NCBI GenBank assembly: GCA_947561715.1
Contig: OX387205.1
Span: 5,399,001 to 5,463,000 of the forward strand
Direction of reading: 5' to 3'
DNA: 64,000 bases
Source of the DNA: Ascidia mentula
Taxonomy: Eukaryota; Chordata; Ascidiacea; Phlebobranchia; Ascidiidae
A program made the translations under genes and the position numbers. Numbering within the stretch: position 1 is the stretch's first letter; every line of letters starts with the position of its first letter. Under the pieces are notes generated by a model. The model was given only the letters and a program-made list of their open reading frames with translations. It was not told the origin of the DNA and searched no databases. Positions 1 through 64,000 of the stretch are shown piece after piece.

Positions 1-3000
1 CAAAAAACAGTGGAGTTACTCTCAACACTAAACGCAAAAAACAGTGGAGATACTCTCAACACTAAACGCAAAAAACAGTGGAGATACTCTCAACACTAAA
101 CGCAAAAAAACAGTGGAGATACTCTCAACACTAAGCCCAAAAAACAGTGGAGATACTCTCAACACTAAACGCAAAAAACAGTGGAGATACTCTCAACACT
201 AAACGCAAAAAACAGTGGAGATACTCTCAACACTAAACGCAAAAAACAGTGGAGATACTCTCAGCACTAAGCCCAAAAAACAGTGGAGATACTCTCAACA
301 CTAAACGCAAAAAAACTGTAGAGATACTTTCAACACTAAACGCAAAAAACAGTGGAGATACTCTCAACACTAAGCCCAAAAAACAGTGGAGATACTCTCA
401 ACACTAAACGGAAAAAACAGTGGAGATACTCTCAACACTAAACGCAAAAAACAGTGGAGATACTCTCAACACTAAACGCAAAAAAAACAGTGGAGATACT
501 CACAACACTAAACGCAAAAAAACAGTGGAGATACTCACAACACTAAACGCAAAAAAACAGTGGAGATACTCACAACACTAAACGGAAAAAACAGTGGAGA
601 TACTCTCAACACTAAACGCAAAAAACAGTGGAGTTACTCTCAACACTAAACGCAAAAAAACAGTGGAGATACTCACAACACTAAACGGAAAAAACAGTGG
701 AGATACTCTCAACACTAAACGCAAAAAACAGTGGAGTTACTCTCAACACTAAGCCCAAAAAACAGTGGAGATACTCTCAACACTAAACGCAAAAAAACAG
801 TGGAGATACTTTCAACACTAAACGCAAAAAACAGTGGAGATACTCTCAACACTAAGCCCAAAAAACAGTGGAGATACTCTCAAAAATAAACGGAAAAAAC
901 AGTGGAGATACTCTCAACACTAAACGCAAAAAACAGTGGAGATACTCTCAACACTAAACGCAAAAAAAACAGTGGAGATACTCACAACACTAAACGCAAA
1001 AAAACAGTGGAGATACTCACAACATTAAACGCAAAAAACAGTGGAGTTACTCACAACACTAGACGGAAAAAACAGTGGAGATACTCTCAACACTAAACGC
1101 AAAAAACAGTGGAGATACTCTCAACACTAAACGCAAAAAACAGTGGAGATACTCTCAACACTAAACGCAAAAAACAGTGGAGTTACTCTCAACACTAAAC
1201 TCAAAAAACAGTGGAGATACTCTCAACACTAAATGCAAAAAACAGTGGAGATACTCTCAGCAATAAGCCCAAAAAACAGAGCTACTCTCAACACTAAACG
1301 CAAAAAACAGTGGAGATACTCTCAACACTAAACGCAAAAAACAGTGGAGATACTCTCAACACCAAACGCAAAAATACAGTGGAGATACTCTCAACAATAA
1401 GCCCAAAAAACAGTGGAGATACTCTCAACACTAAACGCAAAAAACAGTGGAGATACTCTCAACACTAAACGCAAAAAACAGTGGAGTTACTCTCAACACT
1501 AAGCCCAAAAAACAGTGGAGATACTCTCAACACTAAACGGAAAAAACAGTGGAGATACTCTCAACACTAAACACAAAAAACAGTGGAGATACTCTCAACA
1601 CTAAACGCAAAAAAACAGTGGAGATACTCTCAACACTAAACGCAAAAAACAGTGGAGATACTCTCAACACTAAACGCAAAAAACAGTGGAGATACTCTCA
1701 ACACTAAACGCAAAAAACAGTGGAGTTACTCTCAACACCAAACTCAAAAAACAGTGGAGATACTCTCAACACTAAACGCAAAAAACAGTGGAGTTACTCT
1801 CAACACCAAACTCAAAAAACAGTGGAGATACTCTCAACACTAAACGCAAAAAACAGTGGAGTTACTCTCAACACCAAACTCAAAAAACAGTGGAGTTACT
1901 CTCAACACTAAACGCAAAAAACAGTGGAGATACTCTCAACACTAAACGCAAAAAACAGTGGAGATACTCTCAGCACTAAGCCCAAAAAACAGTGGAGATA
2001 CTCTCAACACTAAACGCAAAAAACAGTGGAGATACTCTCAACACTAAACGCAAAAATCAGTGGAGATACTCTCAACACTAAACGGAAAAAACAGTGGAGA
2101 TACTCTCAACACTAAACGGAAAAAACAGTGGAGATACTCTCAACACTAAACGCAAAAAACAGTGGAGATACTCTCAACACTAAACGCAAAAAACAGTGGA
2201 GATACTCTCAACACTAAACGCAAAAAACAGTGGAGATACTCTCAACACCAAACGCAAAAATACAGTGGAGATACTCTCAACAATAAGCCCAAAAAACTGT
2301 GGAGATACTCTCAACACTAAACGCAAAAAACAGTGGAGATACTCTCAACACTAAACGCAAAAAACAGTGGAGTTACTCTCAACACTAAGCCCAAAAAACA
2401 GTGGAGATACTCTCAACACTAAACGGAAAAAACAGTGGAGATACTCTCAACACTAAACACAAAAAACAGTGGAGATACTCTCAACACTAAACGCAAAAAA
2501 ACAGTGGAGATACTCTCAACACTAAACGCAAAAAACAGTGGAGATACTCTCAACACTAAACGCAAAAAACAGTGGAGTTACTCTCAACACCAAACTCAAA
2601 AAACAGTGGAGATACTCTCAACACTAAACGCAAAAAACAGTGGAGATACTCTCAACACTAAACGCAAAAAACAGTGGAGTTACTCTCAACACCAAACTCA
2701 AAAAACAGTGGAGATACTCTCAACACTAAACGCAAAAAACAGTGGAGATACTCTCAACACTAAACGCAAAAAACAGTTGAGATACTCTCAGCACTAAGCC
2801 CAAAAAACAGTGGAGATACTCTCAACACTAAACGCAAAAAACAGTGGAGATACTCTCAACACTAAACGCAAAAAACAGTGGAGATACTCTCAACACTAAA
2901 CGCAAAAAACAGTGGAGATACTCTCAACACTAAACGCAAAAAAACAGTGGAGATACTCTCAACAATAAGCCCAAAAAACAGTGGAGATACTCTCAACACT

Positions 3001-6000
3001 AAACGCAAAAAACAGTGGAGTTACTCTCAACACTAAACGCAAAAAACAGTGGAGATACTCTCAACACTAAACGCAAAAAACAGTGGAGATACTCTCAACA
3101 CTAAACGCAAAAAACAGTGGAGATAAACGCAAAAAACAGTGGAGATACTCTCAGCACTAAGCCCAAAAAACAGTGGAGATACTCTCAACACTAAACGCAA
3201 AAAAACTGTAGAGATACTTTCAACACTAAACGCAAAAATCTGTGGAGATACTCTCAACACTAAGCCCAAAAAACAGTGGAGATACTCTCAACACTAAACG
3301 GAAAAAACAGTGGAGATACTCTCAACACTAAACGCAAAAAACAGTGGAGATACTCTCAACACTAAACGCAAAAAAAACAGTGGAGATACTCACAACACTA
3401 AACGCAAAAAAACAGTGGAGATACTCACAACATTAAACGCAAAAAACAGTGGAGTTACTCACAACACTAAACGCAAAAAACAGTGGAGATACTCTCAACA
3501 CTAAACGCAAAAAACAGTGGAGTTACTCTCAACACTAAGCCCAAAAAACAGTGGAGATACTCACAACACTAAACGCAAAAAAACAGTGGAGATACTCACA
3601 ACATTAAACGCAAAAAACAGTGGAGATACTCTCAACACTAAACGCAAAAAACAGTGGAGATACTCTCAACACTAAACGCAAAAAAACAGTGGAGTTACTC
3701 TCAACACTAAGCCCAAAAAACAGTGGAGATACTCTCAACACTAAACGGAAAAAACAGTGGAGATACTCTCAACACTAAACACAAAAAACAGTGGAGATAC
3801 TCTCAACACTAAACGCAAAAAAACAGTGGAGATACTCTCAACACTAAACGCAAAAAACAGTGGAGATACTCTCAACACTAAACGCAAAAAACAGTGGAGA
3901 TACTCTCAACACTAAACGCAAAAAACAGTGGAGTTACTCTCAACACCAAACTCAAAAAACAGTGGAGATACTCTCAACACTAAACGCAAAAAACAGTGGA
4001 GTTACTCTCAACACCAAACTCAAAAAACAGTGGAGATACTCTCAACACTAAACGCAAAAAACAGTGGAGTTACTCTCAACACCAAACTCAAAAAACAGTG
4101 GAGTTACTCTCAACACTAAACGCAAAAAACAGTGGAGATACTCTCAACACTAAACGCAAAAAACAGTGGAGATACTCTCAGCACTAAGCCCAAAAAACAG
4201 TGGAGATACTCTCAACACTAAACGCAAAAAACAGTGGAGATACTCTCAACACTAAACGCAAAAATCAGTGGAGATACTCTCAACACTAAACGGAAAAAAC
4301 AGTGGAGATACTCTCAACACTAAACGCAAAAAACAGTGGAGATACTCTCAACACTAAACGCAAAAAACAGTGGAGATACTCTCAACACTAAACGCAAAAA
4401 ACAGTGGAGATACTCTCAACACCAAACGCAAAAATACAGTGGAGATACTCTCAACAATAAGCCCAAAAAACTGTGGAGATACTCTCAACACTAAACGCAA
4501 AAAACAGTGGAGATACTCTCAACACTAAACGCAAAAAACAGTGGAGTTACTCTCAACACTAAGCCCAAAAAACAGTGGAGATACTCTCAACACTAAACGG
4601 AAAAAACAGTGGAGATACTCTCAACACTAAACACAAAAAACAGTGGAGATACTCTCAACACTAAACGCAAAAAAACAGTGGAGATACTCTCAACACTAAA
4701 CGCAAAAAACAGTGGAGATACTCTCAACACTAAACGCAAAAAACAGTGGAGATACTCTCAACACTAAACGCAAAAAACAGTGGAGTTACTCTCAACACCA
4801 AACTCAAAAAACAGTGGAGATACTCTCAACACTAAACGCAAAAAACAGTGGAGATACTCTCAACACTAAACGCAAAAAACAGTGGAGTTACTCTCAACAC
4901 CAAACTCAAAAAACAGTGGAGATACTCTCAACACTAAACGCAAAAAACAGTGGAGATACTCTCAACACTAAACGCAAAAAACAGTTGAGATACTCTCAGC
5001 ACTAAGCCCAAAAAACAGTGGAGATACTCTCAACACTAAACGCAAAAAACAGTGGAGATACTCTCAACACTAAACGCAAAAAACAGTGGAGATACTCTCA
5101 ACACTAAACGCAAAAAACAGTGGAGATACTCTCAACACTAAACGCAAAAAAACAGTGGAGATACTCTCAACAATAAGCCCAAAAAACAGTGGAGATACTC
5201 TCAACACTAAACGCAAAAAACAGTGGAGTTACTCTCAACACTAAACGCAAAAAACAGTGGAGATACTCTCAACACTAAACGCAAAAAACAGTGGAGATAC
5301 TCTCAACACTAAACGCAAAAAACAGTGGAGATAAACGCAAAAAACAGTGGAGATACTCTCAGCACTAAGCCCAAAAAACAGTGGAGATACTCTCAACACT
5401 AAACGCAAAAAAACTGTAGAGATACTTTCAACACTAAACGCAAAAATCTGTGGAGATACTCTCAACACTAAGCCCAAAAAACAGTGGAGATACTCTCAAC
5501 ACTAAACGGAAAAAACAGTGGAGATACTCTCAACACTAAACGCAAAAAACAGTGGAGATACTCTCAACACTAAACGCAAAAAAAACAGTGGAGATACTCA
5601 CAACACTAAACGCAAAAAAACAGTGGAGATACTCACAACATTAAACGCAAAAAACAGTGGAGTTACTCACAACACTAGACGGAAAAAACAGTGGAGATAC
5701 TCTCAACACTAAACGCAAAAAACAGTGGAGATACTCTCAACACTAAACGCAAAAAACAGTGGAGATACTCTCAACACTAAACGCAAAAAACAGTGGAGTT
5801 ACTCTCAACACTAAACTCAAAAAACAGTGGAGATACTCTCAACACTAAATGCAAAAAACAGTGGAGATACTCTCAGCAATAAGCCCAAAAAACAGAGTTA
5901 CTCTCAACACTAAACGCAAAAAACAGTGGAGATACTCTCAACACTAAACGCAAAAAACAGTGGAGATACTCTCAACACCAAACGCAAAAATACAGTGGAG

Positions 6001-9000
6001 ATACTCTCAACAATAAGCCCAAAAAACAGTGGAGATACTCTCAACACTAAACGCAAAAAACAGTGGAGATACTCTCAACACTAAACGCAAAAAACAGTGG
6101 AGTTACTCTCAACACTAAGCCCAAAAAACAGTGGAGATACTCTCAACACTAAACGGAAAAAACAGTGGAGATACTCTCAACACTAAACACAAAAAACAGT
6201 GGAGATACTCTCAACACTAAACGCAAAAAAACAGTGGAGATACTCTCAACACTAAACGCAAAAAACAGTGGAGATACTCTCAACACTAAACGCAAAAAAC
6301 AGTGGAGATACTCTCAACACTAAACGCAAAAAACAGTGGAGTTACTCTCAACACCAAACTCAAAAAACAGTGGAGATACTCTCAACACTAAACGCAAAAA
6401 ACAGTGGAGATACTCTCAACACTAAACGCAAAAAACAGTGGAGTTACTCTCAACACCAAACTCAAAAAACAGTGGAGATACTCTCAACACTAAACGCAAA
6501 AAACAGTGGAGATACTCTCAACACTAAACGCAAAAAACAGTTGAGATACTCTCAGCACTAAGCCCAAAAAACAGTGGAGATACTCTCAACACTAAACGCA
6601 AAAAACAGTGGAGATACTCTCAACACTAAACGCAAAAAACAGTGGAGATACTCTCAACACTAAACGCAAAAAACAGTGGAGATACTCTCAACACTAAACG
6701 CAAAAAAACAGTGGAGATACTCTCAACAATAAGCCCAAAAAACAGTGGAGATACTCTCAACACTAAACGCAAAAAACAGTGGAGATACTCTCAACACTAA
6801 ACGCAAAAAAACAGTGGAGATACTCTCAACAATAAGCCCAAAAAACAGTGGAGATACTCTCAACACTAAACGCAAAAAACAGTGGAGATACTCTCAACAC
6901 TAAACGCAAAAAAACAGTGGAGATACTCTCAACAATAAGCCCAAAAAACAGTGGAGATACTCTCAACACTAAACGCAAAAAACAGTGGAGATACTCTCAA
7001 CACTAAACGCAAAAAAACAGTGGAGATACTCTCAACAATAAGCCCAAAAAACAGTGGAGATACTCTCAACACCAAACGCAAAAAACAGTGGAGATACTCT
7101 CAACACTAAACGCAAAAAAACAGTGGAGATACTCTCAACAATAAGCCCAAAAAACAGTGGAGATACTCTCAACACTAAACGCAAAAAAACAGTGGAGATA
7201 CTCTCAACACTAAACGCAAAAAACAGTGGAGATACTCTCAACACTAAACGCAAAAAACAGTGGAGATACTCTCAGCACTAAGCCCAAAAAACAGTGGAGA
7301 TACTCTCAACACTAAACGCAAAAAAACTGTAGAGATACTTTCAACACTAAACGCAAAAAACAGTGGAGATACTCTCAACACTAAGCCCAAAAAACAGTGG
7401 AGATACTCTCAACACTAAACGGAAAAAACAGTGGAGATACTCTCAACACTAAACGCAAAAAACAGTGGAGATACTCTCAACACTAAACGCAAAAATCAGT
7501 GGAGATACTCTCAACACTAAACGCCAAAAACAGTGGAGATACTCTCAACACTAAACGCAAAAAACAGTGGAGTTACTCTCAACACCAAACTCAAAAAACA
7601 GTGGAGATACTCTCAACACTAAACGCAAAAAACAGTGGAGATACTCTCAACACTCAGCCCAAAAAACAGTGGAGATACTCTCAACACTAAACGGAAAAAA
7701 GCAGTGGAGATACTCTCAACACTAAACGCAAAAAACAGTGGAGATACTCTCAACACTAAACGCAAAAAACAGTGGAGATACTCTCAGCACTAAGCCCATA
7801 AAACAGTTGAGATACTCTCAACAGTAAACGCAAAAAAACTGTGGAGATACTTTCAACACTAAACCCAAATAACAGTGGAGATACTCTCAACACTAAGCCC
7901 AAAAAACAGTGGAGATACTCTCAACACTAAACGGAAAAAACAGTGGAGATACTCTCAACACTAAACGCAAAAAACAGTGGAGATACTCTCAACACTAAAC
8001 GCAAAAAACAGTGGAGATACTCTCAACACTAAACGGAAAAAAACAGTGGAGATACTCACAACACTAAACGCAAAAAACAGTGGAGTTACTCACAACACTA
8101 AACGGAAAAAACAGTGGAGATACTCTCAACACTAAACGCAAAAAACAGTGGAGATACTCTCAACACTAAACGCAAAAAACAGTGAAGATACTCTCAACAC
8201 TAAACGCAAAAAACAGTGGAGTTACTCTCAACACTAAACGCAAAAAACAGTGGAGATACTCTCAACACTAAACGCAAAAAAACTGTGGAGATACTTTCAA
8301 CACTAAACGCAGAAAACAGTGGAGTTACTCTCAACACTAAGCCCCAAAAACAGTGGAGATACTCTCAACACTAAACGGAAAAAACAGTGGAGATACTCTC
8401 AACACTAAACGCAAAAAACAGTGGAGATACTCTCAACACTAAACGCAAAAAACAGTGGAGATACTCTCAGCACTAAGCCCAAAAAACAGTGGAGATACTC
8501 TCAACACTAAACGCAAAAAAAACAGTGGAGATACTCTCAACACTAAACGCAAAAAACAGTGAAGATACTCTCAACACTAAACGCAAAAAAACAGTGGAGA
8601 TACTCTCAACACTCAGCCCAAAAAACAGTGGAGATACTCTCAACACTAAACGGAAAAAAACAGTGGAGATACTCTCAACACTAAACGCAAAAAACAGTGG
8701 AGATACTCTCAACACTAAACGCAAAAAACAGTGGAGTTACTCTCAACACTAAACGCAAAAAACAGTGGAGATACTCTCAACACTAAACGCAAAAAACAGT
8801 GGAGATACTCTCAACACTAAACACAAAAAAACAGTGGAGATACTCTCAACAATAAGCCCAAAAAACAGTGGAGATACTCTCAACACTAAACGCAAAAAAA
8901 CAGTGGAGATACTCTCAACACTAAACGCAAAAAACAGTGGAGATACTCTCAACACTAAACGCAAAAAACAGTGGAGATACTCTCAGCACTAAGCCCAAAA

Positions 9001-11780
9001 AACAGTGGAGATACTCTCAACACTAAACGCAAAAAAACTGTAGAGATACTTTCAACACTAAACGCAAAAAACAGTGGAGATACTCTCAACACTAAGCCCA
9101 AAAAACAGTGGAGATACTCTCAACACTAAACGGAAAAAACAGTGGAGATACTCTCAACACTAAACGGAAAAATCAGTGGAGATACTCTCAACACTAAACG
9201 CAAAAAACAGTGGAGATACTCTCAACACTAAACGCAAAAAAAACAGTGGAGATACTCACAACACTAAACGCAAAAAAACAGTGGAGATACTCACAACACT
9301 AAACGCAAAAAACAGTGGAGTTACTCACAACACTAAACGGAAAAAACAGTGGAGATACTCTCAACACTAAACGCAAAAAACAGTGGAGATACTCTCAACA
9401 CTAAACGCAAAAAACAGTGGAGATACTCTCAACACTAAACGCAAAAAACAGTGGAGTTTCTCTCAACACTAAACTCAAAAAACAGTGGAGATACTCTCAA
9501 CACTAAACGCAAAAAAACTGTGGAGATACTTTCAACACTAAACGCAAAAAACAGTGGAGTTACTCTCAACACTAAGCCCAAAAATCAGTGGAGATACTCT
9601 CAACACTAAACGCAAAAAACAGTGGAGATACTCTCAACACTAAACGCAAAAAACAGTGGAGATACTCTCAACACTAAACGCAAAAAAAACAGTGGAGATA
9701 CTCACAACACTAAACGCAAAAAAACAGTGGAGATACTCACAACACTAAACGCAAAAAAACAGTGGAGTTACTCTCAACACTAAGCCCAAAAAACTGTGGA
9801 GATACTCTCAACACTAAACCCAAAAAAACAGTGGAGATACTCTCAACACTAAACCCAAAAAAACAGTGGAGATACTCTCAACACTAAACGCAAAAAAACA
9901 GTGGAGATACTCTCAACACTAAGCCCAAAAAACAGTGGAGATACTCTCAACACTAAACGCAAAAAACAGTGGAGATACTCTCAACACTAAACGCAAAAAA
10001 CAGTGGAGATACTCTCAACACTAAGCCCAAAAAACAGTGGAGATACTTTCAGCACTAAGCCCACAAAACAGTGGAGATACTCTCAACAGTAAACGCAAAA
10101 AAACTGTGGAGATACTTTCAACACTAAACCCAAAAAACAGTGGAGATACTCTCAACACTAAGCCCAAAAAACAGTGGAGATACTCTCAACACTAAACGGA
10201 AAAAACAGTGGAGATACTCTCAACACTAAACGCAAAAAACAGTGGAGATACTCTCAACACTAAACGCAAAAAACAGTGGAGATACTCTCAACACTAAACG
10301 GAAAAAAAACAGTGGAGATACTCACAACACTAAACGCAAAAAAACAGTGGAGATACTCACAACACTAAACGCAAAAAACAGTGGAGTTACTCACAACACT
10401 AAACGGAAAAAACAGTGGAGATACTCTCAACACTAAACGCAAAAAACAGTGGAGATACTCTCAACACTAAACGCAAAAAACAGTGGAGATACTCTCAACA
10501 CTAAACGCAAAAAACAGTGGAGTTACTCTCAACACTAAACGCAAAAAACAGTGGAGATACTCTCAACACTAAACGCAAAAAAACTGTGGAGATACTTTCA
10601 ACACTAAACGCAAAAAACAGTGGAGTTACTCTCAACACTAAGCCCAAAAAACTGTGGAGATACTCTCAACACTAAACGGAAAAAACAGTGGAGATACTCT
10701 CAACACTAAACGCAAAAAACAGTGGAGATACTCTCAACACTAAACGGAAAAAACAGTGGAGATACTCTCAACACTAAACGCAAAAAACAGTGGAGATACT
10801 CTCAACACTAAACGCAAAAAACAGTGGAGATACTCTCAACACTAAACGCAAAAAAAACAGTGGAGATACTCACAACACTAAACGCAAAAAAACAGTGGAG
10901 ATACTCACAACACTAAACGCAAAAAAACAGTGGAGTTACTCTCAACACTAAGCCCAAAAAACTGTGGAGATACTCTCAACACTAAACCCAAAAAAACAGT
11001 GGAGATACTCTCAACACGAAACCCAAAAAAACAGTGGAGATACTCTCAACACTAAACGCAAAAAAACAGTGGAGATACTTTCAACACTAAACGCAAAAAA
11101 CAGTGGAGTTACTCTCAACACTAAGCCCAAAAAACAGTGGAGTACTCTCAACAGTAAACGGAAAAAACAGTGGAGATACTCTCAACACTAACCGAAAAAA
11201 ACAGTTGAGATACTCTCAACACTAAACGCAAAAAACAGTGGAGATACTCTCAACACTAAACGCAAAAAACAGTGGAGTTACTCTCAACACTAAGCCCAAA
11301 AAACAGTGGAGTACTCTCAACACTAAACGCAAAAAAACAGTGGAGATACTTTCAACACTAAACGCAAAAAACAGTGGAGTTACTCTCAACACTAAGCCCA
11401 AAAAACAGTGGAGTACTCTCAACACTAAACGGAAAAAACAGTGGAGATACTCACAACACTAAACGCAAAAAAACAGTGGAGATACTCACAACACTAGACT
11501 CAAAAAACAGTGGAGATACTCACAACACTAGACGCAAAAACAGTGGAGATACTCACAACACTAAACGCAAAAAACAGTGGAGATACTCTCAACACTAAAC
11601 GCCTAAAAACAGTGGAGATACTCTCAACACTAAACGCAAAAAACAGTGGAGATACTCTTAACACTAAACCCAAAAAAATAGTGGAGATACTCTCAACACT
11701 AAACCCAAAAAATAGTGGAGATACTCTCAACACTAAACGCAAAAAAACAGTGGAGATACTCTCAACACTAAACGCAAAAA
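1..11780. repeat. 34-bp tandem minisatellite array, left end outside window
   Basis: About 345 head-to-tail copies of a 34-bp unit, roughly A6-7 followed by CAGTGGAGATACTCTCAACA and CTAAACGC. Variants include AAGCCC for AAACGC, GTTACT for GATACT, CTCACAACA for CTCTCAACA, and A-run lengths of 5 to 8. The array starts mid-unit at position 1 and ends near 11,780, where unique sequence takes over. Blocks recur at fixed offsets: 3,033-3,504 matches 5,241-5,712, and 1,652-1,979 matches 3,860-4,187, both 2,208 bp apart, so there is a higher-order repeat of about 65 units. Open frames of up to 120 codons on both strands are by-products of the repeat (34 is not a multiple of 3) and are not genes. Confidence 0.97.
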
Positions 11781-12800
11781 TGTTGAAAGTCCCGGACCAA
11801 GTCTAACTATGGATTACTATAGCAACGACCAATAACTAAGATTCCATTTTCGTGAGAGACAAAATATCGGTCATTGCTTAATACTCACGACATTTAGAAA
11901 TATGTCACCTCATTTAAATAATGCTATAAAAAACATAATTTAAATGACGAATTTTTCTAAATAAAACAGTGAAGTAACTGCCAGTTTTTGACACAAGTGC
12001 TCTGAAACAAATTGTGCCTAATCTGTCGTTCCAAAACTTACTAAAAAAATGATGAGTGAAAGCTAAATCTCATTATTGTATTGAACACAGAATCAGCCTT
12101 GAATGTTGAAAGTTACAGACGCCTGCTTGAATAACTCTTTTCCTGTGTTGCTTTCTGATGGCACAACACTTTGCTGTCTGTCTGTCATATTTCTTAAGGA
12201 GATGCTCTATATCGTTAAAGACTAAGTTAATCACGTCAATATATGTTTAACTCTTTACAAAAACATCAATATATTATATTTGGGTGACCTCACTAACTTT
12301 GCGAAACACTGGAACACTAGACTTGTTACATGTTTACCTATTAGTATGAGCACAATAAGTTAAACGAAGTTTGCGTCTTTCAGCAAATTACCAAGGCCTC
12401 CATCATGCAGTCATCCACGACTTTTAACATTCAATTCATTGCACGTTGCTCGCAAAAACCCTGAGCTGGCTCCACGTAGGCTATCATCCGTAAACCACTC
12501 CATTCAACCACTAACCCTGCGTTCAACGAAATTGCGGAACCAAACAAAGGCACCCATGATACATGATACGACTAAACTAGCTCAGGGTTGTTTTGAGGCA
12601 GAGTCAGACTTTGATATTAAAAGTTACGGTTGACTGCTTGAATGAAACGTCGCCTGTGTTACCTTTGTCTGCTGTGCGTTTGCTTAACGCCGTCGTCACG
12701 TCCGCGCAACAAAAATAAGATAGCGCAACATGTCGCTGTCTGTCACGAATCCAGATATATTGTAGAAACTGTTTTCTTTAAGATATGCTTTATAACGTTT
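11781..12800. repeat. Non-coding flank made of dispersed repeat copies
   Basis: No gene is visible here. The stretch 11,781-11,955 (starting GTTGAAAGTCCCGGACC) recurs at 51,428-51,600. The stretch 12,333-12,560 recurs at 49,475-49,690 and 51,615-51,800. The stretch 12,603-12,790 resembles 52,499-52,700. These are copies of one or more interspersed elements of unknown class; I see no clear terminal repeats, A-box or reverse transcriptase in them. Confidence 0.6.
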
Positions 12801-13021
12801 ACAAACCATTATTTACGTCCATGTATGTTTGACTCTTTACAAAACAATATACTGTATTAGTACTTTACATTTGGTTGTCCTTTGTGAATTACTGGATGGC
12901 GAGACTTGTTGCATGTTTACCCTGGCAAAGGATATTTTAACTTGTGATTGCTGGTTTACAGTGATGAACACAATCTTGGTTTAATCATAGAAAGGTTAAA
13001 GCTTGTTGTTCATATTTACAG

Positions 13022-13339
13022 AACTGGTCACCAAACCAACCATGGGATAGGGACCAGACCCATTGGTAAGTGAGGATATTTTGTTGGGAAACTAACATAA
13101 AACCTCCAGGTTATATCGTGTGGTTTAAAGTTAATGTTACAGAGGATAGAGATGTAACGTACATAGTTCCACAAACCATTCCATCAACCAACCAACACCA
13201 ACCTATAAACAACCAACACAAACCACCCAGAAACACCAACCACGACTATGACGTCATAAAGCAAAATGAATACGTAAACAAGAATGTGGGAAACACTTCC
13301 ATGACTGGGGGTGAAAGTTCGTACATGAAAGTCGAATAA
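13022..13339 (+). pseudogene. CTLR class I remnant: last two exons only
   Basis: Two exons match the 3' end of the class I lectin-like receptor genes: a 44-bp juxtamembrane exon (13,022-13,065, donor GTAAGT) and the tail exon (13,110-13,339, ending in TAA). The tail keeps the motifs YIVP, YDVI, YVNK and YMKV. No lectin, stalk or transmembrane exons are found upstream; the sequence before it is repeat DNA. It is therefore a 3' fragment left by a duplication or deletion, although the tail frame itself is still open. It lies nearest the minisatellite and may mark the edge of the cluster. Confidence 0.75.
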
Positions 13340-14245
13340 TTTGTTGCCATTCTTTTAATCAATATATATTAAAAAAAACATCTTGGTTGGATGATCAAGT
13401 AGCAATCTAGGCCAGTCCTAGGTATCACTTTTTTAAGCTGTATTTACGTACTAAGGTTTTGTATATGGGCACCCTGCTCAACTATAAATAAATAATTTTG
13501 TCGAATTATTTATAAATGAGCAAGGTGCCCACAGTTGTTGTATACTCTGTCCCCGACGTTGTTTGTTATGTCCTGGTTTCTTGTTCGTATTTCTGGTTAT
13601 GTTATGTAAGTTACTTGTATATCCACGAACTTCTATGTCGCTTTGTAACATCAGGAAATATCAATTATCGTATATAAGGTTGTGGGTGTGTGATGTTGTT
13701 ATCTTGTGATGTTGTGATTACAAGATAGGGTGGAAATCAATTGATGTGATAATAACTACACTGATAGACTTGATCCAACTTGTACATCTACATGGCGTGT
13801 TATTGCATTGGGAACAGTTTGCCAAAGAAAACTGCTTTCCCAAATAACAATAGCAGAAAGCACCTTGTGACGAAACAAGTGGTAATAAAGGTACAAAGAA
13901 TCTGCTTGGGATTGACAATAAAGAATAGCAATAACAGAAAGTTACACACACCGCCACCAACCGACTGATCAATACCACGGAACCAGAGGAAGATGAACCA
14001 GCAACAACCAGGTTACACAAGCAGTCATTTCGGCTTACCATGGCTTGTATCAGTCTGCGGAGACCGTGAATATCAAACGAAGTCCATGAATACAATAGAT
14101 TGACTTCACACTAAAGAATTTCTACCGCAAATACTATTTTGTTTCACCTATAATTCCATGTGATCTCCAAAACGCATTTTTTCTACTTAAGGGCACTCTC
14201 AGCAACTGTGTATGTGTTTGTTTGCACAAAAATTTCCACCACAAA
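13340..14245. other. Intergenic, no gene seen
   Basis: AT-rich sequence following the class I tail remnant. It includes 3'-flank sequence shared with the other class I copies (for example GTTGTGGGTGTGTGATGTTG, also near 18,850). Short open frames on both strands have no recognisable domain, signal peptide or splice context. Confidence 0.5.
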
Positions 14246-14249
14246 TAAA

Positions 14250-14440
14250 TGGTACTTCACATTACTCAACTCTAGACCACCTCCACCACACAAACTCACG
14301 CGAACAAACTTATAACACGGAAGCACGTGGGTACAACAATGACGTAGAAGCACCACGTCATACTAACTGTAATGGTGCTCAACAATTATCAAAACATCAC
14401 GTGACTGCATTAGTGCAGAAAATAACGCCTACCCAGGTCT
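14250..14440 (+). pseudogene. CTLR class II tail exon relic
   Basis: In one frame this stretch reads like the end of the class II receptor tail, with DHLHHT, then QTYNTEARGYN, then a region matching CNGAEQ. The rest of the tail exon and all other exons are missing, and the terminal YAIV motif is replaced by unrelated sequence. It is a fossil of a class II gene between two class I copies. Confidence 0.65.
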
Positions 14441-15285
14441 TTAGGACGCGTCACTAATCACGTGACGCCTACTACCACGACTGTTGATTCACAACTTGGT
14501 TTATTTGGTGAAAACAATCATCCAAAAATAACAGAAGGTCACCTGATCGCCCTCTAATGTTGGTTTTAAACATTGCTCTATGAGCTAAAAAGAATGGAGA
14601 GTCATCTCATTGTCCAACCATAATCATCTGAGAGGAGCGAAACGAGAGAAGATGGCGCTAGGATTTAAATTCAACATGCGGTCATTTAGTCCCCCCTGAA
14701 CCATGAAGCGCGGCATATCACAACACGTGGACACTTAAGACAGGTGAAAGAACTAAAAATAAAGGGAAAGTGTCGAACAATATTGAGCTGCATATGGTGT
14801 GCATTGATCGTCATATATGGTCTCATTCACCACCTGGATTGATGAGATCTGATTCGACGAAACACTCTACATTACTGATTGCAGTAGAATGATAATTTTA
14901 TGGGTCTATGTCTTCTGGTTGTAAGATTGAACTAAATTATTTATAAAACTGTGACCATCCAGGATATTCATCTATAGATTAATTTACAAAATGAAAACTT
15001 CGACAACTAATTATGTCCAAAGTACGTAAATATGGATTTAATTCACGGTTGAAGAACGCAAGGCGGTTGCGTCAGTGTTCGCCTCAGCGCAAAAACAGCG
15101 ACATTTTGTTGCCAAATTATGTTTTACGGTAGTTACAACAGCATAAGCATCTACATCAATTCCATCCTAAATAAATACAATATATAAAAGTATCCCAATT
15201 AATGACTTATAAGTAAAAAGGAATTTAGGATGATTTCAGACCCGAAACCCAAGCTCATTGTCGTTACAATCGCATACAACAGTCG
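14441..15285. other. Intergenic, no gene seen
   Basis: No conserved exon, RNA gene or clear repeat end was found in this stretch. It precedes the upstream module of the 15.9-kb pseudogene. Confidence 0.45.
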
Positions 15286-15342
15286 TGTGATGACAACACT
15301 ACGTGATAAGAACTCCCACATGTTACTCATATCCGTACAAAG
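15286..15342 (+). promoter_or_regulatory. Shared CTLR upstream module
   Basis: A block reading GATGACAACACTACGTGATA, then AACTCCCACATG, then CTCATATCCGTACAAAG. Nearly the same block is found at 32,870-32,930, about 360 bp before the class II gene at 33.3 kb. Shorter versions occur at 19,575-19,640, 28,840-28,885, 32,040-32,105 and on the minus strand near 44,070-44,100 and 39,900. Its repeated placement 150-650 bp before exon 1 suggests promoter DNA copied with the genes; function is an inference. Confidence 0.4.
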
Positions 15343-15929
15343 TTGGTTTGTGGCAAATATTGCGTTCCAGTGCTGCATCATCCAGTTTTAGGAAGTGTTA
15401 GGTCTGCTGCTTACAATCGGGTGCGGACAACAAGGATTGTCCAAATCGTGTATTTGATCAGTAAAATTATGATTGTTCAATCAGCAATAATAATATATTA
15501 CAGCAGTGTCAAGTTGGCAAAAAGCAAATTAGGTTATTTGGGAACAAATTAGTAAATATTAACGAATCTATGTGGTTTGTGAGCCGACATCCGTAAATCA
15601 TAATTGTTTAGTGCAAAGATTTCTCAACAATTGGGTTTGCAATACTCTTTAAACCTACCCTGATATTGTGTATGGTGAATCATGGTCAAATAAAGGACAG
15701 ATGGACCGAAACCCACAGGAGATAAATTCACGCAATGGTTTGTTGAGTTGTTACATTACGAGAAAAGGCAGATTGTTAAAAGACAGTTGTAAATCTTTTG
15801 CAAGTAAGCTTTCAAGGATAGTAATTCTTGCTGTTTTTAGTTTTGTTTGGATTTAAATACGTAGTTGCAAAACCACGTACGTTTAACCATAGTTGCACTG
15901 CTTCTTTCTATCAACAGGAACTTTGCAAC

Positions 15930-18466
15930 ATGAGACTGTTCACGGTGTCGTTTTTAATTTGCTTTCCTGTTACTTTGTCCCAGACCTGGCACTCACCAAC
16001 TTTCATTAACTTCGAATATTTATTCGGTCAATCAGTGAATTCGTATCAAGATGCTGAAAACGCATGCGCTAACCATGCAGCACAGGTTGCTCATGTCAAA
16101 CCACCTTTAAACACAAACACAGCAAAATCAGCCCTTTTTCAATTTCTTGTCGGAAAAGATAAAGTCGTTCACAGGTGCTTGAGAATTGATTTTGGGAATC
16201 ATTTCCTATTCTGTTGCAAGTGGCCCTGACGATTTCTATCTTATTTTAATTATGTCCACTATCTAAGAAACTTTAGTTTCAAGCTGAAATATGTCAATTT
16301 TGTTCAATTAGACAAATATATTTTGCCTTGTTTAAAGCATCATCAGTGTCTATAAAAGCAAAGCAAGAATTAGGTTCAAATAAAAGAAAGGCTCTCCACT
16401 ACATCACAACAAGCTAAGCTTAACATGCAAAAGTTGCGGTATATTTATTGCCACATGCTACATATGTAAGAAACAATATGTGGGACAAACGAAAAACAGG
16501 TTTGCCACACGTTGGTCGGGTGCCAAGTTCGACATTTCGCAACGATGGAACAGCGCTCTTGCATCATAATAAAGATTGTCATCCACGCTCGTTTTCTCAA
16601 CATCCACCCATTGAACAATGTTACGAAGTCACTTTCGTTAAACAACCACGTACCGCAAATTTGGACATGGCTGAAGATAAATAGTTAAACAAAACAAACG
16701 CAAAAAATAATATACAAAAAATGATTTCACCGCGGTGCAATGTTGTGTTTTTTTGTTCACATTGCTTCAAGCAGATATTGTTTCTTTATCTTTCCCGTGT
16801 TTATCATCACCGTGTTTTTACTTTTTTCCTGTGTCCTTATCTTTTCCGTGGTTTCTCAACGCTTCCACCCGTTGCATGTGGCAGGTTTTTAGTTGTGTAA
16901 AGGGCGTGTTGTGAGGTAGTGGAGAGCCTTTCTTTTATTTGAACCTAATTCTTGCTTTGCTTTTTTGGACACTGATGAAGCTTTTAACAAGGCGAAATAT
17001 ATTTGTCTAATTGAACAAAATTGACAGATTTCAGCTTGAAACTAAAGTTTCTGAGATAGTGGTCTTTGCAGTTATTCGAAATTAGTATAGGCCTCGTTTA
17101 GTAGAGCAAAGAAACATACAGACAGTTCACGAATGTTTGTGATAATCTGGATATTCGCTTTAGCAATATTTAGGGAGCAAAACTGGTTGTTATAATCCAT
17201 AAAAACGACACTTCAGTATATTAATGCTGGACAAAAACTTGTTAGATTATGACACAAATATATTTCGTATTTGAAGACCCCCCATACTCGTTCTACATCG
17301 GAGCAAAACGAGGTGCAGGAACAAACATATATAAGTGGACAGAGAAAATATTGACAATGGACAGTGGGCAACAGGGGAAACGATCGCAACAGGAGAAAAG
17401 TATTGTGTGATAATGGGTTCATTAACCAACAATTGATTCAACATACAAGTGGAGAAGTACCGAATGCAATGTTGCTTCGGGATATATTTGTGAGCGTAGT
17501 GCATATGGTAAGTTAAGAATTGGGATATCATCAAACGATTGTTGGGATAAACATGTAACTCATTTGGTATAAAAGTGCGACGACAAAAACAATATTAATC
17601 GATCAATTTCCTGTGTTTAAGCCACCACAACTACTAAACCAAGTTTAACCACAAGCACAACAAGAACCACCCATTTTCCCACCACAACCAGTTCCACACA
17701 AACCACCATCACAATGGAACCAACCACCAGCGAATCTGAACCAACCACTTTTACCACCACTTCCATACGTGAGTAAATCGCATTTTTATGTCAAATATTT
17801 GCATCACATTCAAACTTGATTCTTTGTTTCAACAGCAATCTACAATCGTTCATCGGACGAAATTAACAACAACATTTTAAGGATAGTTACTGTATTGGTC
17901 GTACTTGTGGTCATCGTCATCGTATTGATTATCGCCATGATTTTCTTCTATAACCGGACAAAACACCAGTAAGCAGCCATGTAAAAACTGTTATCACTAA
18001 AACATGTTTTCAACATTTGTCTTAGATTTAGAGTTTTATGTTTTAATAATTTTTAACTTCGTTTTTATGTCTGCTGGCTTTTTGTGAGGAAAGTAATCTT
18101 ACAGAGTTCACTCATAGAAAGGTTAAAGCTTGTTGTTCATATTCGCAGAGCTGGTCACCAAACCAACCATGGGATAGGGACCAGATCTATTGGTAAGTGA
18201 GGATATTTTGTTGGGAAACTAACATAAAACCTCCAGGTTATATCGCGTGGTATAAAGTGAATGTTACAGAGGATGGAGATGAAACGTACATAGTTCCACA
18301 AACCACTCCATCAACCAACCAACACCAACCTACAAACAACCAACACAAACCACCCAGAAACACCAACCACGACTATGACATCATAAAGCAAAATGAATAC
18401 GTAAACAAGAATGTGGGAAACACTTCCATGACTGGGGGTGAAAGTTCTTACATGAAAGTCGAATAA
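15930..18466 (+). pseudogene. CTLR class I gene, broken by frameshifts
   Basis: The same six-exon plan as the intact receptors is visible: 15,930-16,174, 17,277-17,507, 17,622-17,768, 17,836-17,968, 18,149-18,192 and 18,237-18,466. Exon 1 encodes a signal peptide (MRLFTVSFLICFPVTLSQ) and the first half of a C-type lectin domain. It has one extra T near 16,137 relative to the 20.3-kb gene, which changes its end phase from 1 to 2. Exon 2 has lost 4 bp near 17,343 and gained 1 bp near 17,428, giving an in-frame stop between the two sites. The stalk, transmembrane and tail exons are all still open, with YIVP, YDII, YVNK and YMKV motifs. A Penelope-like fragment sits in the first intron. Decay appears recent, because the upstream region and exon 1 closely match the gene at 20.3 kb. 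Confidence 0.8.
16257..17062 (+). mobile_element. Penelope-like element fragment with inverted terminal repeats
   Basis: Inverted repeats of about 157 bp flank the fragment: 16,257-16,413 and 16,905-17,062, both containing CAAGAATTAGGTTCAAATAA or its complement. Inside, from about 16,424, one frame reads a C-x2-C motif followed by CYICKKQYVGQTKNRFATRW, which matches the GIY-YIG endonuclease end of Penelope-like reverse transcriptases. The frame then shifts and ends with NLDMAEDK and a stop at 16,684. No reverse transcriptase is present, so this is a 3'-end copy. Inverted flanking repeats are known for this element class. A CTGATGA plus GCGAAA pattern near 16,970 may be a worn hammerhead motif. 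Confidence 0.75.
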
Positions 18467-19570
18467 TTTGTTGCCATTCTTTTAATCAATGGTGGTTGAG
18501 CCAAATTGTATTTAAACTGTGGGCATCCTGCTTATTTATAAATAAATGTACAAAATTATTTATTTGTAGTTGAGCATGTACAAAACCTCAATACGTAAAC
18601 CCGGCTTAAAATACACGGGTAAAGAATACATGGCGTGTTGAGAGAGGGTTTGCAAAGATATAAGTTGGATGAAATCTTCACATACAAACATTTGTATTTC
18701 TTTGTTGAATAAACGACGGTCCCGAAGTTTTCTGTCAATTTCATTGCTCCTTGTTTGTGCTTCTAGTTGTGTTTCAGTAAGTTACTTGTTTATCCACGTG
18801 CGTCTATGACGCTTTGTAACATCAGGAAATATAAATTATCACATAGTAGGTTGTGGGTGTGTGATGTTGTTATCTCGTGTTGTTGTGTTTACGAGATCGG
18901 GTGGAAATCGTTTAATGTGATACACTGGTGAGATTAATCCAACAAGCACAAAAAAGGTAGTCCAGGAAATCAAAGCAACCAGATGAGCGAAGGTTCCCTT
19001 AAACTCGTATGTGGACGTGGGAGAAGGGAATTATTCCCCCATACTAAATCGTGAGTTATCTAAATAAAAGAAATCATGTATTTCCGGTGTTCACATCCCG
19101 AGATAGAACTCCCACACATCGATTCATATCCGTACACATAACCATGCAAGTTGGCATGTCTAATATGTGGTTCAGCAAGGAAACAAAAGTAATGATGAAA
19201 CAAACGATATATTTGCCCGGGCCTCAATTTAGTTTTCTTAACATTTTGTCATCATTCCTTTATATAACGTCATAACCTATGTAAATGACGTCACACCTTT
19301 CTTCAACAGTCACAACAGTTTTCTTGCAGCTAAATTACGTTCGTCGAGATCAGTGTTTCCAAACTTTTTTGTCTGCGGAACACAACAACGTTATTAAAGA
19401 TGACAGGAAACAAATTGAGAAACACCAAATACGTCAGAACCGTCAAGTAGTAATTTTGATTCTAAAAGTTTGAAAAAGTCACAAGAAAAACAGTTACGAG
19501 GGACTTGAAGCTATTCGTGAAGTCATTCGTATTTCAGGCACCACATTTTCATGTGTGGTCGCTACACCTG
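18467..19570. other. Intergenic between CTLR copies
   Basis: This is the 3' flank of the class I copy, with TTTATAAATAAATG near 18,536 possibly serving as a poly(A) signal. It is followed by sequence shared with other CTLR intergenic regions, including GAACTCCCACACATCGATTC near 19,108. A perfect CRE-type palindrome TGACGTCA lies at 19,286-19,293. No independent gene was found. Confidence 0.5.
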
Positions 19571-19574
19571 TGCG

Positions 19575-19640
19575 AATTATTTCGATGACAACTACGTCAT
19601 TAGAATCCCCACATGTTTTTCAATTTACTCATTTCCGTGC
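19575..19640 (+). promoter_or_regulatory. CTLR upstream module, diverged copy
   Basis: Contains GATGACAACTACGTCATTAG, then AATCCCCACATG, then TTTACTCATTTCCGTGCAGAG. This aligns with the modules at 15,286, 32,044 and 32,870 and lies about 650 bp before the start codon at 20,288. Regulatory role is inferred from position and repetition only. Confidence 0.35.
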
Positions 19641-20287
19641 AGAGGAAGACGGTTTGTTTCTGCGTTAGAGGCGATGTTGTGATTCCTTTAGTCAACATTG
19701 ACCAGTTCAGGAAGTATTGCGGTTGCTTCTGTGTTCGCCTCAGTGGAAGAACAGCCACCTTGTGCTGCTAAGTTATGTTTAACAACGGTCAATTGTTCAG
19801 TCATCTATAATAATTACAGCAGTGTCAAGTTGGCAAAAAGCAAATTAGGTTATTTGGGAACAAATCAGTAAATATTAACGAATCTATGTGGTTTGTGAGC
19901 CGACATCCGTAAATCATAAAGGTTTAGTGCACAGATTTCGCAATAATTGGGTTAACATCACTTTATAAACCTACCATGATATTATTTGCGACGAATCATA
20001 GTCGATTAAGAAATTAAAAATTTGAAACAGACAGTTGCGAAAAATAAACTACAGATGGACCGAAACCCACTGGAGATAATTTGTTCACGCAATGGTTTGT
20101 TGAGTTATCACATTACGAGAAAAGGCAGATTGTTAAAAGCCGGTTGCAAATCTTTTGCAAGTAAGCATTCAAGGATAATAATTCTTGCTGTTTTTAGTTT
20201 TGTTTGTATTTAAATACGTAGTTTGCAAAACCACGTACGTTCAACCATAGTGGCACTGCTTCTTTCTATCAACAGGAACTTTGCAAC

Positions 20288-22083
20288 ATGAGGCTGTTCA
20301 CGGTGTCGTTTTTAATTTGCTTTCCTGTCACTTTGTCCCAAACCTGGCACTCACCAACTTTCATTGACTTCGAATATTTATTCGGTCAATCAGTGAATTC
20401 GTATCAGGATGCCGAAAACGCATGCGCTAACCATGGAGCACAGGTTGCTCATGTCAAACCACTTTTAAAGACAAACATAGCAAAATCAGCTCTTTTCAAT
20501 TTCTTGTCGGAAAAGATAAGGTCTTTAACAGGTACTTGAAATTAGTATAGGCCACGTTTAGTAGAGCAAAGAAACATACAGATTCAGTCTATTACAACTG
20601 GAAAAAAATTGTTAGATTGTGTCACAAATATATTTCTTATTTGAAGATCCACCATATTCGTACTACATCGGAGCGAAACGAGCTGCAGGAACAAAAAACT
20701 ATAAGTGGACGTATGGAGCAGATGCTGTCAATGGACAGTGGGCTGCAGGGGAACCGGATACAACAGGAGAAAAGTATTGTGTGATAATGGGTTCATTAAC
20801 TTCACTTGATTCAACATACAAATGGAGAAGTACGGAATGCAATGTTACATCAGGATATATTTGTCAACGGATATCGGGAGGTTAGTGCTTATATTAAATA
20901 TGTAGACTATTGACATTGCGTCGTCCACTTCGGAAATATAGTATAGTACCGCGTAATATGGTTTCTAACTTCAGCTGCGAGCATATCATCATCTACAATA
21001 ACAAGCAAAACATCAACATTGGTGACAACAACCCACGCCAAAGACACATTTCTATCAACAACCAACAAGAAAGGTAAAATCATTTTGTTTGCCAAGCATA
21101 TTTATGTAAACGTTGCCTATATTTTGCCAGAAGGCCAAGCGACAAAGCACAAGAAAAATAGCTACAATGGTGCCCAGGGTGTGATTATAACTCTTCGGGT
21201 TTCAATGCCAATAAATTCCTTTGTTTTAAATATTATTTCTCTTGTCAAAAACGGTTGATTAAATGCCGCAGTCAAAAAATTAAATGGAGATTATTTAAAT
21301 CGATATTTTTCAGTCACTTCTTCAACAACAGTTGATGTAAATTCACCATCAAACGTCATGGATTCTTCATCTATCGTTGGTGCAGTTGTTGGGGTTGTGA
21401 TCGTCATCTTCTTATTAATCCTCGCCACTGGATTGGTTTTATGGAGGAAACGCAGGTAAAGTTATCAGTATGACGTAATAATGGGTTGCAGAATGTTTTT
21501 CAGTTCCAAAACAACCGACTCAAGTAAACCGTGTTGTGTTTCCGATTTAAGCAGAGCCGACAACCAGCAGTTTGTCAACGGGACAAGGGAAGGAGAAGAG
21601 CCAGGTAAGCAATCAGTTTGCGCGGTTGTTTTGGTTTCGTGCTTTAACAAAAGGTTTCTTTCTACGGAAACAATGTAACTTAACGTCGTTTCTTGGTATT
21701 GGAGATCACAACATCCTCAAACTATCATAACTACAGTGTTTGCACAACTGCTACTTTCAACGTTTGTTTCCCAAGCACAAGAAACCTCCCCAACCCCAAC
21801 CACAACACCAGCACAACCGATCTACGCAACCGCAAAACCACGAAAGAAGAAAAACCAACCAAAAGCAGGAACCTCATCCAGGGTTGAATCTACCAACGAA
21901 GCGGTTTACGACCAAGTTAATAATGATGAGGATTGTGACACGTACGACCACCTCCAACACACAAGCTTACATGCACAAACTTATAACACGGAAGCACATG
22001 GGTACAACGATGACGTAGATACATCACGGGACTGCAATGATGCGGAACAAACTTATGCGATTGTCAGGAAAGGAAACGAATAA
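20288..22083 (+). CDS. C-type lectin-like receptor, class II (ITAM-like) tail
   Basis: Six exons join with consistent phases: 20,288-20,531, 20,647-20,880, 20,975-21,073, 21,314-21,455, 21,504-21,604 and 21,776-22,083 (1,128 nt, 375 residues). Signal peptide residues 1-18. A C-type lectin domain covers about 19-160 with the four canonical Cys (contexts ENACA, KYCVI, TECNV, YICQR) and a YIGAKR block at the WIGL position. EPN appears as EPD and WND is not kept, so calcium-dependent sugar binding is doubtful. A Ser/Thr stalk (about 160-210) precedes a 24-residue membrane segment (213-236) ending in RKR. The tail has Tyr at 290, 318, 330 and further on; E-x2-Y-x2-V-x8-Y-x2-L at 315-333 is nearly an ITAM, and YAIV is close to the end. 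A type I membrane receptor that could signal by itself; ligand unknown. Confidence 0.85.
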
Positions 22084-22164
22084 GAAGTAATAATGGGACA
22101 TTATGTCAAGATTTAAGTCGCATTGCGTTGTTTCTTCCGCATTTTTATTTCAGAATCCCATGAA

Positions 22165-22195
22165 TGACGTCACAATCTCTGTGTGGATGACGTCA
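22165..22195. promoter_or_regulatory. Pair of CRE-type palindromes after class II gene
   Basis: Two perfect TGACGTCA palindromes at 22,165-22,172 and 22,188-22,195, about 80-110 bp after the stop codon. The same pair follows the class II gene at 33.3 kb (36,912 and 36,935). One perfect and one mutated copy follow the minus-strand class II gene (near 40,766) and lie in the relic at 47,841. CREB/ATF binding is known for this motif; activity here is inferred. Confidence 0.4.
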
Positions 22196-22199
22196 CAAA

Positions 22200-23160
22200 T
22201 TTATTCAACAACTTTCACCGCTGTGGTTATTATGTCTGTAACTAGGTATTTATTTAGTGTTTTTCTGTGATGGTTATGTTATGACGTATGTGTTCAAAAA
22301 TGTATTACTGTGTTTAGTTTTGAAGTAAAAACATATTTACTTTACTATGCGTGTTTACATATTTTCGTTCGCTAAGACAGAAGCGATGACGTCAGTTTGC
22401 TTTTCCTTCGTGTTACATACAACTGTTATTCAACTGTGTACTAGGCAAAGCTGTTGATATCTGGAAGTTTCATAAAGTAATCAACAGTGTGGAATTAGTG
22501 TTGCCCGCAAAACTATAGTATCTCTGCAACATACGGTGTTACATGATGCAAATGACAACGACATTGCTGACGTCACGTTTATACACCGATCGTCAACGTA
22601 GCACATTCCCAGTTTCCTCTGGGTAAAAATTACGTAATTCAGGATTTTACGTTGCGGAGCTTTAAGGAAATTCGATTGATTTTAAAATTTCACTGACACA
22701 GAAAAACTCAGCACTGTAGTCACACGAATGGAAAACACGCACGAAATAGTCCCTGAATATAAAGCAAAGTAATCAGCTCATATCTGTACAAGGAAGATGT
22801 GAGGACGTGGGTTTCCTTCTTCCAGATATAACACGGTACAACGTGGGTGATGACGTATAGGAATATCACGTGACTGCAATGTTGGTACAGAACAAACTTA
22901 ACCTCACGCTGGAGAAACATCAAAAGTAAAATGGAATGTTGCTGGAAGCACTTAAAATCTCTTCAGCGTATCGAAAACATGTTGTTGATTTGAAGTATTT
23001 CCCGGTATATCATGTTTAAAGTGTGAAGGCGTGTTTGTGTTCCCAAGATAGAACTCCCACCCACACATCGATTCATGTAAGCACACATAACCATGCAAGC
23101 TAGTATATCTAATATGCGGTCCAAATAAAGTTACCTTTTAACAAGAGAAATATATAAAAG
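22200..23160. other. Intergenic with decayed class II tail exon
   Basis: 3' flank of the class II gene. About 22,828-22,915 aligns with the end of the class II tail exon (TATAACACGG, then CACGTGACTGCAATG, then CAGAACAAACTTA) but with small deletions and no open frame. The same decayed piece recurs at 37,230-37,280, 48,800-48,890 and, reversed, at 40,040-40,120. The rest contains the GAACTCCCACACA-type intergenic module at about 23,050. Confidence 0.5.
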
Positions 23161-23267
23161 TTAGAAATCAGATTGTGGACGGAGAAACAGGAAGGAGTTT
23201 ATTTCGTTAAGAAACGGGAGATCTATCTTGGAGAAACACTACATTCGCTTTGAGGCGATTATGAGAT

Positions 23268-23402
23268 TGTAGCGCGCACATTACCGCATTTTAGCGAAGC
23301 GGATTAATTGCCTTTTTCGCCGCGTTTCTCTTTTGCTGTTGTTGCGTTGACTCGTTGAGTCATTCTTAACTTTGCAACGGAATAAAGCTGTGTTACGCGT
23401 TA
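23268..23402 (+). repeat. 5' LTR of Ty3/Gypsy element
   Basis: Begins TGTAGCGCGCACATTACCGC and ends at TTACGCGTTA. It contains an AATAAAG signal near its 3' end. At 135 bp it is very short for a Gypsy LTR. The last bases differ from the 3' LTR (ACGCGTTA against ACGCTTTA), and the imperfect termini (TGTAGCG against CGCTTTA) are weaker than the usual TG...CA ends. Confidence 0.95.
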
Positions 23403-23403
23403 G

Positions 23404-23421
23404 TGGTGACCCCGACGAGTC
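23404..23421 (+). other. Primer-binding site
   Basis: TGGTGACCCCGACGAGTC starts two bases after the 5' LTR. TGG is complementary to a tRNA CCA end, which is the standard minus-strand priming site. I did not assign the tRNA. Confidence 0.7.
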
Positions 23422-23458
23422 AGAAACGTATATTTCTTGACATAAATTTCTAGTTAAG

Positions 23459-24127
23459 ATGGATGGTAGTGATCAAAACGCTGTGGCTATTAAACTCCCC
23501 ACATTTTGGATGTCACAGCCACGTGTTTGGTTCCAGCAAGCGGAAGCTCAATTTGCTTTGAAGAAAGTGACAGCTGACGAAACCAAGTACTTTTACGTTG
23601 TGTCAGCTCTCGATCAGAATACAGCTAGTCGTTTGATTGATTTACTTGAACAACCGCCGCATGAAGACAAGTATGCAGCAATTAAGGAGCGATTGCTGAC
23701 TACTTTTACTTTAAAACCGTCACAAAGAGCTCAACAATTACTCCACATGCCAACTTTGGGTGACCGGCTGCCAACTGCCCTAATGGACGAAATGCTGGCG
23801 TTGCTTGGGAGTGAGGAACCTTGTTTTTTGTTCAAAGAATTATTCCTGGAGAAGATGCCCGCTGCCGTACGCACGGGTTTGGCTGGAAAGGATTTTCCTT
23901 GTGCTCGCGTTTTAGCGCAACAGGCGGATGCTCTGCTCTTGGCTAGTAGAAAAGACGAGGAATACGAGGTATTAAAGGTGCGACGCTCGAGGTTCAGTTC
24001 TACTCCACCACAACAAGTAAGAAACGCTCAAAAATTTTGCTTTTACCACCGTCGTTTCGGTAAAAACGCACGTCAGTGTTGTCCTCCATGTGCGTTTCGG
24101 GGAAACGAGCAAGCCGACCGTCTTTAG
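23459..24127 (+). CDS. gag: Gag polyprotein of Ty3/Gypsy element
   Basis: A 222-residue frame starting at the first ATG after the primer-binding site (AAGATGG context). The body is an alpha-helical capsid-like region of the kind found in metazoan Gypsy Gag. Close to the end is [18 protein letters not shown], the degenerate zinc-knuckle block seen just upstream of the protease in this group. The frame stops at 24,125-24,127, inside a predicted pseudoknot and after a slippery heptamer that shifts ribosomes into pol. In many relatives gag and pol form one frame, so the separated arrangement is worth noting. Confidence 0.85.
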
Positions 24128-24156
24128 CTGCTGCGACGGCCGGCAAAACGAGCAGC
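24100..24156 (+). promoter_or_regulatory. -1 ribosomal frameshift signal: slippery site plus pseudoknot
   Basis: GGGAAAC at 24,100-24,106 is in the correct phase in gag (G GGA AAC). Six bases later, stem 1 pairs GCCGACCGTC (24,113-24,122) with GACGGCCGGC (24,135-24,144), nine of ten pairs. Loop bases GCTGCT (24,127-24,132) pair with AGCAGC (24,151-24,156) as stem 2. This is an H-type pseudoknot at the usual spacing. Pol is in the -1 frame relative to gag, as required, and the gag stop lies within the knot. Confidence 0.85.
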
Positions 24157-27099
24157 CTCTTTTTTTTAATGGACCGCATATCTGGGCGTAATTTTCTTGT
24201 CGACACGGGGGCAGAAATCAGCGTTTTTCCACCGACTCGCTTTGAGCGCCACACAAACAGGCCCGGAAAAACCCTTGTGGCTGCGAACGGCAGCAGTATT
24301 CGGACGTACGGCTCACGTCTGATCTCGCTTCATTTGCCCGCTGGGAAGTTTAAATGGAATTTTGTTTTGGCGGATGTCTCCAGGCCACTGCTCGGCGCCG
24401 ACTTCTTGAGAGCACATTCTTTGTTAGTTGATCTTCAACGACAGCGTTTGGTCAGCGCACAAACGTTTGCAAGTTTTCCTATTCAAAAAGCCGGATCTTT
24501 CTTTCAACGCATAAATGTTCTCACCTCAGACAAGTGTGATTACGCGCGTTTGCTGGCCGCATTTCCCGCAGTTACAGCGCCTCACTTCTCTGAATTGCTC
24601 CCCAGGCACGGAGTGCAGCATTTCATAACAACAAGTGGACCTCCAGTTCACGCGCGTGCTCGGCGCCTTCCTCCTGAGAAACTCACTTTGGCAAGAAATG
24701 AGTTCGCCAATATGTTAAAAATGGGGATTGTCAGACTCTTGTCCAGCCCCTGGGCTTCGCCGCTACACATGGTTCCAAAATCTACAAGCGGTTGGAGGCC
24801 GTGTGGAGATTACAGGCGATTAAATGCTGCTACTCTGCCAGATCGTTATTCTATTCCTCACATTCAGGACTTTTCAGCAAGTTTGGCAGGATCTACCATT
24901 TTTTCCAAAATCGACCTTGTGCGTGGCTACCACCAAGTTTCAGTTACCCCCGCGGATGTTGCCAAAACGGCGGTAATTACACCTTTCGGTCTTTTTGAAT
25001 TTCTGCGCATGCCATTTGGGTTAAAAAATGCCGCCCAAACATTTCAACGTTTAATGGACACAGTTTGCCAGTCTCTTGATTTTGTATTTGTGTACCTAGA
25101 TGACATCTTAGTAGCAAGCAAAACACCTGCTGATCACTACAACCATTTAAAACGACTTTTTACACGGTTGGCAGATCATGGTCTGGTCATCAACGTAGCC
25201 AAATGCCAGTTTGGCGTCGACCAAATTGATTTCCTCGGTCACAGAGTAAATATGCATGGTGCGTGTCCGTTGCCTCACAAAGTGAAAGCAATCCAGCAGT
25301 TTCCTCGTCCTACAACCATCAAGGGCCTTCAGGAATTCGCGGGTATGATAAATTTCTACCACAGGTTCATACCAAACGCAGCACGAATCATGTCCCCAAT
25401 CTATGAGGCGTTTTCGGGCAAAGCAACACAATTCGTCTGGAGCAATCGCCTGACTTCAGCATTTGAAAATGCGAAGGCAGCACTTGTGCGCGCGACGCTT
25501 TTACACCACCCTCTGCCTCAAGCGCCAACTGCCCTCACTACTGACGCGTCACAAACATCGGTTGGAGCAGTGTTGCAGCAATTCATTGATGGTGTCTGGC
25601 GACCGTTAGCATTTTTCAGTAAACGTCTTCGACCACCAGAAGTAAAGTATAGTGCATTTGACAGAGAACTTCTCGCTTTGCATTTGTCCATCAGACATTT
25701 TCGCTACTTTCTGGAAGGTCGCTGTTTTGCGGCTTACACTGACCACAAACCGTTGATTTTTGCCTTCACCAAAGTTTCCCAACCTTGGTCTGCGCGACAA
25801 CAACGTCACTTGACCGCCATTTCCGAGTTCACTACCGATGTGCGATACATCAAAGGAAAGCAAAATCAGGTCGCAGATGCTCTATCCCGCGCCTCCATCG
25901 ACTCCATTGAATTTCCTTTGGATTTGGATTACTCCGCTTTAGCAACCGCTCAGCTTGATCCGGAAGTTCAAGCATACCGCACGGCTGTGACCAATCTCAA
26001 GTTGCAAGACATACAGTATGGTATTTCCGACAACACCATACTCTGTGATGTCTCTAAACACGTCCCACGCCCCATTGTACCCAAGTCTTGGCAGCGTAAA
26101 ATTTTTGAAATTGTGCATGGTTTGTCGCACCCATCTATTCGAGCCACCCGCCAGCTAATTGCTTCCAAATTCGTGTGGCATGGGATGAAACAACAGGTTG
26201 GACTATGGACACGGAACTGCATGCAATGTCAAAAATCGAAAATCCAACAACATGTACGTTCACCGCTCGAAAACTACCCGCCTCCACGGGCTCGTTTTGC
26301 TCATGTTAATGTGGACATAGTCGGTCCACTTCCGTCTTCACAGGGCAATACCTATTTGTTTACAATGGTCGACCGCTTTACGAGATGGCCAGAAGCTGTG
26401 CCTCTTCCTGATGCTACCACGCCAACGTGTGCTAGGGCATTTGTTTACCACTGGGTGTCGCGTTTTGGTGTACATTTGGACATTTCCTTCGACCGTGGTC
26501 CACAATTCACGTCTGATTTATGGACATCTTTCAATAGGTTTCTTGGTGTAAAGCTTCATCGCACGACGGCTTATCATGCCCAATCAAATGGTCTGGTCGA
26601 ACGTTTCCATCGCCACTTGAAGAGTGCCCTTATGGCTCGGCTCACCGACAGCAATTGGATGGACGCGCTGCCCTGGGTTATGCTTGGAATCCGCACCGCT
26701 CCAAAAGAAGATCTCGGAACATCGTCTGCCGAGCTCGTTTACGGTTCACCGTTGACTGTACCTGGCGATTTCATTGGTTCAACACCCACTGAACCATCCC
26801 CGCGTCAACTTTTGCCCGCTTTGCGGTCGGCTGTTGGCAGGTTCCTGCCGACACCAATGTCGCGTCACTCACATCCGCATGAAAATGTTCCAAAGTCATT
26901 GGACACTAGCGCTTATGTATTCTTGCGCACAGACAAACATCGCCCGCCTTTGACACCTCCGTATGAAGGGCCATACCGGGTCATAGCAAGAACACACAAA
27001 AGTTTCACGCTGGACTTCGGTGGACGCCAACAGACAGTTTCTGTTGACCGTTTGAAACCTGCCCACGTCGACCTGACACAATCGGTCCAAACGGCTTAA
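24107..27099 (+). CDS. pol: Pol polyprotein: protease, RT, RNase H, integrase
   Basis: The open frame runs from about 24,076 (no ATG needed) to 27,099; translation is expected to enter at the frameshift site near 24,106. Numbering residues from 24,076: protease DTG at 43-45, reverse transcriptase with YLDD at 340-343, and RNase H with the first Asp at 490. The integrase zinc site has H681, H685, C715 and C718; the DD35E core is D747, D806 and E842 with exactly 35 residues between the last two. A GPY/F-like chromodomain-less C-terminus ([10 protein letters not shown]) ends the protein. There are no internal stops. It makes and inserts the cDNA copy of the element. Family known; activity inferred from intact motifs. 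Confidence 0.95.
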
Positions 27100-27250
27100 C
27101 CACCGCGTCGAGGAAGGCCTTGCAAACAGGGTCGAGTTCCATCCAACGGGCAACCAACATTATCACCCGACTCTATTCAACGCACGCGCTCTGGTCGCAT
27201 TACTCGCCCTCCTGCCAGTTTTTGTTTGTAAATTTTGTTGTCCGCTTCTG

Positions 27251-27261
27251 GCGGGGGGTTA
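27251..27261 (+). other. Polypurine tract
   Basis: GCGGGGGGTTA lies immediately before the 3' LTR, where plus-strand DNA synthesis is primed. The purine run is short but correctly placed. Confidence 0.6.
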
Positions 27262-27396
27262 TGTAGCGCGCACATTACCGCATTTTAGCGAAGCGGATTA
27301 ATTGCCTTTTTCGCCGCGTTTCTCTTTTGCCGCTGTTGCGTTGACTCGTTGAGTCATTCTTAACTTTGCAACGGAATAAAGCTGTGTAACGCTTTA
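27262..27396 (+). repeat. 3' LTR of Ty3/Gypsy element
   Basis: A 135-bp copy of the 5' LTR with about five or six differences, followed by the AGAT target duplication and then TCTGTTATGC, which continues the interrupted upstream module. Confidence 0.95.
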
Positions 27397-27849
27397 AGAT
27401 TCTGTTATGCATTTGCCGACTGTGCCAACAATGCTGGGTATATCAGATACCTTAGGGTCGGGAAACTTTCAAGTGTAAAGTTCTTTTGTGCGGGACTTTT
27501 TGTTTAATTGTGGAAAAGGAAAATATCGCCTCCGATGAAGATGATGATTAAAATAACGTGGAAGATTTCGCTAAAAAAACAAAATCATCGCTAAAAAAGC
27601 AACATAGTTTAAACAAAAATAAGGAAAAATACACAGACTTTTTGATACTGACGATGCCAATAAAGTCAAAGATATATTTTAGCGATAACAAAACCTTGTT
27701 AACGGCAAAAGACACTGGGTTATAAGCTTAATATAAACAGCAACAACTTTTACACATTGTCCAAATGCACATGTTTAAAAATCCAATTACATGCTTAACG
27801 TTTTTGGTTTGTTTATCTTTTGTGAAACACTGAATATCTTTTGTAGCAG

Positions 27850-28448
27850 CTTTGACAAACAACAACAGTTCGTCTCGTCGGTTGTTACCGGGGCAGTGAT
27901 CGGAATATTCATGTTCATAATCATCTGTGTTGTTGTTGTTTTCCTATGGTGGAAAAAACACAACAGGTGAATAAACGCTCGTGATTTAATTTAAACGTGA
28001 ATTTGGAGCGTTTAAAACTATCTGTGCATTTAAATTTGTTTACAGAAGCAACCAAGAAACCAGTGATGAGCAGGCAGATGACAAACAAGCTGGTGGTATG
28101 GAAGCAAATATTATAAAATATTCCTTAGACAATTATTTTCCTTCTGTTCCATACAGAGATACTTTGTGGGATAATTGCGTCTAAGGTTCCTCAACTTTCA
28201 ACTCGACAACAATATAGAAATATATTGGATTCATTCTCAAACGATTTACAACCTATGTTGTTCAAGCAGAAGAAGCCAATGGTGACCCCAATGAACCGAC
28301 TTACGCCACCGCTAAACCACGAAAGAATAGAAACCAACCCGACTCTATGGCGCCACCACACGACAAAGTTTACAGTCGCGTGGGAGAGGAACGACGTGAG
28401 AATGATGATAACGATACTCTGCACTGCTCTGGATCGATTGAAACGTGA
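27850..28448 (+). pseudogene. CTLR class III remnant: transmembrane and tail exons
   Basis: Exons 4 to 6 of a class III receptor are present: 27,850-27,966, 28,046-28,095 and 28,267-28,448. Exon 4 is 117 bp instead of 112 because of a 5-bp insertion (TCTCG near 27,877), which shifts the frame before the membrane segment. Exons 5 and 6 are intact, with YATAKPRK and VYSRV motifs. No lectin or stalk exon exists upstream. The presumed promoter module is split by the LTR element at 23.3-27.4 kb. About 300 bp of its 3' flank matches the flank of the minus-strand class III gene. Confidence 0.75.
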
Positions 28449-29092
28449 CCAGATGTAACTTATTGTAATATTTACAACTTCAAGTGAAATGTTTAAGTTG
28501 ATTCAACAAGCTTTCATCGCCACTGTAGGCGGACATCACAACCATGATACATAGAAATACAATGCGAAATATTTTCTAATTTAAGATCTCAGCAATACCA
28601 ATGTAGTAAAACGTGCTAGGAGTTTACTGTGGGTTTACCCACGTGCTTTTTGTTGTGTGTGTTTTATTGAATGTCGTATTCAAATTATCTGATACGCCTG
28701 ATGATTTCGACACTAATATTTTTATGATCAAACCAAACAAAACTACATAACATGAAAGCCAGAAAACAACATCAGTCTGGTTCCATAGAGATCGTCACTA
28801 TAAGACAGCAGATGTGTGGGGACATGAGTCGTTGTGAAAATAAACTCCCACGTTTAACAAACATTGATCCACATCCGTGTATTGTGTGGTTGTGTCTGAT
28901 GGGAAGGTTGGTAACACAATGATAAACAAGGTTTGAATTTTACGATGCAGGATACAGAAGTTATAAAGAAAAACGCAGTGAACTAATACAGTGTAAACTT
29001 ACGTTTCCTGGGAACGAAACAAGGCACAGGTTTTTCCAACAATGAATCTCATTTATTCAACGTTTATTTTCACACCTATTCAGACCGAGGTC
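28449..29092. other. Class III 3' flank and class I upstream region
   Basis: 28,449-28,740 matches, in reverse, the region 37,350-37,676 after the minus-strand class III gene, so it was copied with that gene type. The stretch near 28,845 (AACTCCCACG, then CCACATCCGTG) resembles the shared upstream module of the cluster. No other gene was seen. Confidence 0.5.
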
Positions 29093-30775
29093 ATGGAGTT
29101 TCAAGTCGTTTTAAGTTTACTTTTGTTTCCTTGTTGTTTCGCACAAACTTGGCACGAATTCGACGAAGTGAAGCATTATTTGATCGGACCTCGAGTTAAC
29201 TCATACACAGAAGCTGAAACAGCATGCAGTGGAAAGGGAGGAGGTCTCGCCGATGTAAAAACAACAGATATATTTAACTTTCTGGTGGGAAAGATTGGAA
29301 CAGTATCAGGTGAGTGCAGTGAGAATGGGCAACAATCACATGTGTGTGAATCTAACACTTTTTTGGTAATTTTATTCAAGCGAACCCAGTATTGAATCAC
29401 CTTCCACCTCCAAATGACGTAGAATAAAAGCCAGTAATGAAGTCGAGATTATTAAAATTTGGATTGAATGCAGAGGGGGAGCCTTTAACTACGAAAAACA
29501 TCAATGCTGATTACAAAGTTAGAGCAAATTGAATTAATTTTTTCTGATGGTGGTTTTTGTGTACGTTTTACAGCCTCCCCATATTCAGTCTACATCGGAG
29601 CAAAACGAGATGCAGGAACAAACAACTATAAGTGGACGGATGGAAAAGATGTTGACAATGGACAGTGGGTAACAGGGGAACCGATCGCAACAGGATCCAA
29701 GTATTGTGTGATAATGAGTTCATTAACTTCACTTGATTCAACATACAAGTGGAGAAGTACGGAATGCAATGTTACTTCGGGATATATTTGTCAACGTATC
29801 GTAAAAGGTAAGTTGGCGTCGAGGCTGCTTTAAAACGTAATCATATAACAACTGTGGGGCTAAAGATATATTTTATTTTGTATCAAAATGTAACAACAAT
29901 AATAATAATCGGTCTATTCCGTATGTTTAAGCTTCATCAATTTCTACATCGCCTTCAACCACAAGCACAACAACAACCACTCATTTTCCAACCACAACCA
30001 GTTCCACACAAACCACCATCACAATGGAACCAACCACCAGAGAATCTGAACCAACCACTTTTACCACCAATTACATACGTGAGCAAATCGCATTCTTTGT
30101 GAAATATTTGCATCACTTTTAAAGTTGATCCTTTGTTCAACAGCAATCTACAATCGTTCATCGGACGAAATCAACAACATTTTAAGGATATTTACTGTAT
30201 TAGTCGTACTTGTGGTCATCGTCATCGTATTGAATATCGCCTCTATGATTTTCCTCTACAACCGGACAAAACACCAGTAAGCAGCCACATAAAACCTGCT
30301 TATATCGACAAAATTGTTTGAGTATAAACATTACCACAAACATTTCGACGAAGTTTCAACGATAAAAAGGCAAAAACGTTGTTCCTTTACCTTGTGATTG
30401 CTGGTTTTCAGTGATGAAAATAACGTTTATTATAGAAAGGTTAAAACTTATTGTTCACATTCGCAGAGCTGGTCACCATGGGATAGGGACCAAACCTATT
30501 GGTAAGTGAGGATATTTTGTTGGGAAACTAACATAAAAACCCCAGGTTATATCGCATGGTTTAAAATGAATGTTACAGAGGATGGAGATGAAACGTACAT
30601 AGTTCCACAAACCATTCCATCAACCAACCAACACCGACCTATAAACAACCAACACAAACCACCCAAAAACACCAAACATGACTATGACGTCATAAAGCAA
30701 AATGAATACGTAAACAAGAATGTGGGAAACACTTCCATGACTGGGGGTGAAAGTTCGTACATGAAAGTCGAATAA
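29093..30775 (+). CDS. C-type lectin-like receptor, class I (ITIM-like) tail
   Basis: Six exons with matching phases: 29,093-29,309, 29,574-29,807, 29,932-30,078, 30,144-30,276, 30,467-30,501 and 30,546-30,775 (996 nt, 331 residues). I prefer the ATG at 29,093 over 29,042 because it gives a compact signal peptide (MEFQVVLSLLLFPCCFAQ). The lectin domain (about 19-150) has the four Cys, a YIGAKR block and EPI in place of EPN. A Thr-rich, probably O-glycosylated stalk (151-199) leads to a membrane segment at about 212-236. The tail carries YIVP, YDVI, YVNK (a YxN GRB2-type site) and, near the end, SSYMKV, which fits the ITIM pattern. Exon 5 is 9 bp shorter than in the 15.9-kb copy, in frame. This is the only intact class I gene in the window. 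Ligand and cell type are unknown. Confidence 0.85.
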
Positions 30776-32865
30776 TTTGTTGCCATTCTTTTAATCAATG
30801 GTGGTTGAACTAAATTATATTAAAACTGTAGGCATCCTGCTTATTTATAAATAAATTTGCAAAATTAACAATCTTCGAATGTCCAAACTGCAACACGGCT
30901 TAAAATACACGGGTGAAGAACGCAAGGCGTGTTGAGACAGGGTTTGCAAAGATATAAGTTGGATGAAATCTTCACATACAAACATTTGTTGTCCTTTGCA
31001 TAATTCTGTGTGTTAGTGAAGTGTTGAATAAACAACGGCCCCGACGTTTTCTCTTAATCTCATTGCTCCTTGTTCGTGTTTCTAGTGTTTCAGTAAGTTG
31101 GTTGTCCACGTATCTCTATGTCGCTTTGTAACATCAGGAAATATAAATTATCGTACGAGGTTGGGGATTTGTAATACCATTATCTTGAAGTGTTGTGATT
31201 ACGAGGTCGGGTGAAAATCGTTTAACGTGATACAATGGTGAGCTTGATCCAACAAGCACAAAAAAGATAACCCAGTAAATCAAAGCAACCAGTTGAGCGA
31301 CGGTTCCTTTAATTTCGTATCTGGACGTGGGAGGTGGATATTATTTCCCCATACTAAATCGTGTGTTGTCTAAATAAAAGCGCACATAAGTATAAGAAAT
31401 GGTTTTCATGTCTCAAGTGTGAAGGCGTCTTTGTGTTCCCAAGATAGAACTCCCACACACCGATTCATATCCGTACATATAACCATGCAAGTTGGTATGT
31501 ATAATATGCGGTTCTGCAAGGAAACAAAAGTAATAATGGAACAAACAATATATTTGCCCGAGCCTTCTTAATTTAGTGTTTTTTTACATTTTGTCATAAT
31601 TCCTTTATATGACGTCATAACCTATGTAAATGACGTCACACCTTTATTCAACAACTTTTAGTAGGTCGATCGTTTTCACCGCTGACGCGCAGTTGAAATG
31701 TCAGAAGTTCCCCAAATAAGCAGACTTTTTAAACATAAAGGATAGAAAATGCGCATGTGACTTACAACAGTTACAACAGTTTTCCTGCAGCTAAATTACA
31801 TTTGTCGAGATCAGTGTTTCCAAACTGTTTTGTCTGCGGAACACAATAACGTTATTTAAGTTGACAGGAAACAAATTGAGAAACACCAAATACGTCAGAA
31901 CCGTCAAATATTAATTTCGGTTTTAAAAATTTAAGAAAGTCACAAGAAAAACATTTACGAGGAACCTGAAGCCATTCGAGAAGTCATTCGTATTTCAGGC
32001 ACCACATCTTCATGTATGGTCGCTACAACCTGTGAGAATTAGTTCGATGACAATACTACGTCATTGGAATCCCCACACGTTTTACAATTTACTCATTTCC
32101 GTGCAGAGAAAGAAGGTTTGTTTCTGCGTCAGAGGCGATGTTGTGATTCCTTCAGTCAGCATTCACCAGTTCAGGAAGTATTGCGGTTGCTTCAGTGTTC
32201 ACCTCAGCGCAAAAACAGCCACGTTTTGCTGCCTAATTATGTTTTACAACGGTAGTTACTGAATACATTATGGTGAATGAGCAATAAGTTAATTAAAGTG
32301 GACAAACCAACAGGTTTTTGGGCAACAAACGAACAACAGCCAGTTTGAATCGCGTGTGAGCAATATTGTACAGCTACGTACGTGTATTGTTTGGATGTTT
32401 CTTATCTTTGTTGATTGTGAATTATTTCCTTGAAAAAATATCGCACTTCTATGCTCGGCATTCTGGCCTGAACATCGCATTGTCACCAACGCCCATGTTA
32501 TTTTGTTCCGCGTCACCACCAACCAAACCTGGTGCAAGTTGCACTCCCTCAGCCTCACACAGAATCTGAAACAAATCTTGTATCCAAAATATCTAATTAA
32601 TTTCAAATCAGGAGATATTTCCAGGTGTTAAGACAACACATGAGAGTTCTGATTATGATGTTTCACTTCCTGTTGTTGCTGCTTAAACTTGGGTTAAGTT
32701 GGATGGCCAAAGGGATAAATTATTCGAACCTCATTCATACTTAACCAACATAAGGGCAATACTTATAATGGTTTAAAAATGGGATTAGTTGTAGAGCCAA
32801 CGCTCAAATAAAACTCCGTATTACATTTTCAGATCATGTAGCCACCACAGCAGTTATGTATGAGC
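30776..32865. other. Intergenic, CTLR flank repeats
   Basis: Class I 3' flank (TTTATAAATAAATTTG near 30,842 may be a poly(A) signal), followed by intergenic modules shared with 18.5-19.8 kb, including two TGACGTCA palindromes at 31,610-31,617 and 31,631-31,638. A copy of the upstream module lies near 32,044-32,105. No coding exon is supported between 32,110 and 32,865. Confidence 0.5.
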
Positions 32866-32869
32866 CTTG

Positions 32870-32930
32870 TGATGACAACACTACGTGATTAGAATTCCCA
32901 CACAATTTACTCATATCCGTACAAAGAAAG
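32870..32930 (+). promoter_or_regulatory. Shared CTLR upstream module
   Basis: GATGACAACACTACGTGATT, then GAATTCCCACAC, then TCATATCCGTACAAAG. This is the closest match to the block at 15,286 and lies about 360 bp before the ATG at 33,281. Confidence 0.4.
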
Positions 32931-33280
32931 CTTAGGGATGCGTTCATTTTTTGCACATCTAGTAATGGTCAGAGATAACGCATTGATGCAACAACTGTAG
33001 CAGCTTTTTAGATAGTTTAGTACTTCAGTCTGATCAACAACATTATAATTCTTATCTTTTTTTCGTTGCAAAGTTCGTTTTAATTCTAACATAAGATAAT
33101 ACTTTAACTGGTAAGAATACATTGTCAAGATCGTCAAAAGAAAAATCCAGAATGGCAAGAAACAAATCAATGAAAGTTCGCCATCAATTTCTTTTTCTAT
33201 TTACACACGGACAATGAACAAAATTTATTGTTTAAAATTATTCTGAGATGGCTTCTAATTTCAGGTTTAAGTTTGATAAG

Positions 33281-35760
33281 ATGAAAATATTGACCATAAT
33301 ACTTGGGTTCATGTTTTCTGTTGTTTTTGGACAAACTTGGCACCAAGATGATGACTATCATGAATATTTGATCGGACCTCAAGTTAATTCATACCAAGAT
33401 GCTGAAACTGCATGCAGTTCGCATAATGCGGGTCTTGGCAATGCCTACAAAGCCTTCGTCGCCCAGCCTAAAACAACAGCTATATTTAACTTTCTGGTGG
33501 GAAAGATTGGAACAGTAACAGGTATTTGAAACGTAATGAAATTGTTTGTTGTCTGTGATATTGTAGCGAAAATAACATCAACAACGTCCCCAATGTTTGT
33601 GGCTCACGTTCTATGCTTAACTGCTTAAGGATTGCAAAGTAATTATTTCTGTATATTTTCACGTCCCATAACGCCCCGTATGGTACGTAAGGGTATAATG
33701 TAGGTTGTTAAAAAATGGCGACACTGGGTTTTATCATAATCGGAATCACATTAACATATTTCGCCCATTCAGTGGAACCAGTGACCGGTATAAGTCCTTA
33801 GAGCAGGTCCATGGCCCTTTCTCTATTGGGGATGCAGTGTTCGCATCATATTTGATTCTCTAGTCATTTAACAAAGCTACAAAAGTTTATTTGAGTCAAA
33901 CATCTGCTACAAGTTAAACTTAAAGAAAGTTTGCGTGTGCATCAACAAATTTTGCCCATTTTTCTGGTTGCCTGGACTACAGGTGGTTTAGATCTAAATT
34001 ATTTAATGTTTTGTTCGTAACTCTAAATTACACACTGTGTTCACAAATCAAAAAAAGGTTAAATAATTTTTTTGAAAGTATTTTTTGTTTTTGTGTTATT
34101 ATGCCTTACGTAAAATATCGGAAAATAACATGGAAATATGCAAATAAGGTATAAAGAATCTTCTGATGTTGCTTTTAGCCAAGCCAAACTCGTTCTACAT
34201 TGGAGCGAAACGAGCTGCAGGAACAAACATCTATAAGTGGACGGATGGATCAAATATTGACAATGGACAGTGGGCAACAGGGGAACCGATCGCAACAGGA
34301 GAAAAGTATTGTGTGATAATGGGTTCATTAACTTCAAGTGATCCAACTAACAAGTGGAGAAGTACGGAATGCAATGTTACTTCGAGATATATTTGTCAAC
34401 GAAAGCCGGAAGGTAAATCTCATAAAACGAACAAAAAAACCTAATTAAGATCTTCTTAGATGAAATCTTGGTTCGCATTATTTTTTCTGATCGAATCCCT
34501 CTTTAACTAGATCACGTTTTGTGTTTGTACTGTTTTCACGGTTTGAACAATTCCACTACAAACGCAAACTTCAGTGAAGGCCAAAAGCTGAGGAACGAAT
34601 AATTTTTAAAATATTCATAAAGATGTGTGCGTACACAATAATATTAATTACATCCCTTAAACCAGTGGTTCCAAACCTTTATTCCTAACCTTTATCATTA
34701 TCATCTTTTGTAGGCCATTCTTTCGCTTCGAGAAATATGTGAGACCACTATGGATGTGAAACTATGTAGATTTGCTTTTAAAGTAAACAACTTCTTGCAT
34801 TACCTCGGGATCTTAATGGCCACAGACTGTAGTACGCATCACTTAGGTTGACTAAAGACGTAATGTTTTTGTTTTCCAACCTGTTTCTGGTTGAAAAGGT
34901 CAGAACCTTTTCCGTTTAACAGTTATGAGAAAAAGAACAACCGTGTGAGTGCGTCATAAACACTTGTAACTAGAATGCGGGTAAAATTGTCATGCAATAA
35001 TGCGCATTGTGAGGTCTGAAGTCGTTGTAAATAATGTTAATTTAAATTGTTACTGACGCTGCCAGGCATATCTATTGCTGAATACTGCCCTTCTAGCAAA
35101 CTTGATTTTATTGACGTTTCTCAGCCTTTATGAAGGCTGCTGCATAACAGCCGAAACGTTGAGAAACGTCAATAAAATAAAGTTTGCCAGAAGGGCAGTA
35201 TTCAGCAATGTTAATTTAGTTGTGTAAGATTTAGGGGTGTGTTTGTTGTTTGTTGATTACGTGTTCAGCTGCGGCTGCGTTTCCCTGACTCCTGACTTCT
35301 CATTGGTAGCGAACCAGACTTTGGTTAGTTTGTTTATTTGTCTCCAGGATACGAACGAAATACTTGTGCAGGATAGCAGACGGCGATTCTACACAATTGC
35401 AAGCCAAAATGTATAATAATATTTCACCACAAAACTACCGATTATATACCACTAAAGGTATTCGATCGCGTGAGACCACGATACAATAATTACATCTTAC
35501 GAGCCATTCTCCTATGCCGTTCCAGGAACGGGAGTTATCTCCTAGCGTAAAAAAACTGGAAGTCACTCCATTACCTCATGAAAAGTTAATTTGAGCATTA
35601 CATCATAGCATAAAACGTTACAGTTGCTCGCGTACCAGAAACACTTCGAGCCTAAAGTTACTAAAATCAATAAAAACGCGAATCTAAAATGTTGTTTAGT
35701 TACAAACACAAAGAAAACCACAACTCAACATAGCTCCATGGCCACACCACCAAGCACAAT

Positions 35761-35803
<43 letters not shown>

Positions 35804-36829
35804 CTACATTCGAGCAATGGAATATCAAACGTCACCGTTCATAATGTTGGGGTCAATAGTTCAAGTAAACCAGGTAAAATAGTACAGTAATGTTTGCAAG
35901 TTGCATGGACTGCCGACTACGAAAAACTACAATGTTCGAACAACAATACTATCCACTCCAATTCCCATACGGAAAAAAAGTTTCGTTTTAAACAGTTTGG
36001 TTTTATCAATTTATGCCCGCACGGTTTCGCAGAAGTTTCCAAATGTTCATTATTTTCAGTCACTTTCCCAACTACAGTTGATGTGAATTTACCATTAAAC
36101 ATTACGGATTCATCATCTATCGTTGGTGCAGTTGTTGGGGTTGTGATCGTCATCATCTTATTAATCCTCGCCACTGGACTGGTTTTATGGAGGAAACGCA
36201 GGTAAAGTTATCAGTATGACGTAACAATGGGGTACAGAAAGTTTTTAAGTTCCGACACAACTGACCGAAGTAAACCGTGTTGTGTTTCCGATTCAAGAAG
36301 AGCTGACAACCAGCAGATTGTCAACGAGACAAGGGAAGGAGAAGAGCAAGGTAAGCAATCAGTTTGCGCGCCTGTGTTGGTTTCGTGCTTTAAACAAAAG
36401 GTTTCTTTCAACGGAAACAAAATAACTTAATGTCGTTTTTTAGTATTAGGAAACAACACACCAGCAAACTATCATAACCACAAATATGTTGTAGTGAATT
36501 ATGCACAACTACTACTTTTAACGTTTGTTTTCTAAGCACAAGAAACCTCCCAAACCCCAACCCCGATCTACGCAACCGCAAAACCACGAAAGAAGAAAAA
36601 CCAACCAAAAGCAGGAACCTCATCCAGGGTTGAATCTACCAACGAAGCGGTTTACGACCAAGTTAATAATAATGAGGATTGTGACACGTACGACCACCTC
36701 CACCACACAAGCTTACATGCACAAACTTATAACACGGAAGCACGTGGGTACAACGATGACGTAGATACACCACGTGACTGCAATGGTGCGGAACAAACTT
36801 ATGCGATGGTCAGGAAAGGAAAGAAATAA
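33281..36829 (+). CDS. C-type lectin-like receptor, class II tail, long poly-Thr stalk
   Basis: Exons: 33,281-33,521, 34,179-34,412, 35,700-35,873, 36,060-36,201, 36,250-36,350 and 36,537-36,829 (1,185 nt, 394 residues), all phases consistent. The ATG at 33,281 gives the signal peptide MKILTIILGFMFSVVFGQ; an in-frame ATG at 33,248 would add 11 residues. The lectin domain keeps the four Cys, with an insertion around LGNAYKAFVAQPK in its first half. The stalk exon holds an ACA/AAC trinucleotide run coding about 14 Thr in a row, likely to vary between individuals. The membrane segment (about 237-260) and RKR stop-transfer match the 20.3-kb gene. The tail has the same ITAM-like pair (VYDQV, x8, then YDHL) and ends with YAMV instead of YAIV. 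Intron 2 (1.3 kb) contains a long hairpin. Confidence 0.85.
35074..35209. repeat. Long hairpin with hammerhead-like half in intron
   Basis: Two arms of about 50 bp pair almost perfectly (ATTGCTGAATACTGCCCTTC and its complement at the right end, two mismatches). The centre reads GGCTG, loop, CAGCC, GAA, ACGTT, GAGA, AACGT, C, which matches stem II, GAA and stem III of a hammerhead ribozyme. The CTGATGA core is changed to TTTATGA and stem I is not formed. Probably a relic of a ribozyme-bearing retroelement end. Confidence 0.55.
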
Positions 36830-37676
36830 GAAGTAATTATGGGACAATTGTGTCAAGCTTCATGTCGTTTTGTGCTGTATCCTCCGGAGTTTTATCTCAC
36901 ATTCCTATGAATGACGTCACAATCTCTGTGTTGATGACGTCACATTTAAAACTGTGGTTATTATGTCTGTATTCGGATATTTAGTTAGTGTTTTTCTGTG
37001 ATGTTTATGATCTGATGCATGTGTTCAAAAATATATTACTGTGTTTAGTTGAAGTAAAAATTATTTACTTTGTTATGCGTGTTTATGTCTTCGTTTGTGA
37101 AGACAGAATCAATGACGTCAGTTTACTTTTCCTTTGTGTTACAGACAACTGTTGTTCCTCGTGTACTTGTAGGCAAATCTGTTGGTTTCTGGAAGTTTCA
37201 AAAACTAATAAACAGTGTGGAATTAGTGTTGCCGGAAAACATCACGTGACTGCAATGTTGGTACAGAACAAACTTAACCTCACGAATGACAAAAACAAAA
37301 TTAAATTTTGATGTTGCTTGGAACCACTTAATCATAGGTGGTTTTACAACGAAATAAAACTGAAGAAAAATAATAAAAATAAAAGTGTCTAAATCATCAG
37401 AAGTATCAGATAGTTTGAATACGACAATGTTTAAACTTAACAAACCCATACAACAAAACACACACAACAAAAAGCACGTGGGTAAACCCACACTAAACTC
37501 CTAGCACGTTTTACTACATTGGTAGTGCTGAGATCTTAAATTAAAAAATATTTCGCATTGTATTTCTATGTATCATGGTTGTGATGTCCGCCTACAGTGG
37601 CGATGAAAGCTTCTTGTTGAATCAACTTAAACATTTCACTTGAAGTTGTAAATATTATACCATAAGTTACATCTGG
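36830..37676. other. Tail-to-tail junction between plus and minus gene blocks
   Basis: Contains the CRE-type pair at 36,912-36,919 and 36,935-36,942, then class II 3' flank, a decayed class II tail piece near 37,230-37,280, and finally the reversed 3' flank of the class III gene from about 37,350. The change of orientation of the cluster occurs between about 37,300 and 37,350. No gene was seen. Confidence 0.6.
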
Positions 37677-39386
37677 TCACGTTTCAATCGACCCAGAGCA
37701 GTGCAGAGTATCGTTATCATCATCCTCACGTCGTTCCTCTTCCACGCGACTGTAAACTTCGTCGTGTGGTGGCGCCACAGAGTCGGGTTGGTTTCTATTC
37801 TTTCGTGGTTTAGCGGTTGCGTAAGTCGGTTCATCGGGGTCACCATTGGCTTCTTCTGCTTGAACAACATAGGTTGTAAATCGTATGAGAACGAATCCAA
37901 TGTATTTCTATCTTGTTGTCGAGTTGAAAGTTGAGGAACCCTAGACGCAATTATCACACTATGGAACAGAAGGACAATAAATGTCTAAGGAATATTTTAT
38001 AATATTTGCTTCCATACCATCAACCTGTTTGTCATCTGTCTGCTCGTCACTGGTTTCTTGGTTGCTTCTGTAAACAAGTTGAAATGCACAGATCGTTTTA
38101 AACGCTCCAAATTCACGTTTAAACTAAATAACGAACGTTTATTCACCTGTTGTGTTTTTTCCACCATAGGAAGGCAACAACAACACAGATGAATATGAAC
38201 ATGATTATTCCGATAACTGCTCCGGTAACAGCCGACGAACTGTTGTTGTTTGTTGGAGCTGCTACAAAAGATATTCGTGATTTACAAAAGATAAACAAAC
38301 CATAAACGTTAAGTAAGTAATTATTTTTTTAAACATGTGCATTCGGAGATGACGATGCCTGGATTATATATCAGTGAAAACAAACACATTGTTATTGACA
38401 AACAACTTAGGGGTTATGATATAACGGTTCATATAAAAGTCCTTGTCGGCCGTAAGACTGACTGTGAAACTTTTCTTTCTGACAAATAATTTAACCTGGT
38501 GAAGTGATTGGTTGGGGGCACCCGTGGTTGTATTCACACTGGTTAATGTTGATTTACCTGAGCTGGTTAAAGTTGTACTTTTGGTGTTTTTTACAATTGT
38601 GGTCGTTGTTGTAGCAGCTAAATTGTACAAAGAAGACAGAATTTAAACATTTATTTTCTGTGTCGTTTATATGGAATATACTGCGAGTTACCATTCGGTA
38701 TTCGTTGGCAAATATATCTCGATGTCACATTGCACTCAGTACTTCTCCACTTGTATGTTGAATCAAGTGAAGTTAATGAACCCATTATCACACAATACTT
38801 TTCTCCTGATGCGATCGGTTCCCCTGTTGACCACTGTCCATTGACAGCATCTGCTCCATACGTCCACTTATAGTTGTATGTTCCTGCAGCTCGTGTTGCT
38901 CCGATGTAAAAGGAATATGGTGAACCTCAAACAAGCAGGAGAATCGAAAAAATACAATTTAGAAACACGGAAGATTTACAGCTGCTAAACATAACTTTTA
39001 TCACACAAGCAAACAATCTGCTTTGTTGAAAGTCGATACTCAAACCAAATTCAAGAGCATATTTTAAAAAGACGAACTGCAATATCTGTTGTTAACGTTT
39101 TTTTACATAACAAAATACTAACCAACAACCAACTGCAACTAATTTCCTTTTAGTTTCAAGCATTGCAAATACCTGGAACTGTTCCAATTTTTCCCACCAG
39201 GAAGTTGAATTCATTTGTTGTTTTGACATCAGCTGGATGTGCGTTTATTGCACTGCATGCAGTTTCAGCTTCTGTGTATGAATTAACTTGAGGTCCGATC
39301 AAATATTCGTGGTAGTCATCCAACTTGTACCAAGTTTGTGCCAGAATGCCAGGAAAGCCAAGCAAACACAACGCAATCACAAGCAT
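37677..39386 (-). CDS. C-type lectin-like receptor, class III tail
   Basis: Minus-strand exons: 39,173-39,386, 38,692-38,925, 38,558-38,617, 38,147-38,258, 38,018-38,067 and 37,677-37,858 (852 nt, 283 residues), all phases matching. Signal peptide MLVIALCLLGFPGILAQ, then a lectin domain with four Cys; one YIGAKR residue differs (YIGATR). The stalk is short (about 20 residues, Thr-rich) and ends at a CTCAG donor followed by GTAAAT. The membrane segment (about 183-202) is followed by FLWWKKH. The tail is acidic and has only two Tyr sites, YATAKPRK and DEVYSRVE; the second is a lone YxxV after acidic residues. The membrane exon has tandem acceptors (TAGCAG), so one extra residue is optional. A class III upstream module lies at 39,486-39,770. 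Confidence 0.85.
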
Positions 39387-39485
39387 TGCAATAACTCTCT
39401 AACACTTGTTAACCTAAACACAGCCAACGTGAAGCAGGAATACTTGGAGCAATTTATTGTAGTTGATAAAATACGTGTTATAGTT

Positions 39486-39770
39486 TAATCGGTTCCAAAA
39501 ATCTTCCACGTTATGTTAATATTATCTTTATCAGAGGCGATATTTTCCTTTCCCACAAATAAACAAAAAGTCCCGCACAAAAGAACTTTGCACTTGAAAG
39601 TTTCCCGACCCTAAGGTATCTGTTATACCCGTAATGTTAGCACAGTCGGCTAATGCATAACAGAAACTCAAAATCGCCTCAATGCAAATGTCGTGTTTCT
39701 CCCAGGTAGTTCCCCCGCTTGCTACAGAAATAAACTCCTCCCTATTTCTCCTTCCGTTCACAAACTGATT
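39486..39770 (-). promoter_or_regulatory. Upstream region shared by class III genes
   Basis: Repeats the module seen split at 23,165/27,401 and again at 48,190 and 49,184. It lies 100-390 bp before the class III start codon at 39,386. A 76-codon open frame crosses it, but it is shorter or broken in the other copies, so I read it as promoter or 5' untranslated DNA. Confidence 0.45.
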
Positions 39771-40854
39771 TCTAACTGATATATATTTCTACTGCTGTTT
39801 CTATATTTCTATTGTTATAAGGTAACTCTTGTCAAACCGCGCATATTATACATACCACCTTGCATGGTTATGTGTACGGATATGAATCGGTGTGTGGGAA
39901 TTCTATCTTGGGAACACAAACATGCCTTCACACTTGAAACATGATATACCGGGAAATATTTCATATCGAAACGACGAAGCGATATTTTTAAAAGGTTCCA
40001 GAAACACCACAATTTACTTTTGATGTTTATCCAACGTGAGGTTCAGTTTGTTCTGTACCAACATTGAAGTCACGTGATGTTTCTGGACGTCATCACCCAC
40101 GTTGTACACAGTGTTATATCTGGAAGAAGGAAACCCACGTCATTATCATCCATATACGAGAGGAAGGAAGTCAAAAAGCTAATAACTTTGCTTTATATTC
40201 AGGGACCATTTCGTGCTTGTTCTCTATTGGTGTGTTGAGTTTTTTGCTGTTAATTTGTCAAAACGGGTTGGGGAAATTTTCAAAACCATTCAAGGATTTC
40301 CCTAAAAACGTAAATTCTTGATTTACATAATTTTTAACCACTGGAAACTGGGAAAGTTGACGAAGATTTGGGTAAAAGGTTTTTCGTCACTATTGTCGTT
40401 GTCGTTTACATCATGTAGCAAAATATGTTACAGATCAACTATACTGTATTGCCGGCAACACTATTTCCACACTGTTGATTACTTTTTGAAACTTCCAGAA
40501 ACCTACAGCTTTGCCTACAAGTACATGAGGAACAACAGTTGTCTGTAACACGAAGAAAAAGCAAACTGACGTCATCGCTTCTGTCTTTAGGAACGAAGAC
40601 ATAAACACGCATTTTACTTTATTATTAAACACAGTAAAACACTAAACACATGCATCAAACCGTAAACATCACAGAAAAACAATAAATAAATGCCTAATTA
40701 TAGACAAAAACCCAAAGCGGTAAAAGATGCTGAATAAATTTGTGATGTCATCCTCACAAAGATTGTGACGTCATTCATAGGAATGTGAAATTAAAATACA
40801 GAAGAAATAACACAAAGCCACTCAAAGCTTGACAAAATTGTCCATTATTACTTC
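39771..40854. other. Intergenic, with reversed intergenic module and tail relic
   Basis: Reversed copies of the intergenic module (near 39,840-39,940) and of the decayed class II tail piece (40,040-40,120), then the 3' flank of the minus-strand class II gene, including a TGACGTCA palindrome at 40,766-40,773. No gene was seen. Confidence 0.5.
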
Positions 40855-43800
40855 TTATTCGTTTCCTTTCTTAACAATCGCATAAGTTTGTTCCGCACCA
40901 TTGCTGTCACGTGATGTATCTACGTCATCGTTGTACCCACGTGCTTCCGTGTTATAAGTTTGTGCATGTAAGCTTGTGTGTTGGAGGTGGTCGTACGTGT
41001 CACAATCCTCATTATTATTAACTTGGTCGTAAACAGCTTCGTTGGTAGATTCATCCCTGGATGAGGTTCCTGCTTTTGGTTGGTTTTTCTTCTTTCGTGG
41101 TTTTGCGGTTGCGTAGATCGGTTCTGCTTGGGTTGGGGTTGGGGAGTTTTCTTGTGCTTGGAAGCAAAATATAGCAGTGTTGGGTGCGGAATATTTTGTA
41201 ATAAAGTTTGCATTTGTGTTAACGGGTAGAGTGCACACCCGTTGGGGAAATGCATTTGTTTTGTGCAAAGTACATTTTTATGTTAAATCCAGAAGGTTTA
41301 CTGGCATTGCAGCTAAGTTGGTTCAACCACTTTTTCTCCGAAGTCGAAATGAGCTCCAGGTAAGGTTTGAACTCACGACCTATCAGGCGGTTGCACAAAA
41401 CGTTTCTATGTTAAATCTATTTAGAAAATTTATCCCAACGAAGCATTGACAAATGCACGAAATCATTCAATGACAAACTACAATGACCTCCGCTTACCTG
41501 CGGCTTCTCCGTCCATTGTGGTTTTTCCAATCTGTTTGTTCCGAGCTCTGGTAAAATAAACAAAATAAGGTTTTAAGATCGCACAAGAACAAATGGCGCC
41601 AACAACATGTAACCCATTGTTACGTCATACTGATAACTTCACCTGCGTTTCCTCCATAAAACCAATCCAGTGGCGAGGAACAATAAGATGATGACGATCA
41701 CAACCCCAACAACTGCACCAACGATAGATGAAGGACCCGTGACGTTTGATGGTGAATTCACATCAACTGTTGTTGGAGAAGTTTCTGAAAAATTGGGCCA
41801 CAGCCCGCATTATTTGGTTAGAACTGAGCCCCGTCAAATTGTTTTATATACTGTAGCGACAGAATATGTTGTAAAGATGTACCGTCGCGGTTTGCGTTAG
41901 TTTCAGTGCGTGTTGCTTTTTTCTTGCGATTCTCTCACGTGTCATGTGTCACGCCATGTTCGCATCATTCGATTTACTACGAATAAAGAGCAAGCACGCC
42001 ACAATACCAAGACTGATAGATTTTAACCCCAAAATTATCGCTTCTGTGATTGTGGTATAATCATGAATCTTATATTTATTTAAGTTATTTTAAACCAGGT
42101 TAATATTTTCGCTGCAAAAGCTTAGAAATAGAAAATGTTATTAAATTTATCCAATAGAGACATGTTTAAGACGGTTTTAATCGCCTTTCATTCCAATTGG
42201 ACAATGTCTACTAAACATACGGTATATTGTATAGGCTACTAACTTCTGTATGCTCGATGATACTAAGTTGGCAGTTGATTAAATCTCATACAAGACTTTC
42301 AATATTAGGTTTTAAAAACAGCAAAAAAAAAACCTGATATGGTTGAAGTGTTGACTCTGTCATTATGAGTGGAAACTATTATGTTTGTTTCGTCTTTACC
42401 CTGTAGAGTGGTTCTAGTTACACTTGTAGTTGGAGGAAATACTGTTGTTGTCGTTTTTATTGTTGTAATTGTTTTCTTTGTAGAAGTTGTTGTAGAGGAT
42501 GTGCTCGGGGCTGCAATTCACAACACATCTTCTCGTTACTCTCCAGTATTGCTTCAATGTATACTCAATGCAAATTTATAAGCAAATTAAACGATGTCTG
42601 TGCTGCAGCGTACCAAATGATTCGTGTCGACTGCTATGCTGAATCTAAAGTCTGCTTGTGTGTTCTTGTTGTAGACTACTGAATTTAAAATTCCATGAAC
42701 AGACTTATTTATCAATAAAAACACACGTTTGCAATACCAGGTGGCGTAAAGTTTAATTTCCAAGCGCGTTTAACTAGAGTTTAGCACGTGACTGAATTGC
42801 AGCGAATTACTATAAAAAGAACGTGCGAACGTCACAGCGCGATGGCGAGAATATTAGGCTCGAGAGAAACTGTCGAAGGATTACGAAATGGGCGTTTTAT
42901 AACGAAGTGTCAGAATAAATGTTTTGTCCAGCAGGATGCCAGAAATTGTGGAAATTCTTGCAGGAAAGCTTAACTATGCTTGCGCCCTTTCCGTCTGGTG
43001 TTCTAGTGTTGAGTTTCAGGAAACATGCGGCGTGGTCAGAGCTAGGCCAGGGAAAACATGCGTGTTGCCACAGTGCGGTGCGCATTTTAAAGAATTTTGT
43101 TTTCACAAACTAATGACGTTCTTTCAAGTTTTTTTATAACTTACCTTCCGGTTTTTGTTGACAAATATATCCCGAAGTAACATTGCATTCCGTACTTCTC
43201 CACTTGTATGTTGAATCAAGTGAAGTTAATGAACCCATTATCACACAATACTTTTCATCTGCTGCGATCGGTTCCCCTGTTGCCCACTGTCCATTGACAA
43301 TATTTGCTTCACCCCACGTCCACTTATAAATGTTTGTTCCTAAATCTCGTTTTGCTCCGATGTAGAACGAGTATGGTGGACCTTGTAACAAGTAAGTGAG
43401 AATCACCAATTACATTATTTGCCCGTTTTTAGTACGTTATTGTAGCAAAAAAAGTATAAAAAAAAGCAAAATGAACAGTCTGGCGACCCACCATAAATGT
43501 TTTCCGAACCAGAATTTGCGGACAACTGGTTAACACAGAAAAGAAACTCTCGAAAATATTGGCGAATGTTCAAGCCTGTGATGAATACTTATGCGTTATC
43601 TGTTGCTGTTATTATATCATATTTCAACTATAGTTGACGGTCAGCAAGTATCAAAAATAGCAAATATTCCAAGCGCAATACTTTACATATCCTGCTTATA
43701 CCTGTAACATTCCCAATCTTTCCCACCAGGTAGTTAAATATATCTGTTGTTCCAACATTGGCGAGAAATGCATTGTGTGCACTGCATGCTGCTTCAGCTA

Positions 43801-43918
43801 CTGTGTGTGAATTAACTTGAGGTCCGATCATATATTCCCTAAAGTCGTACTTGTACCAAGTTTGTCCAAAAACAACACCAGAAGACCAAATAACACAGAG
43901 CGCAATCGTAATCAGCAT
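40855..43918 (-). CDS. C-type lectin-like receptor, class II tail (minus strand)
   Basis: Exons: 43,702-43,918, 43,145-43,381, 42,400-42,510, 41,643-41,784, 41,498-41,547 and 40,855-41,156 (1,059 nt, 352 residues). The start is the ATG at 43,918, giving a signal peptide ending VVFGQ. Exon 2 is 3 bp longer than in relatives, adding one residue in the loop after YKWTWGEAN. The Thr/Lys-rich stalk (152-188) is unlike the others. The membrane segment (about 209-232) and tail match class II, with VYDQV, x8, YDHL and a final YAIV. The 50-bp juxtamembrane exon has the length found in class III genes, not the 101 bp of the other class II genes, so it is a structural hybrid. About 150 bp upstream is a TGATTAGAATTCCCACACA block of the shared module. 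Confidence 0.85.
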
Positions 43919-44526
43919 CACGGCTCATTTGCAGTAGATTTACACGTTCTTAAAACAAAAGCTTGAGACTTAAACATATTATTTGAATCTGATCTAGCTT
44001 GCGGACAAAACAAATCGTTACAAACGCATCAGCAATCAACCTCACTCTACACGGGATGTGAGGTAATTGTGAAATGTGTGGGAATTCTAATCACGAAGGT
44101 GTAACATATTGTCTGAAGACATAATGTTACAAATGACCTGCGCAGGGGTTTTGAATAACACGATTGACAACTTTTGCATAACGTTGTCTTTGTTTAGTCG
44201 ACAGTGCATGAGAACTTGTATTCTTTGAAATAGGCTGATAATTTCCATAGCATTTAACGCCACCGAACTCGTCATTATGTGGAAAAATAACATAATTGAA
44301 CGACAAACCATGCTCCAAACATGGTTTCTTAAACTTTTATGTTCCACAACCGGATATGAATCGATGTGTGGGAGTTCTATCTTGGGAACACAAACACGCC
44401 TTTACACTTGAAACATGATATACTGGGAAATACTTCATATCAACAACATGATTTTAAAACGACGAAGGGATATTTAAGTGGTTCCGGCAACATCACAATT
44501 TACTTTTGTGTTTCTTAAAGGACTTT
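43919..44526. other. Upstream region of minus-strand class II gene
   Basis: Holds two reversed copies of the shared CTLR module: near 44,070-44,100 (GTGTGGGAATTCTAATCACG) and near 44,350-44,395 (GATATGAATCGATGTGTGGG). No exon is supported here. Confidence 0.45.
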
Positions 44527-44721
44527 TCACCAGGAAGTTGAATTCTGTTGTTGTTTTAACATTGGCCGGATATGCATTTTGTCCACTGCATGCTGTTTAG
44601 CTTTTAGGTATGAGTTAACTTGAGGTCCGATCAAGTATTCGTGATGAGGATCAGACTCGTACCAAGTTTGAGAAATAACAACAGGAAGCAAGAATCCAAA
44701 TACCATGATCAATAATTTCAT
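44527..44721 (-). pseudogene. CTLR exon 1 relic, frameshifted
   Basis: A first exon starting at an ATG (44,721) with a good signal peptide (MKLLIMVFGFLLPVVISQ) and the conserved block HEYLIGPQVNSY. A single-base deletion after that block shifts the frame before the first lectin Cys. The homology ends abruptly at CTGGTG where the others continue to the exon 1 donor. No other exon follows. Confidence 0.75.
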
Positions 44722-45731
44722 GTTTCCAATGTACCAGCACTACACACATTCACACATATATAAAAACAATCTGTGATAATTTTAAATTACGTAATTGCGC
44801 ACAATTCAAATTTATATTTGCTGTACAATGCACAAGTTCTCAGGGTTTTTAAAGATAAATGTTAACCAAAATTTGAATAGCAGATTTACGTCACAATTAC
44901 TCATATGTAAAAATAACTCCTATGACATCAATGTAATAGGCGGACCTATTAGAGCCTATTGGAATTGGCTTTAAATAAAACAACCCCAAATTAAAATAAA
45001 GCACCCAAAGTTGCTTGTTCATGAAAAAAACTACATAACAATTATTTGTGTTACTAAACATTCCACAAACTCCTGCTAAAATCTCTGAAAATCTACTTTC
45101 TTTAATGTGCCCACAAATAGCGAATTACACCGGTAAACTTTCAAACACAACATAAACTTGTACATCTTGTAAAACTCACTATGCTGTGAACGATTTTGCA
45201 CCTAAACTTACTGAACCTCTGTCATAGAGTCACCACAAACGGCTACGTAAGAATATACGTTGTTTGGTTTCACCACAGCGTTATTGACGCAACACCGCCC
45301 ACATTCGCGTGGTTCTGATTGATAATCGAAACGCGTCACACATCGGAGAGAAGACGCGTAACTACAGTGAAAACCATTCTATAAAGGAAGCATATGACGT
45401 CTGATATTTATTTGTGGTGATGGGAGACGCATTTTTATTCCATACGGAGCACAAATTGTTTGTTAATTAATAATTACCTAATATTATTTTATTTGTAACT
45501 TTCCTGTTTTTATGGTGAAATGACAGCAAATAAGTTAACACACAAATTCACTAACTTGTATTCCAAATCACGACAGTTTTACCAACTTAGAAACCAGTCT
45601 TTGGTCAAGCTGCGATTCTACTTTAACCTAATATTAACAAAAACATACTACGGTTTCAACCTAATATTAACAAACACATGCGATAAGGATATGGTTTTAC
45701 CGGAGAATAACAAACTTCTTGTTGAATCAAA
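44722..45731. other. Intergenic, no gene seen
   Basis: AT-rich sequence with no conserved exon or clear repeat. The ends border a CTLR relic and a CTLR gene. Confidence 0.45.
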
Positions 45732-47654
45732 CTAACTTACAATAACCATGAATGTATTGGAAATGTTACATCTGATGACGTTTCTATCGTCGAGATTCAG
45801 AGCAGTGCAGAGTATCGTAATCATCATCCCCACGTCATTCCTCTCCCACCTCTCTCTCTTGGAAACTTCGTCGTGTGATGGCGCCACAGAGTCGGGTTGG
45901 TTTCTATTCGTTCGTGGTTTAGCGGTTGCGTAAGTCGGTTCATCGGGGTCACCATTGGCTTCTTCTGCTTGAACAACATAAGGTTGTCAATCGTATGAGA
46001 ATGAATCCAATGTATTTCTATATTGTTGTCGAGTTGAAAGTTGAGGAACCCAAGACGCAATTATCCCACAAAGTATCTCAGTATGGAACAGAAGGACAAT
46101 AACTCTAAGGAATATTTTATAATATTTGCTTCCGTACCATCAACTTGTTTGTCATCTGTCTGCTCGTCACTGGTTTCTTGGTTGCTTCTGTAAACAAGTT
46201 GAAATGCTCAGATAGTTTTAAACGCTCCAAATTCACGTTTAAATTAAATCACGAACGTTTATTCACCTGTTGTGTTTTTTCCACCATAGGAAGGCAACAA
46301 CAACACAGATGATTATGAACATGATTATTCCTATCACTGCCCCGGTAACAGCCGACGAACTGTTGTTGTTTGTTGAAGTTGCTACAAAATGCAACAAAGA
46401 ACGTACGTCAGTGATTTGTGTTTTAAAATAAGTGCATTTAGAAAATGTTGTTAAAGTTGTTATTGTTTATATGGAGCTAAAAACCCTAATTCTTTTTTTT
46501 ATCGCTGCAATATTTCTTTGACTTTCTTGGCATCGTCAGCATTAAAAAGTCTGTATATTTTTACTTTTGTTTAAACTGCGTTGCATTTTTAGCGATGATG
46601 ACGATGCCTGGAAATATACATCAGTGAAAACAAACACATTGTTATTGACAAACAACTTAGGGTTATGATATAAAGGTTCATATAAAAGTAGTCAAAAGTA
46701 AACTTAATTGTTTGTCGGCCGTAAGACTGACTGTGAATGTTTTCTTTATAACAAATAATAATTTAACCTGGTTAAGTGATTGGTTGGGAACCCGTGGTTG
46801 TCTTCACACCGGTTGATGTTGATTTACTTGATCTGGTTAAAGTTATACTTTTGGTGTTTTTTACAATTGTGGTCGTTGTTGTAGCAGCTAAAAGGTACAA
46901 AGAAGACAGAATTTCAACATTTATTTTCTGTGTCGTTTATATGGAATATACTGCGAGTTACCATTCGGTATTCGTTGGCAAATATATCTCGATGTTACAT
47001 TGCATTCCGTACTTCTCCACTTGTATGTTGAATCAAGTGAAGTTAATGAACCCATTATCACACAATACTTTTCCCCTGTTGCGACTGGTTCCATTAATGC
47101 CCACTGTCCATTGACAATATTCGATCCATCCGTCCACTTATAGATGTTTGTTCCTGCAGCTCGTTTTGCTCCGATGTAAAAGGAATTTTGTGGAACTCGA
47201 AGAAGAAGAAAAATCGAAAAAAATACAATTTGAAAACACGGAAGATTTACAGCTGCTCAGCGAAACTTTCATCACACAAGCAAACAAACTGCTTTGTTGA
47301 AAGTCGATACTCAAACCAAATTCAAGGGCATATTTTAAATGGACGAACTGTAATAACTGTTTTCGAACGTTTTTAAGGTTGCAAAATACCCAACAATCAA
47401 CTACAATTAATTTACTATTGGTTCCAAGCATTGCAAATACCTGTAACAGTTCCAATCTTCCCCTTCAGGAAGTTGAATTCTGTTGTTGTTTTAACATTGG
47501 CGAGAAATGCAATGTGTGCACCGCATGTTGTTTCAGCTTCTGGGTATGAATTAACTTGAGGTCCGATCAAATATTCGTGGTAGTCATTCAACTTGTGCCA
47601 AGTTTGTGCCAGAATGCCAGGAAAGCCAAGCAAACACAACGCAATCACAAGCAT
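45732..47654 (-). CDS. C-type lectin-like receptor, class III with altered tail end
   Basis: Exons: 47,441-47,654, 46,962-47,195, 46,828-46,887, 46,267-46,381, 46,138-46,187 and 45,732-45,967 (909 nt, 302 residues). Signal peptide and lectin domain closely match the 37.7-kb gene. The usual acceptor of the membrane exon is mutated (CAG to CAA), but the TAG three bases upstream keeps the frame. In the tail a short GA-repeat insertion (45,848-45,862 region) adds 5 bp relative to the paralogue. This removes the VYSRV motif and gives a new, longer C-terminus with no Tyr. EPI is EPV here and the preceding Gly is changed (LMEPV). It is either a functional variant with one remaining tail Tyr or an early pseudogene. 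Confidence 0.7.
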
Positions 47655-49440
47655 TGCAACAACTCTCTAACATTTGTCAACCTAAACACAGCTAACGTGA
47701 AGCAGGAATACTTGGAGCAATTTATTGTAGTTGAGAAAATACATGGAAACGAATAAGAAGTAATAATGGAACAATTTTGTCAAACTTTGATTGGCTTTGT
47801 GTTGTTTCTTCCGCATTTTCATTTCACATTCCTATGAGGATGACGTCACAATCTTTGTGAGAATGACATCACAAATTTATTCAGCATCTTTTACCGCTTT
47901 GGGTTTATGTCTATAATTAGGCATTTATGTATTGCTTTTCTGTGATGTTTATGGTTTGATGCATGTGTTTAGTGTTTTACTGTGTTTAATAATAATGTAA
48001 AAACATATTTACTTTGTTATGCGTGTTTATATCTTCGTTCCTAAAGACAGAAGCAATGACGTCGGTTTGCTTTTTCCTTCGTGTTACAAACAACTGTTGT
48101 TCCTCGTGTACTTGTAGGCAAAGCTGTTGTGTTCTGGAAGTTTTACAAAGTAATCACCAGTGTGGAATTAGTGTTGCCGGCAAAACAGCATAGTTGATTG
48201 TGAACGGAAGGAGAAACAGGGTGGAGTTTTTTCTCGTTAAAGAGGCGGGGGATCTACCTGGAAGAAACACGAAATTCGCATTGAGGCGATTATGAGATTC
48301 TGTTATGCATTAGCCGGCTGTGTCAACATTGTGAGTAGAACAGATACCTCAGGGTTGCTTTTTCCTTTGTGTTACAGACAATTGTTGTTCCTCGTGTACT
48401 TAGGTAAAAGCTGTTGGGTTCTGGAAGTTTCACAAAGTAATCAACAGTGTGCAATTAGTGTTGCCGGCAGAACAGTATAGTTGAAATGTAACATATTTTG
48501 CTACATGATGTAAACGACAACGACAATGGTGACGGAAAACCTTTTACCCAAATCTTCGCCAACTTTTCCAGTTTCCAATGGTTAAAAATTATGTAATTCA
48601 AGACGTTTTTAGGGAAATCCTTGAATGGTTTTGAAAATTTCCCCAACCCAGCTTGCCAAATTAATTAACAAGCAAAAAACTCAGCTCACGAATAAAGAAC
48701 AAGCACGAAATGGTCCCTGAATATGAAGCAAAGTAATTAGTTTATTGACCTCCTCATACCCCTATCTGGGTGGTCAGGACGTAGGTTTCCTTCTTCCAGA
48801 TATTACACAGTACAACGTGGGTGATGACGTATAACAACATCACGTGACTGCAATGTTGTTACAGAACAAACTTAACCTCACGTTGGAGAAACATCAAAAG
48901 TAAATTGTGATGTTGCTGGAGCCGCTCAAATATCGTTTTGTCGTTTCGAAATCATGTTGTCGATATGAAGTATTTCCCGGTATATCGTGTTTAAAGTGTG
49001 AAGTCGTGTTTATATTCCCATCCAAGATAGAACTCCCACACATTGATTCATATCCGTACACATAACCATGCAAGCTGGTTGGTATAATATGCGGTTGAAG
49101 AGTTAGTGATATCTTAGAGTAGTGAGTCCCAACCTTTTGGGGAACACTGCCTTAGAGCAATCGAAGTATTTAACAGCCAGATTGTGAGCGGAAGGAGATA
49201 TAAGGTCCCAATCTTTTTGTTAAGAGGCGGGGGAACTACCTGGGAGAAACACGAAATTCGCATTGAGGCGATTACGAGATTCTGTTATGCATTAGCCGAC
49301 TGTGTCAACAATGCTGGGTACATCAGATACCTTAGGGTCGGGAAACTTGTGCAAAAGTTCTTTTGAGGCATTTTGTTTAATTGTGGAAAAGGAAAATATC
49401 TCCCCCGATGAAGATGATGATTAAAATAACGTGGAAGATT
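47655..49440 (+). repeat. Mosaic of plus-strand CTLR flank pieces
   Basis: In order: class II 3' end and flank from about 47,750 (GGAAACGAATAAGAAGTAAT, with a TGACGTCA at 47,841), a class III upstream piece (48,190-48,350), more class II flank with a decayed tail exon (48,800-48,890), the intergenic module (near 49,028), and a full class III upstream module (49,184-49,440). No lectin exons are included. This marks the right border of the receptor cluster. Confidence 0.6.
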
Positions 49441-51090
49441 TTTTCAACAGAAAAAAACGATTAAACCATAACCAATTAATATGAGCACAGTAAGTTAAAC
49501 GAAGTTTGCGTCGTTCAGCAAACTACCAAGGCCTCCGTCAAGCATTTATCCACGACTTTTAACATTCAAGTCATTGCACGTTGGCCACAAAAACCTGAGC
49601 AGGCTCCACTCAAGCGAGTCGTACTCTATTCAGTTACTACCTTGCGTTCAACGAAATTGCGGAACCAAACAGACACAACGCATGAAGGCAACCTGCTGCA
49701 ACTTACGTGTTAAGTGGGGTTAATGTTTTATTTAATAGCGAAGTGTGCATTGTTTGCAAAGGAAAAGTGCCTTATATTGTAGATATCGAATGGTTTTAAA
49801 CATAGGAGGACCCCCAAATTACGTTACCATGAAGGTCAGGGCAAGCTTTGACATCATACAAAATTGTGTCACTGTGACATCACAAGCCAAAAGCTTTTTG
49901 TTTTTGATTATTAGCAAACCAAAAGATACAGCAGCAACGATACTACTCTTTACTTCGATGAGACGGGGATGGTGCGTCCCTTCGTTCAGTGACATTACAT
50001 GGCGTCATTTTAGGTATGAAGTCATAACTTTAACCTCATCTGATTATTCTAATATGTGTAATTTCGAACCATGTTGCGAAAAATATGTTAGTGGTTGATT
50101 GTGGCCAAGTACACTGGTGCGCAAGCGCACGACTTGCCAGGCAACATTCACATATACGTAGGGGATCTCCACCACCGCAATCAGACAACGCACTAATGTT
50201 TTTTTCAATGGCATGATTGGCAGGATCGCCCCACTGCGCAGGTCCTTACTTGGCGATCACAGCTATCGTATCGCGATCATTAGGATTACAGGCTTGACAC
50301 CCCAGGCATTGCAGCGGAATGGATCAGACACAATTAAGTGATAACCCAAAATTACAATTTTGTTTGTTCGCGTTCTTGGAAAATGCTTTACAAAGTTTGC
50401 AACCCATGTTCTTAACTTGTAAATATTATATTCAACTATTCGACGACATTCATACATTTACATGCCTTCCACAATGTAGTGATAGTATAGGAAAGCGGAC
50501 TACAAGATGTGGGCAATGCTCTCAAATAGTGGTTGTGGTTCTCAACTAGAAGAAAACACATTTAGACGAAGTTTTATCGCTCAGGAAAGTAACGAATTCA
50601 TAGTCAGACGGTCATCCATTACCCACGCCATTTAAATGCTCACCCAACTTACAACAAAATGGCGGAACCGAACTAAGGCAGCAACCAAAGCAGCTGCGTG
50701 TGGAATGTGTTTAGTTGTATGTGTGCCAACATTTTACCCTAGAAATGGAAAAGTATTTAACAGCGCAGTTAACGGTAATAACACAATACATAAAGTTTAA
50801 TATATAATAACCTAATACATAAAGTTTAATATATAATAACCTAACACATAAAGTTTAATATACAATAACCTACTGCATGAAGATGTAACCTATCGAAGTA
50901 AGTACAAAACAAATACCTTTTTGGTAACGTATTTTCCCCGGGCTGAAATCCACCTTTCAAAGAAATATGGACCAAAGTGTTCACACGCGTGTTTTTCACA
51001 ACAAATCCACAAATCGACAAAAACTATTTGCCATTACCTTACCATAAATTATATATTTTCTGATAAGCAATGTGGAGCCAATAATATGAA
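49441..51090. other. Intergenic; one dispersed repeat copy
   Basis: 49,475-49,690 repeats the sequence at 12,333-12,560. Three short tandem copies of ACATAAAGTTTAATATA lie at about 50,787-50,860. The longest open frame (49,745-50,098) has no domain or signal that I recognise. Confidence 0.45.
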
Positions 51091-51173
51091 TTTGTGTATA
51101 AGCTGTATAGTCACCACAAAGTGGAAGTCTTTGCTTGGCCGTTTGGTCAGCAAAGTCGTCTTATAGTCACACC

Positions 51174-51226
51174 AGCTGCACTGATGAGACCTTTTAGGTC
51201 GAAACAGTGGCCATCTGTCTGCAGCT
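51174..51226 (+). ncRNA. Hammerhead ribozyme (type I-like)
   Basis: All parts of a hammerhead are present in order. Stem I AGCTGCA (51,174-51,180) pairs with TGCAGCT (51,220-51,226). The core CTGATGA is at 51,181-51,187. Stem II GACCT pairs with AGGTC around a TTT loop. GAA is at 51,201-51,203. Stem III ACAG pairs with CTGT around a 7-base loop, and the cleavage base C is at 51,219. Every stem is perfectly paired and the triplet before the cut is GTC. The 3' side (CAGCTTATACACAAAT) is the inverse of 51,092-51,108, so it sits in an inverted-repeat element. Hammerheads of this short type are known from Penelope-like elements. Confidence 0.85.
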
Positions 51227-51424
51227 TATACACAAATATATATTTTCTGCTCAACAACAAAAACAAAGGATTATACTTTGCTTCAAAGGGAACCAGCAAG
51301 GTTTTTAAAATAAGATTTGACTAAAAGCGTTGCGTAGAGCAAGCTCATGATTCGTACAATAAAGTTTCCCAACGACAAATACCAACGGTGCGTAGAACAA
51401 CAGGGTATTTGTGAGACAGAAGCA

Positions 51425-51800
51425 TTGAATGTTGAAAGTCCCGGACCCAGTCTAAATATGGATTACCATAGCAACGATAAATAACTGTGATTCTACTTTC
51501 ATGAGAGACAAAAATTCGGTCATTGCTTGAACACACGACATTTAGAAATACATAACCTCATTTAAATAATGCTATAAAAAAACATACTTTAAATAAACCG
51601 ATTTGTCAAAAGTCCTTCTGCAAACAACCAAGGCCTCCATCAAGCAGTCATTCACGACTTTTAACATTCAAGTCATTGCTGTTTTCTCACAAAACCCTGA
51701 GCTAGCTCCACGTAGGCAGTCATCCGTAACCGCACTCATTCAATTCTCACTCTGCGTTCAACGAAATTGTGGAACCAAACAAAGATAACCCATGAAGGCA
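51425..51800 (+). repeat. Dispersed repeat copies
   Basis: 51,425-51,600 matches 11,778-11,955, and 51,615-51,800 matches 12,350-12,560. The same two blocks flank the receptor cluster on its left side, so a larger element or segmental copy may be present at both borders. Confidence 0.6.
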
Positions 51801-52970
51801 ACCTGCTGCAACTTACGTGATAAAAGGAGAAATTTACTCTCCATTTTGTGTGCGACAAACCGGTAGCATGTTTGGACAATGTGAAGAATATATTTATAGA
51901 GTATACAATCTATTTATTAATATGCAGATGATGCTGGTGCAGATAACAACGTGGTGAATAGCGGAAAGAGGAAATTCATGACATGACAACGCAATCATAA
52001 AATAAAAAACTTCTCTGCAATTCAGTTAAGTTTTCCCTACCCCATCTAACGCGCAGTAGAGTTGCCTTGAAATACTAAAGTCTTTGCCAGGCAGTCATGC
52101 GTGACCACCTCCAGCATCAGACAGCAACCAAGGCAACATTTAACATCATAGAGGTGAAGTTTATACCGAGTTTCATTCATTTCAATTTGATTTCTATTAA
52201 ATAAGGGAATTGAGGATATGACCTTCCGAAGAAAATATAAAGCACAATAATTGACATAAATTCGCTATCGGCTCAACTTTTTCTATTCCGAGATTTGTTA
52301 TAATCCATTCCTTGATAATAAAATGTTCGTTTACATGTTCAGTCGAAAACAAATCGAATTAGCAGGAATTAAGATAAATTGCCTCGAAATGAGACGTTGG
52401 CAACAACACAGACAGGGTCCAACCTGTTTTTTTTTCAAATCTCGATACGAACAAAAATTAATGATGCGTGAAGCCCAGGGTTTTTGCGAACACTCGAGTC
52501 AGACTTGGATGTTGAAAGTCACAGATGACTGCTTGAATGAGACGGCGGCATTTTGTTGGCGACAAAGGAAACCCCGTATATTACTTTGTCTTGTTGGTAA
52601 CTCGGTCGTCGTCACGTCCATTCAACAAAATTATGACGGCGCAACAGTTTGTTGACTGTCATGATATCATATATATTGCAGAAGCACCAATTAATATTTT
52701 TATTTATTTTTTTGGGGAAATGCTGTTTAACGTAATGTTTAAACACACGTCCATATATGTCTAATTCATTACGCAACAGAACTTTTGGATAAATTTAAAT
52801 CTTTTAGTTTGCAATAAATGTCGTGCAAAATTGATGGCATAATCTGTACCTAACTTTACCTTTGTCAAGCAATTTATCTGGTGAAATCCAACAAACTAAC
52901 CGCACAAAAACAAAACGCTCAAATTGAATCAAAAACGAAGCAAATTTTATTTAATACACATTAATTTTTT
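51801..52970. other. Intergenic with a diverged repeat
   Basis: 52,499-52,700 resembles 12,603-12,780 (ACTGCTTGAATGA followed by CGTCGTCACGTCC). Nothing else was recognised. Confidence 0.4.
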
Positions 52971-53310
52971 GACCACACCGGGATTCAAACCCACAACATC
53001 CTGACCACGAATCTCGATCAGGTTTTCTTCATGGTAAATGGGTCGGGCGCTAGACTGATGCTGCCAAACCGAAATAAACGAACCTTTACGGATTGAACGC
53101 TCTGGCGTTTTTCTGTGGTAAATGTTGTCTGGGTTGTTTACCACAAGCTGTCGCCCCGGTAGCAGCATTGTGGTTAAACTCACAAAAGGCGCTCGATTGG
53201 CAACATCGATCAAACGCCCGACCCATATGCCTGGGAGAAGGACTGATCGGGATTCGTGCCCGGGAAATCCTGGGTTCGAATCCCGGCGTGATAAAAAAAC
53301 AGGCGCTCGA
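52971..53310. mobile_element. Two inverted tRNA-derived SINE-like copies
   Basis: The plus copy at about 53,185-53,300 has GGTTCGAATCC (53,273-53,283), an exact RNA polymerase III B-box, in TGGGTTCGAATCCCGGCGTG. The minus copy at about 52,975-53,075 has the matching GGTTTGAATCC (52,981-52,991 on the complement). Both share upstream CGCCCGACCCAT and GATCGxGATTCGTG. No full tRNA cloverleaf can be drawn, so these are SINEs rather than tRNA genes. Confidence 0.6.
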
Positions 53311-54430
53311 GCCAGACACCAAGAGGATAACTTGATCGGGATTCCTGACTGGGATAAACAGGATTCGGCTTCTACGCGAAATCAAGCAAAGTTTTCACTA
53401 GTATTTACAAAGACATCACAAACCAATCAGCTCTTTCTTGATTGTTGAATTCAAGAGAGAAATTCACTTAATGAATATTTATCATCACGAACCCAATATC
53501 TACTCAGCAATCTGCTTTAATTTATATTTTCCATGCTCTTGTTGTGTTCTTTAAGTTTGGAAACAATTACGCTCGTCTGAAGAAATAGCATCACGGTCGT
53601 GGTGATAAACGTGATTAAAGGAGTCCAAACTTCTGTAATGCAGACTTGTACTTACAATTTCAAAACCTATCCGTTTAAGCATTTCCGACCCAATTTCTTG
53701 GGACCCTCGTACCAAATCATTTTTAACCACTTTTTGCTTTTTTAAACCAACATAGTTAGTTAGCATTTTCTAACACCTCGAAGCACCTAAAAATGTTTTG
53801 GCTTGTTTCACCAAAGTAACACCAATATTAGGTGTGTATATTCACCTGAAGTGCCAGGTTTGTATGCTTACTATGCTACAGCCTCCAGACATAACGCAGC
53901 CGTTCGCCTTTTTGAAATTTAGAACTACAAGGTGTTAAAAAAACTAAACTAAATTTGTCAGCCTTGCCAGTTACAGATCTTGCGAATCTTCGTAAATATT
54001 TGGCTTTGCGGAATTTAACGCAAAACAAGCCTGACCTGTGTAGATGAATCAAATCAAATCATTTGTATTTTGCGTAAAAACAACTACGCCGATGGACAAC
54101 AGATAAAAATAGAATAGCATGGGTACCGATAAAACTATAAAGGACCACGTTCAGACCATAATTTGGTCGGAATAATTGTCTGCGCAAGTCGCAAAGCCTT
54201 CGTAACAAAAATTACCGCTTTCGGCAATGTTTAAATTCACTGCCTTTGACTGCAAAATATCTCATTATTACACGGGCTTCAGCACTACTGGAAGGACATA
54301 GATTTAAAGGAAACATTAGTTGATGAGAAAATAGCTGTTGAGTGATTTGTTGTTGTAAGAAGTTAAGGTGACGTTTTTCAACATACATAAATACAATAGG
54401 AAATTTATTAAAACAACAAAACACAACGTT
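53311..54430. other. Intergenic with a repeat pair
   Basis: About 53,757-53,915 is similar to 55,375-55,530 (AGTTAGCATTTTCTAACxCC, then TTTGTATGCTTACTAT). No gene was found in this interval. Confidence 0.4.
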
Positions 54431-54434
54431 GCTG

Positions 54435-54775
54435 TTATTTTTCCAACAAGCTGACACCTACAGGATAGGTGGCTCTCCCAGCAATGTTGCAGTTGTTACC
54501 TCTATCCTTGGCTACTTTCTTGAAACCGGATTTCTTGCCTTTTCCAGTAATTTTGCCCAAACTTTTAAATTGGTGCAATTTAAGCTAGGAATAGAAAAAA
54601 CCACAACAAAAAAGAAAACTCTATAGGTTACCTGTCTTTGACAATCCAGTATTGTCTTCACCAGGTGGTTTGCTCTGATCTTTTCCATAACCAACAACCA
54701 ACACTGCATGACGTAGATAGTTTTGATTTTTTGGATGGTCACGAGCTTTTTCCCAATTAGCATCATAAAATATCG
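54435..54775 (-). pseudogene. Papain-like protease 3' fragment, frameshifted
   Basis: The minus strand contains the last part of a C1A protease domain. An exon from 54,775 to 54,632 carries HAVLVVGYGKDQ with the catalytic His. A one-base loss then turns the expected KYWxVKDR into another frame. The last exon carries GNNCNIAGRATYPV and stops at 54,435-54,437. The spacing and sequence parallel the gene at 56.6-59.8 kb. The catalytic Cys region is missing. It may be the remains of the second protease unit whose I29 domain lies at 56.3-56.6 kb. Confidence 0.65.
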
Positions 54776-55244
54776 CTAAAAATAAGAAATGCTATTAGAG
54801 CTCGTTCAGGATCTTCATAGGCCCTAAAGTAACCTTTAAAGCCTAACAAAGGGTTTGGTATGTTTCACATGCCTAACAACAAAAGTTTTGTTTTTTTCAC
54901 AGGCACTCAAACCAGGTGCCAATTCCATTTATATTAGTACAGCACAACCAATGTTTCCATAATACATGAATACAAATATTGTGCTGTACAAACACCGTCA
55001 TCCGTTGGACACCAAACTAAGAGAGTCCTTACGGAGATAACAAAGTGGAAACAATATGTCCAAGCAAAAGCTAAACCATCAGTCCGGTCAGGCCCCGTGT
55101 CACAATAAATCGTATGCGCAAGCTATATGGAGTCAATATTTTGAATTATTCGTCTTGCATCCAGATTTTACCGGGTGCACAGACAGAAGACCAACATATA
55201 TGAGCAATAGAGCCACAATAATATATGAGAGCTGCAGACAGGTG

Positions 55245-55370
55245 TACATACTGTTTCGACATAATGGGTCTCATCAGTCCTACTGTTCCAAAAGCTAGCC
55301 CAGGGCCACAGTCACCAGCTGTACTGAAGGGACCTTATAAGTCAAAACAGTGTGCAGCTCGCAAACCAAA
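55245..55370. ncRNA. Two eroded hammerhead motifs in opposite orientation
   Basis: Minus strand, about 55,285 down to 55,248: CTGATGA, a 3-bp stem II, GAA, an ACAG/CTGT stem III and C are present, but the 5' stem I strand no longer pairs with TGCAGC. Plus strand, about 55,318-55,370: AGCTGTA, CTGAAGG, GACCTTATAAGTC, AAA, ACAG and TGCAGCT, with core changes and a lost stem III. Both look like decayed relatives of the 51.2-kb ribozyme. Confidence 0.55.
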
Positions 55371-56090
55371 TTAGTTAGTCAGCATTTTCTAACTCCTTAA
55401 TGCACTTTAAAACGTTTTGGCATGTTCTACCCAAGTAACACCCATTTTAATGGGTTTATATCCACTGTAAGTGGGCCAGATTTGTATGCTTACTATTCTA
55501 CAGCCGCCAGACAAAACGCCATCCGTTCGCCTTTTTCGCATATTGTTGATCAATAAAGCGTAAAAACAAACGCGAGAAAAAGGCAGCCTCCGCGTTATTT
55601 TATCCTTAAGCATCCGACGGGTGAACAATTTGACTAGTTTGCCAGTTACGGAAACTAAAGCTTGCAAATCTCAGGAAATATTTGGCTTTGCAGATTAACA
55701 CAGGAAAAATTAATCAAATGAAATCATGTGCAGTTTTCGCAAAAAAAACAACTACGCCGATAAACCATAGACAAAACATAAAATGTATTGGCCCCCCCAC
55801 CAACATACCTGCATACCTATTACATTCAACGCCAGTTGTTAGAACTTACATAGTTAATTATGGTTGCTGTTAACACAAAATCAATTTTATTGTAATGGCT
55901 ATACACACGGTGAAAAACAAAACCTCCCAAAAGTGATTCCATTCTTTTTCCATTCAGCGGGGTGACATATGTGATCTCATGTATACAAAAAACCTCAAAA
56001 CTTTTCTAGGTGCTGAGTGCTGTTGGTCTGCCCCATGTGGTTGTTTTTAAAATGTGGAGATATTATTTTGCGACACGTCTATTAAAAACG
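55371..56090. other. Intergenic, repeat copy, no exon seen
   Basis: Holds the second copy of the repeat at 53,757. I searched the minus strand for the missing protease exons between the I29 domain and the 54.4-kb fragment and did not find them. Confidence 0.4.
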
Positions 56091-56327
56091 CGAATCTTTT
56101 CATTTCAGCACAGCACTTTGTACAGCTTGTTGACCATCTTTATGCCAATCTTTATTTACACGATTGTCTCTCTCAACTCCTGACGAAAAAAACCAGTTTA
56201 ATTTAAGGACTATTTTCAGGTCCAAAAAAATCGATTCATTTGATATTTGAAATTTGCCAATTTTAAAGTTTAAAATTTGCTTTAATATCCAGTGATATAA
56301 AAAGGTTAAAAATGTGGTAATTCTTGC

Positions 56328-59300
56328 CTGGTCGCTGAACTGAGTGAAACAAACACTGAAGGTAAACTTCTTATTGTGTTCAGCAACTTTCATCTTATTT
56401 TCCTCCCAAATTCCCTTTCGCCTTTCTTCCTCTTTTTCATCCACGTAAAATTTTTCTGCAATGAATCAATACTGACATGTTGCGGTATTTGTGGTGACGC
56501 TGACGAGTTTTGACGATAAAATTACTGTATATTTCTTTCCATGCTTCCCAAGTTGGTCCACAGCCCTAAATAATAAACATTGTTACAATGTTTTTCAAAA
56601 ACAGTAAACAACGGTTTTTTCTCTTACCACAGGGTACATCGCATTCCCAGCAATGTTGCAGTTGTTTCCTCGATGTCTTGCAATTTTCCTGTAACCTGAA
56701 TGTTGATTGTTTCTGGCATTGTGTCCGCAACTGCTAAAATCGTTGATACAATTAGTTATGTTGTTAAAAATGCATTGTGATAAACTTCACCTATCTTTGA
56801 CAAACCAGTACTTGTCTTTTTCTTTTGGTTTCGAAGAATCTCTTCCATATCCAACAATTAACACTGCGTGCGCCAGAGAGTTTTCATTTGATTCGTCGTA
56901 TTCGCCAGAGTCATAGAAAATATCTGAGTTCCAAGTAGTGTTACAATGGAGTTTTAAACACAACGAGTATAGCGTTACCTTTGTAGTTTGTGTGGTTTCG
57001 ATATTTAAATTTGTCAGAAACCAAAAACTTGCAGCGACCGGACCAACTTGTGAAACAACTGTTTCCAATTCTTCCTCGTTTGCATAAGGAATCGATTCCC
57101 ATCCTTGTATTTCAACTTTGGATTTGCGTTTTTTCTTCAAAACACATTAAGTTTGCAGTGTTAAGGATAAACTCATAAGTAGGGATTTCTGTATGTTCTG
57201 CACTTTAGTATTTGACCTCTGCCTCATAAAACTCGTGGAAAAACATGTACTTTGTTACATGTTGCTCAAGTAAACTACATAATAATAATAATTTGCAACG
57301 ATACCTTCCCAACGAACGAATATTCTTGCTCTGTGCACAATCCCTTATCTTGAATATATTGAAAAGCCAATCCTATGTCACCTCGTCCATCACCTCCAGG
57401 TAGGTCGTCAACCAATTGTTGTTTTGAAAGTTTAAGCAAGGTATAATTCGTGATCATGTAATGAGATTCAACGGCTTCCACCTAAAACACATTTATTTCT
57501 TTTGATTGGTATCACATTGACAATGCAAAAGCATTATTTTATATTTATACTTGTACCTGATAAAAAATACTGCTGTTGTTTTGATTATTTGAAGCCCCTT
57601 CTCAAAAATTTTAGAACTTACTGATATCCAGCTGGAGGAGAATTTCCCTCGATCGTCAATTGACGTCAAACAACCTTTGTCGCGCCAATCTTTATTTTCA
57701 GGATGTTGTTTATTTCGAACAACAACACATTCTGTTTGAAAGTTTGCTCCAAATTGTTTCACTCGTGTCACAGTTGCTGAATTTAAACTATTCATCGAGG
57801 CGAAACTTCTATTCTTCTGTGCAAAAGAAATAAATCTGGATAAACTGTATGTTATTTGTTTTTGCCTGACAATCAGGCCCAGCGACACCTTGTTTAACTT
57901 TGCTTTAGTATTACGAGGATGGTTTACCTTCTTTGGCATCTTTCTACAACAGGTTGAGGTTCATCATTGCATTTATCTAAAAGCAAAAAAAGACACCAAT
58001 GTAAAATAACTCAGTATACGTTTTAGCACACACAATGATGCTATCAACCTGGTACCAAAGAAGACCTTATAGGTCGAACTCTTACCGGTTTGTTTTAGTG
58101 TCTTCCGTTTTTTTTTTGTGTGCTGCGTAGTGTTGGTCTGTCACATGAGCTGTCACGTGATGTGGTCGGAAACTCATGACAACCTGAAAATTTACACAAT
58201 GTTAGTTGTAGAGTTCGTCTGTGAAGCACATTCGGTTTTAAGATATATAGGACTGTGAACCACCAAGCGACGCGTTTTCTTTTACGTCTTTTGTTACGAG
58301 ATTGATGAAACAGTTTAGGGAGTTGGACTACGCACAATGCTTGGCACGCCAAGATGACCACAAAAGAAACGCTATTAAAATAAACGAAATTTGCAACTTC
58401 ATTTGACAAACCTGCATCGAATTTTTTTTCAAATTAATAACGATATTTTCTGGCCATCTTGGCGTCCCAAACATTGTGTGTAGTCCAACTCCCTAACAGA
58501 ATTATGTGACGACTAGCGTTAGCATCGTATGCTTGTTTACAAAATGGTTACAACAGTAACTCTATACATTTTTATGTTGCTTGAGGCAGGGAACAGCTTT
58601 GAATAACTTTAAAATAAACAAAATTAACAACTTCATTTGACGTTTTTTTAAATTTATTTCAAGTGAAGGTGATAATTTGGTGAGAATTCAATCGTCACAT
58701 ACTTGTCACATAAAGTTGCTCAATCTCAGTTTGTTTTTATTTACCTTCCAGTTCTTCAAACTTTTTTGAAAATGATGAACTTGCAACTGCTGCCATAATC
58801 GACCTAATATTTTAAGTGTGCAAAGTTTACACGAATGTTAAGGTGTTTCTTATATATGCTCTTGGCGAAACTTTCATGTTATTAACAAATGAAGAAAATT
58901 TCACAACAAAGTGAAATATAGGAATTATGTTTGAAAGTTTGTTTCGAACCTTCTCCCGCGTGTTAAAATTGTTGAATTTAAGCTATTCGTCGAGACGAAA
59001 CTTCTATCTTTCTGTGCAAAAGAAATAAATCGGAATAACTGTATGTTATTTGTTTTTGCCTAACAACAAGGCTCAGCGCCACCTTGTTTAACTTACTGTA
59101 GTGATACGAGGATGGTTTACCTTCTTTGGCATCTTTCTACACTTCTCAACAGGTTGAGGTTCATCATTGCATTTATCTAAAAGCAACAAAAAAAAAACAA
59201 ATGTAAAATAACTCAGTATACGTTTTAGCACACACAATGATGCTATCAACCTGGTACCATAGAAGACCTTGTTGGTCGAACTCTTACCGGTTTGTTTTGA

Positions 59301-59765
59301 TGTCTTCCGTTTTTTTGTGTGCTGCGTAGTGTTGGTCTGTCACATGAGCTGTCACGTGATGTGGTCGGAAACTCATGACAACCTGAAAATTTACACAATG
59401 TTCTTTGTAGAGTTCGTCTTTGAAGCACATTCGAGTTTAAGATATATAGGACTGTGAACCACCAAGCGACTCGTTTTCTTTTACTTCTTTTGTTACGGGA
59501 TTAATGAAATGCAGTTTTGGGAGTTGGACAACGCACAACGTTTAGACGCCAAGATGGCCAAAAAAGAAACGCTATTAAAATAAACCAAATTTGCAACTGC
59601 ATTTGACAAATATTTTTTTAATTTATATCTAGTAAAGGTGATAATTTGGTGGGAATTCAATCGTCACATGCTTGTCACATAAAGTTGATCAATCTCAGTT
59701 TGTTTTTATTTACCTTCCAGTTCTTCAAACTTTTTAGAAAATGATGAACTTGCAACTGCTTCCAT
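56328..59765 (-). CDS. Papain-family (C1A) pseudoprotease fused to an I29 domain
   Basis: Proposed minus exons: 59,714-59,765, 59,121-59,176, 57,622-57,816, 57,305-57,481, 56,791-57,134, 56,628-56,733, 56,526-56,565 and 56,328-56,455 (366 codons, phases consistent, 3' end open). No signal peptide. The C1A fold is clear: DWRDKG, WISV, LSKQQLVDD, AFQYI, GPVAA, HAVLIVGYG, YWFVKD. In papain terms, Gln19 is Arg (residue 92), Cys22 is Phe, Cys25 is Ser (98), Cys63 is Asp and Asn175 is Asp (274); only His159 (249) is kept. After the usual protease end (AMYPV) the frame continues into GCGPTWEAWKEIY and an I29 inhibitor domain (EEERRKGIWEENK, FTQFSD). The last donor is GC (CAG/GCAAGA). A following exon near 56,100-56,200 has DWHKDGQQ but a phase conflict, so the true end is unsure. 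Confidence 0.6.
57928..58796 (-). pseudogene. Duplicated 5' exons of the pseudoprotease gene
   Basis: A second copy of the first two coding exons lies inside the large intron: 58,745-58,796 (MAAVASSSFSKKFEELE) and 57,928-57,976. The second of these has lost 7 bp relative to 59,121-59,176, which changes its end phase from 0 to 2 and breaks the join to the next exon. The surrounding introns also match (58,095-58,260 with 59,290-59,460), so about 1.1 kb was duplicated in tandem. Confidence 0.6.
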
Positions 59766-60413
59766 GATCAACCTAAGATTTTAAGCGTGCAAAGTTTACA
59801 CGAATGTTAAGGTGTTTCTTATATATGCTATTGGCGAAACTTTTGTGTTAAAAAATTCTATCTGTATTTAGGAAAATGAAAAGGGTTCCACCTGTCTGAA
59901 ATTTCTGGTATCCGTAATCTCAATAAATACCTGCTTTTCAGTATACAATTTACGCGTTGGTTGTTGCAAAAATTGCATTAGCATTTTTAAAAAAAGCTAA
60001 AATAAATCAAGTTTCGGGTTTCTTGTAGTATGCAATATGTAAAGTGTTGGCATAGGATAAAACCACTACAATGCAACACATGAAAGCGCTGAGTTCGTTT
60101 GGCAGTTTATTGTTTGTTGCCTGAATGTCCCCATTAGATTACTTTATTTACACAATATGTTGGTGCGCGACTCTTGTACCGTTCGCTTTAAATCAGGGAC
60201 CATGCGTTAACAAGTTGCCTAGGTTATTTCGTACCCCTGTCGTAAAAACTCCTCGTCAAACCTTCGAGCACGGTTGACGCGTTTCGCGGAACAAAACGTT
60301 TTGTTTTCCAGCTCGTAATAATTTAAAACCCATTGTCCGTAAAAGCTCATTGTTCTCCGTTTCTACCCGCTTGCTATCTCAGCGAGAAAAACTTTCTAAT
60401 TCATTTTTAACAA
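59766..60413. other. Intergenic, no gene seen
   Basis: Upstream of the protease gene on the minus strand and of a possible small gene on the plus strand. No conserved element was recognised. Confidence 0.4.
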
Positions 60414-61208
60414 ATGACAATCTACACAATCATATTGAGGCATGGTGAGTAAATTTAAATTAAACAAAAGAATGATGCCCTGATTTGATTGGACACTTTC
60501 ATATGTGACTGCTATAAGCGGTTTCAAGGGTCAATTTCACCAAAGTATATCGGCGATATTTTGTTTATTAATCCATTCTTTATACCCTTATGAAGTTTAC
60601 ATTAGATGTGGTTATACGGAGAACACAAGTTGTTTGTGTTATATATTTTATATGTTGTATTTTCAGCAGAAGAACGAACAATTTAGCACATAAACTGTGA
60701 AAGGGAAATATAAATTCATGCCAAGCCCACTTTCTAAGTCCTTCAACTGCCTGCATTTTGCTTTTAAAGACGAACTATTGGAGGTGGTCCAACTCAATAA
60801 CAGGCATATTAAAGATAAACCTACAGGTGATAGTATGCACTTTGCAACTGTTCAGTAAAAAAGAAACTAACACGAGAATTTGTTTTGTAACATTTTCAGA
60901 CACCATTGAGTTTGTCGCAAACAGCTACACAAACCTGCAGCTCAAACAGAACGCTACAATTAACAATGAAAAACGCTTTTGGTGAGTTGCAAAAGAGTGT
61001 CATTTCTATTTTCCTAGCAAGTTGTTTTACCTTTTTCTGCTTGTTTTTATCTTTTACTATTTTACCAAATCGTAGCAGGAATGTTAACCATTTGTGGTTT
61101 CTTTCGCGGTGTGATAAAAAGGCAACTAAAAAAGAGAATCAATTCCCCATGGAAACGAGGAAGTATTGGAAACATTTTTTTCACAAGTTGCAACTTCCTT
61201 TTTTTTAA
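60414..61208 (+). CDS. Possible four-exon gene, unknown function
   Basis: Four exons join in frame with good splice sites: 60,414-60,444 (donor GTGAGT), 60,770-60,826, 60,900-60,981 (donor GTGAGT) and 61,079-61,208 with TAA at the end (300 nt, 99 residues). The product begins MTIYTIILRH and is hydrophilic, with DELLEVVQLNNRHIKDKPT in exon 2 and a Lys-rich C-terminus. I recognise no domain. Support rests only on phase agreement of three introns and consensus borders; the last exon may be wrong. Confidence 0.35.
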
Positions 61209-61544
61209 TGTTTAAAGGCCACTCAAACAATCCAGATTAACTTTCACTTTCCCAAAATAAACATAATATCCGATTTAAGGCAAGCATTCCACAGCAGTGG
61301 CAGTAACATTTAACCCAAACATGCCCTTTTGTATTCAAATCTGTGGGCAAGCAAACACGAAACGTTCAGACACGTTTTGAAGCCAAAGTTCAGACACGCC
61401 ATAGCACAACATGTTTGTGTCACGAGCTGGCTTGTAAATGCGTCACCTTTCTTTTTATGCTCAATGAATTGCTTTTTACAACTTACGATTTTATTGCCTT
61501 GCTTTTACGACTCAAACATTATTTCGCAAGATTTATTGATGAAC

Positions 61545-61851
61545 ATGTCTGAGTTAAGTATCTGCAAGCCAAACGCACCAAAGTCTCACACACAAAAATG
61601 CAACGCTTTTAGCCGCTGGAAGGTAAAGTTCTGTGATGATGATTATCATTCTTGTTTTATTAAAGTTATTACGATAAAAAAATATAATAAAAAAAATAAC
61701 AACTGTCGGTATTTTCTTCCATGATTTATAGCGATTTTGGGATCACAAGAACGGATGCAATCGGGCAGAATGTTCGTTGAGCACTCTCCCAGCACGTATT
61801 CCTCATCTTATCCAAAGCGCTCAGATCCGAACGTTCTTTATTTTTAATTAA
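61545..61851 (+). CDS. Possible two-exon small gene, unknown function
   Basis: ATG at 61,545, donor after 61,622 (AAG/GTAAAG), acceptor before 61,732, stop TAA at 61,849-61,851; 65 residues with three Cys in MSELSICKPN, KCNAF and AECSL contexts plus one in NGCNR. No known domain. It could equally be chance or 3' exons of the previous model. Confidence 0.2.
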
Positions 61852-62264
61852 AGTTATGAAGTAATACCAAAAAGCAAAATAGTTTTTTATTGCTAACATA
61901 ATGCGTTTCGATTTACAATTTTACACAATATTATTGCAATTTATTGGTGAAAACGTTACACGGCGCACAGTTTATAACTCATGGTTTAAGCAGTGTGGGG
62001 CACTGAAATGCTATGAAGCGCACGATATACATTGAAAAAAAAAAGGTTATTAAGCGTTGAAGGCAACACGACGTAAATCATCTACTTTACGTGTTATAAT
62101 ACAAGGCTGTTGATAATACTGGTTGCTTTTATTTCATAGAATTCGTTTTATATGATATACAAAACCACAAAGAGGTTCAACACCAAATCAAATTCATTTG
62201 TTTTACAATTTTGCAAGACATCGCGTTGTTTTTCGACAGGTCGATATAATTATGGACAAATTAC
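61852..62264. other. Intergenic, no gene seen
   Basis: AT-rich sequence without a recognisable exon on either strand. Confidence 0.4.
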
Positions 62265-62391
62265 CTTCGATATTGGCACAATTGCAAATAAAATAAATGT
62301 CACAGTGGCCTTTGAAAAATGCTTTTCCTAAACATGTGGAAGCGAGAGCGTCGACAACCTTACAGTCTTCACTACAGTTCGGCATACACAT
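62265..62391 (-). CDS. Cys-rich exon with defensin-like spacing
   Basis: The minus-strand exon is bordered by TAG (acceptor) before 62,391 and AAG/GTAATT (donor) after 62,265, 127 bp. It codes seven Cys in 42 residues: CMPNCSEDC, then TCLGKAFFKGHC, then FICNC. The C-x3-C, the GxC followed by 5-6 residues, and the C-x-C end match the cysteine-stabilised alpha-beta (defensin) pattern. A signal peptide exon was not found upstream and the gene end is unknown. It is partial evidence for a small secreted peptide; other Cys-rich families are possible. Confidence 0.35.
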
Positions 62392-62499
62392 CTACCAAGT
62401 TAATCAACCGTCTTTCGATACCACAATAGAACGTGTGAATAGTTCTGTTGGGTGGAATTCTATTACTTATATTACTGTCAAATAGAAGAATTATATAAA

Positions 62500-63923
62500 C
62501 AGCAGTAAGTCTATGAATAGGAATAAATGTTTAGTGTAATGCTTCAAAATTATTTGTCTATATAGCTTGGTAAGGAAACAGGGTTTGCGATAAAAAATTA
62601 ATATGACCTAATCCCGCTAACCACACCTAAGTCGATTATATTCCTTTGCTGTTTTTTTCCAGTACATATATAGTTATTGGTTATTTTTATCAATTTCATC
62701 AATTTTATCACATTTCAAATCAAATTATGTTAAAGTCAACATTTGTTTAAATAACCATTTAAAGAGATCTTTCCAATAGAACCAAAATTTGCAAAATCCA
62801 AAAAATTTTTTCAATCGGTGTCACCTGAGGAATTATTTGGACCCCCATAAAGCGCGTGGTTTCACTTTTACAACTACTTGCAGATAAAAAGATTGGATGT
62901 CAATTGGTGATTACAACATAGTAAACTCAACAAGACTTTGCGAGCGTTTCTCTGTGTTGTATAACAAGCTGCCAAGCTGGGGAAATACAACTGGTCCTTG
63001 TCCACCTTTTACTGCAATGTGCAACCCTTGTTACGGGACACGTGTTTTGCTGCAAACATATAGCTTAATGTAAATGTTAATAGTGTGCATATAACCGTCT
63101 GTCATATATTATTTTGTATCAATGTTTTTAACGCGAATGAAATTCAGTTTCATATGCAAGCATTTCACAAACAACTGCGCTTGTCAAAAATCTTCATCAT
63201 CCCTAAAATTAAGGGTAATATGCGCTGAATTCGGTTAAGTACATGCATATATATTATTTGTATATGCTGGTGTTTAACTCGAATGTAATCTGTTGCTTGG
63301 AATCGAGCAGCTTTCTGTCGGATTTACGCATGAAAAATAGATGGCAAACACTATGGGTTGGATTACTTAAATTCTTTTTTTAGATATCTATGTGTTTGTT
63401 GTAACAACACGCATGTTTCCCTAACTTATTTTTTACACATTTGAAACACATACGGACCGAAGGCTGCAGACGGTGTTAAGTTTTCCTGCAGGAGCTCCCA
63501 CAAGCTTTCTGGCATCCTGCTGGACAACACATTTTTTGACACGTTATAAAACGCCATTTCGTAATCCTTCGACAGTCTAGTCTAGTCTAGTCTAGTCTAC
63601 TCTCGCTCGTACTCTCTCGGCCCTGTCGGTTTTATCGCCATCGCGCTGTAACGTTTACACGTTCTTTCGTTAGTTAATTCGCTGCAGTTCAGTCACGTGT
63701 TAAACTCTTGTTAAATGGGCTTGACACAAATTAAACTTAAGGCACCTGGTATTGCAATCGTGTCTTTCAATTAATAAACAAGTCTGCCACGGAGTTTCAA
63801 ATCAAGTAGTCTTCAGCAAGAACACGCAAGCAGACTTAGCTTCAGCGAAGCAGCGACTGGGAATCCTATTGGTACGCTGCACTGTGCCACCTCATTGGTA
63901 AATTGTGTCAATATCGTGTAAAA
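62500..63923. other. Intergenic with short pentamer repeat
   Basis: No gene was seen. Five copies of GTCTA lie at 63,575-63,600. The stretch 63,575-63,920 has higher GC and precedes a possible first exon, so it may include a promoter. Confidence 0.4.
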
Positions 63924-64000
63924 ATGAGCAGTTTGATTTCTGGACTTACAAAGTTTTTGCATGGCGCAGAAGTTTACCCTGTTTGGCTTAAAAGTAAAAT
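63924..64000 (+). CDS. Possible first exon cut by window end
   Basis: An ATG in an A-rich context (GTAAAAATGAGC) opens a frame that stays open to the last base: 25 codons starting MSSLISGLTKFLHGAEVYPV. No splice donor is seen before the edge. Product not recognised. Confidence 0.3.
   Translation, partial: MSSLISGLTKFLHGAEVYPVWLKSK

What the first reader, a model, noticed from the sequence alone, without database searches (positions are those of the whole stretch)
13022..47654. Cluster of NK-receptor-like lectins with three exchangeable signalling tails
Six open genes and several broken copies share nearly the same lectin domain but carry three unrelated cytoplasmic tails: class I (ITIM-like), class II (ITAM-like) and class III (one YxxV). 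Lectin domains lack the EPN/WND calcium residues, as in vertebrate NK lectin receptors. Paired activating/inhibitory receptors with similar ectodomains are a known immune theme; finding the activating-type motif encoded in the receptor itself, in one invertebrate cluster, would be a distinct system.
Basis: partly seen in the sequence, partly recalled or inferred. Interest (0 to 1): 0.85.

Follow-up and report, generated by a model that had tools for sequence, protein, structure and literature searches.

The report
Sea-squirt lectin receptors with swapped tails
A sea-squirt genome carries a large family of cell-surface lectin-like receptors in which nearly the same outer binding segment is joined to different inner signalling tails, a self-contained relative of the paired on/off receptors known from vertebrate immune cells.

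Summary
The genome is an ascidian. The window has six open C-type-lectin-like genes with one exon-phase pattern, one frameshifted copy and orphan tails. Corrections: (1) The proteins are type I, unlike vertebrate NK lectin receptors. (2) There are two tail families, not three: classes II and III are homologous and ITAM-like (YxxV-x8/9-YxxL). The 'one YxxV' class III is a degraded local form: 17 of 20 pattern matches keep the second Tyr codon, two of them out of frame. (3) Class I is ITIM-like only by a motif not kept at the same tyrosine in relatives. (4) The window is largely a near-identical inverted copy of part of a roughly 330-kb array on another chromosome, where tails follow a C>A>B order. 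Lectin exon 2 is far more alike between tail classes (dS 0.15-0.32) than the tails (dS 1.2-1.3), and that likeness stops at the exon edges, so ectodomain exon and tail have most likely been exchanged. SYK-type kinase genes are present; SHP was not resolved. Signalling is inferred. New variant of a known kind.

The parts
13022..13339 (+). orphan class I (tail A) exons 13022-13065 and 13110-13339, no ectodomain found upstream
   Evidence: tblastn; sequence; tail read
14242..14385 (+). degraded class II (tail B) exon remnant
   Evidence: tblastn (52% identity over tail residues 47-92)
15930..18466 (+). G2: class I gene, exon 1 and exon 2 frameshifted (broken copy); exons 15930-16174, 17277-17507, 17622-17768, 17836-17968, 18149-18192, 18237-18466
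   Evidence: 13 internal stops when joined as it stands
20288..22083 (+). G3: open class II gene; exons 20288-20531, 20647-20880, 20975-21073, 21314-21455, 21504-21604, 21776-22083; EPD/WRS lectin domain; tail YATA, YDQV-x8-YDHL, YNTE, YNDD, YAIV
28046..28448 (+). orphan class III (tail C) exons 28046-28095 and 28267-28448, downstream of a retrotransposon
29093..30775 (+). G4: open class I gene; exons 29093-29309, 29574-29807, 29932-30078, 30144-30276, 30467-30501, 30546-30775; tail YIVPQ, YDVIKQNEYVNK, SSYMKVE
33281..36829 (+). G5: open class II gene; exons 33281-33521, 34179-34412, 35700-35873, 36060-36201, 36250-36350, 36537-36829
37677..39386 (-). G6: open class III gene; exons 39386-39173, 38925-38692, 38617-38558, 38261-38147, 38067-38018, 37858-37677; tail keeps YATA and YSRV, second ITAM-like Tyr is Asn
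40855..43918 (-). G7: open class II gene; exons 43918-43702, 43381-43145, 42510-42400, 41784-41643, 41547-41498, 41156-40855
44528..44721 (-). G8: broken first-exon fragment
   Evidence: tblastn (two pieces in different frames)
45732..47654 (-). G9: open frame, class III layout, but the tail differs from other class III tails after DEV (shifted frame), so both ITAM-like tyrosines are absent; exons 47654-47441, 47195-46962, 46887-46828, 46381-46267, 46187-46138, 45967-45732

Best explanation
A family of type I, self-signalling C-type-lectin-like receptors of an ascidian, working like paired immune receptors. Outside: a signal peptide and a lectin domain that has lost most calcium/sugar ligands, so probably binding a protein or another ligand, on a Thr-rich stalk. 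Inside: either an ITAM-like tail (classes II and III: YxxV-x8/9-YxxL after a shared YATAKPRK stretch) expected to be phosphorylated by Src-type kinases and to recruit a SYK-type tandem-SH2 kinase (activating), or a multi-tyrosine tail (class I: YIVPQ, YDVIxQxxYVN, YMxV) expected to recruit YxN-binding adaptors such as Grb2 and perhaps phosphatases (modulating or inhibitory). The family grew by tandem duplication of a three-gene C-A-B unit, while the exon for the binding half of the lectin domain was repeatedly exchanged between genes with different tails, so that one binding specificity comes with several signal outputs. Shown: gene anatomy by sequence, tail families, order of tails, exon-limited similarity, presence of SYK-type kinase genes. 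Inferred: expression, phosphorylation, SH2 partners, sign of the signal, ligand.
For: Six open models with one exon phase pattern. Lectin_C match. Tail tyrosine modules kept in divergent copies: tail A2 relatives, 43-47% identical to tail A (one partial 56%), keep Y(I/N)xPQ, YDVIxQPDYVN and YMRV in 6 of 6; YxN is kept in 11 of 11 A, 6 of 6 A2, 6 of 6 A3, 6 of 7 A4. ITAM-like pair in 11 of 11 tail B, 2 of 7 C, 1 of 1 D, 3 of 3 E tails; shuffled tail B gives it in 1.3%, shuffled tail C in 0.4%. Exon 2 against tails, median dS: tail A against tail A2 genes 0.21 in exon 2 but 1.32 in the tails; A against B 0.15 in exon 2 (within A 0.12, within B 0.17); B against C 0.20 in exon 2 but 1.17 in the tails. 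Exon 1 between the same classes is 0.49-0.72. Exon-2 tree: 33 rows, 6 tail types, 15 changes where 5 is the least and 21.4 the shuffled mean. Exon-2 similarity is exon-limited: 314 of 314 between-class pairs above the shuffled 95th percentile in the exon, 41 and 45 of 314 in the introns on either side. Tail order C>A>B in 35 of 58 same-strand steps on C1, shuffled mean 19.2, none of 10000 as high. Two intronless open frames with tandem SH2 and a kinase domain, one compared with PDB and matching SYK/ZAP-70.
Against: No transcripts or biochemistry. The ITAM-like pair has V, not I/L, in its first half in all 11 class II tails, so no strict ITAM is in the window. The window's own three class III tails lack the second or both tyrosines. 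Class I has no ITIM conserved in place, and a YxN arises in 47% of shuffled class I tails, so its weight lies only in its conserved position. Tail E is a weak match to tail B (E 0.07-0.24, 36-37% identity); its kinship rests on motif order. No SHP-type gene could be assigned: SH2 and phosphatase (list cut) matches did not fall together among the listed rows. The exon-2 tree is poorly resolved (21 of 30 inner branches under 80%). Tail labels on it are clustered above chance (0 of 200 shuffles as low), so exchange is not free. Intron flanks of exon 2 exceed the shuffled 95th percentile in 13-14% of pairs rather than 5%. Within tail A2, exon 1 is no more diverged (0.22) than exon 2 (0.28). Codon-level constraint could lower dS in exon 2.
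Confidence: 0.6

Rival explanations
1. All tails are activating or docking tails, with no inhibitory partner. Class I is a Grb2/PI3K-type adaptor-recruiting tail, and the family is a set of phagocytic or pattern-recognition receptors with different downstream strength, not on/off pairs.
For: YxN kept in nearly all class I relatives held, ITIM not kept at the homologous tyrosine: 4 of 6 A2 (at another Tyr), 1 of 6 A3, 0 of 7 A4. A known ascidian precedent is an ITAM receptor of hemocyte aggregation and phagocytosis (passage).
Against: The tails alternate in C-A-B order, which suits complementary outputs. 11 of 11 class I tails keep an SxYxxV that SHP-type SH2 domains could read.
Confidence: 0.3
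2. Exon 2 is alike across tail classes because of protein and codon constraint rather than exchange; ectodomain and tails were joined once and have since diverged at different rates.
For: Exon-limited similarity is also what strong constraint would give; labels are partly clustered on the exon-2 tree.
Against: Synonymous divergence, not only amino-acid divergence, is low in exon 2 (medians 0.15-0.32 between classes) while exon 1 between the A, B, C and A2 classes is at 0.49-0.72 and the attached tails at 1.17-1.32 where alignable. dN/dS in exon 2 is 0.4-0.75, not strongly constrained. Tail types A3 and A4 occur with both exon 2 forms.
Confidence: 0.15
3. The window locus itself is largely a misplaced haplotype or assembly duplicate of C1:27.46-27.51 Mb.
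For: 99.2-99.9% identity over about 13.7 kb of C1 sequence sampled in five loci (L011, L016, L018, L027, L031), within ordinary allelic divergence for ascidians (recalled).
Against: Order differs (window 47.7-49.5 kb is inverted relative to the rest); towards the left the likeness drops from 97.6% to about 85% near 18.1 kb; older dispersed copies exist on C71, C69 and C52, so dispersal is normal here.
Confidence: 0.35

Closest known systems
Botryllus schlosseri fester co-receptors (FcoR) and fester family
   Same: Ascidian, large clustered type I receptor family with ITIM, hemITAM and YxxI/L/V core motifs in the receptor itself (passages of PMC12065747)
   Different: Ectodomain is Ig/sushi there, a C-type-lectin-like domain here; here an ITAM-like tail with two spaced motifs, C-A-B gene order and exon-level sharing of the lectin exon
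Halocynthia roretzi ITAM-containing hemocyte glycoprotein (Takahashi 1997, as cited in PMC5465252)
   Same: Ascidian membrane glycoprotein carrying ITAMs itself (passage)
CiCD94-1 and the Botryllus CD94/NKR-P1-related receptor
   Same: Ascidian C-type-lectin-like receptor; for CiCD94-1 a domain without carbohydrate-binding capability (passage of PMC5465252)
   Different: The Botryllus one is described there as type II; here type I, a large array, several tails
Vertebrate NK-complex and myeloid C-type lectin receptors (Ly49, NKG2, Dectin-1, CLEC-2, DCIR)
   Same: C-type-lectin-like domain with lost calcium site in several; ITIM or hemITAM in the receptor itself; paired outputs (recalled, and titles or starts of abstracts)
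   Different: Type II topology there (recalled); no chain named as an NK receptor among the 29 PDB matches of the G5 ectodomain
Mammalian paired receptors, e.g. CD300A/CD300C
   Same: Shared ligands with opposite signals (search listing and start of abstract of PMC12447643, which counts 'gene conversion' 12 times)
   Different: Immunoglobulin-type pair; here dozens of lectin-type genes with sharing limited to one exon

Membership tests
C-type lectin-like domain (Pfam Lectin_C PF00059) | profile match above the curated cut-off; four core cysteines | tested here: met
   E 1.6e-8 and 9e-11, above cut-off, for the two proteins scanned; Cys at AExxC, KYC, EC and YIC read in all six open models
Calcium-dependent sugar-binding C-type lectin | EPN/QPD and WND ligands (recalled) | tested here: not met
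   none of 38 exon-2 rows of this type read as EPN or WND, a few unread. Of 7 rows of a second exon-2 form at C1:26.1 Mb, the script read 5 EPN; a sixth, scored SPG, reads GEPNN by eye; W motif 4 WRD, 1 WND, 2 unread
Vertebrate NK-complex lectin receptors (group V) | type II membrane topology (recalled) | tested here: not met
   order is hydrophobic N-terminal leader, CTLD, stalk, TM, tail in all six
Vertebrate NK-complex lectin receptors (group V) | closest sequence relatives are NK receptors | tested here: inconclusive
   none of 29 PDB matches of the G5 ectodomain at E up to 0.01 is named as an NK receptor, but sequence search is weak for this fold
Canonical ITAM receptor | YxxL/I-x6-12-YxxL/I in the tail (recalled) | tested here: not met
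   0 of 11 class II and 0 of 7 class III tails; matched by 1 of 1 tail D and 1 of 6 A3; V/M-tolerant form in 11 of 11 class II
ITIM receptor | S/I/V/LxYxxI/V/L in the tail (recalled), conserved | tested here: inconclusive
   11 of 11 class I tails match, but relatives 4 of 6 (another tyrosine), 1 of 6, 0 of 7; chance 12.8%
Paired receptors | near-identical ectodomains with different tails in one cluster | tested here: met
   for exon 2; exon 1 is more diverged
Paired receptors | opposite signals on a shared ligand | not testable with these tools
   needs cells and ligand
Botryllus FcoR family | Ig and sushi ectodomain | tested here: not met
   only Lectin_C above cut-off in the one full-length protein scanned (G3; G4 scanned as ectodomain only)
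SYK/ZAP-70 kinase (downstream partner) | tandem SH2 followed by a tyrosine kinase domain | tested here: met
   two SH2 matches per open frame at C67:7.965 and 7.977 Mb; L053 matches SYK (E 1e-91) and ZAP-70 (2.6e-87), best stretch over the kinase domain, though the top row is an entry named EGFR at 3.5e-101; L054 was not compared with PDB, same layout by reading

The most novel reading that the evidence does not exclude
A germline combinatorial receptor system: one lectin-half exon is repeatedly copied, exon by exon and without its introns, between dozens of genes bearing at least two unrelated tail families (A-type and B/C/D/E-type), so that each binding specificity is kept available in activating and modulating form, as in a missing-self or allorecognition system. 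The exon-limited tract would point to an unusual, possibly RNA-templated, conversion.
Probability: 0.25. Interest if true: 0.85.

Novelty: new variant of a known kind. Interest (0 to 1): 0.66.

Why it matters
Lectin-type and immunoglobulin-type receptors do the same job in vertebrate NK cells (recalled). [quoted passage not shown] A lectin-type array with ITAM-like and adaptor-type tails in the same protein would show that both solutions exist in tunicates, and the exon-limited sharing of the binding half gives a direct case for how shared specificity and different output are kept together. My literature searches (open-access library only, mostly listings) showed no description of this family, which is not proof that none exists.

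Tried and rejected
NK-receptor kinship: rejected on topology and not supported by the PDB comparison. 'Three unrelated tails': rejected because tails B and C share sequence and exon layout. Class III as a one-motif class: rejected as a local loss. Strict ITAM in the window: not found. SHP by co-location of SH2 and phosphatase matches: no assignment possible among listed rows (211 phosphatase matches, not all listed). Species name: not settled; Clavelina lepadiformis (210.1 Mb) and Corella eumyota (129.3 Mb) differ in size from this 195.8-Mb genome (search listing with starts of abstracts). A translation of L054 was in the wrong frame and useless. Two C71 loci were read for further tails: L055 has an A4-like tail piece, L056 only a membrane segment like that of L055. 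A script that read L054 before the file was laid stopped with an error and was repeated. My first exon-1 divergence figures sometimes paired a lectin exon 2 with the exon 1 of the neighbouring gene; one search repeats them with the nearest exon 1 and replaces them. Structure prediction was not run: the rule accepts only proteins that the DNA gives letter for letter, and these are spliced.

Rows dropped before counts; transcribed by hand: 23 of the 46 rows as tail A; 35 (tail B) and 24 (tail C) of the 75 rows; 82 of the 150 rows plus G2's exon 2; divergent clusters and short fragments left out. itself scored only 150 of 414 candidates; 33 of the 45 rows (near-copies on C1, rows without an assigned tail and rows under 200 nt left out); 28 rows, further without the broken G2 and the second exon-2 form; 23 rows, those with an exon 1 in the held sequence; 28 rows. 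One search counts use tails with over 85% coverage and include near-copies on C1 and C73. calcium-site counts use all 45 rows, near-copies included.

Full report
What and where. The window is G000:C73:5399001-5463000 of a 195.8-Mb genome. Its mitochondrial COX1 reads sensibly, for example with GGFGNW, when AGA/AGG are glycine (table 13), the ascidian code (the link of that code to ascidians is recalled). No annotation or transcript was available, so gene models rest on splice signals, phase and homology among copies.

Observation. tblastn of exon peptides and reading of both strands gave seven six-exon genes, six open and one (G2) frameshifted, plus orphan tails and an exon-1 fragment. All six open models keep the same intron phases 1,1,1,2,1 and GT/AG borders. 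Layout: leader ending before QTW, lectin half 1 (exon 1), lectin half 2 (exon 2), Thr-rich stalk (exon 3), membrane segment (exon 4), tail (exons 5 and 6). In G6 and G9 the stalk exon ends at an earlier donor than my first guess; in G9 that donor is AA|GTAAAT. This is a type I protein.

Lectin domain. Lectin_C is matched above cut-off by both proteins scanned. Exon-2 DNA identity among the seven window copies is 83-91%; exon 1 falls into two kinds (G2 and G3 94% alike, 61-71% to the rest). Of 38 exon-2 rows of this type in the held sequence, none was read as EPN or WND. Seven rows of a second exon-2 form in the C1:26.1 Mb cluster have EPN in 5 by script (6 by eye), WRD in 4 and WND in 1, so a sibling form that retains more of the site exists in the same family. 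PDB matches of the G5 ectodomain are generic lectins.

Tails. Tail B (class II): YATA, YDQV-x8-YDHL (x9 in one copy), YNTE, YNDD, YAIV. Tail C (class III): YATA, then YSRV-x9-YDNL or YSRM-x9-YDTL in its better kept copies. Both begin with P-x-YATAKPRK-x-x-NQP or nearly so, and their membrane exons are related. Tail D, found at C1:27518544, begins with YATAKPR, ends with AEQTYAMV much as tail B does, and holds a strict ITAM (YDTL-x9-YDQL). Tail E at C1:25.43-25.53 Mb is a weak match to B (36-37% identity, E 0.07-0.24) but keeps YS(R/T)V-x9-YNQL and a terminal YTAV. Tail A (class I): YIVPQ, YDVIKQNEYVN (YIN in three of the copies, YDII in one), SSYMKV; relatives A2, A3 and A4 in the C1:26.1 Mb cluster keep a YVN or YIN site (19 with A2-A4 together, 18 of 19) and mostly a terminal YM, and A2 and A4 keep YDV. 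Counts and chance levels are given above. Of the seven tail C copies held with good coverage, four are the window's three and the C1 near-copy of G9, so 2 of 7 with the paired motif probably understates the genome: at the second tyrosine 17 of 20 pattern matches have a Tyr codon, two of them out of frame.

Genome context. The tails and exon 2 are concentrated in C1:27.29-27.62 Mb: 15 tail A, 26 tail B, 20 tail C and 66 exon 2 among the rows I transcribed; smaller groups lie on C71:10.34-10.48, C69:14.39-14.40, C52:17.43 and in the window (3, 3, 3 and 7). These are exon matches, not intact genes. Along C1, successive same-strand tails follow C>A>B>C in 35 of 58 steps, the reverse order in 12 and same-type in 11; shuffled mean for the first 19.2, none of 10000 as high. 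The window from about 18.1 to 49.5 kb matches C1:27.46-27.51 Mb, mostly inverted, at 99.2-99.9% where sampled; this includes the start of the retrotransposon. To the left of about 18.1 kb the C1 side (L050) resembles the window only as paralogs do (97.6% falling to about 85%). Duplication or assembly error cannot be told apart here.

Exchange. Pairing each exon 2 with the next same-strand tail gives tails A, B, C, A2, A3 and A4 on nearly the same exon 2, and tails A3 and A4 on both exon-2 forms. The exon-2 tree mixes the tail types, with weak support and some clustering. The strongest evidence is synonymous divergence (medians): exon 2 between tail A and tail A2 genes 0.21 against 1.32 for their tails; between tail B and tail C genes 0.20 against 1.17; tails within A or B only 0.05, within C 0.17, within A2 0.26. 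Exon 1 is 0.49-0.72 between classes A, B, C and A2, and 0.35 within A, 1.00 within B, 0.50 within C, 0.22 within A2. The 100 bases of intron on either side of exon 2 score near the shuffled level, within tail classes as well as between them, although exon 2 has median scores of 125-153 of 200. So exon 2 has a history of its own, shared across tail classes and bounded at the exon. With about 75 codons per exon the single dS values are rough; the contrast with the tails is large, that with exon 1 moderate.

How it most likely works. Ligand binding by a calcium-independent lectin-like face; clustering; tyrosine phosphorylation; class II/III tails dock a SYK-type kinase (two intronless tandem-SH2 kinase frames are present) and activate; class I tails dock YxN-type adaptors and possibly phosphatases. 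All steps after the protein anatomy are inferred. Confidence: receptor anatomy about 0.9; classes II/III activating about 0.6; class I inhibitory about 0.3.

What is known. Read as passages: PMC12065747 (Botryllus FcoR receptors with ITIM, hemITAM and core motifs; syk-family and shp-1 homologs expressed in ampullae; FcoR loci that swap motifs by alternative splicing) and PMC5465252 (Halocynthia ITAM glycoprotein, CiCD94-1). Other papers were seen only in listings and starts of abstracts. I therefore file this as a new variant of paired, self-signalling immune receptors, not as an NK-receptor relative and not as a wholly new system.

Noticed in passing
window 1-11780 and L049: A 34-base minisatellite of about 345 copies fills the left end of the window and similar sequence continues upstream in L049.
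   Followed up: partly
window 23441-27099: Gypsy-type retrotransposon: a 228-aa frame with DUF7041 and a 1011-aa open pol-like frame (named by reading); its left part is also in the C1 copy. It lies between G3 and an orphan class III tail.
   Followed up: partly
window 18.1-49.5 kb and C1:27.46-27.51 Mb: Near-identical, mostly inverted copies on two chromosomes, with an extra inversion at window 47.7-49.5 kb: recent segmental duplication or misplaced haplotype.
   Followed up: partly
L053 (C67:7964701-7966800), L054 (C67:7976801-7978700): Two neighbouring intronless SYK-type tandem-SH2 kinase frames, suggesting retroposition followed by duplication.
   Followed up: partly
L034-L042 (C1:26085001-26175000): Sister cluster with both EPN-retaining and EPN-lacking lectin exons and three further class I-like tails A2, A3 and A4.
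   Followed up: yes
L050 about 6350-6765 (C1:27518.35-27518.77 kb): Longer tail D with YATAKPR start, a strict ITAM and further YxxL motifs, possibly close to the ancestral form of classes II and III.
   Followed up: partly
window 56787-57146 (-): Papain-type cysteine protease exon (PF00112).
   Followed up: no
   Followed up: no
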